Shown: piece after piece, positions 1 to 64,000 of the stretch
How positions within the stretch are numbered: position 1 is the stretch's first letter
Layout: every line of letters begins with the position of its first letter
Assembly (NCBI GenBank): GCA_033032175.1
Contig: CM065322.1
Location: 16,492,001-16,556,000 of the forward strand
Origin: Saturnia japonica
Lineage: Eukaryota; Arthropoda; Insecta; Lepidoptera; Saturniidae
Direction: 5' to 3'
Length of the DNA: 64,000 nucleotides
Translations under genes and position numbers: made by a program
Notes under the pieces: generated by a model
Seen by the model: the letters and a program-made list of their open reading frames with translations, nothing else
What the model was told of the DNA's origin: nothing
Database searches by the model: none

Positions 1-1440
1 GCGAGCCTATTGGCATCAATCGAGCACAAAACCAAACTCCGAGCTGCTACTGAGATTTTAATAGGAAAAACATAGCAGTCGCGCATGGGACCACTAGGCT
101 AACTAGGCAGAAAATTTACCCAGAACTAATCGCGTCATAAGAATTATAGACTCCAAAATAAGTTATAATGGTTCATTTTATAATAATTTGACGCGTTTTA
201 GTATTATAGTATAGAACATAGCCCATAGTTACTGGACTATGTAATTATGCATCACCGGACAAACATCTACTGCGTCATTTAATTGGTCGTGAATGGGGGA
301 AAGTTTATTCATTCAAGGTCTGTGATTCAATTCTAATGCGTGACGGAGAGTATAACATTTCCAAGGAGAAATATTTAATAACAGTACTATCGCCATGACT
401 CTCGTTATTTATATAAACATGTATATATTTAGGTTGAGTACGTTGTATGAATTAGTTCTTGTTTTTAAGGTACCTGATATTCGCACTGTTTAGTGAATCG
501 ATTGAAGAATCAATATAAGCGTAGGTCCAGATAAATTCTAGTGTTATTTTATTTATTTGAAAAGCAATAAACAGTTAATTCTTTACTACTAATTTTAAAA
601 ATGTGATACCAACCGATATCAGTTTCCAATGAACAAATACGATCCTTTGCTAGTATCAATATCACGTAAAGGCGCGTTCAAACTCCCTTCCCGCCCTTGT
701 TACACATCGTAAGTTTAAATGACTCCCCCCCCCAAATTGTGTTACGTAGTACTTGTACGCCCTCTAACAGTTTACATAATTTGAATTTCTAACAGTCAAA
801 ATAGAACAGGAAACAATTTCAAATCTTAATAACAGTAAACTTATAAATACTTTAAAAAAAAACAGAGTTAAAAATGCAAAGGAATTTATCAAAAGCAATT
901 TTATAAAATACTTTGTCGTGTCAGTAAAAATTTAATACACTATGCATGCATGCATGTATGCCAATAAATAAATTTTATTTAAACATTTATCATACAATCT
1001 ATACCAAGAATTTTAAAACGGGAATGATTGCTAGCATTCAGCTAAGGACATTTAAAACTAATTAACAAGGAACAGGGTATCAGGGTATCTATATAATTTT
1101 AAGCAATTTGAATAATAATTATAATATTTGATCTCACTCTGTAAGGGCGGGCAAAACTGGAAAAGGTAGCTGCAAAAAAAAAACATTTAAACTTAACGTG
1201 TCTGATAAATCTATTTTGAATGCCTTTAATCTGACTAATATATTTGTCATACTGTGGATTCCCAATGACTGAGTCGTATTCTAATTTATGACAATTTGTT
1301 GTAGCATTATGTACAGAATTGGTGTCCTTTTCAGCGTTGAGTAGGTATTTTATATATTTCCGAATGCTGCAATATTAAAACTAAAAAAATAAATGCAAAC
1401 CGACCTCGTAACTGATCAAACACAATTATCATCATCATTA
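1..1440. other. AT-rich non-coding stretch
   Basis: No coding exon or recognisable RNA gene is visible. It contains short homopolymers (a C run near 723-733) and a short alternating GCAT tract near 942-958. I see nothing else in it. Confidence 0.5.
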
Positions 1441-1795
1441 TATTAATACGTAAAGCAAAAACTATGTACCCCTTTTTAAACGTATTGCGTGCACGGAAGA
1501 CTGAGATTTGTCATGCTTAAAGTTTATATGGAGAAGGAGTGCAGAAAGCTAAAATTTATCTATAATGTCTGTTACTAATATATTCAATGAAATAAATTAA
1601 GACTGCGAATCATAACTCGACCAGTGCCATTGAACTTAGACCCTCCAAAATATTGACATTGTCACTCAATGAACAGTGACAGCAAGTGATATAATATTTA
1701 TTGTTTAGATTCATACTGCAAATGTCAAACAGAAAATAGTATATGATTAAAAGTCGCTGGTCGAATTTCGATTATTGGGCGACCGCTAATTCTAT
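1441..1795 (+). repeat. Dispersed repeat family A, copy 1
   Basis: This is one of six copies in the window (others at 15018, 22421, 42972, 51278 and 53079). Each starts near TTAATACGTGAAGC and ends near GGGCGAYCGCTAGT. The internal landmarks keep the same order: GTGCACGGAAGACTG, GAAGGAGTGCAGAAAGCT, GTGCCATTGAACTTAGAC and AAACAGAAAATAG. There is no coding capacity and I see no terminal inverted repeat, so the class (SINE, LINE tail or Helitron-like) is open. Confidence 0.8.
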
Positions 1796-1849
1796 TAAAT
1801 AGACTGTACGTAAGATTGGTATTTTAATATTTTTTCCTGGGCAACCGAG

Positions 1850-2012
1850 GAGTGCTCGGTGTCTTTTAAACAAAAAAGAAAAACACCTATATAGGTAAAC
1901 TTGGAATGTTTTACATTATCTAAATGCAAAGTTTTATCGAAATCGTTGGAGCCGTTTCCGAGAAACCAATTATATATATATCTATATACAAGAATTACAC
2001 ACTTAATATAAT
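1850..2012 (+). repeat. Dispersed repeat family B, copy 1
   Basis: It matches 15815-15930 almost base for base around ATGCAAAGTTTTATCGAAAT and GGAGCCGTTTCCGA. A more diverged reverse copy lies near 54735-54835. It is a short non-coding repeat terminus of unknown parent. Confidence 0.6.
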
Positions 2013-2334
2013 AAGATATACTTCGAACGTGGGAAGGTTAACCTGTGGGAAGAGGTGTATGATTACCCCAGTTAAAGCATCTTATGAGTTAGTCGTATAG
2101 TTTCTGAGAAAATCTGGCAACGCAAATACAAACATAACCGGTAAACCGAGAACCTTCTTTTGAAATGACTTATCACCGACTCCAACATATAGTTATAAGT
2201 ATGAAGTGTTGAATTGATTGTTAAATTATACATTACCTTTTTTTTGGGAAGTTCTAAAAAATTACTTTATTGCAAACGAGCAATGTTCCCTATCCTCTGT
2301 TTTTCTTTTGACTTTATCTTTCAAATTTTGGAAA

Positions 2335-2562
2335 AAGCTTCGTCTATGTTTTCCTCTTCCTCGCTTTCCTTCAAAAATTGTTTTAAATAGTCATGTCTAA
2401 TCATTTTTCCTCTTCTGTTATCTATGTTACACAGCAACTGTCTTTCCTTGTCAACCATTCTTAACACTTCCTCATTTGTTATCATTTCAGTTCAGCTAAT
2501 ATTCTCCATTCGTCTCCAACACCACATCTCAAAAGCAGAACACCTATCTCTAACTAAAGGGT
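2335..2562 (-). pseudogene. RTE-like LINE C-terminal relic
   Basis: On the minus strand the translation reads RDRCSAFEMWCWRRMENIS, a stop, then TNEEVLRMV, and further on KRGKM-like residues (RRGKMIRHDYL). This is the C-terminal region that follows the reverse transcriptase in many insect RTE-type non-LTR elements (usual pattern AFEMWCYRRM...SWTxxVTNEEVL). A stop codon replaces the conserved Trp region. No reverse transcriptase core remains, so this is a short dead fragment. The family call rests on this motif alone. Confidence 0.6.
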
Positions 2563-2871
2563 TAGTATCAATTTTCAGCACATAGAGAGTTAAGTGTTTG
2601 AATTCTATGGTAAACAATTTATTATCAAGATAATTGTAAAATTATGCATTTTTAATGTTACAATGTTAGTTACATTGTTTCTGTTATTTATTTATAGTAT
2701 TAATTTTATTTTATTATTAGTAGTGTTTCATACGTTGTATTAACTTACTCGTACTTAATTTTATTTTATTTTTAAAATTACATTTGCGTTATTTTATTTT
2801 ATCAATGTAGTGGGCGCCTATAACAGGTTCGCGTATCTGTATTAGACTTAAGGTAGGACCGCACTAGAGCG

Positions 2872-3004
2872 GCGCTGCGCGTCAAAATATACTATATATT
2901 ATTTTGTATAGGGCATATCTCACTAGAGCAGCACTACCTTTCGCGTCGCGGCATATTTACCTCCAAAAGAATATTTTGACGAGCAGCGCCGCTACACACA
3001 GTGC
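2872..3004. mobile_element. MITE with inverted termini
   Basis: The left end carries GCGGCGCTGCGCGTCAAAAT and the right end carries its near reverse complement (ATATTTTGACGAGCAGCGCC). That gives imperfect terminal inverted repeats around a roughly 60-base core with no ORF. The downstream bases (GAGAATGCCCACTATCCATA) recur at 18335-18380, where the GC-rich part is rearranged. Confidence 0.6.
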
Positions 3005-3156
3005 TAAAGGAGAATGCCCACTATCCATAGACATTTTGGTCCTAGGTGAACGCATGTAAAAATATATTGACATAATAATATATAATTTTCCTATTCAATT
3101 GGCAGATATCACGTTTTACTTTTCTTTTTTATTAGTCGTCATATGTCGGTTTTGCG

Positions 3157-3468
3157 TCGTAGCCACAATCTCACCTGATCTTAATCGTCGATGTGGCTCA
3201 AGATGATAGCACGTTGAGCCTAGTGAATACTTTCCAAATTCAGCTGCCGGAAAACACCAATTGGTGTTTGGAGACAGATTTTCAACTTGAGGGTAGTAGC
3301 TAGCCAGGCGGGAATTAGAAAAAAACCTACCACCATGCTATCATCACGAGGTTTTCCTTTACCGAAAGCTCAAGGTCTAGCTCAAATCATTGCAGGGATT
3401 CGAACTCGCGTGGATCGACGCAGTATCTGTATACGCTACAAACTGAGCCATCATTGCTTCAAGAAATA
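3157..3468 (-). mobile_element. tRNA-derived SINE (family 1), copy 1
   Basis: On the minus strand the head reads GCTCAGTTTGTAGCG, a pol III A-box region as in tRNA, followed by GAGTTCGAATCCCTG, a good B box. The tail ends in the sequence complementary to CACAATCTCACCTGATCTTA. Other copies are at 50948-51222, 52592-52745 (partial) and 60962-61268, with a fragment at 16498-16545. Internal ORFs are fortuitous. Confidence 0.8.
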
Positions 3469-3944
3469 AAAAAGCATACAGTTTTTATTTACTCATTTTA
3501 ATGCAACTCTTAGGTAAATCGATATTTTCTATTATGTATTGTAACATCGAAACCAATTTGACAGTCAAGCTAGCCGTCTATCAATTCATTATTCTCCCAC
3601 ACTCGCGATGTCATGACGTAATATCCTCTCAGTCTAACTAACCTAGTCTGTGTTGTCGTGTAAGCACAGAATATTCCCGGGGTATAACGCTCTGTACTCT
3701 GTATGTCCCTTAGGGATTTTGGTATCATTAGAGATCTTCTTTCACTAATAAACTAACTAAACATGAAAATATAATCGTAATATAGTTTATTTAAGTTTTG
3801 TAATATAAAAAGTGGTATGTATTTACTTTATAATAAATAAATACTGATTTTTTATATAAACCTCAACTTTTTTCTAAACCAACTCCTTAGCCAATTGAAT
3901 AGAAAAATTGTATAATAATATGCCCATACATTTTTACACGGAGG

Positions 3945-4124
3945 GGAGTGATGTAGCGACATCATCTCGCCACATACGACGCATCCTACATCGCGATGTT
4001 AAAATTAACCCAACAATTGAAATATATAAAAGAAGCCGACAACAACCGTCGGGCAGCGGCTCGCCAGTCTCAACACCCGTCTGGTCGGAGGATCCTCTCT
4101 TTTATTGTGGAGCTGGTAATAATC
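3945..4124 (+). repeat. Repeat X flanking the left palindrome arm
   Basis: The stretch TAGCGACATC...CTCGCCACATA...CATCGCGATGTTAAAATTAA...GTCTGGTCGGAGGATCCTC recurs in reverse complement at about 18395-18500. The left copy has about 55 extra bases in the middle. It lies directly outside the left palindrome arm. The 18.4 kb copy lies directly next to repeat F, which in turn flanks the right arm. Confidence 0.6.
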
Positions 4125-4352
4125 GCTCCCACAGGTTTAGTAACAGATGTTATCAATACGAACAAATATATGATAAATACAAGTTCCCAGCAATGTGATC
4201 ACAAGCAGTGCTATTAATTTACCAAAATCAACCAACCCATTCTTAATTCTTTGACAATACCCACAAAGCTTAGTACTGTTCTTTTACATGAATTACATTT
4301 CATAAAGGGATAGTAGCAATAGTAATTAACTATCTAACATTCTATTTTATAG

Positions 4353-5592
4353 GACATCGACAATAGTAATGCTGTCAGAGCCAGTCCAGATGTGAATCGA
4401 AATGCTAATCACAGGTAAAATTGTCGTATCTAAATTCTATAAGACTACCTAATCTGTAATATTTGAAATGAAGTTTAAGGAACTAATGCCGATTAACACA
4501 TGAGTTTTTATTAAAACCGAGTTTTTATTAAAACCAAATGCTATTTCAGAATAATATTAACGTAAACAAACTTATATTTACATTATGCCCTCGAATTATA
4601 ATATATTAAAGTAATAGAGAAGCCGTTTCAAACAAAATTCGTACAAAGTATTGCAAAAAGTACGTGGGAACAGATTAAACAGAAATTTGCTAAGTTGTAT
4701 GTTTTCAATTATAGTCCATGGTAGATAAAATGTTTTAAAAGTAATTACAGCTTTAAATTGGTTAAAATGGTGTAACTGTGAATAAATAGGTTCTTCATTG
4801 CACTTTTAGCTCGTACACTAGCGACCGCAATGCTATAAAACATTTAATACCAACTAACTAGCTATAATGTGGAAAAAGTAGTATTATTGTCGATAGTGCA
4901 ATAGGAAATGAAACATATTTTAATAATAAATAAAAATTCGGACACAGCCTTTGTATTTTGTTATCAGCTGGTGGAATGTGAAAGCTGAGAGTAATGACGC
5001 CGACTCCAGGTGCTCCTATTCCAGCACCAGTACTCCACCGCCTGTGAGTTCCTCCTTTTTATTTTCTTACCCAGTCTGCTCTTACTTTTCAAAATCTTTA
5101 GATTTATGGCTCATATTATCCACCTTGTGAGTTCACTGTGTTCTGCAAGTATCACTCTGTACCTTTTGATAAGGCGCTTAAAATTTCGTTAACATAATCA
5201 ATTACAGTCATATTTATATCAGTCCCTTAGGATTATTACTGAATCTAAATGTAAGCTCCCAAATCCAGAAATTGTGAACCGTTTTGCGTTTTAAGAAAAT
5301 TGTCTTACGCAGTTTGTGTATAGTGAGCATTCATTTAAAATACATCTGTTTCATTGATTATCCTTAATTTGAGATAATGTCAACAATCGTCTATGAATTC
5401 ATCAGACTAAATCTTTACTTTCAATAAAATAAATTAATAGGAAACTCGGTAATTTATTTCCAGGAGTCCGAAGATTCCAGACCTCAAGTGGTAGCAGCCC
5501 GTGGAGACAGTATCATTGCTGTTGCTAACCCAGCAATACATGCGCCTCATACGCTCCATGCGCTTCACCCAGCCAGAAACCATTCCAATTGA
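4353..5592 (+). CDS. 3' exons of an unrecognised gene (left copy)
   Basis: Three exons at 4353-4414, 4968-5043 and 5464-5592 join in phase to 88 codons plus TGA. Each intron has AG at its end and GT at its start (GTAAAA, GTGAGT). The split codon AG|C between exons 1 and 2 gives Ser and the next junction is phase 0. Exon 1 has no start codon, so it continues from an upstream exon not found here. The peptide holds WWNVKAES, a Ser/Thr/Pro run (SYSSTSTPPP), RPQVVAARGDSII and a His/Pro-rich end closing in PARNHSN. That looks like a cytoplasmic or disordered C-terminus. I do not recognise the family. The right arm carries the same exons in mirror image (33174-34435) with identical exon lengths, which supports the model. 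The upstream limit of the palindrome arm is only about 230 bases before exon 1. Confidence 0.65.
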
Positions 5593-7657
5593 TCTTAAGA
5601 AAAGTCTTTGTCTTTGGTCGCTGGCCCATTCTAAATTTGCTTATATAAATGAAAACGCCTAGATACATAGAACATTAGATAAATCAGTTCACATATGACC
5701 ATTATTTATATGTAATCCAAATAATTTCAAGTCCCCTGCACTATGCACATTTAGCAATTAATAAATCACAAATTTATGTAAAGATTAGCCGGACAGGAAC
5801 TCCGTTTCTATGATAATTTAAATAGGCTTAAACAGTGGCATAATAACATATAATGTCTTTTTTTGGACATTTCAAATATTATGTCGATTGGAAATATGCT
5901 ATGTATTAAAAACATTTAATACTATTAATATCTCGTAGAAAATTAATAATGCAAATTTCTGGAACAATTTGCATTTTACTTGTCTTATTATGCCACTGTC
6001 GTTACCTCCAAAAGTTTTAAATATAAAGAAATTTGAAGAGTTGTTTACAATATAATTTTCAATTTAAAATAGTCCATAGAAAATGTAGACTTATTATTGT
6101 GTTCAGTTGATTGCACGCTTTCTGAGTTCTACAAACTTCTGCTTCCATCACATAAAAAATTTAAATGATTTATTTTCAAGTTTAGATGTTACTTGAACAG
6201 CTTCTTTATCAGAGTAATCTGCCGTAGCTACCTTTAATTCGTTTGCCCAACCATAAAAATAACTTCAATTTTCAGTTTAACACCTTATAATTTCACGGGA
6301 TTTTATTAACACATAGGTCAATACTTAACTTTGCATTCAATTAGAGTTGAGCAACTTCAAAATGTGAAGAAAGTGAAAATCATTCCAGCAAACGACATCG
6401 AATATTGATTATTGAACATATAATTTTAAGTGAAGCCATAATATGCCTTTTAGTTTATTTAATGCGACGGTAAGGCCAAATCTGACTTATTTTATGAGTT
6501 TTGAATATCTTGCCTCTTGGAGGCTGGAGGTTGGCAAGACCACATTGTAAATTATCCCGTTGAAAGCAAAAAAAATGTAATAGCTCTTCTGTGATATGAT
6601 ATAATTTCTTCTTTTAATTATAGGATGAATATTCCTTTTAGTTTGCCGTTGCTTTTCTGTTAGATCGTTTTTAGCAGATTTAGCAAACAAATTTTATATG
6701 GACACCAAAACTCTTCCATTTCTCCAACTCTGCCGAGTTGACAATAGATTACTAAACGACTAATTCTCCCGAAGTTGTTGGAATGTGGTATCTATTGTGT
6801 TTCGATAGTTACACGTGAGAGCCATTTCTATATCTAAGCTTATTACCATATTAAATAAAATTAAATTGTGCTCAAACGGTAACCTACAGAAATAAAATAA
6901 AAATGGTATTTAGTTTCAATCTACCCTTACTTTTTGATGAATATCGTAATGCGAAGCAAATACCTTTCATTTAATCTTGATCCCCTGGTAATTTAGGTTA
7001 ACTATCAACTTATTCGATCATATTTATCTGCATAAAAAAGGTAATACATTAATCTATTTCTCATAATCCATCCATATTACGTTTATTGACATAGTCAATA
7101 TTTGAAAACCTGTCTCTGCTATGTGTTTTAAAAGATTCTTCGGCAAACATGATCAGATCAGCCTCACTAGTACTTTAATTTTGACGCATAAATTCAGTTT
7201 CGTTCAATACAGCTTACTCAAAAAAATTAGAAAAAGTTTATTAACTAAGCTCTATAGAATTATTGCTATTAACCTGATTATGAAGAATTATGTATCAACC
7301 TGTAGCCAAGAACGAATAAGTATGTTCCGCTTGAGAGCAAGTCCTCCACTAGACTTAGCGAGCTACCATCACAGGCTACATCGTCACTTAAGATCAGGCG
7401 AGATTGTGACCATAGCGACATAAAAATAAGTAAAGTATAAATAATTAAATAAATATCGGGGGGAAATTAAAGATCGGGAATACCGTTGACTAAAAGAGAT
7501 AAGAATTTATCGACAATGGTTGTTAACGTACAACATAAACGCTTATCACAATCCGCAGTGTGAGATACCGAAGTGAGTCATCAAACGGTTTTAGAGTTCA
7601 CAACCTTCCGCTTCAGAAGTCCTTTCTTTTAGCTTATCAGTTGATATAAGTTCTTTT
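5593..7657. other. Palindrome arm, no confirmed gene
   Basis: The whole stretch is mirrored at 31180-33170. Short frames at 6487-6690 (-) and 7121-7423 (+) persist in both arms, but indels shift them between copies. The second runs into a fragment of the SINE family 1 tail (7360-7420). I do not call a gene here. The mirrored frame at 32500-32721 (+), starting with KVFFGWTNELKVATADYSD, may be an old coding relic. It is broken in the left copy. Confidence 0.4.
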
Positions 7658-7670
7658 AGGACTTCTTCTG
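7658..7670. repeat. Target-site duplication, left, of R1-clade LINE
   Basis: AGGACTTCTTCTG here is repeated at 10896-10908, directly after the poly(A) tail. The mirrored locus near 31160 has a single copy with no insertion. The first A could belong to the tail, so the duplication is 12-13 bases. Confidence 0.95.
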
Positions 7671-7672
7671 CC

Positions 7673-10589
7673 GCCTGGGGGGGCTATGGTGTGGTGGGAG
7701 TCTACTTCTCCCCCAACCGGCCCTTGGGAGAGTTCGAGGTATTCCTCGACTCCCTGGGGCCAGTGGTTAGGCGGCTGTCACCGCTCCCCGTGGTTCTGCT
7801 TGGCGACCTGAACGCCAAGTCGCGGACATGGGGAGCAGTCGCCACGAACCCCCGAGGGTCAGTGGTGGAGGAGTGGGCAGTCCAGGCTGGGCTGTCCCTC
7901 CTCAACCGGGGGGCCGTGCACACGTGCGTGCGACAGAACGGAGGGTCCGTGGTGGATGTTTCTTTCGCCACGCCGTCTGTCGCACGCCGTGTGCAGGATT
8001 GGAGGGTGTTGGAGGAGGTGGAGACCCTCTCTGATCACCGGTATATCCGGTTTGAGGTCTCCACCTCCTCAAGGGAGCTGGCGCGCAGTGCTCGGGGTGG
8101 GTCGTTTTTCCTCCGTTGGGTGGTTAGCCGCCTCAACCGGCAGCTTGCGGAAGAGGCGGCAATCGTCCAGAGCTGGCGCGCGCCGGCTCCTAGTGATGAA
8201 GAGATCGACGCGACCGCGGACCGTTTTCGTAGGGCCCTTACGGCGGTCTGCGACGCGTCGATGCCGCGGGGCAAAAACCGCCCGCAAAGTAGGCGGGCGG
8301 TGTATTGGTGGACCCCGGAGATTGCCGATCTCCGGGTGGCCTGCTCCGCGGCGCGGCGGCAGCTTCAGCGCTGCCGCCGGCGGCAAACCCGTATAGCGGG
8401 AGAGGAGGCCCGGCTGCTTGGCCACTACAGGGAAGCCAGGAAGTCCCTGCAGGTGGCCATCAGCCGGGCAAAGGATGAGCAGTGGGAGGAGCTCCTCAGG
8501 ACTCTGGACAGGGACCCGTGGGGGCGCCCGTACCGGGTAGCCCGGAAGAAGTACAGGGGGCAGGCGCCCCCATTAACGGAGTCCCTGGACTCAGAGGTCC
8601 TGGGGAGGGTCGTGGCCACGTTGCTGCCCGACCCTCCGGAGCTCCTCCCGCCCCCCATGCTATATGGGAGTGTTGCGGAGGAGCTGTTGCCACCCCCCCC
8701 CCGTCACTGAGGAGGAGATGGGGTCGGTGGTGGAGCGCCTCCGCAACAAGCGGAGGGCGCCAGGCCCGGATGGAGTTCCGGGCCGGGTGTTGTGTGTGGC
8801 GTTGGACCACATGGGGGGAGAGCTTCGGGAGCTTTTCAACCGCTGTTTGTCGGCTGGAAGGTTCCCGAAGCTCTGGAAGATGGGGCGACTCTGCCTTCTG
8901 GCGAAGGAGGGTCGCCCCCCGGACTGCCCGTCCTCGTACCGGCCCCTCGTGCTGCTGGACGACACGGGGAAGATGCTGGAGCGCATCCTGGCGTCTCGTG
9001 TCGTCCGGCACATGGAGGAAGTTGGGCCGGTACTTTCGGACCGGCAGTTCGGTTTCCGGAGAGGGCGTTCAACGCTGGACGCCCTCTCCACCCTGAAGGA
9101 GTGGTCCGTGGAGGCGGCCGAGGGGGGAGGTAGGTTGTTGGCGGTGTCAATCGACATCGCCAACGCCTTCAACAGTCTGCCGCACGGTGTTATACGGGAG
9201 GCGCTCCGGTTTTTCGGAGTGCCCTCGTACCTGCGGCGGCTGTTGGGGGACTACCTCCAGGGCAGGGAGGTCGCCTTCGTGGACGGCGGAGGTAGTGTGG
9301 TCCGGCGCCACATTGGGTGCGGTGTTCCACAGGGGTCGGTGTTGGGGCCGCTCCTGTGGAACATGGGCTACGACTGGGTGCTCCGCGTAGCGCTCCCTTC
9401 GGGGTTGCGAGTGCTATGCTACGCGGACGACACCCTAGTCGTGGCCCGGGGGGGAAGATTTGAGGAGGTGGCGCGCCTGGCCACAGAGGGCGTTGCACTT
9501 GTGGTCGGGCGCATAAAGGCGTTGGGTCTCAGGGTGGCGGCCGAGAAGACCGAGGCCATTCTATTTCATGGGCCTCGGTGTGGGCCGCCTCCTGGGGCTC
9601 ACATATATGTAGAGAATGTTAGGGTCCGGGTTGGGGCCCAGGTAAAATATCTGGGCCTCACCCTGGACGGGCGATGGCGGTTCGAGTCCCACTTCAAGGG
9701 ACTCGAACCGCGGATAGTGGGGGCGGCGGCAGCTCTCGGACGGCTTCTTCCGAACTCGGGAGGGCCGGGCGCGAGCTGCCGCCGTCTGTTTGCGGGGGTG
9801 GTGAGGAGCATGGCCGTCTACGGGGCACCGATCTGGGTAGATGCTCTCAGCGCCACGAACAGACGCGTGCTGCGTTCTACGCAGCGTATCGTGGCGCTGA
9901 GAGCCATTCGCGGATACCGATCGGTGTCCGCGGGGGCGGCCTGCGTCCTTGCCGGCTCCCCGCCGTGGGAGTTGGAGGCGGAGGTGCTCGCCGCCGTGTA
10001 CAGGTTCACGGCGGCGGGGAGAGAGTTAGGGGAGCCTCCAGCTCCCACAGAGGTAGACCGGGTCCGGAGGGAGGCCCGGGAGGATGTTTTTAAGAGGTGG
10101 GAGGAGGACCTGGCGGACGCGCGCTATGGACATTATACCATAGATGCTGTCCGCCCGGTCCTCCGGGAATGGAGCAACAGGGAGCGTGGCTCCCTGAACT
10201 TTAGACTTGTGCAGGTGCTATCCGGACATGGTTGCTTCGGATGGTACCTGCACAAGATTGCAAGGAGGGAGTCAAACACTACGTGCCACGAGTGCGGGGC
10301 TGTAGAAGACACGGCGCAGCACACTCTGTCTGAGTGTGCTGCGTGGGTGGAGCAGCGCCGCACTCTGGCCGTAGCTGTTGGGGGAGATCTCTCGCTGCCG
10401 AGTGTGGTAAAAGCCATGCTCGGCAGCGAGCAAGCATGGACGGCGATGGCCTCCTTCTGCGAGGACGTCATCTCGCAGAAGGAGGCTGCGGAGAGGGTTC
10501 GCGAGAGGGATCCCCTGAGCGGCCCTCTCCGCCAAAGAAGAACGGGTGGTAGGAGGAGGCGGTTTATCCGTCAACTCCCGCCACCCTAG
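7673..10589 (+). pseudogene. R1-clade ORF2 polyprotein (EN-RT), frameshifted
   Basis: The product would be the endonuclease/reverse transcriptase that nicks target DNA and copies the element RNA in the nucleus. The first part (7673-8710) holds the C-terminal half of an apurinic-type endonuclease, with GDLNAKSRTWG (about 7801) and the LSDHRY motif (about 8031). The second part (about 8664-10589) is in a different frame and holds the reverse transcriptase: SYRPLVLLD, FGFRRGRST, SIDIANAFNSLPH, GVPQGSVLGPLLWN and the catalytic LCYADD at about 9416-9433. A CxxC...HxxxxC knuckle (CHECGAVEDTAQHTLSEC) lies at about 10285. The frame changes in a run of ten C at 8693-8702. Otherwise the frame is fully open, so only the 5' truncation and one homopolymer slip break it. 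Confidence 0.9.
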
Positions 10590-10645
10590 CCGAACCAGAG
10601 GAGACGGGACGGGGGGGGCCCGTCTCCTCATTGCACTGGTTCGGC
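10589..10645 (+). other. Compound hairpin in R1-clade 3' UTR
   Basis: Starting at the last base of the stop codon, GCCGAACCAG (10589-10598) pairs with CTGGTTCGGC (10636-10645). GAGGAGACGGG (10598-10608) pairs with CCCGTCTCCTC (10619-10629). This gives a long two-part stem with a small bulge. Such a 3' structure could be the template feature recognised by the element's own reverse transcriptase; that role is inference. Confidence 0.7.
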
Positions 10646-11604
10646 AGGAGGAGGAGACGGCTATCGGGTGTACATAGCTGTCTCCTAATTAGGCCGGGGC
10701 CCGGTTAGCCGGGCCGGCCCCCGGGGCGGCGCGGCAGAATGCCAGCGCAGTACCCGCGTCGCCCCATTATGGGGCGGCTGTACACCGCGGAGTTTTTTAG
10801 TGAGTAGGACTCTCACATAACCACTCGACCCCCCAATTCGAGTGTGTACCCATGACGGGTTTTCCACTCCGCGTTAACAAAAAAAAAAAAAAAAAAGGAC
10901 TTCTTCTGATGGGATTACGAGTTACAACTGAACGAGAATTAGTAATACTAATTATTACCTCATGTTATATGATTATGAAGTTATCTACTAATTTGATAAT
11001 TGATAGTCAATATTAATAGGTAATAAGTAAATGTCTCGATTATATAAATCATTCATAATTGCCCACAACTAGTAATGACCTACGTAGAACGGTACAGTGT
11101 GCGTACGTGCGTACGTACTACACACCGTTCTTGCAAACAGCAGTAAGCTTTATTCTACGCAAATGAAGCTAGTTTGGAAGTCCATGATGTTATTCCACAT
11201 CCCATCAAAACCGATTAGTTCCGTTAAATGTTTTTATGCAATCAGTTTCATCCATGTATTTCGATATGATTTACGCATGTCAACAATTTCTTAATTTTCT
11301 GCAGTAGATATTTGTTTTTTGAACTGTATTTAACACAATGTGTAATGCAATTATAACAACTAATCACAAGTTTTTAAGCGTTGATACCAGCCACTATGTA
11401 TACTTCTCCGTGTGTAAGTGTCTGTAAATATACATAATATATTATATAACAAACCTAAATGTATAAATAATTTAGAAACCGGCATTGCCTTAATGTTATT
11501 TAAATATAATTTTTACATGAAAGCTGTTTTATTGTAACACTAACGAAACATCCTTGTTTGTAAAGCTAAAGATTTGTTGCTTGTTAATGGTTTGCAGTAC
11601 AAAT

Positions 11605-11850
11605 CCTGATGATCAAGATCTGTTGTGGAAGGGAGATGGTGCGATAAAATCGTACAACTCTTCAGAACACTGGCCTTGATATAGACGATAAAATACGCTC
11701 AAAGAGACAATGTTTCTTCGTAACTGAAGCGGTTCTAAGTTATTAATTACGTTTCTATTATTCACAATACGAACAGACTTTCGCTGCAAACTTTGCATCA
11801 AGGAACTATTAGGCGAAATTGTCCCAGAAATGATCGAATATTTAACGAAC
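11605..11850 (-). pseudogene. Jockey/CR1-group LINE C-terminal fragment
   Basis: The minus-strand translation reads LQRKSVRIVNN, NNLEPLQLRRNIVSLSVFYR and then CSEELYDFIAPSPFHNRS. This is the post-RT C-terminal region typical of Jockey/CR1-group LINEs (pattern: IQRRAxRIV, LxxLxLRRDxxSLCxFYR, GECSEELF). The mirrored copy is at 30175-30430 (+). The fragment was therefore in place before the palindrome formed. Confidence 0.75.
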
Positions 11851-12245
11851 TTACATGAAGATTTTTATGGCATTTATAAAATAAATTAAATAAAAACTGA
11901 TATAAATCTCCCGTTAATACGCGGACGCAGTCTGTGGACTCAACATGCGCACACGCATTGATTGTAATTCAAGATCTGTCGCAATGAGGTCAGTCCATGA
12001 GATACGCTTCGGGTATCGAATCCGCAATCGCTTTGACGATAATAACTAGGGTTACCACATTTTTTTTTAGCAAATAAATTAAAAATGGTTAAAGTTAGGT
12101 GAAAAAGTAAATTGTATCAAATTGACAAAAAAATTCGACTGCTTCCACAGCTTAATGTTCTACGGTACTTTACTGTGGGGTTGTAAAAACGAGCAGTTTG
12201 AGCAATTTATGACATGGGACTACGCGAATCATTGGGGAACAAGTT

Positions 12246-12768
12246 TCTACTTCTCGCTTCGCTCACGTGGACTACAGAATGCTCGCGCAAAAATTCTCCC
12301 CTTCTGCCGGCTATTTTAACGACAAAAATGCTTATTGTGAGTATTTCTTAGAAGATAGATGTATATTCTCTCGGTATTTTTTTGTAGGTTTTTTAATGCC
12401 TATAATTATGTAGTACATTATTTTGCTATATCTCTTATGGTTTACTCAGCATTAGCCAATTTAAGTGCCCGAAATGATTCACCATTATCAGTTTTTTTTT
12501 ATTTGTGCGAAACCCTAATTTTTTTCTAAAATAAAAGTATCCTAAGTTACTCCCTATATCATCAGCTATCTATCAGCGAAAGTCCCGTCAAAATCAGTCC
12601 AACCGTTTCGGAAATTACCCGGAACGAACAGGCAGACAGACAAAAAAAAAATTAAATGGGCTTTTTGCTTTAGGTATCGTATATACTTTCATATGCATTT
12701 AGTAAACAACTGTTTTTTTTTTTACATTACAAACAGACACTTTAATTTTATTAATTGTTTAGATAATT
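12246..12768 (-). repeat. Dispersed repeat family C, copy 1
   Basis: It matches 41119-41632 and 46178-46712 in reverse and 47155-47625 in direct orientation. Landmarks on its own strand are CAGACACTT-type sequence at one end, ACGGTTGGACCGATTTTGAC, TAGATAGCTGATGATA, and GTGAGCGAAGCCACGGGCAC at the other end. It interrupts the palindrome at a point where the right arm (29310-29725) has different sequence. It is non-coding, and its parent class is unknown. Confidence 0.7.
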
Positions 12769-13299
12769 GTCCCTAGTAACGTACAGTACTTTATTATAAA
12801 GTACAAGTGGCAACCCTAATAATGACACATTTTTCCTTGTAAAATGGATTTTTCTGTTTGTTATCGCCTTCTAGAGGTCTAAGGTTTCCTGTCTTACAAT
12901 AACAAACATTAATTTTCAGAAGCACCAGCATTGCGATTAAATATTCTAGATCGATAAGCAGCTCTCTTTATTAACTTAGCTCCCGGGGATGACACATACT
13001 AATGCCAATTTTATGTACATTTTTGACATCCTAGAGCCAAAGGGTCAATATCTTTGTCTAGTCTAGAACATGGGTGATTTAACTTATAGTGTCAGAGATC
13101 TACTGCAAAAATTGAAGCAGAAGTCGATGAAAAGTTATATTATAGAGTTAACGAAAAGATCGAAACAATTTTTTTTATTACAAAGCGATTTAAACAAGCG
13201 GTAAAAGAAATAATTATAAAAGTGATTTTACTAGATGCATCGATAATATTATATTTCATTAACGGCCATATAATTCCAAACTAAGCAAAGCTTGTAACA

Positions 13300-13425
13300 T
13301 ATATAGATATTTACAAATATTACAATTATACTCATTGTTAGTCAAGGTTAGCCGGATTGAATTCGCGCCATCTCAGCCTATTATTAGGGTTTACTACCAC
13401 TGCGCCACGAGACTAAGTTGTGAAT
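13300..13425 (-). mobile_element. tRNA-derived SINE (family 2) fragment, left arm
   Basis: On the minus strand it reads TCGTGGCGCAGTGGTAGTAA, an A-box region, then a degraded B box. It is the mirror partner of 22308-22420 and so was present before the palindrome formed. Better preserved copies are at 14682 and 53993. Confidence 0.6.
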
Positions 13426-13760
13426 AAACAAGGATTGCTTACAGCTATTGGATATGTCTCCTCTACTGGTTGGTATTTGGTAATAATAAACACTTAGTAT
13501 TGTATTTACTCATTGACGTAATAATATAAAAATACAATTTGACCTAAATCTGCGTTATGATTAGTTGTAATAGTCTCATTTATGAAAACACATTCCCTAC
13601 ATAATCGCTGGGTAAAACCCAATACATTCAATAACTAAACTGTATCAGTAAATATTCTCGAGGAAAATGGTTAAACTCGTAAACTATTCCTATTATAACG
13701 CTTGCAAATAGATTTATCCTTACAAGTTTACGTGAAATATTTCAATATTTTATTTATGTA

Positions 13761-13995
13761 AAAGACCACGGCCTGTCGAGAACTGCTGTAAGTTCTATCT
13801 TAGAACGGGTTTCTAAAGCAGCATTAACAGGCTCTTACCAAATCTGGCTTGGCAGGGAGGGTATCGCGGTCAGTCAAGGTGAGCGCTGATATGCATCATA
13901 AGGGGGCCCCTTAAACCTAGTTCCGGGGGCTACTCATGTTCCCTCTGTCTGCCACACGATGGACTCGCCACCCGCACGGTGAATCCATGTAATGC
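13761..13995. other. GC-richer segment, likely repeat fragment
   Basis: The base composition changes abruptly (GGGGGCCCCTT near 13901, CCCGCACGGTGAATCC near 13971). There is no matching partner in the right arm and no ORF. It looks like an inserted repeat piece private to the left arm. I cannot name the family. Confidence 0.4.
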
Positions 13996-13999
13996 TAAA

Positions 14000-14195
14000 A
14001 TTTTTGTCTCAAATACAAGGCTGTATATGTTTGTTATTTCTTCACGCTCAAGCGTCTTGACCAATTTGGATAATATTTGATATGGAGGTAGCTGACACCC
14101 TGGATTAACACATAGGCTAGTTTTAAGGTTTTTTTTTTTTTTGAAGGTGTCTTTTAAATTATACGCGGGTGAAACCGCGGGGCACAGCTAGTAAT
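14000..14195 (-). repeat. Repeat family H (CTAGCTGTGCCC terminus)
   Basis: On the minus strand it starts ACTAGCTGTGCCCCGCGGTT and continues TTCACCCGCGTATAATT. Related copies are at 21818-21978 (+) and 39405-39700 (+), with terminal pieces at 43450-43485 and 52960-52990. The 21818 copy lies at the mirror position in the right arm and may be the same ancient insertion. Confidence 0.6.
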
Positions 14196-14681
14196 TTATA
14201 AATAATATTAATAAAATAATTAATATTCATTTTTTAAATAAATTATCCTGCTTGCTTAAAAATGTTAAGCTTGCTTGTTGGATGGTAGGACTCGATAATT
14301 GTTTGCAACTAAATCGTGACTACCGTACATCAGGTGAAATACTCTGAAGGTATATAACTACATAGGTGTATAACTTCATGCTATATTTCTAAGACAGTAA
14401 CTATGAACGTCAAACAAACTGTACGCAAATGCGGGAAGTGCGAACAACAATAGGATGGAGAGTCGGTCGAATCCAAATAGTATATGTTATTTTAAAGTAC
14501 CAACGTAATATTTATCGAACCCCGAGTATGGAAGACGACATGGAAAACAATATCGGGGTTGCATGAGATATGAACGGGGTTCAAGAATTGTGGATCTCAT
14601 TTAAGCAGTTCGTGACTTTAATTCTGTCATTCCATGAATGGAATAATCCACATACATACGTATTTAATTAGATAATACCTC

Positions 14682-14935
14682 CTCACCCTCGTGGCGCAGT
14701 GGTATGAAGCAATACTTATTGCGCAAAGAGGTCGCGGGTTCGATCCCTGCATATGAATGACATTTGTGTGATGAGCAATTGTCAGTTGTATGTCTGGGTG
14801 TTGAATATCTATTTGCACATTATATGCTTTCTATTTACCATAGTACAAGCCTTGCTTGATTTAAAATTATATGGCAGAGTGTGAAATTGTGTATTGAACT
14901 GTACTCTTTTTATTTTTTAATTTTGGCTTTCTTCA
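14682..14935 (+). mobile_element. tRNA-derived SINE (family 2), copy at 14.7 kb
   Basis: The head reads CCTCGTGGCGCAGTGGTATG (A box) followed by GGGTTCGATCCCTGC (B box), about 50 bases apart as in a tRNA. An AT-rich body follows, with TGTGTGATGAGCAATTGTCA and CCATAGTACAAGCCTTGCTT. It is not a functional tRNA: the acceptor and anticodon stems do not fold properly and the unit runs on well past tRNA length. Confidence 0.75.
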
Positions 14936-15017
14936 TGTGTATGCAATTTTGCCAATGTCAAGTGTGACAAATATACGTTATAGAATTTTGTTATTTATTA
15001 TTATAATATATATATAT

Positions 15018-15376
15018 ATTAATACGTGAAGCAAAAGCTTTCTACCCCTTTTTAAGCGTATTACGTGCACGGAAGACTGTGAGACTTGGCATGTTTAAAG
15101 TTTATATGGAGATCCTTCAAAGCTATAATGTATCTATAATATCTGTTACTAATATATTAAATTAAATAAACTAATACTGCGAATCTTAACCCGACCAGTG
15201 CCATTGAACTTAGACCTCCCAAAATATTGACATTGTCACTCAACGAAAAATGACAGAAAGTGATGTAGATAATACTCATTGTTTAGGTTCACGAATACTG
15301 CAAATGTCAAACAGAAAATAGTGTATGATCAAAAAGTCGCTGGTCGAATTTTGACGTTAGGGCGATCGCTAGTAAT
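15018..15376 (+). repeat. Dispersed repeat family A, copy 2
   Basis: It has the same landmark order as copy 1 (TTAATACGTGAAGC to GGGCGATCGCTAGT). It is absent from the mirror position in the right arm, so it is a private insertion or was lost there. Confidence 0.8.
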
Positions 15377-15379
15377 TGA

Positions 15380-15830
15380 TATTATTCTTATTATCATTGC
15401 ATTATAATATATGTACATAAAATATATATCAAACTACCTATGAAGTAACACTTTTAAAAAGACAATAATTTCATGAAGCTTGAAGAAGAATAATATCAAA
15501 ATTTAAGTTACAATTAGCCATAATTTCTTTTTTTAAATTTATAATATGAAACTCAGTAAGAATTATCATAAACTAGAAGTTTCTCGCATGAGTCTATATT
15601 TAGGATTTTAAAAAAAATCGCGGTAAATTGTAGTCTGTAAAAGCATTCATTTTATGCTTATTTATTTTATGTAAAAAATACGTAATAAATTTTAATTTGC
15701 TTAGTTTCAATTGATTGTTTTGTTAAGATTAGCTGTAACAAACAGACATTTCAATTTATTATTTGTATATATATGTACGACGGATAAGGATAATTTAGTA
15801 TTACATGGTATTGGAATGTAAAACATTATC
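15380..15830. repeat. Inner palindrome block (left partner)
   Basis: This is the reverse complement of 21030-21530. Shared landmarks include AAATCGCGGTAAATTGTAGT against its complement near 21290, ATTTGCTTAGTTTCAATTGA against 21210-21230, and GGATAAGGATAATTT against 21038-21052. It shows that the palindrome continues inward past 13.8 kb. Confidence 0.8.
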
Positions 15831-15930
15831 TAAATGCAAAGTTTCATCGAAATCGTTGGAGCCGTTTCCGAAAAACCAATTACACATATATATAGTATAT
15901 TTACAAGAATTGCTTACTTAATATAATAAG
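15815..15930 (+). repeat. Dispersed repeat family B, copy 2
   Basis: It is nearly identical to 1900-2012 around ATGCAAAGTTTCATCGAAAT, GGAGCCGTTTCCGA and CTTAATATAATAAGAT. It is non-coding. Confidence 0.65.
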
Positions 15931-16604
15931 ATAATATGACCTTATGACATAGTTTAGGACATATGATGTTATTTATTTCGACAGCAAGGAGCCTTGATCT
16001 TTAGAAATAGGTAAAGACGACCAAGATAACACATTAATCGAATTTGAAACCACAACTACAAAATACAGTTTGAACATTTCTAATAGTAAAATTAAAGTGC
16101 ACTGTACATTGTTCTACTGTGATTTCAATATACTCGTTAGTCATGTTTTTTTCCTATTCTATTTAATCCAACTAACGCATTCTTTTAAATATAATTTGAA
16201 GCCATGCAAGCCTTACATGCGCACCGAGGTTATTTGTTAAGGACACGTCGATCAAAGGCGTGAGTAGCTCACTGATTGTGTTTATTTTAAATTATATCAA
16301 ATTATTTCTTATGAAAAACCCAATCGCAAGTTCGTATCAAGTTTTGTGGTACATTATGTGGAAAATCCAAATTAAAAACACTAATTGATGAATAATTCTT
16401 TATTTTTATCAAAATATTTCATGGCAATTTATTTATTACAGAAGCGCCAACAGCGCATATATTATATTTGACCCATTTTTACAATTAATTTTAAAGGCTA
16501 CACGTGCTATCATCTTGGGCCACATCGACACTTAAGATCACTGCAGCACCGCTCTGGTGCGACATAGCAAGCGGCGCGGCGCGTCGCTCCTGCCATCTTC
16601 TAAA

Positions 16605-16735
16605 AACTCTGTTGTCGCAAAAGGACAAAACTTTCTCCTCGCTCACGCCGGTATCAAGACGAAAGTGAATTGAGGTCAATTACCCTTCGTTCACAATGTC
16701 ATGTAAAGAGCGTGAATATCGTATCTACATAAAAA
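16605..16735. repeat. Innermost inverted repeat G (left partner)
   Basis: This is the reverse complement of 19905-20035. Shared landmarks are GGTATCAAGACGAAAGTGAA, CATGTAAAGAGCGTGAAT and CGTATCTACATAA. It is either the innermost surviving block of the palindrome or an independent repeat pair. Its collinear position favours the first. Confidence 0.65.
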
Positions 16736-16804
16736 ATATAATTGATAGTAAACTGCAAAATGTGACTGATCCTCATTTTATTACTGAGTATTAAAAATAT
16801 ATTA

Positions 16805-18086
16805 CGTCCTTACACATGAAATTGGCGTTTTGTACGGGAGGAATATAAAGTAATTTTTTTTTGTAAAATATATTTCATTAATCAAATTATTCACCGTTGT
16901 TATCTATGCACTTTTGTAAACTCATAGGTAGTTCATTGTTCCCTTTACTAAAAAAACCATGGGGGCAAGAATCAATAAACTCTATGAAGGTGGTTTGGAC
17001 TGCCGCATCGGAGTTGAATTTTTTTCTTTGTAAGAAGTTGTACAAATTCCGGAAAAAATGGTAATCTGTTGGAGCAAGGTCTGGGGAGTACGGTGGATGT
17101 CGCAGACATTCCAATTGTAGCTCATCTAACTTAGTTGTTGTTTGTTCTGCATTATGTGGTCTTGCGTTGTCGTGAAGCAGCAATTGACCAATATCGGTTG
17201 TTTAGCAGCTAGTTCTTCCTTCATGGTTTGCAGTTGCTGACAATGGATGTTTGCCGTAATCGTTTGGCCAGATTTTAGAAAGCTGTAGTGAACGGCACCG
17301 GCTCTAGTCCACCAAACACTCACAAGTAACTTTTTCTGAGTCAATTTTCGTTTAGCGCTGGATTTGGCTGAGTCTCCAGGGTTCAGCCATTGCGACGAGC
17401 GCTTCCGATTATCGTACAGTACCCACTTTTCATCACAAGTAATGATTCGATTTAAAATCCCTTCATTGTTGTGTCGGTTGAGCAAAGTAACACAGCAGTC
17501 GACGAGTGCTTGCAAGTTCGATTCACTCAATTCATGAGGTACCCATCGTTCAAGTTTTTTTACTTTCCCGATTTGCTTCAAGTGGATTAATACAGTTTTA
17601 TCACTTACCCCGAAGCCTGCAGCTAACTCTGAAGTGCTTTGTGATGGATCCGCTTCCACAATAGCTTTTAATTATTCATTTTCTACTTTGGTCTCCGGCC
17701 GTCCACGAGGTTGGTTCTGAAGGTCGAAATTTCCAGAACGAAAACGTTGAAACCAAAAACGTACCGTGCTTTCTTTTGCGACACCAGCACCGTACACATC
17801 ATTAATCCTGCGAGCTGTTTCTGCAGCACTGGTGCCACGGTAGAACTCGTACTCGTAAATATACTCGTGAAAATATCGGTATATTTCATGTTTTCCATTG
17901 TGCGGTAATAAGCGACGCCAAAGAAAAAAATAATGAGGAAAAAACAAATGAATGACTGTTTTCAAAACTCAAATGTACCAGCTAAATGAATTTATAAATT
18001 TGAATTTGGAATTCTTACCCAAAGAGGAGATATTTCAGATCAAAATGGTCAATACAAACAAAACACTAATTTAATATGTAAGGACC
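16805..18086 (-). mobile_element. Mariner transposon, cecropia-like, defective
   Basis: The length (1282 bp) is typical of mariner. The ends are imperfect terminal inverted repeats: CGTCCTTACACATGAAATTG at 16805 and, reading in from 18086, GGTCCTTACATATTAAATTA. Both are flanked by TA dinucleotides (16803-16804 and 18087-18088), the mariner target-site duplication. The transposase runs on the minus strand and is broken. The element lies near the centre of the palindrome. Confidence 0.93.
16887..17898 (-). pseudogene. Mariner transposase pseudogene
   Basis: This encodes the cut-and-paste DDD transposase of a cecropia/Hsmar1-like mariner. The N-terminal helix-turn-helix region includes AAETARRINDVYGAG and STVRFWFQRFRSG. 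WVPHEL precedes the catalytic core. The catalytic acids are visible as ITCDEKWVLYD, LLHDNARPH and PPYSPDLAPTDYHFF, the last two spaced as DD34D. Damage: a frame change soon after the start Met (17898), an in-frame TAA after KVENE (about 17673), a frame change near 17160-17200, and a stop replacing the Tyr of the usual C-terminal NGxYFD. The triad is intact, but no complete protein can be made. Confidence 0.92.
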
Positions 18087-18231
18087 TAATATACACTATT
18101 GATACGCCTTTTTCTAACGCGATTTCCACCCATATATTGTCTTTACTTGCCTGGTTCATGTTGGAGATCGAACAGCTCTCGATAAGTACTAAGAGTATTA
18201 GTTAATTTTTCTTCGTCATATTCCTGTTTTT

Positions 18232-18500
18232 AAATAGGCGTGCTTCTCCGCCGAAAGCAGTATGCAGACTGACGCAAAGCGCCGCGCCGCTTGCCGTGTC
18301 GTATCAGAGTGACGCTCCACTGAGCGGCCTACAGTGTTAAATGAGAATGCCCACTGTTCATAGATATTTTGGTAATAGGGGTAAAGTTCCTCATCCACCG
18401 TAGAAAAGGGAGGATCCTCCGACCAGACGAGTGTTATGTCTTAATTTTAATATCGCGATGTAGGATGCGTCATATGTGGCGAGATAGATGTCGCTACAAA
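18232..18500 (-). repeat. Repeat X / MITE-related segment at palindrome centre
   Basis: Bases 18335-18380 match the right flank of the MITE at 2990-3040. Bases 18395-18500 are the reverse complement of repeat X at 3945-4110. It directly abuts repeat F (18498). The centre therefore carries a copy of sequence that also flanks the outer end of the left arm. Confidence 0.6.
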
Positions 18501-19060
18501 CCCTTTAAGATTAAAGGAATCTATTGGCAGAATTCCATTTAGAATTCAAAATCTTCCTAGAATAAACAAATCGAAATCTTTATTGGATATTCACTTCCAA
18601 TAACGCTAACGGATGATACAAATCACAAGGAATCAACACTTCAACCCTCAATTCCACTCTTTAAAAGAATTTAGTAGCTACATTAAATTTACAGAAAAAA
18701 TATTGTAATGCCCTAATTTAAAATACAAATTAGAACCATTTCAAAACTATTTACATGAGTTAAAAGTTATATATAATATAATACTTATAATCTATGTATT
18801 TTAGAAGCACCAAATAATAAATATAAGTATGCAAATATAATAATACTTACAAAACAATACTTACCGGATTAAAACAATATACAAGTTAGTATAGTAGCTA
18901 AAGCAAATCAATTTACAATGTCTACAGAAGAAATGTAGTTTTGTTAAAAGCTTTCGACATGCTTACCTTAAATGATAAAATATCTACCAATGTTTTGAAA
19001 ATATTTAAAAAACCTTAGATTTTCCTCACCATTAATTTCTATCTAGAAAATAAATCTAGT
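18498..19060 (+). repeat. Repeat F, copy 1 (palindrome centre)
   Basis: This is a direct, highly similar copy of 34650-35190. Both start with AAACCCTTTAAGATTAAAGG. They share CACTTCCAATAACGCTAAC and TACAGAAGAAATGTAGTTTT-type landmarks and end in TTTCTATCTAGAAAATAAAT. The second copy lacks about 40 bases near 18760. I see no ORF or recognisable motif. Confidence 0.85.
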
Positions 19061-19904
19061 GAGTTAGTCTAAAGTTATAAACAAATAATATTTTACTTAT
19101 TAGCATATATTATTATTAGTATTATAGGAATTACGATTACGACTTTCCTTAGACGAAAAAGTATTTGTACACTTTTAAAAATGTTCCCGGACGTTCCCCG
19201 AACGCTTTTCGAACCAGGACAAATCCGTAGAAATCCGGACGTATGGCAGCCCTACCTATAACTAATACTCAACGCTAATTAACTTATCGTCAATGTAAGA
19301 ACTACTGTTCCGTTAATAAATCAATTTAATTGCCCTGCATGAAACCTTTTAATGCAAATCCACGCGATATTTTATATTCTACTCTAAATTAGATCAAAAA
19401 AGGCAGATATAACTTAAAAATAAGTACATATCAACTTGGGAAATATATAAACTGATTTGTGATTATTTGTGGTTAATATTGAAAATATATATGTATATTT
19501 TTATTAACAGCAGCCGGTTTCGAGGTACCGTTGCAGCCGCGGCACAGCGCTCCCCGCGTGTTATTTTATTGAAAATTATTAATAATTGAGATGAGTCCCA
19601 GTAGGTAAAATGTTTTTCTTTTTGAAATTTTCTACTCTATAAGTATCCATTTATTTAATTTATATAGCACCAATAGTTTTCGAGTAATCTGCAATAAACT
19701 AGACAGACTCCTTTTTCATTTTTAATTGTTTATAAATTTTCCAAGTGTTTATGTGGGTTTGGTATTTTTGCACATTATTTTAGTTCTCATTATGAATCTA
19801 ACGAGGTATCGGATGTATTTTAACTCATAGTAACTAGAATTAACACGTTTCTTAGCTTGTTGACTAGACTAATAACTATAAAAAAGTGCTTCGAGATCAA
19901 GGAT
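19061..19904. other. AT-rich centre of palindrome, nothing recognised
   Basis: There is no ORF, RNA gene or repeat copy that I can match elsewhere in the window. The two short GC-richer patches near 19190-19255 and 19505-19555 look like repeat fragments. Confidence 0.4.
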
Positions 19905-20639
19905 ATTTTATACGTAGATACGGCATTGACGCTCTTTACATGCAATCGTGAATGGTGGGCAATTGCCTTCAGTTCACTTTCGACTTGATACCGGCGTGAC
20001 AGAGAAGAAACTTTTATCCTTTTTTGACAACAAAGTTTCCGCCTTACGCTGTTTTTTTTCTGACTGACTATTACTGACTTACAGCTTCACCGGATTTGGG
20101 GGCGAGCGCTTAGGGCACTCAGCCGCGAAAGTTTTAGACAGCTCGCGCACAAGGGTGCCGCAGTGGCCGGACCTCGGCTTGCAAAAAAAGTTGCGATCTG
20201 ACTGATTCCCTATCCGTAAATTCAAGCTAACAAACATATACGCATATGCATTTTCCCCTCCTCTTGGGAGGAGGAGGAGGAGGAGTATTTAGTGATCGGA
20301 AAAGTATTATACACTAACTAGAGTAGAAATAGAAAAAAAAAGTTACCTTACAGAACCTATGTACCCGTGAGGTGTGCACGTATGTATGTGTGTAATGTTT
20401 GTATGTAGGTAAAGCTAAGTGTTGCACGTATAGTGTCACTTGTATCGCGCGGGCGGCTGCCTGACTCAAGGGTTTCATATCGATGAACGGACCTAGGCTT
20501 GAGTTGCCGCTAGAGAGGGTGGACGTGGCGGGTATGCGGGAGCGAAGTTGACCACCCGTCCTCTGCGGAGAGAATGGTGGTTTTACAAGGTGTGGCACGT
20601 TCTATTTGGTGAGACGGTGGAGTAAATCGCGTTAGCTTT

Positions 20640-21028
20640 CTCGACTTTATCATCCGGGTTCGGTGAAAATATTTCGCGATCGTCGTTTTTTCCGTGAGGC
20701 GGTAGGATTAGGGACATAAGTAGTAGCTACTTTAATTAACGGATTAATGTGATTTGACGCGGTATCGAAGTAAGATCGTGACTGTAATTTTACGTAAGAG
20801 TGAATAGAAAGAAGATCCATATCTCTATGGAGATCTTCCGTTCGCATGTATGAAGGGAAACCTGTAGGACGGTAGAAAAATCCATTCTGAATAGCTCTCG
20901 TGGACATTTTGCTTACCGAGCATATCAGAGAATGCAAGCGGCTTAGGATTCGGGAGGCCCTGTTCCGGACTACACGGAGATGTGGTCTAAAAGAGAGCCT
21001 ACTATCTAAGGTGACGCCGAAATATTTG
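20640..21028 (-). pseudogene. Jockey-clade LINE C-terminal fragment
   Basis: On the minus strand the translation reads YFGVTLDSRLSFRPHLR, VRNRASRILSRLHSLIC, AIQNGFFYRPTGFPSYMRTEDLHRDM-like residues and finally NHINPLI with a basic tail. This matches the region after the reverse transcriptase in Jockey elements (KYLGVTLDxxLxF, LYKTCIRPVMTY, IQNKFLR, NxDLHRDL, NHPNPL). The piece containing CIRPVMTYA is deleted between SKMSTR and AIQNG. No catalytic domain remains. Confidence 0.8.
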
Positions 21029-21029
21029 G

Positions 21030-21530
21030 GTACACAAAATTATCCTTATCCGTACATATCTATTGAGAATTTGGAATGTCTGTTTGTAACGTCAAAACTA
21101 CAGCAATTTAATAAATGCATATGAAATTATATAAAGTAGTCATTACGAAAAACCAATTTTAAAATATTTGTCTGTCTCTTTGTTTCAGCTAATCTTAATA
21201 AAAATCAATTGAAACTAAGCAAATTAAAACTTAGTAGGTATTTGTAACATAAAATAAATAAGCAAAGAGTGAATGCTTTAACAGACTACAATTAACCGCG
21301 ATTTTTTTTAAAAACGTACGTGGGCGGAGCTGCGGGATACTGCTAATTTATGAAAATTTTAATGAGTTTCATATTATATATAAAAAAAATTATTTTATAG
21401 GTAATTGTAACTTCAATTTTGATATTATTCTTCATCAAATTTCATGAACGTATTTTGTTTTAAATTGCTTGATATATATTTTATGTAGATATATTGTAAT
21501 GCAATAATAATCAAAATAATAATAAGCTTA
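21030..21530. repeat. Inner palindrome block (right partner)
   Basis: This is the reverse complement of 15380-15830; see that entry for shared landmarks. Small indels and substitutions are more frequent than in the outer blocks. Confidence 0.8.
21065..21185 (+). repeat. Repeat family C terminal fragment
   Basis: GGAATGTCTGTTTGTAACGTC and AATGCATATGAAATTATAT match the start of the full family C copies at 41119 and 46178. Confidence 0.5.
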
Positions 21531-21817
21531 TGTAGATACGGAGGCTTCAAATAAAGGGCTGATATTCGATAAATTGCTCCCAGAAACTGAAGGTTTTATG
21601 ATCGCAGTACATGATCAGGTGATAAATACAAAAAACTACCCAATTAAATAATTAAATACCATAACATTTAAAACAAAAGTGTAGGAAATATCACCGCGCA
21701 CCTCAGACCATCTATCATATCATTAGCGCCTGTCCATCTTTAGAACAAACTGATTAAACCAATAGATATAGTTTACCAAATAACTCACATAATTCAATAA
21801 AAGTTACTAAACTACTA

Positions 21818-21978
21818 GCTGTACCCCTCGCATTACCCGCGTATAATTAAAAAAAACCTTAAATTAGCCTTAGTGTTAATCCCAAATTTCATCCTTAATG
21901 GTCCAGCCGCTTGAGCGCGACGAAATATCAAACACATAACACACTGACGTACTTTCGCCTTTATAATATTAGTAGGAT
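21818..21978 (+). repeat. Repeat family H copy, right arm
   Basis: It starts ACTAGCTGTACCCCTCGCAT and ends CTTTATAATATTAGTAGGAT, the usual termini of this short lepidopteran-type repeat. It lies directly inside the palindrome block 21975-22320. This corresponds to the 14000-14195 copy on the left. Confidence 0.6.
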
Positions 21979-22307
21979 TTGGTACATAAATAAAATATTG
22001 TAATATTTCACGTAAGCTCATAAGGTTCAATTTATTTGCAAGCGGTATAATAAATAGGACTGATTTACGAGTTTATCCATTTTCCTTGACGACATGTACT
22101 GATACAGTGTAGCTATTGAATGTATTCGGTTTTACCCAGCGATTGTGTGGGGAATGTGTGTCCAATATTTCAACGCAGATTTAAGACAAATTATATTTTT
22201 ATATTGTTACGTCATGTAGTAAAAACAATACTAATCGTTTATTATCACCAAATACCACGAGTAGACATATCCAATAGCTGTAAGTAGCCCTTACTTATTC
22301 ACACCTT

Positions 22308-22420
22308 AGTTTCGGGGCGCAGTGGTAGTAAACCCTACTAATTGTCCGAGAGGTCGCGAATGCAATCCCCGCATACGACTAACATTTGTGTAATGAGCAT
22401 AATTGTAATCTATATATTAA
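22308..22420 (+). mobile_element. tRNA-derived SINE (family 2) fragment, right arm
   Basis: It reads GGGGCGCAGTGGTAGTAAAC, then CGAGAGGTCGCGAATGCAAT, where the B box is mutated. It is the mirror partner of 13300-13425. Its 3' end is interrupted by the family A insertion at 22421. Confidence 0.6.
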
Positions 22421-22704
22421 TTAATACGTGACGAAAATTCTTTCTTCCCCTTTTTTAAGCGTATTGTGTGCACGAAAGATTTGGCATGGTTAATGTTTAT
22501 ATGGAGAAGGAGTGCAGAAAGCTAAATTAAATTAATTAATACTGCGAATCCTAACCCGACCAGTGCCATTGAACTTAGACCCCCTAAAATATTGACATTG
22601 TCACTAAACGAAGGCTGACTGTTTAGGTTCGTGAATACTACAAATGTCAAACAGAAAATAGTCTATGATCAAAAAGTCGCTGAACTTAGGGCGATTGCTA
22701 GTAA
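22421..22704 (+). repeat. Dispersed repeat family A, copy 3 (private to right arm)
   Basis: This is a shortened copy. The left arm is continuous across the corresponding point (around 13305), which gives a natural empty site for this repeat. Confidence 0.8.
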
Positions 22705-22899
22705 TTGTAAATATCTATATATGTATGTATACAAGCTTTGCTTAGTTTTGAATTAAATGGTCGTTGGTGAAATATAATATTATAAATGCATTCTAGTAAA
22801 ATCACTATTATAATTATTTCTTTTATCGCTTGTCTATGTCGCTTTGTAATTTATTTATTTTTTTGTTTTGATCTTTTCGATAATTTCATAATAATAATA

Positions 22900-23803
22900 A
22901 ACCTATTATTGCAGACTACAAAAATCTATACAGCAGTATTAAGTAAAAGCCTAAAATTATTAGTAACAGTAAAAACTCACATATTACTGTTAGTTTAATA
23001 TCTATAAAATGGCGCTCGCACGCATCTCGCCTCGTTAGTTCTCACATTATGTGTTTTTTGTTGTACATGAGGACCAAAAAATTAGCGTCTTTAATCTATC
23101 CACTACGTGGGATGTGAGTCGTACTTTTACACTTATGATAATGATATGTGTTGAGGACAGATGAGTAGACATCGCCTCACAGTATAAAATAAAAGAAATC
23201 TAATGTTGATATATTTGTTGCGAGTCTAAGTTGTCATGTTTGTATTTTTACGTATAACCATTCAATGTCGTTTATTTCGTGTTTTTATGGTCAATTATTT
23301 AGAATATCTTTTAAACCACGTCTTGTTATTTTGTGCTTTTATTTTGTAGTTATATAGATAATAAATGGTTTTGTTTTATAACGTATGTCTATGTACTATT
23401 AGCAATTTGCTTAGGAAATTTATATGGTTTAGAATGACTTAGTAATTAAAATTACGTGTTTCTTGAAGTTAGGGTAAGAATTATCTAGCTTATAATGTTT
23501 TACTATGACTAATTACTTGTTAGGAACTACGATTTATCTATTGAAAGTGATTATGTATTATATACTGCCATGTTGTGTACCATAAATAATTTGTGTGTTT
23601 GTGTTTATATTTGTAGGGTAAGTATTCCCTAACCAGAAGACTATTTAAAGTCTTCTAAAGTAAATGGTCTTTTGCAAATGGTCTTATGTAAATTTTCTTA
23701 TGTGAATTATCTTATGTAAAAACTGCATTACGTAACTCGAATGAGTCATTGTTTTTGTGGCATAAATATTATTATTAACGTGTAATTATAATTATTACTT
23801 ATT
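22900..23803. other. AT-rich sequence inside the right-arm insertion
   Basis: No ORF, RNA gene or repeat partner was recognised. Internal TGGTCTT/TTATGTAAA motifs repeat a few times near 23665-23720. Confidence 0.4.
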
Positions 23804-23815
23804 AATTTAAAAACC
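23804..23815. repeat. Target-site duplication, left, of RTE element
   Basis: AATTTAAAAACC here is repeated exactly at 26679-26690, after the ATG/TGA-rich tail of the element. It defines both ends of the insertion. Confidence 0.85.
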
Positions 23816-26678
23816 GTTTAATTTGCCGTGGTGGTTCCGGCTTAGAATTGACCCCTCCATCTCTACCCGTGGATGTCGTAAGAGGCGACTAAGGGAAAAA
23901 AAGCGTGGCGAGTATGGGCAAATCCCCCCAATGAAAACGACAAGAACGACCAGGCCCCCAGTCCCCGGCGGCCCCGCTATTCCTAGTTTCGGTAGCGGCT
24001 ATGGTAACGGCGGGGCAGGGGGTGCTAAGAATCCCCGGAAGAGTTCCAGCTACCGACCCCCACGACAACTGGCCCTGGCAACATATAATAATCGCACTTT
24101 GAGGACTGACGAGAAAATTGTCGAGCTGGAAGAGGAAATAGACAAGTTACACTGGGATCTTATAGGATTATCAGAAGTCCGAAGAGAGGGTGAGGACACG
24201 ATAATCATGAAATCAGGTAACTTGTTCTATTACAGGGAGGGCGACCAACAGTCCCTAGGTGGTGTCGGGTTTATCGTCCGGAAGTCTCTCATTAACAACA
24301 TCGTGACCATCGACAGTGTGTCGAGCAGGGTAGCGTACCTGATACTCAGAATATCCAAAAGATATTCGTTGAAGGTCATACAGGTTTACGCACCGACCTC
24401 GGTACACCCTGATGATGAAGTGGAGGTTTTGTATGAGGACATTAGTAGGGCCATACATACCTAGAAAACCCACTTCACTGTTGTAATGGGAGACTTTAAC
24501 GCAAAGCTGGGCAAAAGAGATGGTGAAGAGTTGGGAGTGGGGCAATTTGGTTATGGGCAACGGAACCTTAGGGGCCAGAGGTTGGCCGATTTTATGGAGA
24601 AAGAGAGACTCTTTATGATTAACTCTTTCTTCCAGAAGCCACCTCATAGGAAATGGACCTGGATGAGCCCCGATGGTTCCACGAAAAATGAGATAGACTT
24701 CATCATGACCACGAAGAGACAAATATTCAATGATGTCACTGTGATTCACAGAGTGAAAACCGGCAGTGGTCACCGAATGGTTAGAGGCACATTGAATATC
24801 AATCTAAAAATAGAAAGTTCTCGCCTGATGAAGTCTACGCTCCGACCCTCTAATGCTCAACTCCAAAACCCCGAGAGCTTTCGAGTCGAATTGAAAAACC
24901 AATTCGATTCCCTAGATAGTTGCGTTACCGTAGATGATATTAGTAATAGGCTGGTAGAAACTGTCCATGCGGTTGGGTCCAAGTTATTTAAAACTCACCG
25001 TAGCAATAGGACTCAAAAGATATCAGATCAAACCCGAAAACTCATGGCGGATCGACGTGGTATGGTGCTGCAGTCTTCCGATGACGCTAAGTCGTATAGG
25101 CAGCTCAATAGATCTATTCATAAATCCTTGTATTGACCCGACACTATACCGAAGATATCCCCGACATCACCCTGTACGAGATTAGGATGGCCCTTAAGCA
25201 GCTTAAGAACAACAAGGTGCCGGATTATGACGGAATTACATCAGAGCTTCTTAAAGCGGGTGAAACACCGGTACTTAAGGTCCTGCAGAAGCTCTTTAAT
25301 TCCGTTATACTCGAGGGTAAAATGCCGGAAACGTGGGGCGGCAGCGTGGTGGTCCTGTTCTTCAAGAAAGGTGATAAAACCTTATTGAAGACCTATCGGC
25401 CCATCTCGTTGCTGAGCCATGTTTATAAGCTGTTTTCGAGGGTCATCACGAATCGTCTCGAGCACAAGTTTGATGACTTCCAGCCTCCCGAACAAGCCGG
25501 TTTCCGAAAAGGCTTTAGCACCGTAGACCACATCTATACGCTGCGGCAGATTATACAGAAGACTGAGGAGTATAATCTGCTTTTATGCTTAGCGTTCGTG
25601 GACTACGAAAAAGCCTTTGATTCGGTCGAAACCTGGGCAGTGTTGCAGTCTCTCCAGCGGTGCCGTATTGACTATCGATATATCAAAGTGTTGAAGTGCT
25701 TGTACAACAACGCCACCATGTCGGTCCGAGTACAGGAGCAGTGCACGAAGGCAATTTCTTTGAGAAGAGGCATTAGACAGGGAGACGTAATATCTCCGAA
25801 ACTGTTTACCGCCGCTCTAGAGGACGCCTTCAAGCTCTTGGAATGGCAAGGACTCGGCATCAATGTTAATGGCGAGTACATCACTCACCTTCGATTTGCT
25901 GACAACATCGTAGTCATGGCAGAATCGCTGGAAGATCTTGGCACAATGCTCGATGGCCTCGACAAAGTTTCTCAACAGGTGGGCCTTAAAATGAACATGG
26001 ACAAGACGAAAATCATGTCGAATATCCATGTGGTGCCCACTCCAGTATCAGTAGGGAACTCTTGTCTAGAAGTTGTTGAAGAATATGTCTACCTGGGACA
26101 AACAGTCCAGTTAGGTAGGTCCAACTTTTAAAAAGAGGTCAGTCGACGAATCCAACTCGGCTGGGCAGCGTTCGGGAAACTGCGCGTCGTCTTCTCGTCC
26201 AAAATACCTCAGTGCCTCAAGACGAAAGTCTTTGACTAGTGTGTGTTGCCAGTGATGACATACGGCACAGAGACGTGGTCGCTCACTGTGGGCCTCATAA
26301 GAAAGCTCAAGGTCGCTCAGCGAGCTATGGAGAGGGCTATGCTTGGTGTTTCTCTACGAGATCGAATCAGAAATGAGGAGATCCGTAGACAAACTAAGGT
26401 AACCGACATAGCCAAAAGGATTAGCAAGTTGAAGTGGCAGTGGGCGGGGTACATAGTTCGGAAAACTGACGGCCGTTGGGGCAGAAAGGTTCTCGAGTGG
26501 AGACCACGCACCGGAAAGCGCAGCGTAGGACGGCCCCCCACTAGATGGAAAGACGACATAATAAAGGTCGCTGGGAGCCGTTGGGTGCAGGCCGCACAAG
26601 ATCGGTCGCTCTGGAGATCTATGGGGGAGGCCTATGTTCAGCAGTGGACGTCCTGCGGCTGAAATGATGATGATGATG
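23816..26678 (+). mobile_element. RTE-clade LINE with both ends, degenerate
   Basis: A 12-base target-site duplication bounds a 2.86 kb unit. It begins with a short leader containing the motif CGTGGATGTCGTAAGAGGCG, common in lepidopteran RTE elements as I recall. It continues with one ORF (endonuclease then reverse transcriptase) and ends in a (TGA)n-type tail instead of poly(A), as is usual for RTE. Internal damage is listed under the ORF entry. Confidence 0.93.
23823..26662 (+). pseudogene. RTE endonuclease/reverse transcriptase pseudogene
   Basis: Once a single EN-RT protein. The endonuclease part has LALATYNNRTL, WDLIGLSEVRREG, YAPTS, VVMGDFNAKLG (about 24484) and SGHRMVRG. The RT part has MALKQLKNNKVP, YRPISLLSHVYKLFSRVI, EQAGFRKGFSTVDHI, LAFVDYEKAFDSVE, GIRQGDVISPKLFT and HLRFADN. 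The C-terminal region has GYIVRKTDGRWGRKVLEWRP and SVGRPPTRWKDD. Damage: in-frame TAG at 24462, a frame change with apparent loss of the EN-RT linker near 25130, TAA at 26129 and TAG at 26237. The catalytic FADD box reads FADN at 25895-25906, so the RT would be dead even if the frame were open. Confidence 0.93.
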
Positions 26679-27094
26679 AATTTAAAAACCTATGATTAGT
26701 TAAATATAGTCCTAAGCATATAACGCCCAATGTAATAGTTATAAATACCAAGATTATTTAAATTCCGTGCCAAGTTGTACAACGGTACGGCTCGAAAGTT
26801 CAGTTCACATCCCCATATTATACGGGATTCTGGTGGCGGCTTAAGATAAATAAATACAGTCCACATTGTATCTGTGTTTTTTGGACCAAACCCAACAATA
26901 TGACTACCTTGTTATGACAATGGTGTGGATGCTTCTAAACCTGGAGTGCTCTATGAGTCGATCGCGGGGTTTCTTGAAAATATTACCTTGATAGTATCGC
27001 AGCGTCGATCGTCGGCGTTACTATGCCTTTAGTATTAATATTCATGCGTATTTATATCCTACATTTTGTTTTATTTTTAATGCAATACAGTTAT

Positions 27095-28620
27095 GCACTT
27101 GGCTTCGATCTTACCTGATGGTAAGTAAAGATGAGGTCGACGATGTATCGAGCTTACCTATTAAATGCTTATTCAATCTTCGCTTGAAGACTCCCAAGTT
27201 ATAGGTGGATGGGAAAACAGACGACGGGAGTGAATTCCACTCCTTTTCCGTTCGCATAATGAACGTCGAAGCATAACGCTTCGTGCGAATCAGGGGAATT
27301 TCCACGACATAAGGGTGGAATCCTTCACGGCGTCTAGTTATCCTATTGTGGAATGGATTGGGCAGAATTAAATCGTGCAATTCCTCTGCACACTCTCCAA
27401 AGTGCAACTTGTAAAACACTGAGAGGCAAGTTACCTTACGTCGATGCTCTAGACAGAGCTTTTTCGCTGTCATCAGTGCCGTTAGGAAAAACGGACTCCG
27501 TTTAGCTGAGAACAGACGCGCTTGTGTTTTTTCAGCATTAAATCTGACCAAGTTCGCATCACCCCAGTGGGATACGAACCTAAGGTTCAGATTCAAGCGT
27601 TCAACCATGGCCTCTCTCTCATTATGGACTTCCTGTTAATTAGCCTGCGAATTGAATAAGTTACAGTGCTGTCATCTGCGTACCCAACGATACCGGGTTT
27701 TAGTAGATCGTTGATGTGCAGCAGAAATAGTGTCGCTGAGAGTACAGGTCCCTGAGGAACTCCGGCATTTATAGCCTTGGTAAAAAGTGAGGTTATGGCT
27801 ATTGGTCAGTAATTAGAGGGGTCTGCTCGGCTCCCCTTTTTAGGAACTGGCTGGATGTTTGCAAGCTTCCAAGACTTTGAAACAGTACCGGATTCCAGAG
27901 AGAGGCAGAAAAGACGTGTCAGAGCAGGAGCCAACTCAGGTGCGCCGTTTTTAAGTACCCTTGATGAAATGCCATAGGTGCCAAAGGCTTTATTCACGTC
28001 TAGATTTAGAAGCACTCCTCGTACGTGCTTAGTAAGGATTGCAATTTCCCGTATTACTGAACCGCACGAAGATATTGTGGGCGGAATTCTATAACCAGCA
28101 TCCGGATGTGAATTATTTGCAAACTGGCTTGAAAAATATTCGCCTTTTCAGCTGCAGAACGAGCCAGCATACCATCAAATTTTATCAAAGGTGGAAGCGA
28201 AGGCCTAAGAAAGTTTACTTCGACCGGTTTGACGAGAGACCAAAAAGCTTTGCTTCCTGAGGGATAAGTAGCAAGCTTGGCTCCAATGCGAGCAATGTGG
28301 TCAAAGCAAGCTTTTCGGCAGAACTTTCTTACTGAACTTGGTAGCTTTATTAAAAGCTTACGTTTTGTCTTGCAAATCGGGGGATTTGTGGCAACGTGAT
28401 TCAGCCTACGCTTCTAAAGCTAATACTTTAGCCCTTTCAGCTTCAGCACAATCAGCGTTAAACCACGGGCGAGCTACACCCACGATTGGTACGTCGAAAT
28501 ATGGTACAAAATATTCCATAGCCCGACTCATCACATCGGAAATGGCAGAAGCGCAGCTTGACGGATTTGGTGACAGAAAGCATGTTTTCTGCCAAGGACA
28601 AGATGCTATGAAGTAACGCA
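27095..28620 (-). pseudogene. Jockey/CR1-group LINE ORF2 fragment with deletions
   Basis: Minus strand, in order: linker region with GVARPWFNADCAEAERAK (about 28440-28500), then FGTYGISSRVLKNGAPELAP and LANIQPVPKKGSRADPSNY (27806-27980), then in another frame NAGVPQGPVLSATLFLLHIN and VGYADDSTV, with YADD at 27671-27682. It ends with the C-terminal part (27111-27608) containing RVS/FVSHWGDANLVRFNAEKT, CLSVFYKLHFGECAEELHD and EKEWNSLPSSVFPSTYNLG. The catalytic YADD survives, but blocks between SNY and NAGVPQG and after FFLTAL are deleted. The protein is dead. Confidence 0.85.
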
Positions 28621-29010
28621 TCTCATCCCAATCCGCTGACTTATGTCGTCATACCCTTCTCATGCCCCTAGGGCTTGCATCTGGAGAGGGAGTAAGAGAA
28701 GGAAGTATGAAGTAAAAGATGAAAGAAATAGCTACACCGTTCCTATAATTGTCTGTGCGAAACTGCATTTTTAGTTATGAAAATAATGAAATCTAATCTC
28801 TCGGCTGACTAACGAACGCGTATCATCTCGCTCATGGTTAGCAATAGAATTACTTGCTATCCCATAGGAAGTATGTGGATGACATGCAGTCCCATGCACC
28901 AAAATCCTGAAGAGTTTTGTGATTTCTGAGTTTGCACCTTCATCCGGTACCTATTTTATTTGTAATGTGTATTAAAAGCCATCTCATAATCATTATGTTT
29001 TTCTATCGTA
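28621..29010. other. Non-coding end of the right-arm insertion
   Basis: Nothing recognisable between the LINE fragment and the point near 29015 where similarity to the left arm resumes (GCAGTAGATCTCTGACACTA). Confidence 0.4.
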
Positions 29011-30174
29011 TCAGAAGATTGGCAGTTGATCAGCTTCTGCCTAAATTTTTGCAGTAGATCTCTGACACTATAAGTTTAAACACCCATGTTCTAGACTAGA
29101 CAAAGATATTGACCCTTTGGCTCCCGGAAGTTAAAAATGTACATAAAATTGGCAAGTATACAGTATACGTCATCCCCAAGAGCTAAGACCTCTAGAAGGC
29201 GATAACAAACAGAAAAATCCATTTTACAACGAAAAATGTGTCATTATTAGGGTTGCCATTTGTACTTTATAATAAAGTAGTGTACGTTACTACGGGCAAT
29301 TATACTATAATATAATTTATGAGGAAAATAAAGTACGTGAATCAAATGCTTTATTCACAATTAGATTTTTTTTTTTAAACACCAAGGAAGTTGAAAATTG
29401 TAAACCAAACGAATGTGTATTCCCAACTGGTGCAGCGGTGTCTGATTCGATGGAATGATTCACTCATATATGTAAATAACAAAAATAACACCTATATACT
29501 CTCTCAGCTCGTTTATATCTTACTAATTTTTTTTCAAAATCAAATATATTTTCTTCGGCTTTGGCTACCGGTTCGAAAAACATCTCAGTTATGAAGAAGA
29601 AGCGTTAAGACACTTGATTGGGTATTTGTTATTTTATTATAATAAAATTTGTTATTTTATTGTTTTTAGAGTATTTATATTATTTACAGTTATTATCATT
29701 TAATAAGTTAAGTTAAAGAATTCTTGAAACTTGTTCCTCGGTGATTCGCGTGGTCCCATATTATAAATTGGTCGAACTGCCCGTTTTTGTAATACAAATA
29801 TGATATCTACCTCAACTGCGGAATCCCACAGTGTTACCGTAGGAAATTAAGCTGTAGAAGTAATTCATTTTTTTGCCGATTTGATACAATTTATTTTTTC
29901 GCCTAACTTCAACATGAAATATCTTATATTTGCTAAAAAAAAATGTGGCAACCCTAGTTATTATCGTCAAAGCGATTGCGGATTCGATACCCGAAGCGTA
30001 TCTCATGGACTGGACTCATTGCGACAGATCTTGTATTACCGGGAGATTTATATCAGTTTTTATTTAATTTATTTTATAAATGTCTTAAAATATCTTCATA
30101 TAAATCCGATAAATATTAGATCATTCAAAACTTGTAATGTTAGGGTTTTTTACGCCCGGCCAGCTGTACCTTCA

Positions 30175-30430
30175 GTATAAGGCTCAACTTCGACCGTGTG
30201 TCGATTTTTCCCATCTCTGGGACGATTTCGCCTAATAGCTCCTTGATGCCCTGGGCAGGTTGCAGCGAAAGGCTTTCTGCATTGTGAACGATACAAACAT
30301 CACTAATAACTTAGAACCGCTTCAGTTACGAAGAAACATTGTCTCTTTGAGCGTATTTTATCGTCTGTATCAAGGCCACTGTTCTGAAGAGTAGTACAAT
30401 TTTATCACACCATCTCCCTACCACAACAGA
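30175..30430 (+). pseudogene. Jockey/CR1-group LINE fragment (mirror copy)
   Basis: This is the mirror partner of 11605-11850. It reads VDFSHLWDD, LGRLQRKAF, NNLEPLQLRRNIVSLSVFYR and then CSEE followed by a stop. SHLWDD extends the match further towards the RT than can be read in the left copy. Confidence 0.75.
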
Positions 30431-33173
30431 TCTCAGGTACAGGTTCAGGATTTGTACTGCAAAGCATTAACAAGCAACAAATCTTTAGCTTTACAAACAA
30501 TGATGTTTCGTTAGTGTTAGTTATCAATAAAACAGCTTTCATGTAAAAATTATATTTAAATAACATTAAGGCAATGCCGGTTTCTAAATTATTTATACAT
30601 TTATGTTTGTTATATAATATACTATGTATATTTACAGACACTTATACATGGAGAACTTATACATAGTTACTTATACATAGTGGCTGGTTTCACCGCTTCA
30701 AACCTTGTGATTAGCTGTTATAATTGCATTACACATTATGTTAAATACAGTTCAAAAAACAAATATCTACTGAAGAAAATTGAGAAATTGTTGACATGCG
30801 TAAATCATATCGAGATACATGGATGAAACTGATTGCATAAAAACATTTAACGGAACTAATCGGGTTTGATGGGATGTGGAATAACATCATGGACTTCCAA
30901 ACTAGCTTCATTTGCGTAGAATAAAGCTTACTGTTGTTTGCAAGAACGGTGTGTAGTACGTACGCACACTGTACCGTTCTACGTAGGTCATTACTAGTTG
31001 TGGGCGATCATGAATGATTTATATAATCGTGACATTTACTTATTACCTATTAATATTGACTATCAATTATCAAATTAGTAGATAACTTCATAATCATATA
31101 ACATGAGGTAATAATTAGTATTACTAATTCTCGTTCAGTTGTAACTCGTAATCCCATCAGAAGAAGTCCTAAAAGAACTTATATCGACTATTAAGCTAAA
31201 AGAAAGGTCTTCTGAAGCGGAAGGTTGTGAACTCTAAAATCGTTTGATGACTCACTTCGGTATCTCACACTGCGGATTGTGATAAGCGTTTATGTTGTAT
31301 GTTAACAACCATTGTCGATAAATTCTTATCTCTTTTACTCAACGGTATTTCCGATCTTTAATTTCCCCCCGATATTTATTTAATTATTTATACTTTACTC
31401 ATTTTTATATCGCTATGGTCACAATCTCGCCTGATCTTAAGCGACGATGTAGCCTGTGATGGTAGCTCGCTAAGTCTAGTGGAGGACTTGCTCTCAAGCG
31501 GAACATACTTATTCGTTCTTGGCTACAGGTTGATACATAATTCTTCATAATCAGGTTAATAGCAATAATTCTATAGAGCTTAGTTAATAAACTTTTTCTA
31601 ATTTTTTTGAGTAAGCTGTTTTGAACTAAACTGAATTTATGCGTCAAAATTAAAGTACTAGTGAGGCTGATCTGATCAAGTTTGCCGAAGAATATTTTAA
31701 AACACATAACAGAGACACGTTTTCGAATATTGATTATGTCAATAAACGTAATATGGATGGATTATGAGAAATAGATTAATGTATTACCTTTTTTATGTAG
31801 ATAAATATTTGCTTCGCATTACGATATTCATCAAAAAGTAAGGGTAGAATGAAACTAAATATATTTTTTTTTATTTCTATAGGTTCCGTTTAACTACAAT
31901 TTAATTTTATTTAATATGGTAATAAGCTTAGAAATAGAAATGGCTCTCAAGTGTAACTATCGAAACACTATAGATACCACATTCCAACAACTCCGGGAGA
32001 ATTAGTCGTTTAATAATCTATTATCAACTCGGCAGAGTTTGAGAAATGGAAGAGTTTTGGTGTCCATATGAAAATTTGTTTGCTAAATCTGCCAAAAACG
32101 ATCTAACAGAAAAACAACGACAAACTAAAAGGAATATTCATCCTATAATTAAAAGAAGAAATTATATCGTATCACAGAAGAGCTATTAAATTTTTTTGCT
32201 CTCAATGGGATAATTTACAATGTGGTCCTGCCAACCTCCAGCCTCCAAGATGCAAGTTATTCAAAACTCATAAAATACGTCAGATTTCGTCGCATTAAAT
32301 AAACTAAAAGGCATATTATGGCTTCACTTAAAATTATACGTTCAATAATCAATATTTGATGTCGTTTTGGTGAAATGATTTTCACTTTCTTCACATTTTG
32401 AAGTTGTATTCAGTGCTCAACTCTAATTGAATGCAAAGTTAAGTATTTTGACCTATGTGTTAATAAAAACCGTGAAATTATAAGGTGTTAAACTGAAAAT
32501 TGAAGGTATTTTTTGGTTGGACAAACGAATTAAAGGTAGCTACGGCTGATTACTCTGATAAAGAAGCTGTTCAAGTAACATCTAAACTTGAAAATAGACC
32601 ATTTAAATTTTTATATGATGGAAGCAGAAATTTGTATAACTCAGAAAGCGTGCAATCAACTGAACACAATAATAAGTCTACATTATCTATGGACTATTTT
32701 AAATTGAAAATTATATTGTAAACAACTCTTCAAATTTCTTTATATTTAAAACTTTTGGAGGTAACGACAGTGGCATAATAAGACAAGTAAAATGCAAATT
32801 GTTCCAGAAATTTGCATTATTAATTTTCTAAGAGATATTAAAAGTATTAAATGTTTTTAATACATAGCATGTTTCCAATCGACATAATCTTTTAAATGTC
32901 CAAAATAAGACATTATATGTTATTATGCCACTGTTTAAGCCTATTCAAATTATCATAGAAACGGAGTTCCTGTCCGGCTAATCTTTACATAAATTTGTGA
33001 TTTATTAATTGCTAAATGAGCATAGTGCAGGGGACTTGAAATTATTTGGTTTACATATAAATAATAGTCATATGTGAACTGATTTATCTAATGTTCTATG
33101 TATCTAGGCGTTTTCATTTATATGACCAAATTTAGAATGGACCAGCTACCAAAGACAAAGACTTTTCTTAAGA

Positions 33174-34435
33174 TCAATTGGAATGGTTTCTGGCTGGGTG
33201 AGGCGCATGGAGCGTATGAGGCGCATGTAACGCTGGGTTAGCCACAGCAATGATACTGTCTCCACGGGCTGCTACCACTTGGGGTCTGGACTCTTCTGAC
33301 TCCTGGAAATAAATTACCGAGTTTCCTATTACTTTATTTTATTGAAAGTAAAGATTTAGCCTGATGAATTCATAGACGATTGTTGACATTATCTCAAATT
33401 AAGGATAATCAATGAAACAGATGTATTTTAAGTGAATACTAACTATACACAAACTGCGTAAGACAATTTTCTTATATCGCAAAACGGTTCACAATTTCTG
33501 GATATGGGGGTATACGTTTACATTCAGTAATAATCCTAAGGGACTGATATAAATATGACTGTAATTGATTATGTTGACGAAATTTTAACCGCCTTATCAA
33601 AAGGTACAGGGTGAAATTTGCAGAACGCAGTGAACTGATAAGGTGGATAATATGGGCCATAAATGTAAACAGTTTGAAAAGCAACAGCAGACTGTGTAAG
33701 AAAATAAAAGAGAGGAACTCACAGGCGGTGGAGTACTGGTGCTGGAATAGGAGCACCTGGAGTCGGCGTCATCACTCTCAGCTTTCACATTCCACCAGCT
33801 GATAACAAAATACAAAGGCTTTGTCCGAATTTTTATTTATTATTAAAATATGTTTCATTTCCTATTGCACTATCGACAGTAATATTTTTTCCACATTACC
33901 GCTAGTTACTTGGTATTAAATGCTTTATAGCATTAGGGTCGCTAGTGTACAAGCTAAAAGTGCAATAAAGTACCTATTTATTCATAATTACACCATTTTA
34001 ATTTTTTTTTACAAAATAGCTTGAGTTAATATTTGCAAGTAATATGATACGAAGCTGTAATTACTTTTATAACGTCTTATCAACAATGGACTATAATTGA
34101 ATACATACAACTTAGCAAATTTCAGGTTAATCTATTACCACGCACTTTTTGCAATACTTTGTATGAATTTTGTTTGAAACGGCTTCTCTATTACCTTAAT
34201 ATATTATAATTCGAGGGCATAATGTAAATATAAGTTTGTTTACGTTAATATTATTCTGAAATAGCATTCGGTTTTAATAAAAACTCATGTGTTAATCGGC
34301 ATTAGTTCCTTTAACTTAATTTCAAATATTACAGATTAGGTAGTCTTATAGAATTTAGATACGACAATTTTACCTGTGATTAGCATTTCGATTCACATCT
34401 GGACTGACTCTGACAGCATTATTATCGTCGATGTC
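33174..34435 (-). CDS. 3' exons of an unrecognised gene (right copy)
   Basis: Mirror copy of 4353-5592. Exons at 34374-34435, 33723-33798 and 33174-33302 have exactly the same lengths (62, 76 and 129 bases). They have the same GT/AG borders, the same phases and the same TGA. Amino acid differences from the left copy are few: DIDDNN for DIDNSN, VSP for ASP, SDD for SND, ESEES for ESEDS, PALH for PAIH and HAPH for HALH. No indel or stop separates the two copies in coding sequence, although the introns carry indels. As on the left, no upstream exon is found: repeat F (34650) begins about 215 bases before the first exon. It points towards the left copy (tail to tail). Confidence 0.65.
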
Positions 34436-34649
34436 CTGTAAAATAGAATGTTAGATGGTTAACTATTGCAACTATCCCCTTAAGAAATGTCGTTCATCTA
34501 AAAGAACAGTACTAAGCTTTGTGGGTATTGTCAAAGAATTAAGTTTAAGTTGGTTGATTTTGGTAAATTAATAGTACTGCTTATAATCACATTGTTGGGA
34601 ACTTGTATTTATCATATATTTGTTCGTATTGATAACATGTCTTACTAAA

Positions 34650-35190
34650 ACCCTTTAAGATTAAAGGAACCTATTGGCAGTAATCCATTTAGAATTCAAA
34701 ATCTTACTGGAACAAACAAATTGAAATCTTTATTCGATATTCACTTCCAATAACGCTAACAGGTGATACAAATCACAAGGAATTAACACTTTAACCCTTA
34801 ATTCCATTCTTTAAAAGAATTTAGTAGCTACATTAAATTTACAGAAAAATATTGTGATGCCCTCATTATAAAGTACAAATTAGAACCATCTCAAATATTT
34901 ACATAATTCGTCTATATATTTTAGAAGCACCAAATAATAAATAGAAGCATGCAAATATAATATTTACAAAAACAATACTTACCGGATTAAAACAATATAC
35001 AAGTTAGTATAGTAGATAAAGCAAATCAATTTACAATGTCTACAGAAGAAATTTAGTTTTGTTAAAAGCTTTCGACATGCTTACCTTAACTGATAAAATA
35101 CCTACCAATGTTTTGACTAGATTTAAAAAACCTTAGATTTCCCTCACCATTAATTTCTATCTAGAAAATAAATCTAATGAGTTAACAGAG
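34650..35190 (+). repeat. Repeat F, copy 2 (outer edge of right arm)
   Basis: Direct copy of 18498-19060. It starts at the exact point where the palindrome arm ends, so its edge coincides with a rearrangement breakpoint. Confidence 0.85.
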
Positions 35191-36014
35191 TTTAATTTTC
35201 AGTACTTTTAAATTCATAAACGGAGGCGTAAAAGGACTTATACTCGACCACCAATTATTTGTTAAATTTAACTATGTCTATAACTTTATTGATTTATAAA
35301 CATGATATAACTGGTATATTAATAGTTAATTTTCTTCAATATTTCTTTTTTCTAATTGATACAGAGCTCTTGTAGTTCGTAATAAAATGATTCTATGAGA
35401 AACCTTTATTTAACCTTCTTATATATATCAAAAAATACGAAAAAGAGGTTCAATAGAACCAAAGTAAAGAAAAATTGATTTACTATTAAGAATAATTTTT
35501 CCGTAATTTTGAGTTAGATTACTGAAGTATGTAATTTCTTTTTAGCAAGAATATATTATACCGTTCCAATTGTTAGCAGGCTGTAAAATGTATTCAGAAA
35601 TGTCTTATCGGTTGTTCTAGAAATTTCTAACAAGAAATTTAAACTATACAAGTGTTTCATTTGAATTTTAACGTATTTAAAAGACGATCTGAGAATTATA
35701 TGAAGCATAAAGTAATTTAAAAAAGCAACATGGAACTTACAATATGAATTTAAAAAAAAAAATACAATAATGACATACGTTATCGAACTTGCAAATAATG
35801 GACAAGCAATTTTGAAATGTGTTATATAAAGTTTTAAATTATAAAATTAAAAACTGTACTTTTTAAGACTAGCCTAATTTTCTAGAGAATACCGATTAGA
35901 GGTATTTATTATAAATGAGTATTAAACCCATAGGAAACCTTTGGTTGATAGATAATTCCTGAACACATTCCCGGCCCTATATAAATATTAGGTTTAAATT
36001 TGTTAGTGTGAGAT
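35191..36014. other. AT-rich sequence downstream of nab
   Basis: This is the 3' flank or 3' UTR of nab on the minus strand. AATAAA-type signals on the minus strand are common in such AT-rich sequence and none can be singled out. No ORF. Confidence 0.4.
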
Positions 36015-36126
36015 CTAGTCGGTGAGGTCTACGTGAGTGGTGACCTGCCGCGGTCGCTTGCCTCCTGGCTCCTCTTCATCTCTTTCACGGTCACGGTCAT
36101 CCCCCGTTGAGGCAGTGGGTGGGAGA
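36015..36126 (-). CDS. nab: nab terminal coding exon
   Basis: The acceptor AATTTCCAG precedes TCTCCCACC. One base completes a Gly codon, then 36 codons and TAG at 36015-36017. The peptide is rich in Asp, Glu and Arg, with GGKRPRQV as a possible nuclear localisation motif, and ends HVDLTD. This tail has no clear match in vertebrate NABs, so the exon rests on splice-phase agreement and an open frame to the stop. Confidence 0.8.
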
Positions 36127-39100
36127 CTGGAAATTATATGTATATTTTAGTACTTTATCCATCCTGGCAATAATGATGACTTATTGATTGGTAACGGTTC
36201 TTGGCAAAAAAAAACATCTTACAATACAGTGATTTTAAATAGTATATTATTGAACATGTGTTATAATCGCGAAAGAAGAATTAAAGGGGAAAATCTTAAA
36301 AGTTAAACTTCAAGAAGCAGTAGTATATTTTAAGTAATTCACTTACCCATGCTTTGAATAATGTAAACCAGCTCTCCTTACAAGCTGCCTTGCTAGTGGA
36401 AACAATTCGTCCCTTCTCGTCAAAAGTGCAGGAACACATCGACAAATTTGAGCAGCTGCTTCATTTACCATTACCTGAAAGTTGCAATAAATTTTCTAAT
36501 TTTTTCTCAAATTATTTAATACCTAAGGCTCCTAATGGGACTCTAATTCGCGGTACAAAATAAGTTATGCTATTAATATATTAAGTATTTCAATAATAAC
36601 ATTGTTTATCATGTGAAATTACTTAATTATTTGATTAAAAAAATATCATTAGGTTAGGATTAGAAGGAATACACTTTACTGTTTAGCAAACATAAAATGT
36701 CAATATGGATATCTAATAACTTGATTAATATAAACAGCCATATTGTTAATATTATTTTTATTGAATTTTTAAAATTTTATGAAACTGTTGCCTCACCTCA
36801 TGCAGTGTTAACGGTTTCTCTGGTTTTCTCTTGCAATCAAACCTTCCGTATATCGCTGCATACTTTCGAATCTCCTCCATCCTTCTTGGGTCTGATTCGG
36901 GCATCATCATCACCAGTTCCAACTCTTTACACATCTTCTTTTTCGTATTCTGTGGCTTTGGCTCCAATTGAGGTAAATGTTTGCTCAATTTTTCCGCAGC
37001 CGCCGATAATTTTTGTACATGAACATCTAACAAAACCGGTGTGAGGTGTACAGGGGATGTGACAGAGCTAGGACTAGATCCGGCTGATGCTGGAGGACAG
37101 GCACTTTGAGGAGAGAAAGATCTCGAAGCTGTTGAAGTTACAGGAGCAGCAGGGGCTGGTGACGGTGGTAGAACTATTTTGGCAAATGTATTTGTTGGAC
37201 TCGCATTAGGTTGAGAGGTTGTTGAGCCACAACTGTTATCTGGAGCTCCTGGAGATGGACTGTACATTGGTCTACTACTCTCAGGAGAGGCTACTGTTCT
37301 AGGTAAAACATTTGGTATCGCTGAAGGCATACTTAATAGCCTCTGATTACATTGAATGAAGGGATTTTCGCTTGGACAGAGATTAGAAACTATTGGTATT
37401 TGGAAAAGGGCTGGGTTATTGACCCATTCTTGAAGGGCTTTCTGGAGCCGTCTGACGTGCAAAGGCTTTGATGCCATGCCGACGAGAGCCATAATTTCTA
37501 AGAATTCTTCTTCACCTGCATCACATAGTTGTTGGACATCATCACCACCTGGAAAACATGCACGAATAAATTTTATTATAAAATGATAAAAGAATGAAGG
37601 GAGCAAATATATTTTTGATGCCATAATTAAATTTAGTAAAAAAATAGTACTTCATCATAATGAACCGATTCTAAAAATATCTCAGTTATCAAGAAGAACC
37701 GGCAAGAAACTCGACTGAGTTTATCAAAATTTTTTTTTATTGTTCTTTTAATTATTTTTACTTTTGGTAGATGTACAAAGAGGAAGTCGCTTTAAAACAT
37801 CACCGTCACTCACGTAATGATCCACCCAATAATAAATACCCTTTCTACAATAAAACTGGCTTAAACATTATTCTTGAACTTGTTAAATCGGTAATGTGCT
37901 TCAGGAAGTTTACTGTAGAACCTAACACAATTACAAAACTCCTTTTTTTTCTTACTATTTTATATTTATTTCTAGTAAGTATTGAAATCGTACCTATCGT
38001 TTACTAAGATCATTTATATTAAATTTTTTACACACAATAAAATCAACTTCAATGGTTTTGAAGAGTTTTCCGATGTATCTACGAAGTCGTAGGTTCAATG
38101 CCAATAAAATTAAAATGCGACTACCTTTGAGAGTTAAGGTACCGTTCCCAACGAAAAAGAGAATCGTCTAAATTGGTTCATAAACAAACAAGTTATTCCT
38201 GAACATCTATAAAAAATATTAAACAATCGAACTGAGAATTTCTCCTATTTTTGAAATCGGTTGAAAATAGATAAGATAGCAACAATAATATTGCTTAAAA
38301 TGCGGATCAGTAAAACAAAATGCAGTAAAATTTAGAATGATATAAATGCCAGATTATTTATTATTTTGCGACATAACACAAACTCGAGTATACAGACTTT
38401 TATGTCATTATATAACCCAGAGAAAGTTAATTTTAATTATTATTAAATTTTAAAGACAAGTAGTACTTAAATTACAAATAATAACATGGAACGTAAATTT
38501 TGAGATGTGAAAAGACATGAAAGGTTTAACAAAAGTGACACCAATTTAAAGACACTAGAAGACGCCCAATTTATAATACAAAACAATTTCCTTATTTATA
38601 ATAAGTGTTAAAAATGTTAATAATGATAACACGGATTGATTTCCAAAATAAATATGAAAATGACTGTAGAGGTCCAAGATAATCAAAAATAAAATAGTTC
38701 GCAAAATCTAAAAGGCACTCTGCATAAACATAAGCACCCAGAACCCCATGAATTCCAGACACTGTAGATTTATGACTCCCCTAAATAGTAAACTTAAAAT
38801 ACATAAACGGGAAAGAATCGGTCTGAAAAATAACAATGAATTTATTTAATATGCACATCAGTAGACGGTCCTTACACAACTTCATTTATAAATATTGTTT
38901 CATCAAAAAACGTGTGATTCTAAAAAAAAATAACAACTCACATACAGACATTTAATTAATTTATTCAGGTTTATATGCAAATGTCTTACGTGATCATATC
39001 ACAACGGGGATTGCTAAAAAGAAAAAAAAACAATAGGACGGATAATCGACCAAACCCTTCGAGCCCAAAGTCGTTGAACGTAAAAAAGTTATTTGCATTC

Positions 39101-40776
39101 TGAATCCTTGAATGAACTGAACATTTTCTTGTTTTTTGTTCATGGGAAAGTATTCATTTTTTCGCATCTTAACTCTTAGGTATGATTAAACTTAATTCTA
39201 GAACTTGCTTTATCATATATCATTTTTAGAATAACCATTATTATAAAAGTTACAGGCTTTTCTATATAGACTTTTTTTAATGGTAATAAAACTCATACGT
39301 TATTGAAGCCCCACTAAGGAAACCTGTTTTTGTCGTTAAGCATAAGTATTTAAGCACTGTATTACTGTAGCTTACTTAGCTCTGAATGAATACTAACTTT
39401 ATAACACTAGCTGTGTCCCACGGTTTCACCCGTGTTAATTTTATACGACAAACCTCGCCAACGCACCCGTGTAGGCAATTTTTTATAGTTTGTGTAAAAC
39501 TATCGACATTTTTATGAGGAAAAAATTAATTTTTCAATATTCATGATATAGCCTATGGTTACTCGTTGGTACAGTAGATATTGGTGAAAGAAGTTTTAAA
39601 ATCAGTCCAGTAGTTTTTAGAGTTTATCCATTAGAAACAAACAAAAAACTAACAAAAAAAACAAATCTTTCCTCTTTATAATATTGGTATAGATTATAAA
39701 TGCGAAATGGGTTTGTTTGTTTGTTATTCAAAACGCAACAACGACTAAACAGATTTCGATGAATTTGGGCACACAGCTTTTAAACCGGATTGAGACAAAG
39801 AATACTGTTTATCCCAGTAAAAACTTTTTTTTATCCGAGCTGAGCTCGCGGGCACATCTTGTATTATATATTCCGAAGTATGTTGCTTTAGCATGTTTTG
39901 GAATAAGGAGTTTGGTAAATTAATTCTCAGGAATAGAAATAAATTAAACTTACAATTATAAAGTTTTTTTTTTGTTTGAACGCACTAATATCTGAAAGTA
40001 GCAGTCATTTTTGAAAAATTCTTTTTATACATTTTCTTCTTTTTCTTCTTCCTAACTTGGCAACCGGTCCTCTTTAATGAAGACCATTACTGCCATTATC
40101 GAGTGAATTATATTGTCAAGTGTTATGACTATTCAGTATCCTAACAAGATGGTGGCTCGCTTGTTAGAACTTTCTAGGAAGATTTTGTGGGAACCCAGAA
40201 TGAATTCTTTCAGCTTATATTTATAATCCACTTCACTTATGAACAAAAACTAAACTATATCACGCAAAACACCACCAATATTACATAATATAGGGTCAAA
40301 AACCTAAGTTACTTAATTAATAATAAAAACCATAACATGTCACTTCAAGATCCCGCCAAAAACTCCTATAAACATTTTATAACCCATTTATTGATTATTG
40401 TTATAGACTATATAAATAAAATACAGGCTATACTAAAACTTTGGTAGCGTTTTACGTTATATAGTTTAACTAAAAGAAAATTTGAAATAATAGCAAGCAA
40501 CCAAGAAATCACGTTGCTTCATTAATCTTCCTATAAAGTAAAATTGCCACTACTTGGCTCTAAAGTGATTTGCTCAAGTTGAATATACAATCAATTGTTT
40601 TGTTTTTTTTTTCGTTGAAATCCAATACTAAAAATTACAAATGTATCCGAGACAGCGAATAAAAAAAATCTTACCCATTTCAAGAAGAGTGTCATAATAC
40701 GCTAGCAAGCTGGCTCTCTGCATGACTCGGTAGAGCTGAAGCTCTGCTTCGTTGGCAGGCGCTGACGTCACCACCA
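36015..40776 (-). CDS. nab: NAB (NGFI-A/EGR-binding) transcriptional corepressor, 3' part
   Basis: NAB proteins are nuclear cofactors that bind EGR/Krox-type zinc-finger activators through NCD1 and repress through NCD2. Four exons (40675-40776, 36797-37548, 36347-36474, 36015-36126) join in phase with GT/AG borders into about 363 codons plus TAG. NCD1 is split by the first intron: ELQLYRVMQRASLLAYYD, then GGDDVQQLCDAGEEEFLEIM and ALVGMASKPLHVRRLQKAL. A long Ser/Pro/Thr-rich linker follows. NCD2 begins with EEIRKYAAIYGRFDCKRKP and LTLHE and continues with VNEAAAQICRCVPALLTRRD and FPLARQLV. The tail is short and charged, with a KRPR motif. The linker is unlike vertebrate NAB1/2 and the C-terminus is shorter, but both domains are diagnostic. 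The start codon lies in an unidentified 5' exon. The first visible exon needs one upstream base to complete its first codon. Confidence 0.95.
36347..36474 (-). CDS. nab: nab exon encoding the core of NCD2
   Basis: Acceptor TTGCAACTTTCAG, donor GTAAGT, 128 bases, phase 0 in and phase 2 out. It encodes VNEAAAQICRCVPALLTRRD and DELFPLARQLVRRAGL. This matches the NEAAAQLC...LLTRRDELF...ARQ block of NAB1/NAB2. Confidence 0.93.
36797..37548 (-). CDS. nab: nab exon: rest of NCD1, linker, start of NCD2
   Basis: 752 bases, acceptor GTTTTCCAG, donor GTGAGG after LTLHE. Residues GDDVQQLCDAGEEEFLEIMA and VGMASKPLHVRRLQKALQEW are almost identical to vertebrate NCD1. The middle 150 or so residues are Pro/Ser/Thr/Ala-rich. 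ESDPRRMEEIRKYAAIYGRF opens NCD2. The open frame extending past 37548 to 37624 is intron read-through and is not coding. Confidence 0.95.
39405..39700 (+). repeat. Repeat family H copy in nab intron
   Basis: It starts CTAGCTGTGTCCCACGGTTT and CACCCGTGTTAATTTTATAC, and ends CTTTATAATATTGGTATAGA. It has the same termini as 21818-21978 but a longer body. Sequence beyond 39700 (to about 39870) may belong to a second adjoining repeat. Confidence 0.6.
40028..40372 (+). repeat. Repeat family D, copy 1
   Basis: Inverted partner of 44718-45062. Landmarks are CTTCTTCCTAACTTGGCAAC, GACCATTACTGCCATTATCG, CCTAACAAGATGGTGGCTCG, CGCAAAACACCACCAATATT and AGTGACATG-type sequence followed by CGCCAAAAACTCC. Weaker related copies are at 45280-45430 and 49295-49440. 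It is non-coding. Confidence 0.85.
40675..40776 (-). CDS. nab: nab exon: start of NCD1
   Basis: 102 bases, acceptor TTTATTAG, donor GTAAG. It encodes VVTSAPANEAELQLYRVMQR then ASLLAYYDTLLEMG, the first two helices of NCD1. The exon junction phase (G|GT) restores the conserved GGDDVQQ. It is too short for a simple ORF scan. The first codon is split with an upstream exon; if that exon ended in A, the split codon itself would be ATG. Confidence 0.93.
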
Positions 40777-41118
40777 CTAATAAATAATAATAAAATCTAT
40801 ATATTTATTATAAAACAGTAAAGAGTTGAAATCTACACATGTATTTGAGGAAAAATACTACGGAGGGACTTAGAATCACGGATAGAAAACGTTTCGACAG
40901 TTTTTGAAAATCTTATCTTTCTGTCTGTCGGTTAATTTGTACACCCATCACGTATAAACTACTGGATCCAATTTGATGAGGTATTGAGGAGTTGGAATGT
41001 GAAGGGCGACATTTAGGATTCATTTTTAAACGTACCTACGTACATTTGTATGGTGTATAAATTGCGTTTATGTTTAAAATATACAGTGAAATTAAATTAT
41101 AAAGGACACTTAGTTATA

Positions 41119-41632
41119 GTCTATACAATTAATAAAACTGAAGTGTCTGTTTGTAATGTCCAAATTACAGCTTTTTACTAAATGCATATGAAAGTATATA
41201 CGATATATATAACAAAAAACAAATCGTAAACTTTTTTTTCTATCTCTCTGTCTGTTTGTTCCGGGTTATCTCCGAAACGGTTAGACCGATTTTGACAGTA
41301 CTATGAATGATAGATAGCTGATATTACATGGAGTAACTTAGGCTACTTTTGTTATTGAAAAATAGTTAGGGTTCCGCATAAATTAAAAAAAACTGGTCAT
41401 TGTGAATCAATTCGGACGCTTAAATGGCTTACGCTGAGTAAACCATAAGATATATAGAAAATTAATGTACTATTAAAAAGATCTACAAAAAAGTCAGGGA
41501 GAATATACGTCTATCTTCTAAGGAACACCCACAATAAACATTTTTATCCTTAAAATAGCCGGGAGCGGGGAGCAAGATTCGCGCGGGCATTCTGTAGTCC
41601 ACGTGAGCGAAACCACGGGCTCAGCCAGTAAT
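41119..41632 (+). repeat. Repeat family C, copy 2
   Basis: A full-length copy: AAACTGAAGTGTCTGTTTGT at the start, AACGGTTAGACCGATTTTGA in the middle, CCACGTGAGCGAAACCACGG at the end. The ORF on the opposite strand ending in this terminus is fortuitous. Confidence 0.8.
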
Positions 41633-42039
41633 ATATAAAAGTATAGGTTATATAATATAAGTTCATAATTACATGATTTATATAAGTGAGTATAATTATC
41701 CAAAAATACATTAATTCAAAATAAAACAAACGAAGCGATTTTAAATAATGATGGCTCATGGTAGCGTCTCCGAAGATCGACAATGATAAATATATTATAT
41801 TAATCCGTTACAAACCTCCAATAGATAAAAATATAAATAATAATATTAGAAAATGTACAAAATTGAATTCTACAAAAGCAGTTCGAATGAAAAAAAAAAT
41901 ATTCGCGTGCGCTCGTACAATTTGGCTAAATCGCGTGTATTATTACCCCACAAAAACTAGACCCCCTTCATCAACAGCCCCTCCTAAAAGAAACGACCGT
42001 TAGTATTGTAAAAAATTGATGAATACGTTTTACATAAAG

Positions 42040-42620
42040 GGTTAAGATCCTTTGTTCCCGAAACGGGTTCGCCCGCCAATACGGTATCGCGCGCGGGAAA
42101 ACTATCGATCGGGGTTGCCATTAAAAAAAAGCTTGCCACCCTTACTTTTAGTGCACTATTGGTTTTTATGTTATTATAAAAAATGTGGGGTGGTCGAAAC
42201 TCCACCCCTAAGTTCAGGTAGAAAAAGTTTATATGCATGAAAAAAATGGGCAAAAAATCTTTTGGGTCTATATAATCTATTTATATAAATAAGAATTTAT
42301 TAAGGGTGTGTTTTGGCATTATGTATATATATGATACCTTTTTCTTCTATAAGTATATATATAAGGATAACTGACAGACTGACTGACATATCAACGCATA
42401 GCTCAAACTACTGGGGTCTAGGACCGTATGCTGTAGGATGATATAGGTCAGCATTAAGAAAAGATTTTTGGAAATTCAACCCCTAAGGTGATGAAAGGGG
42501 GGATGAAAGTTTATATGAAGTTCCGTCCCTTTTGGAGATCGATCTATGAACATCAGTATTCAGCAATTCAGTTAATAATGGGACATAGCTATGATGCGAG
42601 CGAAGCTGCAAGCAAAGCAC
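42040..42620 (+). repeat. Composite of short dispersed repeats
   Basis: Segments such as TCAACCCCTAAGGTGATGAA, GGATGAAAGTTTATATGAAG and GAGCGAAGCTGCAAGCAAAG, plus a related CTCCACCCCTAAGTTCAGG piece near 42200, look like fragments of one repeat family nested together. I cannot give exact borders. Confidence 0.4.
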
Positions 42621-42971
42621 TAGTCTTTTATTAGATTTTATTGAACTAGTAACCACCAGCGACTTTGTACTCGTTAACATTCTTCTTCTTATTCTTATAT
42701 ATACCTATATAAAAATTGATGTTTATATGTATGTTCCCGAAGGACTTCAAAACAGTTGGATTTGTTTGATGAAATTTTCAAACAATCTTCATATTACCCC
42801 AGCGGGTCAACAAAATATAATCTATAGTATTCAGGGTTAATCTAGCTTTCTATTAGGGAAATATTTTTTAATAAATCGGGCACAGTACTTCCAGAGATTA
42901 TATTCTACAAATATACTCACAAACATAAACTCTTTATAATAAACAGTAGGTAAGTATATATTATCAATATT

Positions 42972-43300
42972 TTAATACGTGAAGCAAACACTTTATAACC
43001 CTTTCTAAGCGTATTGCGTGCACGGAAGACTGTGAGATTTGGCATGGTTAAAGGAGTGCAGAAAGATAAATTTATCTATAATATCTGATACTAATATATT
43101 AAATTAAATAAATTAATACTGCGAATCCTGAAGTACAGTGCCATTAGAATTAGACCTCCAAAAATATTGACTCTGTCGCTCAATGAAAAGTGACAGCAAG
43201 AGATAAAATACTCATTGTTTACGTTCGTCAAACAGAAAATAGTCTATGATTATAAAGTCGCTGGTCGAATTTCGATCATTGGGCGACCGTTCGTATTAAT
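42972..43300 (+). repeat. Dispersed repeat family A, copy 4
   Basis: TTAATACGTGAAGCAAACAC at the start and GGGCGACCGTTCG at the end, with the usual internal landmarks. It lacks the TTTATATGGAGAAG piece. Confidence 0.8.
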
Positions 43301-43688
43301 TAATACATATGGGTAAAGTTTGAGACTGTAATAAAGATAATAAAGGGTTTTTAGCGAGATTTTAATCTACCATGGTCATGATTATTTTAATTTATGGTAT
43401 AAACTTACATTATTTGGTCCTATATTATGAAATATTGATGGCAATTTGCGTATCCACGTGAGCGAAGCCGCGGGCACAGCTAGTTTGTGTATAAAGACAA
43501 ATGACCAATCATTAAGAAGAGAAAGATGGTAAAATCCAGTCACGGTAACTTGAATATGTATCATTATCAATGTTTTTCCAGTTTTTTTTTAATCGCTAAA
43601 TAAATATGAAAAGAAAAATCAAAACAGGTGATGTTAAAACGGTACTCTTAATTTTTTACAGATTTTTTAAAGATTCAATAATACAAAT

Positions 43689-44249
43689 GTGTCGTCACGC
43701 CTAGCTTTATTCACCAGTCATCTGCAATGCCAAGCAATGCATTATTACAAGCGCTATCAATTTATTAAGTACAACTCATTTTCAATATTCAGTCAGTGTT
43801 ACCAATGTATGTTAAAATCATTCATAGTGGTGCTATTTCGTGCGTGTCGAATTTTCTCCATTTTTATATTTAATGGCAGCTTAGTTCATCCACAACTCTG
43901 CCAACGTCACGTGAATAGAATGTTGTGTTTTCTCATTATTTTTGTAATCTTCAAACATAGCTCCAGAGATTTAAGAAAAAGACAAATGGAGCCGGACAGA
44001 ACACGAAAATATCCTTTATTGGTATTATATTGCGTCCATTTTGAAAAGATATGCCATGCAATGTCAGCACCCTGTGTGTTATTTGAAAAAATGCCGTCTT
44101 GTGGGTTTTACATTGTAAAAATTATTCGCAAAAACAAAAAAAGGAAGACGGAGTATAATTTCATTAGTAACAAAGCATATTTTGATATTATTTCTCGTGT
44201 TATTTTGTTTTTGAATAAAAATTACAAAAATGTTGCTAGGTTACAGTGA
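43689..44249 (+). other. Unrecognised 186-codon open frame
   Basis: An uninterrupted frame in AT-rich sequence. The track start is not clearly a real start: ATG codons occur from 43739 onward. The peptide has many Cys, Phe and Ile, with hydrophobic stretches (FIVVLFRACRIFSIFIFNG, MLCFLIIFVIF) and a basic C-terminus (KIIRKNKKRKTEYNF). I recognise no domain. Bases 43960-43990 resemble the reverse complement of 45155-45185, next to repeat D, so the frame may lie inside a repeat. A chance ORF is quite possible. Confidence 0.25.
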
Positions 44250-44717
44250 AATATTTTCCTGGAATTATATTATGTAAGTAGATAGCGTTGATAGATCATT
44301 TTCTTTACAACATGACTGTCAAGAAACCAAAAGGAGGGTAAAATTTGTTACGTAATCGTTTGTTTGATAACGATCTGCAAGCACTGAAAGAGATAGCGAT
44401 ATGGTTTCAAAATAAAAAACATAGACGGCCCTAAGCAATTTAGTGTCTCAGGCAAAAATCTAAAAGATTACCGCCAACATTTTCAAACGATTACCATATC
44501 TGAACCAATACGGATAGGTAGGGTAAGATAAAACAAAAGAAGTAAGAAATATTCATTGATAATGAAAAATCAAGATGGCAGTTATACCTACGTTTAGTTG
44601 TAAATTGGTATGTAAAGAAGTCAAGAAGATGTCAAGTGAAAAAGCAGTTGTTTGATGACGTATGATCGATTAACGACTACACTGTTGGAATGGTAAAAAA
44701 AATTGAACTTATTTTAA

Positions 44718-45062
44718 CTGTCCTGGTGGGGTTTTTGGCGGGATCTTGAAGTGACATGTTGTGGTTGTTATTTTTAATTCATTTACTTAGGTTTTTGACC
44801 CTATATTATGTAATATTGGTGGCGTTTTGCGTGATATAGTTTGGTTTTTATGCATAAGTGAGGTGGATATAAATATAAGCTGAAAGCATTCATTCCGAGA
44901 TCCCACAAAAAATTCCTAGAAACTTCTAACAAGGGAACCACCATCTTGTTAGGATAGTGAATCGTCATAACACATGACAATATAATTCACTCGATAATGG
45001 CAGTAATGGTCTTCATTAAAGAAGACCAGTTGTCAAGTTAGGAAGAAGAAAAAGAAGAAGAA
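44718..45062 (-). repeat. Repeat family D, copy 2 (inverted)
   Basis: Reverse complement of 40028-40372 with moderate divergence. TTGGCGGGATCTTGAAGTGA pairs with its complement near 40350, and CTTGTCAAGTT-like sequence with AGGAAGAAGAAAAAGAAG pairs with 40030-40060. The two could fold into a stem of about 340 bp with a 4.3 kb loop. Confidence 0.85.
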
Positions 45063-45279
45063 CTGTCCTGGCAACATTATTCACACGATCGCACGTGTCG
45101 TTATCTGGTTGTCAAGGATATAAAGCTAAATCTATGTCGCGCATTTGATTTCTGAAGGCTCCATCTGCCATTTTCTTAAATCTGTGAATAGGTCTAACAA
45201 GATTTGGCCTCCCTTATTAAACGGTCCAAGGATTTCTTCTGATAACTTAAAATGCACGTTCCTAGCTATCATTTACTAT

Positions 45280-45430
45280 CCAGTTCACTTCCTATAACCA
45301 AACTACATCAAGTAAAGTGTCCCCAAAGTTACATAGTTTAAGGCTAAATAACATAAGTTTATGAAATCAAATAAAAACAACCACATTAGATATCAAAATC
45401 CCGCCTAAGACTCCACTCTGATTTTTTCCC
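45280..45430 (+). repeat. Repeat family D, diverged partial copy
   Basis: Shares CACTTCCTATAACCAAACTA, a CCCAAAGTTACATAGTTTAAGG-like segment and CAAAATCCCGCCTAAGACTCC-like ends with 40225-40372. A further opposite-strand relative is at 49295-49440 (ATTTGGCGGGATCCTACTTT). Confidence 0.5.
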
Positions 45431-46177
45431 ATTTTGCAGACCGCTATATTGACAATGAATATTTTTGGATCTCACTGTAATCCTAGTGGATTTTGGATTG
45501 CCTTCTTCTATTAACAATGAAATTCAATCAGCGTAGTCAAAATATTTTTTTCTTATATAAACACGAATGAAAAATATTTATGAAATGTATTCCATAAAAA
45601 AAACATATATACATATAAAAAGTCTTGAGAATTATTGCTCCATGTGGTTCACTCACCTAACCCTTCAGAGACGCGACGAGATTTTTTTTAAGTCCGAAAA
45701 AAAAGTGCAATGTCCAAAAAATAGATTAACATAATCTCTTTGTACATAAAAAATCGCCACAGATGTATGCAAATTTACTTTTTTTTTAGTTCATCACGTT
45801 GTCGAAGGGTGGAGAACTTCGCGGACTTTTGTTTTTTTTTTTCGTTTTTCTTTTTTTTTAGTTCTTTAAAAAGCGGTCACGTAACACATTTGCATACGTT
45901 CACTTGTTCCGAGTTAATTTTATGCATCTCTCACGATATCTTCGTGCTTTTTTTTGGCTGGCTAGAAGTTTTTTAGGTCTTACAATAATTATTCTCAGGT
46001 ATATTTTTTTGTTTATAATTCGTATGTAAATCTTATATATCGTGGGAAGGTAACTTACGTAGGTTACTCTTTAGATGAAAAAGTGCCACCGAACTGAAAG
46101 CCCTTTTTAATTATGATAGTGTATTATTCTGTTCGTCGATATATAGACTATAGCGTTCTTAAAATTTGCCTTGTAAA

Positions 46178-46712
46178 AATTTTAAGTGTGTGTTTATAAT
46201 GTCAAAATGACTATTTTTTTACTAAATATATATGAAAGTATATACGATACCTATAACAAAAAGCCCATTTTTAAAATTTTCGTCTGTCTGTCTGTCTTTC
46301 TGTCTGTCTGTCTGTCTTTCTGTTTGTTTCGGGTAATCTGCGAAACGGTTGGACCGATTTTGACGGGACTTTCACTAATAGATAGCTGATGATATAGGGA
46401 GTAACTTAAGTTACTTTAATTTTAGAAAAAGAATTAGAGTTCCGCGCAAATAAAAAAACTGGTCATGGTGAATCAACTCGGATGCTTAAATGGCTTATAC
46501 TGAGTAAACCATAAGAGATGTAGCAAATTAATGTACTACATAATTGTAGGCATTCAAAATACCTACAAAAAATTCCGAGAGAGTATACATTTATCTTCTA
46601 ATGAACACACACAATAAGCATTTTTGTCTTTAAAATAGCCGGGAACGGGGGAGCAAGATTTGCGCGGGCATTCTGTAGTTCACGTGAACGAAGCCACGGG
46701 CACAGCCAGTAT
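46178..46712 (+). repeat. Repeat family C, copy 3
   Basis: A full-length copy with an expanded CTGT/CTTT tract at 46281-46324. It forms a close inverted pair with copy 4, separated by about 440 bases. Confidence 0.8.
46281..46324 (+). repeat. (GTCT)n microsatellite
   Basis: Tandem GTCT units with two TTTC interruptions. The homologous site in copy 2 (41242-41258) has only a few units, so the expansion is private to this copy. Confidence 0.85.
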
Positions 46713-47154
46713 ATAAATAAAATTGAAATGCTGTTCGATAAGAAGCGTATCATTTGAGAAACGGCTCGCGACCGCTTTGGCTAATTATTTTTTTAATATG
46801 TTAGTTATAGGTAAGTACATCCGAATTAGGTTTTTATGGCAAGAAGAAATGGAAAAGTTTCCCGGTTAATTTTTAAGTTTGGGAAAAACTGAACCTTCTT
46901 TTTTTTAAATGATTTTTATATGAAATTATGACCATAACTTACAATTCAAATTTTAGATATGAGTAATTCTGTTTTGTTGTGTTTATGGTCATAGAAAGTT
47001 ATTAAGTAAAATGGCATAGGTAGCGCTGTGGTCGAGTTACTAACACCATTGAGAAGGACAAAACATCTGCCAGACCAGCTAGTTGATAATAAAATTAATA
47101 ATATCGTTTAACTATTCGGCGTTAATTATAATATTTGTCAATATATAAAAAAAA

Positions 47155-47625
47155 GTAGCTGTCCCCCCGGCTTCGCTCAAGTGGACTACAGAATGCCTTC
47201 GATGGGGTACACGCGCGAAACATACTAAGCTATTTTGAAGATAAAAATGGTTAATGTGGGTGAACCTTAGAACATAAACATATGCTCTCGCTAACTTCTT
47301 TGTGGGTCTTTTTATTGTCTACAATTATGTACTACATAAATTTGATATATCTCTTATGGTTTAATCAGCGTAACTAATTCTTTTTCTAAAATAAAAGTAG
47401 CCTATGTTACTTCTTGTAATATCAGTTATCTACCAGTGAAAGTCCCATCAAAATCGGTCCACCCTTTTCGGAAATTACCGGGAACAAATAGACGGACAAT
47501 TTTTTTTTATGTTTTTTTTTTTGTTATAAGTATCGTATATACTTTCATATGCATTTAGTAAAAAGCTGTTATTTTGACATCACAAACAGACACTTCAATT
47601 TTATCAATTGTATAGATATACAGCA
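47155..47625 (-). repeat. Repeat family C, copy 4
   Basis: Reverse orientation of copies 2 and 3. It starts CCCCGGCTTCGCTCAAGTGG and ends CACAAACAGACACTTCAATT. Confidence 0.8.
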
Positions 47626-47879
47626 AAGTTAAATTCCAGTATATCAATATTCTTGAAAAAATATATCGACGATTATATGAAGTCACAAGCCGAGTTAAAT
47701 CTGTCTTGTTCAATATCACTCCATATTTGGAGACACGATTGACAACGTCGATTTCATTATAAAATTATAACTCATAACTAGACTCGGAGATAGATGCGAA
47801 TTGTCGCAAAAAGAACGTTCTATTCTCTTATAGTACCTTTTTTATAGTATATAGGCAAAATGACGGCTCTGCATAAATA

Positions 47880-47965
47880 TCTCTTCATATTATACTTGAA
47901 GGACCCGAACACACTGGCCGGAATATAGTTCCACAGGTTCACAGTACTGTATTGCGATCATACTA
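47880..47965 (-). pseudogene. Tiny Jockey/CR1-group LINE relic
   Basis: On the minus strand YSTVNLWNYIPASVFGSFKY followed by NMKR matches the extreme C-terminal pattern RTVxLWNSLPASVFPxxYNxxxFKRR of this LINE group. It is a fragment of under 100 bases. Confidence 0.55.
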
Positions 47966-48104
47966 TGCTGGCAGGTTCATAATTAAAAGTCTAAGAAATT
48001 GCCAGGTAAAGCTGTATAGCCCGGTAAAATTGTAAAAGCCATCAGCGGCTCTGTGTTTGGAGGTTATCAGTGTAGTCAGTTCTAAAAAAAAAGTCTCTTA
48101 CACC

Positions 48105-48195
48105 ATCTGTGTTTTTTATCTTTTTTTCTGACTGACTGTACTGTTAGCCATAGGGCCTGGAGCCTCAGACGGCTTTTACAGCTTCACCGTGACTT
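48105..48195 (+). repeat. Short repeat E
   Basis: TTTTTCTGACTGACTGTACT and TTTTACAGCTTCACCG recur in reverse complement at 52245-52345 and in part at 20045-20095. It is non-coding. Confidence 0.5.
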
Positions 48196-48516
48196 GGTGG
48201 GTCATCTGTGTTCCAGCAACTATGCTTTTTACCCGACTGCAAAAAACGAGGGTTATATTTTTCGAGCGTAAGTATGTATGTCTTTGGCATGCTCTGTAAC
48301 CTAAACGGCATGATGTATTTTAGCATACTAGGTGGCGTTAGATTCGTCTTAATTGTAGGAGTGACATAAGCTATATAATATTTAAGTATGACGTCTGAGA
48401 ATTATTAATTATATTTTTCTAGTCAAGTGTTTTTGTTGCAGTTGGGTTTTTTGTTTGATTTTTTAATAATTGAGTTTCTTTTTATCGATTTTTAGGTAAA
48501 TCATGCTAAAATGGAA

Positions 48517-48534
48517 CTCTCTCTCTCTCTCTCT
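48517..48534 (+). repeat. (CT)n microsatellite
   Basis: Nine CT units. Confidence 0.9.
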
Positions 48535-48756
48535 TGAGTCTGGCTGCTGGAATACAACAATAAGTTTTGGCAACAAATTTTCAATTTCAAAATTATAGAT
48601 AGCCACTTACGAAAATCCGCTAACATCATATTTCGTACTATGTCTAAAGCTCAACCGCCACAGTTTCCGACCACGTTACTACTGAGTAGCGGTGGCCGAT
48701 TATGAGATATACTTACTATTTTAATCATTCGATTAAGAAGATATCTCGATTATGGC

Positions 48757-48870
48757 CATTAGTAATTACTAATATTAGTAATATTTCTATTAGTACTAGA
48801 TTAGTACTAGTATTAGTATTAGTAAGTACGATTAGTAATAACTAATTTGATAGAATTAGTAATTATTACG
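48757..48870. repeat. Degenerate ATTAGTA tandem tract
   Basis: Irregular repetition of ATTAGTA/TACTAAT units, many palindromic. The flanking CATTCATAATCG motifs near 48990-49200 repeat four times as well. Confidence 0.6.
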
Positions 48871-49449
48871 ACCGAAGGGCTTTTTTTGTAATTGCTATAA
48901 ATAAAGAAATGTGTTTACGACTTTATTTTAGCTTCCCACTCAAAATTTTTGATATGTACCTACATATCTCAATTCTGTCATCAATGGTCATCATTCATAA
49001 TCACCCACCTCTGAATATACTTATAGGGCGCGATTAAGTAGTGTTTTGACTTTCTTAAGTGCCTTCTTAGGGCTTAAATTGAATAAATATTTTTTTTATT
49101 TTTTGATTATGAATGATCACTCATAATTGAAATAACTCGTTTATGTAAATCATTCATAATCGAATATCTCGATTATGTAAATCATTCATAATCGCCCACC
49201 TCTACTACTGAGTCCTTTATAACATCAAGTGCGAACTTGGTCATACTAAGCAATAAGAAAGTTTAACTCAGAAAAGCATGACTCAGTATCTATTTGGAGT
49301 ATTTGGCGGGATCCTACTTTGTCATGTTGTGTTTTAATTTTAATTTATAAACTTAAATTAATTGCCTCTACATTACGTAATATCTTGGTGACATTTTGCA
49401 TAATATAATTAGTTTAGTTATTGTTCTCAAGTGAAATGAATTAATTATA

Positions 49450-50940
49450 AATAATAGCAAAGAGCATAAATTTTAGCCTAGGAACGAACCCATGTAATTG
49501 ATAGTTATCGTTTCACCTTTCATCTGCAACATAGTTCTTATTTTTTATTTGTATAACACATTTTAACAGTTAACAAATAAACATTTTCATTGTAGAAAAA
49601 CGAAACAACTGTTAATGTGTTTCAGGCGATGGATTTCCAAAATGGAACGCCTGCGTCAATCAAAAACTCTCTAGACATTTTTAAAAAGGGAGCCACCATT
49701 TTGTATAAATATTTGCTTGAACAGTGACCCTTGAAGATTAAAAAATACCCTATTGACGTGATATTGGCATAATTGTGTATATGTAAATAAAAAGACTCAG
49801 TATGCTACCTTATTATAACGCTTTGTAACTTTTTACTAATAATAATTACCATGATAAACTCTAAGTATCCTATAATTGACAGCTCGTTTACCGAGACACC
49901 AGACACCCGATGTACCGTGCGAAAATGTCACCTAATTCATACCACAAATACGAAGGTAATTAGCACCCAAATCCAAGCCATCACGTTAAAAAAAATGATC
50001 CCTCGATCCGTTGTCTATGCCCGAACACCATATGAATACAGATAAAAGAAACCTGGCAACACAATAATTTCTTTAGCGGGATAAACAAAAACATCCTATT
50101 GTAATATAAAATTTGAATAACGAAAGGACTCGTCGGATAGGCGCTAATGATAGTGCAAGACTCGAAAAGAATCGGAAACAAATGTGGTAGGATGTGTTCG
50201 CGCATTCGATTAGCTTCTTTTAACACTTGTACCGTGTGATTGATATGCGTAATAATGTCTCCGTTTATGAATATTAATGAGGTTATTGTGCAGGTTGGTT
50301 GCAATAGAAAAAAAAGAGTTTTGTTTGTTTTTTTTTACGCGTCAACTTCCGTGCGAAATTCTTGTGCGCATGTCTCAGACTTTAATATGGGTTTCAGAAA
50401 AAATCTTTTTGTCTTTAACCTACTAACGGAAAAGTATTAAATAAAGCGAGTTTATTTTTTTGTGTGTCGATTTTTTGCTAAAAGTTGATAAGTAGCATTT
50501 TGTTACTTTTGACTTATTGAGGTTTAAATTTTTTACCCTTTATTAAAACAAGTATATGAGAGAAAAATAATTTATATTTTGTATTGTATTACTAACAGAT
50601 ATAGAAAAAGAGTACGTAATTAGTGCATTTTTAATAAATAGAATAATTTATTTAAATCGTACTTATCTTGTTTTGGCATTAAAATTGGCAAAAGTTAATC
50701 GGTTTTTTTTTATTTACTTGTTTTTGAATTTACAACATTTGTGTTAATTTTCCATAATTTCTTCATCTCGTCAAAAACAAACAAAATTTCTGTTACTTTT
50801 TTTTGAGGTATATCTTCATTTAAAAATTTTTTTGGTAGGTATTTAAAAATGAATTTTTAATATATAAAAAAGATCATCCCTTTTAAACGTGCCTGAGCAG
50901 AGTTTATTTTATTTTTATCGTACATAGGTTTAACTGTATA
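49450..50940. other. AT-rich non-coding stretch
   Basis: Short frames here (49851-50045, 49981-50304, 50240-50440) overlap one another on both strands and show no domain. I see no supported feature. Confidence 0.4.
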
Positions 50941-50947
50941 GTTAACC

Positions 50948-51222
50948 TGTTCTCACCTTTAAGTGAAGATGCGGTCCAAAATGTTGACACGCTAAGCTTA
51001 GTGGATAAACTGGCTTTCAAGTGACATTGGTGCTTGGCGACAGATTGTCAACTTGAGAGTGGTAGCTAGCCAAGCGGGTATTGGAAAATACCCTACCATC
51101 ATGCAATGATTTCTTCACGATGTTTTCCTTCACCGAAAGCTCAGGCTAATTGCACGGATTTGAACTCACGTTGATTGACGTCGAATCTGTACAGGCTACT
51201 ACTAAACCCATCATTGCTTAAA
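50948..51222 (-). mobile_element. tRNA-derived SINE (family 1), copy 2
   Basis: Same body as copy 1: TTGGTGCTTGGCGACAGATT, then AGGTAGCTAGCCAAGCGGG-like sequence and CACGATGTTTTCCTTCACCG. The tRNA-like head is at the 51180-51222 end. Confidence 0.75.
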
Positions 51223-51277
51223 TGAATTAATGGCTCATCGAAATCAATGGTTTATTTGGTATGGTAATTAGTTATTT

Positions 51278-51632
51278 CTAGCGATAGTCCTAAGGTCGAA
51301 ATTCGACCGGCCACTTTTTGATCATAGACTATTTTCTGTTTGACATTTGCAGTATGAACCTTAACAATGAATATTATTTACATCACTTGCTGTCACTTTT
51401 CATTGAGTGACAATGTCAATATTTTGGTGGGTCTAAGCTCAATAGCACTGGTCAGGTTAGGATTCGCAGTATTAATTTATTTAATTCAATATATTAGTAA
51501 CAGATATTATAGATAAATTTTAGCTTTATGCACTCCTTCTCCATATTAACTTTAACCATACCAAATCTCAGTCTTCCATGCACGCAATACGCTTAAAAAG
51601 GTACCGAAAGCTTTTGCATCATGTATTAATAT
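51278..51632 (-). repeat. Dispersed repeat family A, copy 5
   Basis: Full-length, reverse orientation. It lies only 55 bases from the SINE at 50948-51222. Confidence 0.85.
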
Positions 51633-52591
51633 AATATTATTACTCACTTTGTGTTCATATATTTTGTGACCTCTGTTCCAGTATTATTTAGCTTCATAAT
51701 TAGTTCTCATAACATGGGATCCTTTATCCACTGATGATCTCTTGATAAAAAAACATTTCCAAAACTTTTATTTTGTGGCTAATTATAATTAAAAAAGAAA
51801 CTTAGATTGACTTCAAAAAAACACGAGCACATGCCCGTCCGATTGTAATTTCTTTATTATATTTGATTAACCCTTCAAATTTCAGTCCGTAATTACAAAA
51901 CAGATGCAACTGTGATTAATTAATAGAAAAAAAAGTGTACGGGTTTGACCCACCTGCCAAAGAAACTCACTTTCGATAGAGTAAAAACAACTGCGTGGCC
52001 TCTCTGACCTAATCTCGTATGTAAATCGCAGAGTCATTGTCTTTTGTAGGTTTTTTACCGGCGGAAACGACGCGGCCGCGGGATTAGACGTTTTCTTAAT
52101 ATATTTTTTTTACCTCATCTATAGAACGAAGTAGATCGAAGAAATTTAATTTACTTTTGTATGCAAATCGGTATTTTTTACTGTGATACCTTTTCACGCA
52201 ATATTATGTTAGGTGATAAAGTGAGAAGACGGTGTGATATGCTTCGCAAAGTCCGGTGAAGCTGTAAAAGCCATCATTGGCTCTTTTTTGAGTAGGGCCC
52301 CCTCAGACTAACAGTATAGTCAGTCAGAAAATAAAAAAAGTGTGATATGCTTTTAGTTATGTGGCATTATTTCATGCAAATTTTATGTATTTTATTTTAA
52401 TTTCTCAGTTAAATGAATTTACAGTATTATCATTGACAATATTATGTTTATGTAAAAAAAGTAATAACAGTAGGTTTGGTTTTTGTATAATATTATGCGA
52501 TGTAATAATTTTTATTAATTAGTGTCTCCTTTATATTACGGTAATATGTTCAGATTATTAGGGTTTACATTTTATTATCGTTTATTGTTTT

Positions 52592-52745
52592 AGCGTTACT
52601 GCTACAATATCGCCTGATCTTAAGTGACGACATGGCCCAAGATGGTAACACGCTAAACCTCAAGTGGAAGACTGGCTCTCAAGAGCAGCTACCGGAACAC
52701 ACCTATATGTGCTTGTTGACAGATTATCAACTTGAGGATTGAAGT
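52592..52745 (-). mobile_element. tRNA-derived SINE (family 1), partial
   Basis: Only the 3' half: ATCGCCTGATCTTAAGTGAC, CTAAACCTCAAGTGG, CAGCTACCGGAACACAC. The tRNA-like head is missing. Confidence 0.7.
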
Positions 52746-52784
52746 TTATAATTTGTTAATATTTTAATTAATTAATCTTATATA

Positions 52785-52990
52785 TATATAATATAAAAAC
52801 CTCGTCTCACGGTGCTTTTGGTCGCACTCCTCCGAAACGGCTGGACCGATTTTCATGAAATTTTTTATGTATATTTAGTAGGTATGAGAATAAGCCGTAA
52901 AGCATATTTCATACCGCTAGGTGATTAGAATGTCGCTACCCACAATTTTTTTTTCTATTTTACGGGTGAAACCGAGAGGCACAGCAAGTA
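52785..52990 (+). repeat. Short dispersed repeat with family H-like end
   Basis: CCGAAACGGCTGGACCGATT and an ACGGGTGAAACCGAGAGGCACAG-like terminus are typical of short lepidopteran repeats. It has no partner of full length in this window. Confidence 0.45.
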
Positions 52991-53078
52991 ATTTATAGTA
53001 TAGCAAAATGAAATTTGTTCCTACCTGGTGTCTCGTGACACTTTTCTTTTTATTTGTTTTAACATAATAAAGCATACC

Positions 53079-53427
53079 AGCGATCGCCCGATGATCGAAA
53101 TTCGAGCAGCGACTTATTAATCATAGACAATTTTGTTTTTGACATTTGCAGTATGAACCTAAACAATGAGTATTAAATCACTTGCTGTCACTTTTCAATG
53201 AGTGATAATGTCAATATTATGGGGGTCTAAGTTCAATGGCACTGGTCAGTTTAGGGTTCGCAGTATTAATTTATTTTATTTAATATATTAGTAACAGATA
53301 TTATAGATAAATTTTAGCTTTCTGCACTCCTTCTCCATATAAACTTTAACCATGCCAAATCTCACAGACTCCCGTGCACGCAATACGCTTAAAAAGGGGT
53401 AGAAAGCTTTTGCTTCACGTATTAATA
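53079..53427 (-). repeat. Dispersed repeat family A, copy 6
   Basis: Full-length, reverse orientation, from CGATCGCCCGATGATCG to GCTTCACGTATTAATA. Confidence 0.85.
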
Positions 53428-53992
53428 ATAGATTATGAATGACAAATGTCAGATGTCACCTCTAATGTTTTCATAAACTAACTCAATGCTATTAAAAGAA
53501 TTTTACCTCCTAAAAGATTTCATAAAATAAAATAAACTAGCTAACCCTTAGATGTTGTTCCCTCTCACGATTTGTGTTCTTGATAACTTATTCAAGACTG
53601 TAATAAACGAAATAAGATCTACGCATATCCATTCTGTGAAATTTGTCTGATTCCAAAAAGTTTTTGCTACAATTTTCAATTTTCTTGGTAACTACTGAAA
53701 TTTTACTTTTCCTGAAAACCTTACACGGAGGATTACTAACATAAAAAAGAAAAACCTTAAAACCATATCGGTCCAGCATTTCTCAAGTTATGCGATTATC
53801 AACGAAAAGCATTCAGTTTTTGTATAAGTAGATATAGAATTCTAAATACGAATTTTCAAGTCACACAACCTTCAGAGGCTAACTTCATGTAGCCGTTTTA
53901 CACCATTTTTACCTCTTTAATGGTCAAATAAAAAAACATTCTTTGCACATACCTATGTTAACTTTATTATTTATATATTATTTTGACAGACC

Positions 53993-54190
53993 TCGTGGCG
54001 CAGTTGTAGCCTTATTATTGTGCTGAGAGGTCGCTGGTTCGGTCCCCTCACATGACTGACTTTTATGTTAAGAGCATAATTGTCAATTATGTATAACTAT
54101 TTATATGTGTATATCAGTTGTCTGATACCATAGTACAAGGTTTTCTTTGTTTGGAATTAAATGCAGTGTGTGAAAATTATATCCCCATAT
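53993..54190 (+). mobile_element. tRNA-derived SINE (family 2), copy at 54 kb
   Basis: CCTCGTGGCGCAGTTGTAGC (A box), GCTGGTTCGGTCCCC (B box), then the same body as at 14682 with ACCATAGTACAAGGTTTTCT. Confidence 0.75.
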
Positions 54191-54400
54191 TTATTTATTT
54201 CATTATTATTTCTTACTAACATACAAACTAAGTGTTTATAATATAAGATTACACAATAGAAGAGGAATCGATAATAGATATATAAGGTAATTATTCTAAT
54301 CTTACAATAGATGATTCTATCACATAGTAGGTACTATTTTCCTCCGTAGACCAACAGTATAATCTCACATTTATGGTATTATGTAAATGTACAAACGTAC

Positions 54401-54488
54401 CGATATTGAAGAATGTGAGTGACAACATAAACACAAAGGCGGCTAACGGGTTGACCCACGTTCGCGGTGACTGACAGATGGCGCGCAT
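54401..54488 (-). other. Candidate coding exon (possible 5' exon of nab)
   Basis: A GC-richer island in AT-rich sequence. Reading from an ATG at 54488, 29 codons end with a consensus-like donor (G|GTACGT at 54401/54400) in phase 1, the phase required to join the nab exon at 40776. The peptide starts MRAICQSPRTW and then has a hydrophobic stretch ending FFNI, which is odd for a nuclear corepressor. No conserved motif supports it. It could equally be chance or an exon of another gene. Confidence 0.2.
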
Positions 54489-54539
54489 CGAGGCCGGTGC
54501 GGCGAAGCGGTAGGGATGACACACACAAATAAACACAGT

Positions 54540-56825
54540 TTGTATATCCTTTCTGATTTAATCAAGGCTCTTAATTTTTATTTTACCTTTCCTTACGTTA
54601 AATCGAAATATTGTAGAAAGAATCTATGAAAAACGTAAAATAAAATATAAAAAATACTATGTACTTATATACGCAAGCAAGAATTTATCTAATACTAGTG
54701 GGCAATTCTTACATAAATGTAAATAAATAAATATATAATTGGTTTCTTGGAAAACGGCTCAAATGATTTGGATAGAATTTTGTATTTAGATTTACATTCC
54801 AAATTTAACTAGATAGGTGTTTTTTTCTTTTTTTAGGATAACGAGCACGACTTTTTTATCCTGTGTGCGACAATATGATGAAGTTAGCCATCGCTAATAG
54901 TAACGTTAAATCATTTAACTGACTTTTTTATTGTGTAAAATTATTATAACGGTGTATATATTAATAATAACTATTTAATAAAAACTATTTTTAATTTAAT
55001 TTAATTTTAATAATAAAGTTTTGTTTCTATACGCTGTTAAATTATTTCACTTAATTAAAAAAGTCAGGAAAACGAACTCAGAGTATTATCATTGACGGCT
55101 AATTTCATAATGTCACACTTCCGTCACATGTTACGTGCGCAGCTCTCAGTTTTACCCTTTTTTAAACGCGACAAAAAAAGTTTACCTAAATAAAAGCTTT
55201 AAAATAAAAAAATTACATTCCTTTTAAGCAAAGTATTTATTTTGTAACAACCTATCTAAAGTGTTCAAATTTTACATTACGACAATATGTAAAATATTTT
55301 ACGTCTTTGCTTATTTTTTTTTTTTTACTTCAACCTCTATTAATTCTTGTAAGAAACTGTGGACAGTGAAATAGACAATCGAAAATACCTTATGCTTAAC
55401 TTAAGTTCAGTGCTTTACCAAATATTCAGGAGCTAAGTTATGTTTTTGGACCATATCAAACAACACTGTTTCTGATAGTCACGGTAGAGGTTCTTTCACA
55501 GTGTACGTGTTAAATAAGATAAATAAATAACTTTCAATTCAAAATGTTGACTAATATTCATCACAGCCCTAACCCGACATAATATTCCAACCCGACCGCA
55601 GCCGGAGGTGGTCGAAAAAACCCACGATAATAATTTCCATACACTTTTTTACCCCCTTTAACCCATAAAAACTGTTACGTAGGTGAGGTGCTAACTACCG
55701 AACCCTCAGGACGCCCGAAGGTAACAATTAGACATTCGCATGATAATAGGGACATGTGTAAAAGTTTTAAGTGGCGCTTCGGGGTAAATGCAGTTTGTGG
55801 CTATTCAATTTAGTAAGTTATTTTAATATTTTGAACAGCCTAAGAGGAAACGTGGTCAGTATGATATTTTAAAAGAAATCTATTGCTGTCGCGCTTTGCC
55901 CAAACGATTGGATAGTTGCCAGAGAGACAACTGCAGTTCGGACTGATTTGATTTTAATGCAATGCCTTACTCAATTTACGTGATTTCCAATCTTTACAAT
56001 AGCCCCGGGGCATTTATGAGATTGTATTCAGTATGATGAAATTATTACGTTGAAAGTAAAAATCGTTACAGTGAGTCAACTTTAGGAAATAAACATATGC
56101 CATCGTGGACCTTCTCTAGGCTTTTTGAAGAACTACAATTCTTTAGAACATTATTTTGAGGTATCTCGTAAGGTTTAGCTAGCGTAAACCATGTAAGCGC
56201 CCAAAAATCGTTGTTTGATGACTTCATTACAAATACTTCAATTTTCTGAACTATACAAAAACTTGATTAGAATGTAATGACAGACAGCCAGCGGGAAGCG
56301 TCTGCATTTTATACTATGTATAGAACAGAATAGACTGATCATATACCATGTATGATTAATGCAGTGTGTACATGCTGATGCATCTCCCAAAAAGTAATAC
56401 ACATAGTATACGAGAAATAACATTCAAAACTTATAATTACTTACAATTCAGGTTATTTAATTTTTATTTAAAAAGAATATTTCTAATTCATTTTGTAAAC
56501 AATACAGAAAAAACTTAACCTCACTTTTAATTAGCTTCGACAAAAACGCCATTACAAAATACAAAAAAAAAACGCTGGAATCTATATAGCTCTCTAATCT
56601 ATGGTGGTGTTTTTATAACAACACCTGTAATTGAGGGACCGGTATGGGAGGAACGAGTAAAATATAATAATCAATTGTTGGAATCTTTTTCCCATACTAA
56701 AATATATTTTTTATTTCAATAAAAGTGCGCTAATGAAAGTATAGTTTTTTTCGAACTCCGAATATTTTTTATTTCATAAATAACCAGTGTCCTAAATAAT
56801 GTCGCTTTGTCTACAATCTAAAATA
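54540..56825. other. AT-rich non-coding stretch
   Basis: No gene seen. A weak reverse copy of repeat B lies at 54735-54835. The segment 55560-55640 is GC-richer but has no open frame of note. Confidence 0.4.
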
Positions 56826-56827
56826 AA

Positions 56828-57110
56828 GACTGCTTCATTAGCCCAGTGGTCCGAAGCGCGGCTGCTATGTTCGAGATCATGGGTTCAATTCCCAGGTCGA
56901 GCAAAGTGTTATTGTGTTTTTCTATGAAATTCTCACTAGCAATTCGGAGTTTGACTTTGTGCCCGATTAATGTCAATAGGCTCGCCCGCTATTACATGGG
57001 ACCTAAAAACATACCCGGTGAACTGTGGGTAGGTACTTATACATTAAGTACACCTCTGCCTATCCCTTCGGGGATACAGCATCGTAATTTGTTTTTAACC
57101 CATAAAAAGA
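56828..57110 (+). mobile_element. tRNA-derived SINE (family 3)
   Basis: TTAGCCCAGTGGTCCGAAGC (A box) and GGGTTCAATTCCCAGGTCG (B box) are followed by a body with AGCAAAGTGTTATTGTG, TGTGCCCGATTAATGTCAAT, AGGCTCGCCCGCTATTACAT, GTGGGTAGGTACTTATACAT and CTATCCCTTCGGGGATAC. This body is a recurrent lepidopteran SINE in my experience. The 107-codon frame across it is fortuitous. Confidence 0.8.
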
Positions 57111-57199
57111 TGGAGGTTATTCGATTCGAATGTGTATATTTGTTTTTTTTTATGGATGTTCAGCCATAACTTTGTTCATTAACCGATTTAGATGATTCC

Positions 57200-60100
57200 C
57201 TTTTTGTTTGATAGGGAGTACCTACCTTAAAGGTGGTCCTATTTTAATTTAATTGGCATTGGACCTTCAACTTGATACACAAGAGAACTTCATAATTGTC
57301 TTGTTCCTTTTTATTTGTTTGAACGCGAATCTCTGAAACTGCCGGTTATATTTGAAAAAAAAAAACTTTTTGCATTTCATAACCTACTTATCAACGAAGG
57401 TTATGGAGTTATATTACTTTATACTATGACTGTAAAGAGTGGAGTAGTAACAATAAACGCCAAGCAATGTGAAAACCCGTTAGAACCAAGTTAGAATAAC
57501 AACGATACGTGTGCGATTGGTCCCGAGTCGCGACGCCTTGCCGCGTTGGAGATTTGGAAGAATAAGTGAATAAATAAGGTAAAGCTTATGAAACCGTGAG
57601 TAATTTATTTAAACTTATAGTATATAATAAAATAATTTGTCATTAATATATTTTACAATACTTTAAGTATTCGTATAATCCAATTATTTCATTTTGCCCT
57701 CAATAAACAAGGTTTTTATGACGTTGAGAGAACACTAATAAATTATTTCTATTCACTTCATGTTAAATGTTTTTATCTGCTTTATGTCGCATTTATATTT
57801 CCTTAAATAGGATAGAATACAATTAACATAACTGTAAATCTATTAAATCCAAAAGCAGATATTTTTTAAACTGTAACGCCGTACAAGGCCCACCTTTACA
57901 ATTTTAAATCGAGATAATCCGATATCAAAGCCATTTATTATTCATTCCTTAGCAATAACTCTTTTTTTCAATCGACAACTGTCCACTCGCGCCCCCATTT
58001 AATTTTTTTATCCGACCTTTATACGCTCTTTTTTCTCTATAGTCATATTTGACGTTCTCACGGAAGAGGCTGAATGGACTGGTGTCGGAGGAGGACTTTT
58101 TCGGTTTAAAAAAAAACACGGAAGGGTTGCCAGTATTAAAAATAATTATTAGTTTGTTTTCACTGCCCCGTAAGGTGCTCTCTGTGGGAATAAATGACCC
58201 CTTTAATGTTTTGATTTTTTAAACATCCGGGAAGATGTTTTAGGATTAATGAGAGGACGTGATGGACAAAAAGCATTAGAATCGTTACTGGACCACGAGT
58301 GTAGGGTTGCTCAGAGTCTGTATTTTCTTTGTAAAGGGGTTGAATCCTTTACAAATAGGGAACTATTGTTACAAATTCTTATTCAGTTTAACGGTCAGGG
58401 TTGAGAGTCTATAAGGAAAGAACAAAGATAGACCTTTAAATAAAGACGCTAAGATATTGATGAAATGAAAATAATTTCATTGATTAAGCATATACTTTAT
58501 GAAATAGTCTAGAAATTTACGGTATTACTTATAAAAACCTGTAAAAATTTAAACACCGATTAATTACTTCTCTCGTTGTCTAATCGATGCTGTTACAAAA
58601 ATCAGAGTTAAAGATAAACATTGCTTATCTTAATCAAAGTTTATAAATTAGACCAATAGTGTAATAATTTTTAGGCTGTACACGACTGGGACTCGACCAC
58701 CATTGACGTGGCCATGAACCCGACATAGTATCAGTTTCCTTTAGTTTGTCGCATTTCTCAATCACCATTCTATGATAGTACTGATAAGCTTGCAGTTGCA
58801 GGTCAGCATGACAGTGACCATCCGTTATAGATTGCCGATCTATTGGTGGTCGCTGTTCGTTTTTACATAATTTGACACAGTTCCATACCTTCCTATAATT
58901 TCATCTAAATTTCAACCTTGTTCTGCATTCGAATTGTTTGTATCCCATAAACCTGACTTTCAAACTTCGCAACCATCCACAAATATATAGAATCTGTATC
59001 CTAGTTTTATAGAATCACCCGCAAGTTTTTGAATTGCCAGTAATATTTTCCTGCTAGAGCCAACGCAGTACATCTATATCAGAATTATAGTATTCATTAT
59101 TAGACGAAAAACACAACCCAGTGCTAGAAACGGCCAGGAATTCCAAGGTTTTTTTTTCGATGCAAAAACATTAGGATTTATCTTTTTTTTTGGTGTAGCG
59201 CTTTTTCACTTCTATAGATTTATAAAGCAATTTTAAGAAGTAGTAATCTACGTAAGAAAGCTATTTCTGGTTTTTCTGTAAAATAAATATTAATAAAATA
59301 TAATTAATGTATTAGCACATCTGAAAAAAAAAATTGGTTTTATAGATTGAATTATCATTTTACTACATTTCACTTATGGTCCAAGGACATCAAATAAATT
59401 AATAGTGACATTTCTATTTATTATATATACTACCTTATATACTTTATGAGCATTGTAATAATTGTTTTTTCAAATGGCACGGCATGGGAATGAAAAATAT
59501 ATCAATCTAAATGAAGAAATTTGAAATGTAGCAAAAATCATTTCGATATATGTATATTATATTAAACAACTTTCAATAACCGTGAAAATCGAACTCGGAA
59601 CTCTTGACGTACCGTCGCAGGTACAATAACCGCTAATAAATTTTAAGTCTCAAAAAGCAAGAAAAGGGTTACAACTTTCAATTTCTCCTAATTAATTAAC
59701 GTTCAAAGCATATGTTTTGACTTGTTTTTCACGCTTTCTAGAAATTTTATAAGCATCGTAATAAATTGTACGTCGCGTCGCCAACAGACGCACCACCTGT
59801 TGTCCGGTTCGAGAACAAATGTTCCCCGGCGCAGCGTAAGATTTGTTTTATTTCTTTTTAATTGTCCTATCGGTTTTGGGGTCTGAACTTTTTAAGGGTT
59901 AAGTGATTTTATTGAATCGGAAGTGACATGTGTCGTCATTATATTTAATTTTATTTTTACTATTGCAACACTTTGATGGTAGGATTTGTTTTTTATTACA
60001 TTTTTTTCTATTAATTTCGAATTGAAGTTGTCGATCTAAATTATTTAACATCCTGTTGTTTTGTTTGTTAGTTTGGTTAACCTTTTTATAGCTTTAGGTA

Positions 60101-60950
60101 TAGTTTATTAGTATAATTACAGATAAATACCGGGAATTAAGTTATATGTGTGAATGGCCATTTGAGTACGGTTAACTTACATTAATTGCTAATGTATTAA
60201 AATGTAACACTGAATAAAAGATGAGATCTAATATGCAGTACAAAAATTAAAAGCCACGTTTAAATTTAATATGGAATTAGAATTAAATTACCTCAACCAG
60301 TAGTTTTAAACTTTATCACCTGTCCACCCAAAATCAATTTAGATTCATATTATTGATATGCCCATTCTGTTAGGTCAACGAACTTACCGAAAACGTATTT
60401 ATGAAAATTTATACTAAATTCAATTCTATTACATTGAATGATGTCTCATTTAAACAAAAAAACGTGAGGTAAACACATATTTACAGAGATACATCCAGGA
60501 AATTTTTACGGAGGACAAAATGTCTAAGGCACTTTGCGTAGATGCCTTTTCATTCTGAAAAAAAAAGACACTACAAACTAAATACGGTGACACTGTTGGA
60601 AAGATCGATGATTAAATACACTCTAAGGGTCAAATAGGGTCAGCTCGTCTCATCTGTCGGCGATCCACATTTACTTATCAATAAGTATCTGACGTCAAAG
60701 GGGGCAATAATCAAATCAACTTAAAATTGACTTAACAACCAACGGTAATTGCTGGCTCAAACTATGACCCCAGAACCCTAATATATCTTAGCCGCTCTAA
60801 CTTTTTTACAAACTTATGTATCTGAGGAAAAATTCGAACGATCTATCCGTCAGCAGACATAAAAAAGTTATAAATATACATTCCAGTCATTCCTCGGTTT
60901 TCATTTTTATTATATCGTAGCACGGCAAATTAACGGACCTTTTTTATTCT
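57200..60950. other. AT-rich non-coding stretch
   Basis: No coding exon recognised. Small GC-rich patches (57490-57550, 59775-59840) could be conserved non-coding elements or repeat pieces. The segment 58780-58850 resembles 63200-63270 around CAGCATGACAGTGACC / GGCATGACAGCAGCGACC. Confidence 0.35.
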
Positions 60951-60961
60951 TATAGGTTAAG

Positions 60962-61268
60962 CGTTGTAGCCACCGTCTCACCTGATCTTAAGTGACGTTG
61001 TGGCCCAAGGTGGTAGTACGCTAAGCCTAGTTGACGACTGCCTTTCAAGTGCAGCTGCCGGAACACACGAACTGGTGTTTGGCGACAAATTTTCAATTAA
61101 GGGTGAAAGCTAGCCAGACGGGAGTAAGAAAAAGCCCTACCATCACGCTATGGTTTCATCGCGATGTTTTCCTTCACCGAAAGATTATGTTCATTGCATT
61201 GATTCGAACTCACGTCAATCGACGCGCAATCCGTACACGCTACCAACTGAGCAATCAATTCTTCACTG
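60962..61268 (-). mobile_element. tRNA-derived SINE (family 1), best copy
   Basis: On the minus strand TTGCTCAGTTGGTAGCGTGT (A-box region) and GTGAGTTCGAATCAATG (B box) head a complete unit ending near AAGATCAGGTGAGACGGTGG. The match to copies at 3157 and 50948 runs the full length. Confidence 0.85.
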
Positions 61269-61279
61269 TACCTACCTGA

Positions 61280-63660
61280 TGGTAAGCACAATGCATCGTC
61301 AGTCAAGTAAATATGTGTCTTCTCGTTATATTTGACTTCATGTTGTGGGAAGGAGGGTACACACTGGTTTACGTCAACTTGTAATTAAGAAATAGGGGGT
61401 TCGACCCTCGCATTGTCTGAATACGTGTCTGTACGCGTCCATCACTCGCTTTAACATCTGCCGGGCAGCTGTCCGTAAGATCATATCGTACCTGTCCGCT
61501 CGCGCGTTAAATCAGAGACGACTCGGTTAAAGGGTTAACTCTTCATGTATATGGTAACTAGGTTATACTCCTAACTCTGCTTGTTGTCTTAGGAAGCTTA
61601 AGCCTCAAGGAATATCATTAGGACAAAAAATGTACCTAATTAATAATAAATTTCCGTTATTAGTATTAATCCGTTATTTCAGTTATTTAGTAGCAAAATA
61701 GAAAAAATTGTACGAATAATTTTGGAATTTGTAGTATAATGTATCAAAATGTTATACGAATGTAAAAGTGGTTCCTCATTCTAAACATCTGAAATGAGAA
61801 GTCACCTGTAACTCGGAAAGTAATCAATGAATATTTTTGAAAATTTTGTATATTTTAGTAGTAATTGCGTATGGCACCTAGTAAAAATTTTGGTGAGGTT
61901 CTGCTGAAATTCAAAAAATACAATACTTTTAGTGTGGCTTCTCAATCTATATACAAGAGCATGAATTTCCATAAAGGTTATAGGTCAATTAATATTTTCG
62001 ACTTAATGATCATTTACTATTAGTTGTATTCGAATTTGTAACGTAGTAAGAAAGACTAAGACTAAGGGCGACTTGCATAACACTTTTAAATGTGATTAAA
62101 CTAAGACTAAACACATTTAAGTGGATAAACAAAATTAGCGTCTTGCACAAAAAATAGTTACTAATTATATTTATCGAACTGTCAAATTTAAATAGCCAAA
62201 AATGGCGATTTAGCACCGCTAAACACGTTTAAGTGACTTCTTATGATTTAAAAATACAAATTATGTATAAAAATTATGGGAATAAAAGAACAGAGACATC
62301 ATAACGGCCATCAGCGTGGCAGCCTGGTGAACACTTTCACCACATTTCTCACTCGTATCTAATACAAAATAATTGCACATGTTCATTTTATTAAATTGAT
62401 TTTGACAGACAACAAACAATGACATCCAATTATCCACGTTTCATTATGTATACTATAGGCATAGGTTTATAAGTCATCAAGCTTTTTGTGTTAAGAAACT
62501 CGTCAAAACGTGAAACGGAACGCAAAGAATGCTTCACCGACTCGCTAATCATGTATAACTAAATCAGCGCACTGTATGTCTCGTGCAAGATGATCCTAAA
62601 TGCGTTTACGATAAATCCATTTATGAGGCTAACTGTAATTAACTATTTTGGTTTAGCAGTGAGTTATGTTATGATTAATTAATTAATTCTAACAGAAAAC
62701 AATTTCGTCTTTTCCTTGCGACATATTTATTTTATAATCATTCGTTACTATGACAATCAGCAGAGACAAATAAAAACCTTCATAATTAAATATTCTAACA
62801 AGTTAAATGAAATGTTGCGCTAGTCGCCCTAAGTGAATTTAGTAAATAAACGTATTTTATTTGGCTCCTCAATCCAGACATTGTGCATATAAATAATTGA
62901 CTGTACACCTATCTGAGATCACAACGCAATCAAACTTGAGAGACACTATTAAATACCTATATATAATTCAACAATTAATTATCATCCATCTTAAATACAA
63001 AGATTGTCACGTATTCAAAAATATCTTTAAAAGCTGAGACGCCCAAGCCGACCTCGCCTGCGTGGAGCACACTGCTAAATAACGAACGAGGAAATGGCGA
63101 CAGTGTGGTGGTAGGTGGTAGGACTGAGTCGTGACCACGATGCATGTCGTGAAAATCCCGTCACAGTGACTCGCTTTTGCGTGTCGCATTGCGGGATCAG
63201 ACTGTACATATACAGTTAAATTACTGCAGGCTGGCATGACAGCAGCGACCGTCGATAGATCACGATCTCTTATCAGTGACAGTAACATTGATTTGCCGTG
63301 CTAATATTAAAAAAAATCATAATTACAAATCCCATAATCCTATCAAAAAGTTATTTTGTTGGGAAAACAAACAGGTCTCTTGTTAGAATCTGTTCTGAAT
63401 GTTCTAAAATCTTATAACTACTGCGTTTAATTACTTAGTACATTAATCTATATAAATAAAAAATTATTAAGGTTTACTATTGTGCGCGCATCACGCAAAA
63501 CCTACTGGGCAGGTTTTGATAAAAAAAAATTTGTTTCACTCCTTAGACAATTGGTCCTTATCAAAAAGAAAAATTAATACGACATCTTCATTCAATAAAA
63601 AGTTTTTAATGTGTTAATAAACTAAAATTTTATAAACACTACCCGTTCAGCTATGTGTTT
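61280..63660. other. AT-rich non-coding stretch
   Basis: No gene or RNA recognised. A GC-richer segment at 63040-63290 shares a short block with 58780-58850 and is probably a repeat. Confidence 0.35.
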
Positions 63661-63676
63661 TCTTACAAAAACAAGC

Positions 63677-63900
63677 TTAAAAGAGTGCGCTGGCATCGCT
63701 CAAATTCCCGCTTCTTACTGCCGCCCGGTCATTTGACTCCGCCATTATCTGTGGAATTAACAACGGCAAAAAAAATACCAATTCCGATAAATGTATATAT
63801 GTAAGCGGCCCGTTTTTTATCGTAACGCGGCAGAGGGCGCAACAGCAGCCACCGCCAGCGACCGTAATGGCGTCAAACACGATAAATATTGTGCTCATGA
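63677..63900 (-). other. GC-rich island, candidate first exon/promoter
   Basis: Sharp rise in GC relative to both flanks. On the minus strand an ATG at 63745 in good context (AGATAATGG) opens MAESNDRAA and meets a strong donor-like GCA|GTAAGA. The exon would end in phase 0, which does not join directly to the nab exon at 40776, so an intervening exon or another gene would be needed. The upstream CAG/CCG-rich sequence resembles a 5' UTR. Speculative. Confidence 0.2.
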
Positions 63901-64000
63901 AAATTCAGCGACGCATTATGGCACACTGAAAAACTTCGAACCTCATTCCTCTCGAGACATTTCATCACAACTTAGACGGCACGTAAAAAACACGCATCAT

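Follow-up and report, generated by a model that had tools for sequence, protein, structure and literature searches.

An inverted partial duplication of nab in Saturnia japonica and its probable origin by tandem duplication and inversion

Mirror-image blocks around the 3′ end of nab

Between about 4 and 35 kb of the stretch of Saturnia japonica DNA analysed here (the window, 64,000 nucleotides), blocks in one half recur in the other as reverse complements, which raises the question of what this mirror structure is and how it arose. A sequence-only reading had listed six such pairs in mirror order, and local alignment recovered all of them. With left-arm blocks given on the + strand and their right-arm counterparts on the − strand, these are the outer block (4136-7670 with 34649-31158, 91.2% identity with gaps, E 0), the second block (10896-12247 with 31170-29726, 83.2%), the third block (12744-13131 with 29317-29026, in two pieces of 91% and 87%), the inner block (13138-13760 with 22893-21983, in two pieces of 82% and 79%), the innermost block that we accept (15380-15761 with 21521-21160, 79%), and a pair at 16604-16746 and 20038-19896 (82%). 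We also observe a further, weak seventh pair at 14024-14209 and 21938-21796 (64% with gaps). The pair at 16604-16746 and 19896-20038, which has no assigned strand, is a dispersed repeat with more copies in 60 kb of flanking DNA; it is therefore no evidence of mirror symmetry, and as evidence for arms only the outer five of the six pairs stand. Past position 15761, the segments 15811-15978 and 21021-21195 likewise match dispersed repeats.

Genome searches with four arm blocks placed the top second copy in the opposite arm each time: for the outer block (40 of 1674 candidates scored), for 12766-13130 (40 of 98), for 13130-13760 (40 of 674) and for 15380-15735 (21 of 21). The remaining matches listed were shorter or weaker bits of dispersed repeats within the blocks, and none of those listed was a third copy comparable to the tested blocks. 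These searches rule out that the whole structure is made of independent dispersed repeats and bear out the earlier proposal of a large inverted duplication; on the alignments and searches together, the mirror structure is an inverted duplication at a single locus. Searches of the whole window gave no Rfam match and, using the bacterial code, no tRNA.

Judged by its predicted protein, the gene at this locus is nab, a homologue of the NGFI-A-binding protein. Its NCD1 and NCD2 domains exceed the curated cut-off, a second NCD2 exon is also matched, and the top NAB protein matches are from the Lepidoptera Dendrolimus and Bombyx. Exons were placed by fitting the proteins of relatives. Upstream of the palindrome, on the − strand, lie an upstream exon (40673-40777), an exon with NCD1 and parts of NCD2 (36794-37549), an exon with the rest of NCD2 (36346-36474, exact ends read by eye), and an exon (36045-36126) that runs in frame into the right arm. 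The right outer block (31158-34649) then carries the last three coding exons on the − strand (34374-34435, 33723-33798, and 33174-33302 with the stop codon), their introns and downstream DNA, and the reading frame is continuous to the stop. The left outer block (4136-7670) holds the inverted copy of this 3′ end, with the same three exons and the introns between them on the + strand (4353-4414, 4968-5043, and 5464-5592 with the stop codon), so that the duplication does include gene sequence, as had been noted. All three left copies are open and have kept their splice sites.

The left and right exons differ at 7 of 205 nonsynonymous and 4 of 59 synonymous sites, near the expectation for one drifting and one working copy, although such small counts do not settle the matter. 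The four residues altered in the last two exons of the left copy occur in none of the listed relatives with sequence there, which is what drift of that copy would produce. The third-last exon runs counter to a simple split of this kind: the right copy has V where the left has A, and among 14 relatives listed 11 have A, 2 have V and 1 has T. It is likely that nab still takes its 3′ end from the right arm and that the left copy is a fragment out of use and drifting. It is very doubtful that the inverted set is still in use, either through recombination between the arms that flips the 30-kb interior and swaps the two 3′ exon sets of nab within the population, or through transcription across or antisense to the arms that yields double-stranded RNA tuning nab; if it were, the open left copy, its preserved splice sites and the added similarity of the 3′ part would have been maintained rather than left over.

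Breaks between the blocks contain insertions private to one arm. An R1-like non-LTR element with a 13-base target duplication and an A tail (7671-10895, + strand) is found only in the left arm, and the matching empty site is kept in the right arm, in agreement with the suggestion that the duplication predates several insertions. Also confined to the left arm, all on the + strand, are a dispersed repeat (12256-12763), a repeat with another copy in the left flank (13760-14023) and a dispersed repeat found only in the left arm at that place (14993-15385). The right arm alone has, again on the + strand, a dispersed repeat (22412-22704) and a 6-kb stretch with non-LTR reverse transcriptase sequence (22894-29027). 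A mariner-type element with 36-base inverted ends and a transposase domain (16798-18093, − strand) lies in the centre.

Junction pieces and the divergence step

We use A for the outer arm, I for the inner blocks, F for a 525-base piece of nab intron and f for a piece of the left flank. Two genomic places were found for F, in the same orientation and with ends at 35184 and 19066: F2 adjoins the right arm (34650-35184, + strand) and F1, its direct copy, lies in the palindrome centre (18498-19066, + strand; 93.8% ungapped identity). The left-flank piece f adjoins the left arm (3952-4103, + strand), and its inverted copy f′ adjoins F1 (18404-18498, − strand); the two align over about 105 bases with gaps at 92%. 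Each half has one copy of a short repeat, e to the left of f (2998-3046, + strand) and e′, a direct copy, beside f′ (18331-18379, + strand), which match over only 49-57 bases. A search of 32 further loci totalling 142,274 bases, a non-random sample of flanks and repeat-bearing loci, gave no other copy of f or e. The A|F junction is whole at 34649/34650, where the left arm end, 4136, has its match and F2 starts; F1 starts at 18498, where f′ ends, and is parted from the left outer arm at 4136. Because the arm counterpart ends where F2 begins and F1 begins at the end of f′, we see the junction on the right as the uninverted one. The segment 19067-21159, where a tandem junction between F1 and the inner end of the right arm is expected, is buried under repeats and unreadable.

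The outer blocks had been described as more alike than the inner ones. This is true, and the main change is a sharp step at 11746/30303, inside the second block of each arm, from about 3-7% divergence in the outer arms to mostly about 15% in the inner arms (ungapped identity 95.5% and 87%). Its dLL is 58.4 (2-LL range L 11724-11750), where 500 shuffles gave at most 9.2, and a second, weaker step at 5335 was reached in 1 of 2000 shuffles; because mismatches are clustered, both steps are less significant than the shuffles suggest. K2P distances are 0.065 for F1/F2, 0.070 for the outermost arm (93% identity), 0.033-0.039 for the later outer arm and 0.145-0.161 for four of the five inner blocks. 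The fifth, 12766-13128, is less diverged (0.083, with 6.5 indels per kb in the part 12975-13128). Indels number 3.4-6.0 per kb outside, and two inner blocks have 17-18 per kb.

Gene conversion and relaxed constraint inside had both been offered as causes of this contrast; the step favours the former or a second round of copying. Relaxed constraint is disfavoured because repeat-derived bits in the outer arms track the divergence of their neighbours, being about as alike as these. Four such bits (4766-4938, 7297-7429, 10896-11080 and 11616-11745) differ at 25 of 618 sites, where the intron level would give 41 (P 0.004). The outermost, 4766-4938, has no deficit by itself (13/170); 7297-7429 and 10896-11080, a hand-picked pair, have 6/318 where an intron level of 6.7% predicts about 21 (P ~1e-4), and with 11616-11745 added the count is 12/448 (P 2e-4). 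Constraint on one copy, the gene's own, might account for a 3′ part only half as diverged; the overall deficit in the repeat-derived bits makes this less likely, though the outermost bit leaves it some room. Crossing over between old repeats as the source of the step is rejected: it predicts a third inner-block copy near nab, and none was seen in the window and 30 kb on each side, nor as a comparable match among those listed from the genome.

A proposed history and its rivals

We consider it probable that the inverted partial nab duplication arose by tandem duplication followed by a staggered-break inversion of the distal copy, because the direct copy F1 and the inverted copy f′ sit in the palindrome centre. 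Tandem duplication would have converted the locus to nab-F-A-I followed by F-A-I, after which the distal A-I copy would have turned round between two breaks, one in the intron, at the A|F junction, and one inside the left-flank element. Had the second of these breaks been staggered by about 150 bases, f would be left at both new junctions, where f and f′ are indeed found, one at each and in opposite orientations. A single tandem duplication predicts one level of divergence, yet the inner parts show 2-4 times the divergence of the rest, which requires a further round of copying. Once divergence of the inner parts was under way, gene conversion or copying during repair would have overwritten the outer arms and F, and 11746/30303 would mark the edge of the tract. 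Last, transposons would have entered each arm independently. The inverted duplication proposed earlier is thus retained, and an origin as one simple palindrome is not, given F1 and f′ in the centre.

A version compatible with this history, which we hold as a tentative possibility, has two rounds of copying: an early one that duplicated the inner blocks alone (about 15% diverged), then a later copying of the nab exons and intron by one-sided, homology-started repair onto the first copy from 11746/30303, and then the inversion. The sharpness of the step fits it, as does the fact that F and the outermost arm have diverged to a similar degree; block 12766-13128 (0.083) matches neither divergence level, and these data do not separate the version from gene conversion acting on an old duplicate of full length. 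FoSTeS and MMBIR are names for rearrangement by replication-based template switching, and it is rather unlikely that a single event of this type made the inverted arm, f′ and F1 together. The divergences of f/f′, F1/F2 and the outermost arm are similar, as one event predicts, and inspection by eye shows just a few bases shared at the junctions, but the event would have to include at least three switches that stop precisely at the A|F and f junctions, both of which a single inversion accounts for, and the older inner blocks would be left unexplained.

Ectopic crossing over between two inverted f/e elements would flip the distal copy and account for f in opposite orientations at the two ends of the inverted segment. 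It predicts a complete element at each end, whereas each end has one e and an f cut at the junction, and the 32 further loci contain no copy of f or e; we regard it as improbable. Still less probable is an assembly artefact, either a folded read or a head-to-head join of two haplotypes, since the arms are 3-16% different with a step, hold distinct transposons, and are accompanied by two duplicated flank pieces in differing orientations; a folded read would be almost identical right up to the axis. The long inverted arms and a spacer with transposase sequence resemble a giant foldback or long-TIR transposon, but the transposase is part of a separate 1.3-kb mariner, the right arm holds nab exons and the genome matches listed include no third comparable arm block, so that this origin is hardly credible.

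Known systems and significance

Drosophila inversions are of chromosomal scale, between distant points. One study describes staggered-break inversions in which a breakpoint segment is inverted at both new junctions (PMC5080602), and, as in the O8 inversion treated there, the duplicated fragment at nab would derive from one of the two breakpoints only. Unlike those inversions, the segment here is now about 14 kb, a probable tandem copy of a gene end inverted beside its parent to give a palindrome. Inverted arms of which part is more alike, with a sharp edge, recall the gene-converting palindromes of the mammalian X and a willow sex chromosome (PMC8981503, PMC7023750). Mammalian sex-chromosome palindromes are reported to have arm identities over 99% (PMC8981503), whereas the nab outer arms, at about 95% ungapped, are well short of this; the nab arms also include three exons belonging to a single gene, and breakpoint fingerprints lie in the centre. 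Like hpRNA loci, for which an origin from their target genes is proposed (PMC10317233), the structure is an inverted repeat made from a protein-coding gene; unlike them, its more-alike outer arms are about 18.6 kb apart, and it is known here from DNA.

A literature search returned no report joining the NGFI-A-binding protein, Lepidoptera and duplication. The kind of rearrangement is ordinary and known, and the nab case is unusually legible. Old palindromes often retain few traces of their origin; here an intact junction, an inverted breakpoint piece and a direct intron copy in the centre would make a history of tandem duplication and inversion readable in one genome, with the private transposons and the empty site serving as relative clocks. 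The last three exons of nab are present twice, and annotation of this genome calls for caution: the inverted set may yield a false gene call or mismapped reads.

Inverted arms at the 3′ end of nab

Self-comparison of the window yields reverse-complement blocks in an ordered series from 4136 to 34649, and affine alignment of both arms was used to tell true arm blocks from private inserts. We searched the 580-Mb, 402-contig assembly, skipping simple repeats and very common words; for the outer block, the best second copy lies in the opposite arm (40 of 1674 candidates scored). The same holds for three inner blocks (40 of 674, 21 of 21 and 40 of 98 candidates scored), and the remaining matches listed for arm blocks are repeat pieces that are shorter or weaker. 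The ordered mirror blocks proposed in the sequence-only reading are borne out; its innermost pair (16605-16735/19905-20035) is a dispersed repeat and was rejected as part of the arms.

NAB NCD1 and NCD2 domains lie in an open frame on the minus strand (36758-37624), with a second NCD2 exon at 36349-36507. Among named proteins, the best matches come from Lepidoptera, with Dendrolimus kikuchii (89%) and Bombyx mori (88%) at the top. We compared five matched proteins (P0001, P0002, P0003, P0007 and P0017) with the window and 30 kb of sequence to either side of it; this placed one nab exon beyond its right edge, at 75376-75239, and others within it at 40777-40673, 37549-36794 and about 36474-36346. 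For four of the five, the last two exons match within the right arm and, inverted, within the left arm; the exception is P0002, whose C-terminus differs. A small 62-base exon upstream of these two is present in both arms. The reading frame of the upstream exon at 36126-36045 continues through the exons of the right arm (34435-34374, 33798-33723 and 33302-33174) to a stop, and the resulting C-terminus resembles those of relatives. On sequence grounds, the right arm is the 3′ end of the nab gene itself.

The inverted exon copies in the left arm (4353-4414, 4968-5043 and 5464-5592) retain AG and GT splice sites, an 88-residue open frame and a stop; compared with the right-arm exons, they show 7 amino-acid changes and 4 silent ones. 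Because they lie on the opposite strand, we infer that their cis-splicing to nab is impossible. At one site of the third-last exon, the inverted copy (4353-4414) has A and the gene's own copy (34374-34435) has V; A is the residue in 11 of 14 listed relatives.

Insertions and other repeats

The left arm was later interrupted by a GC-rich non-LTR element, which we take to be R1-like, with AGGACTTCTTCTG at both ends, an A tail, and endonuclease and reverse transcriptase domains; the right arm has AGGACTTCTTCTG once, without interruption. This element (7671-10895) is about 66% GC within a stretch of about 33% GC, has a clean 13-base target duplication and is apparently 5′-truncated. Between two arm blocks the right arm has a private stretch of some 400 bases (29318-29725), of which only 29567-29668 matched elsewhere in the window (37664-37760). 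Each arm carries further private inserts. A mariner-type element (16798-18093) lies inside another element, about 490 bases long, whose 50-base inverted ends are GC-rich (16538-18323). The repeat at 19067-20058 has a copy with 87-89% identity some 35 kb further left, at window-relative positions -16817 to -15611. Two more local inverted repeats, at 44726-45416 and 46177-47602, show about 60% identity, and parts of them recur elsewhere in the window.

Divergence between the arms

Divergence was measured over 6013 aligned positions in chosen blocks, out of 6597 aligned. The best single change falls at 11746 in the left arm and 30303 in the right, with identity of 95.5% outside and 87.3% inside (dLL 58.4; the highest value among 500 shuffles was 9.2). 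K2P distances are 0.070 (4136-5500), 0.039 (5500-7657) and 0.033 (10896-11745), then 0.149 (11746-12246), 0.083 (12766-13128), 0.153 (13138-13758), 0.161 (14024-14198) and 0.145 (15380-15734); the value for 12766-13128 is out of line with a simple two-level division. Indels per kb are 3.4-6.0 outside and, among inner segments, 17.9 in 11746-12246, 17.1 in 13138-13758 and 6.5 in 12975-13128. A second, weaker step inside the outer arm at 5335 was equalled by 1 of 2000 shuffles. Outer-arm mismatches are clustered (index of dispersion 2.15, with 0 of 2000 shuffles as high), so shuffling overrates the significance of steps. The longest stretch of perfect identity, 177, was equalled in 80 of the 2000 shuffles and carries little weight as evidence.

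The 535 bases of nab intron directly right of the right arm (F2, 34650-35184) match a piece at the palindrome centre (F1, 18498-19066) in the same orientation, with a divergence of 0.065. Arm introns and F1/F2 together set a reference level of 6.7%, against which constraint and recent copying can be weighed using four repeat-derived bits of the outer arm. These differ at 13 of 170 sites (4766-4938), 3 of 133 (7297-7429), 3 of 185 (10896-11080) and 6 of 130 (11616-11745). Pooled, they have 25 differences vs 41 expected (P 0.004), and the last three have 12 vs 30 expected (P 2e-4); 4766-4938 shows no deficit from the 6.7% level. Recent copying of the 3′ part accounts for this pattern better than constraint, though not decisively.

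Centre of the palindrome and proposed history

A query of 34660-36000 finds two genomic places, its own site and the palindrome centre (2 of 2 candidates scored), and the part shared by F1 and F2 stops at 35184/19066. Directly left of F1, 18404-18498 (f′) is an inverted copy of 3952-4103 (f), which adjoins the left arm. A 49-base piece, e, lies left of f at the left flank (2998-3046); in the centre, a copy in the same orientation (e′, 18331-18379) lies to the left of f′. A check of 32 other fetched loci (142,274 bases including flanks) turned up no copy of either e or f. At the left flank, e and f are parted by an element of about 880 bases (3055-3938) that has inverted ends of 49 bases; its body is similar to repeats that occur at several positions within the window and in other fetched loci.

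If e, f and e′ are assumed to be one element, breaking it during an inversion, with the cuts staggered by about 150 bases, would give each junction a single e and a single f. If two complete e/f elements had instead crossed over, each junction would have two e's. The junction between outer arm and F is intact at the right (34649/34650) and parted at the left (4136 and 18498). With the proposed inversion undone, the order from left to right would be the left-flank element, inner blocks, left outer copy, F1, inner blocks, right outer copy, F2 and nab. This adjacency suggests that a direct tandem copy of the nab 3′ end existed before the inversion.
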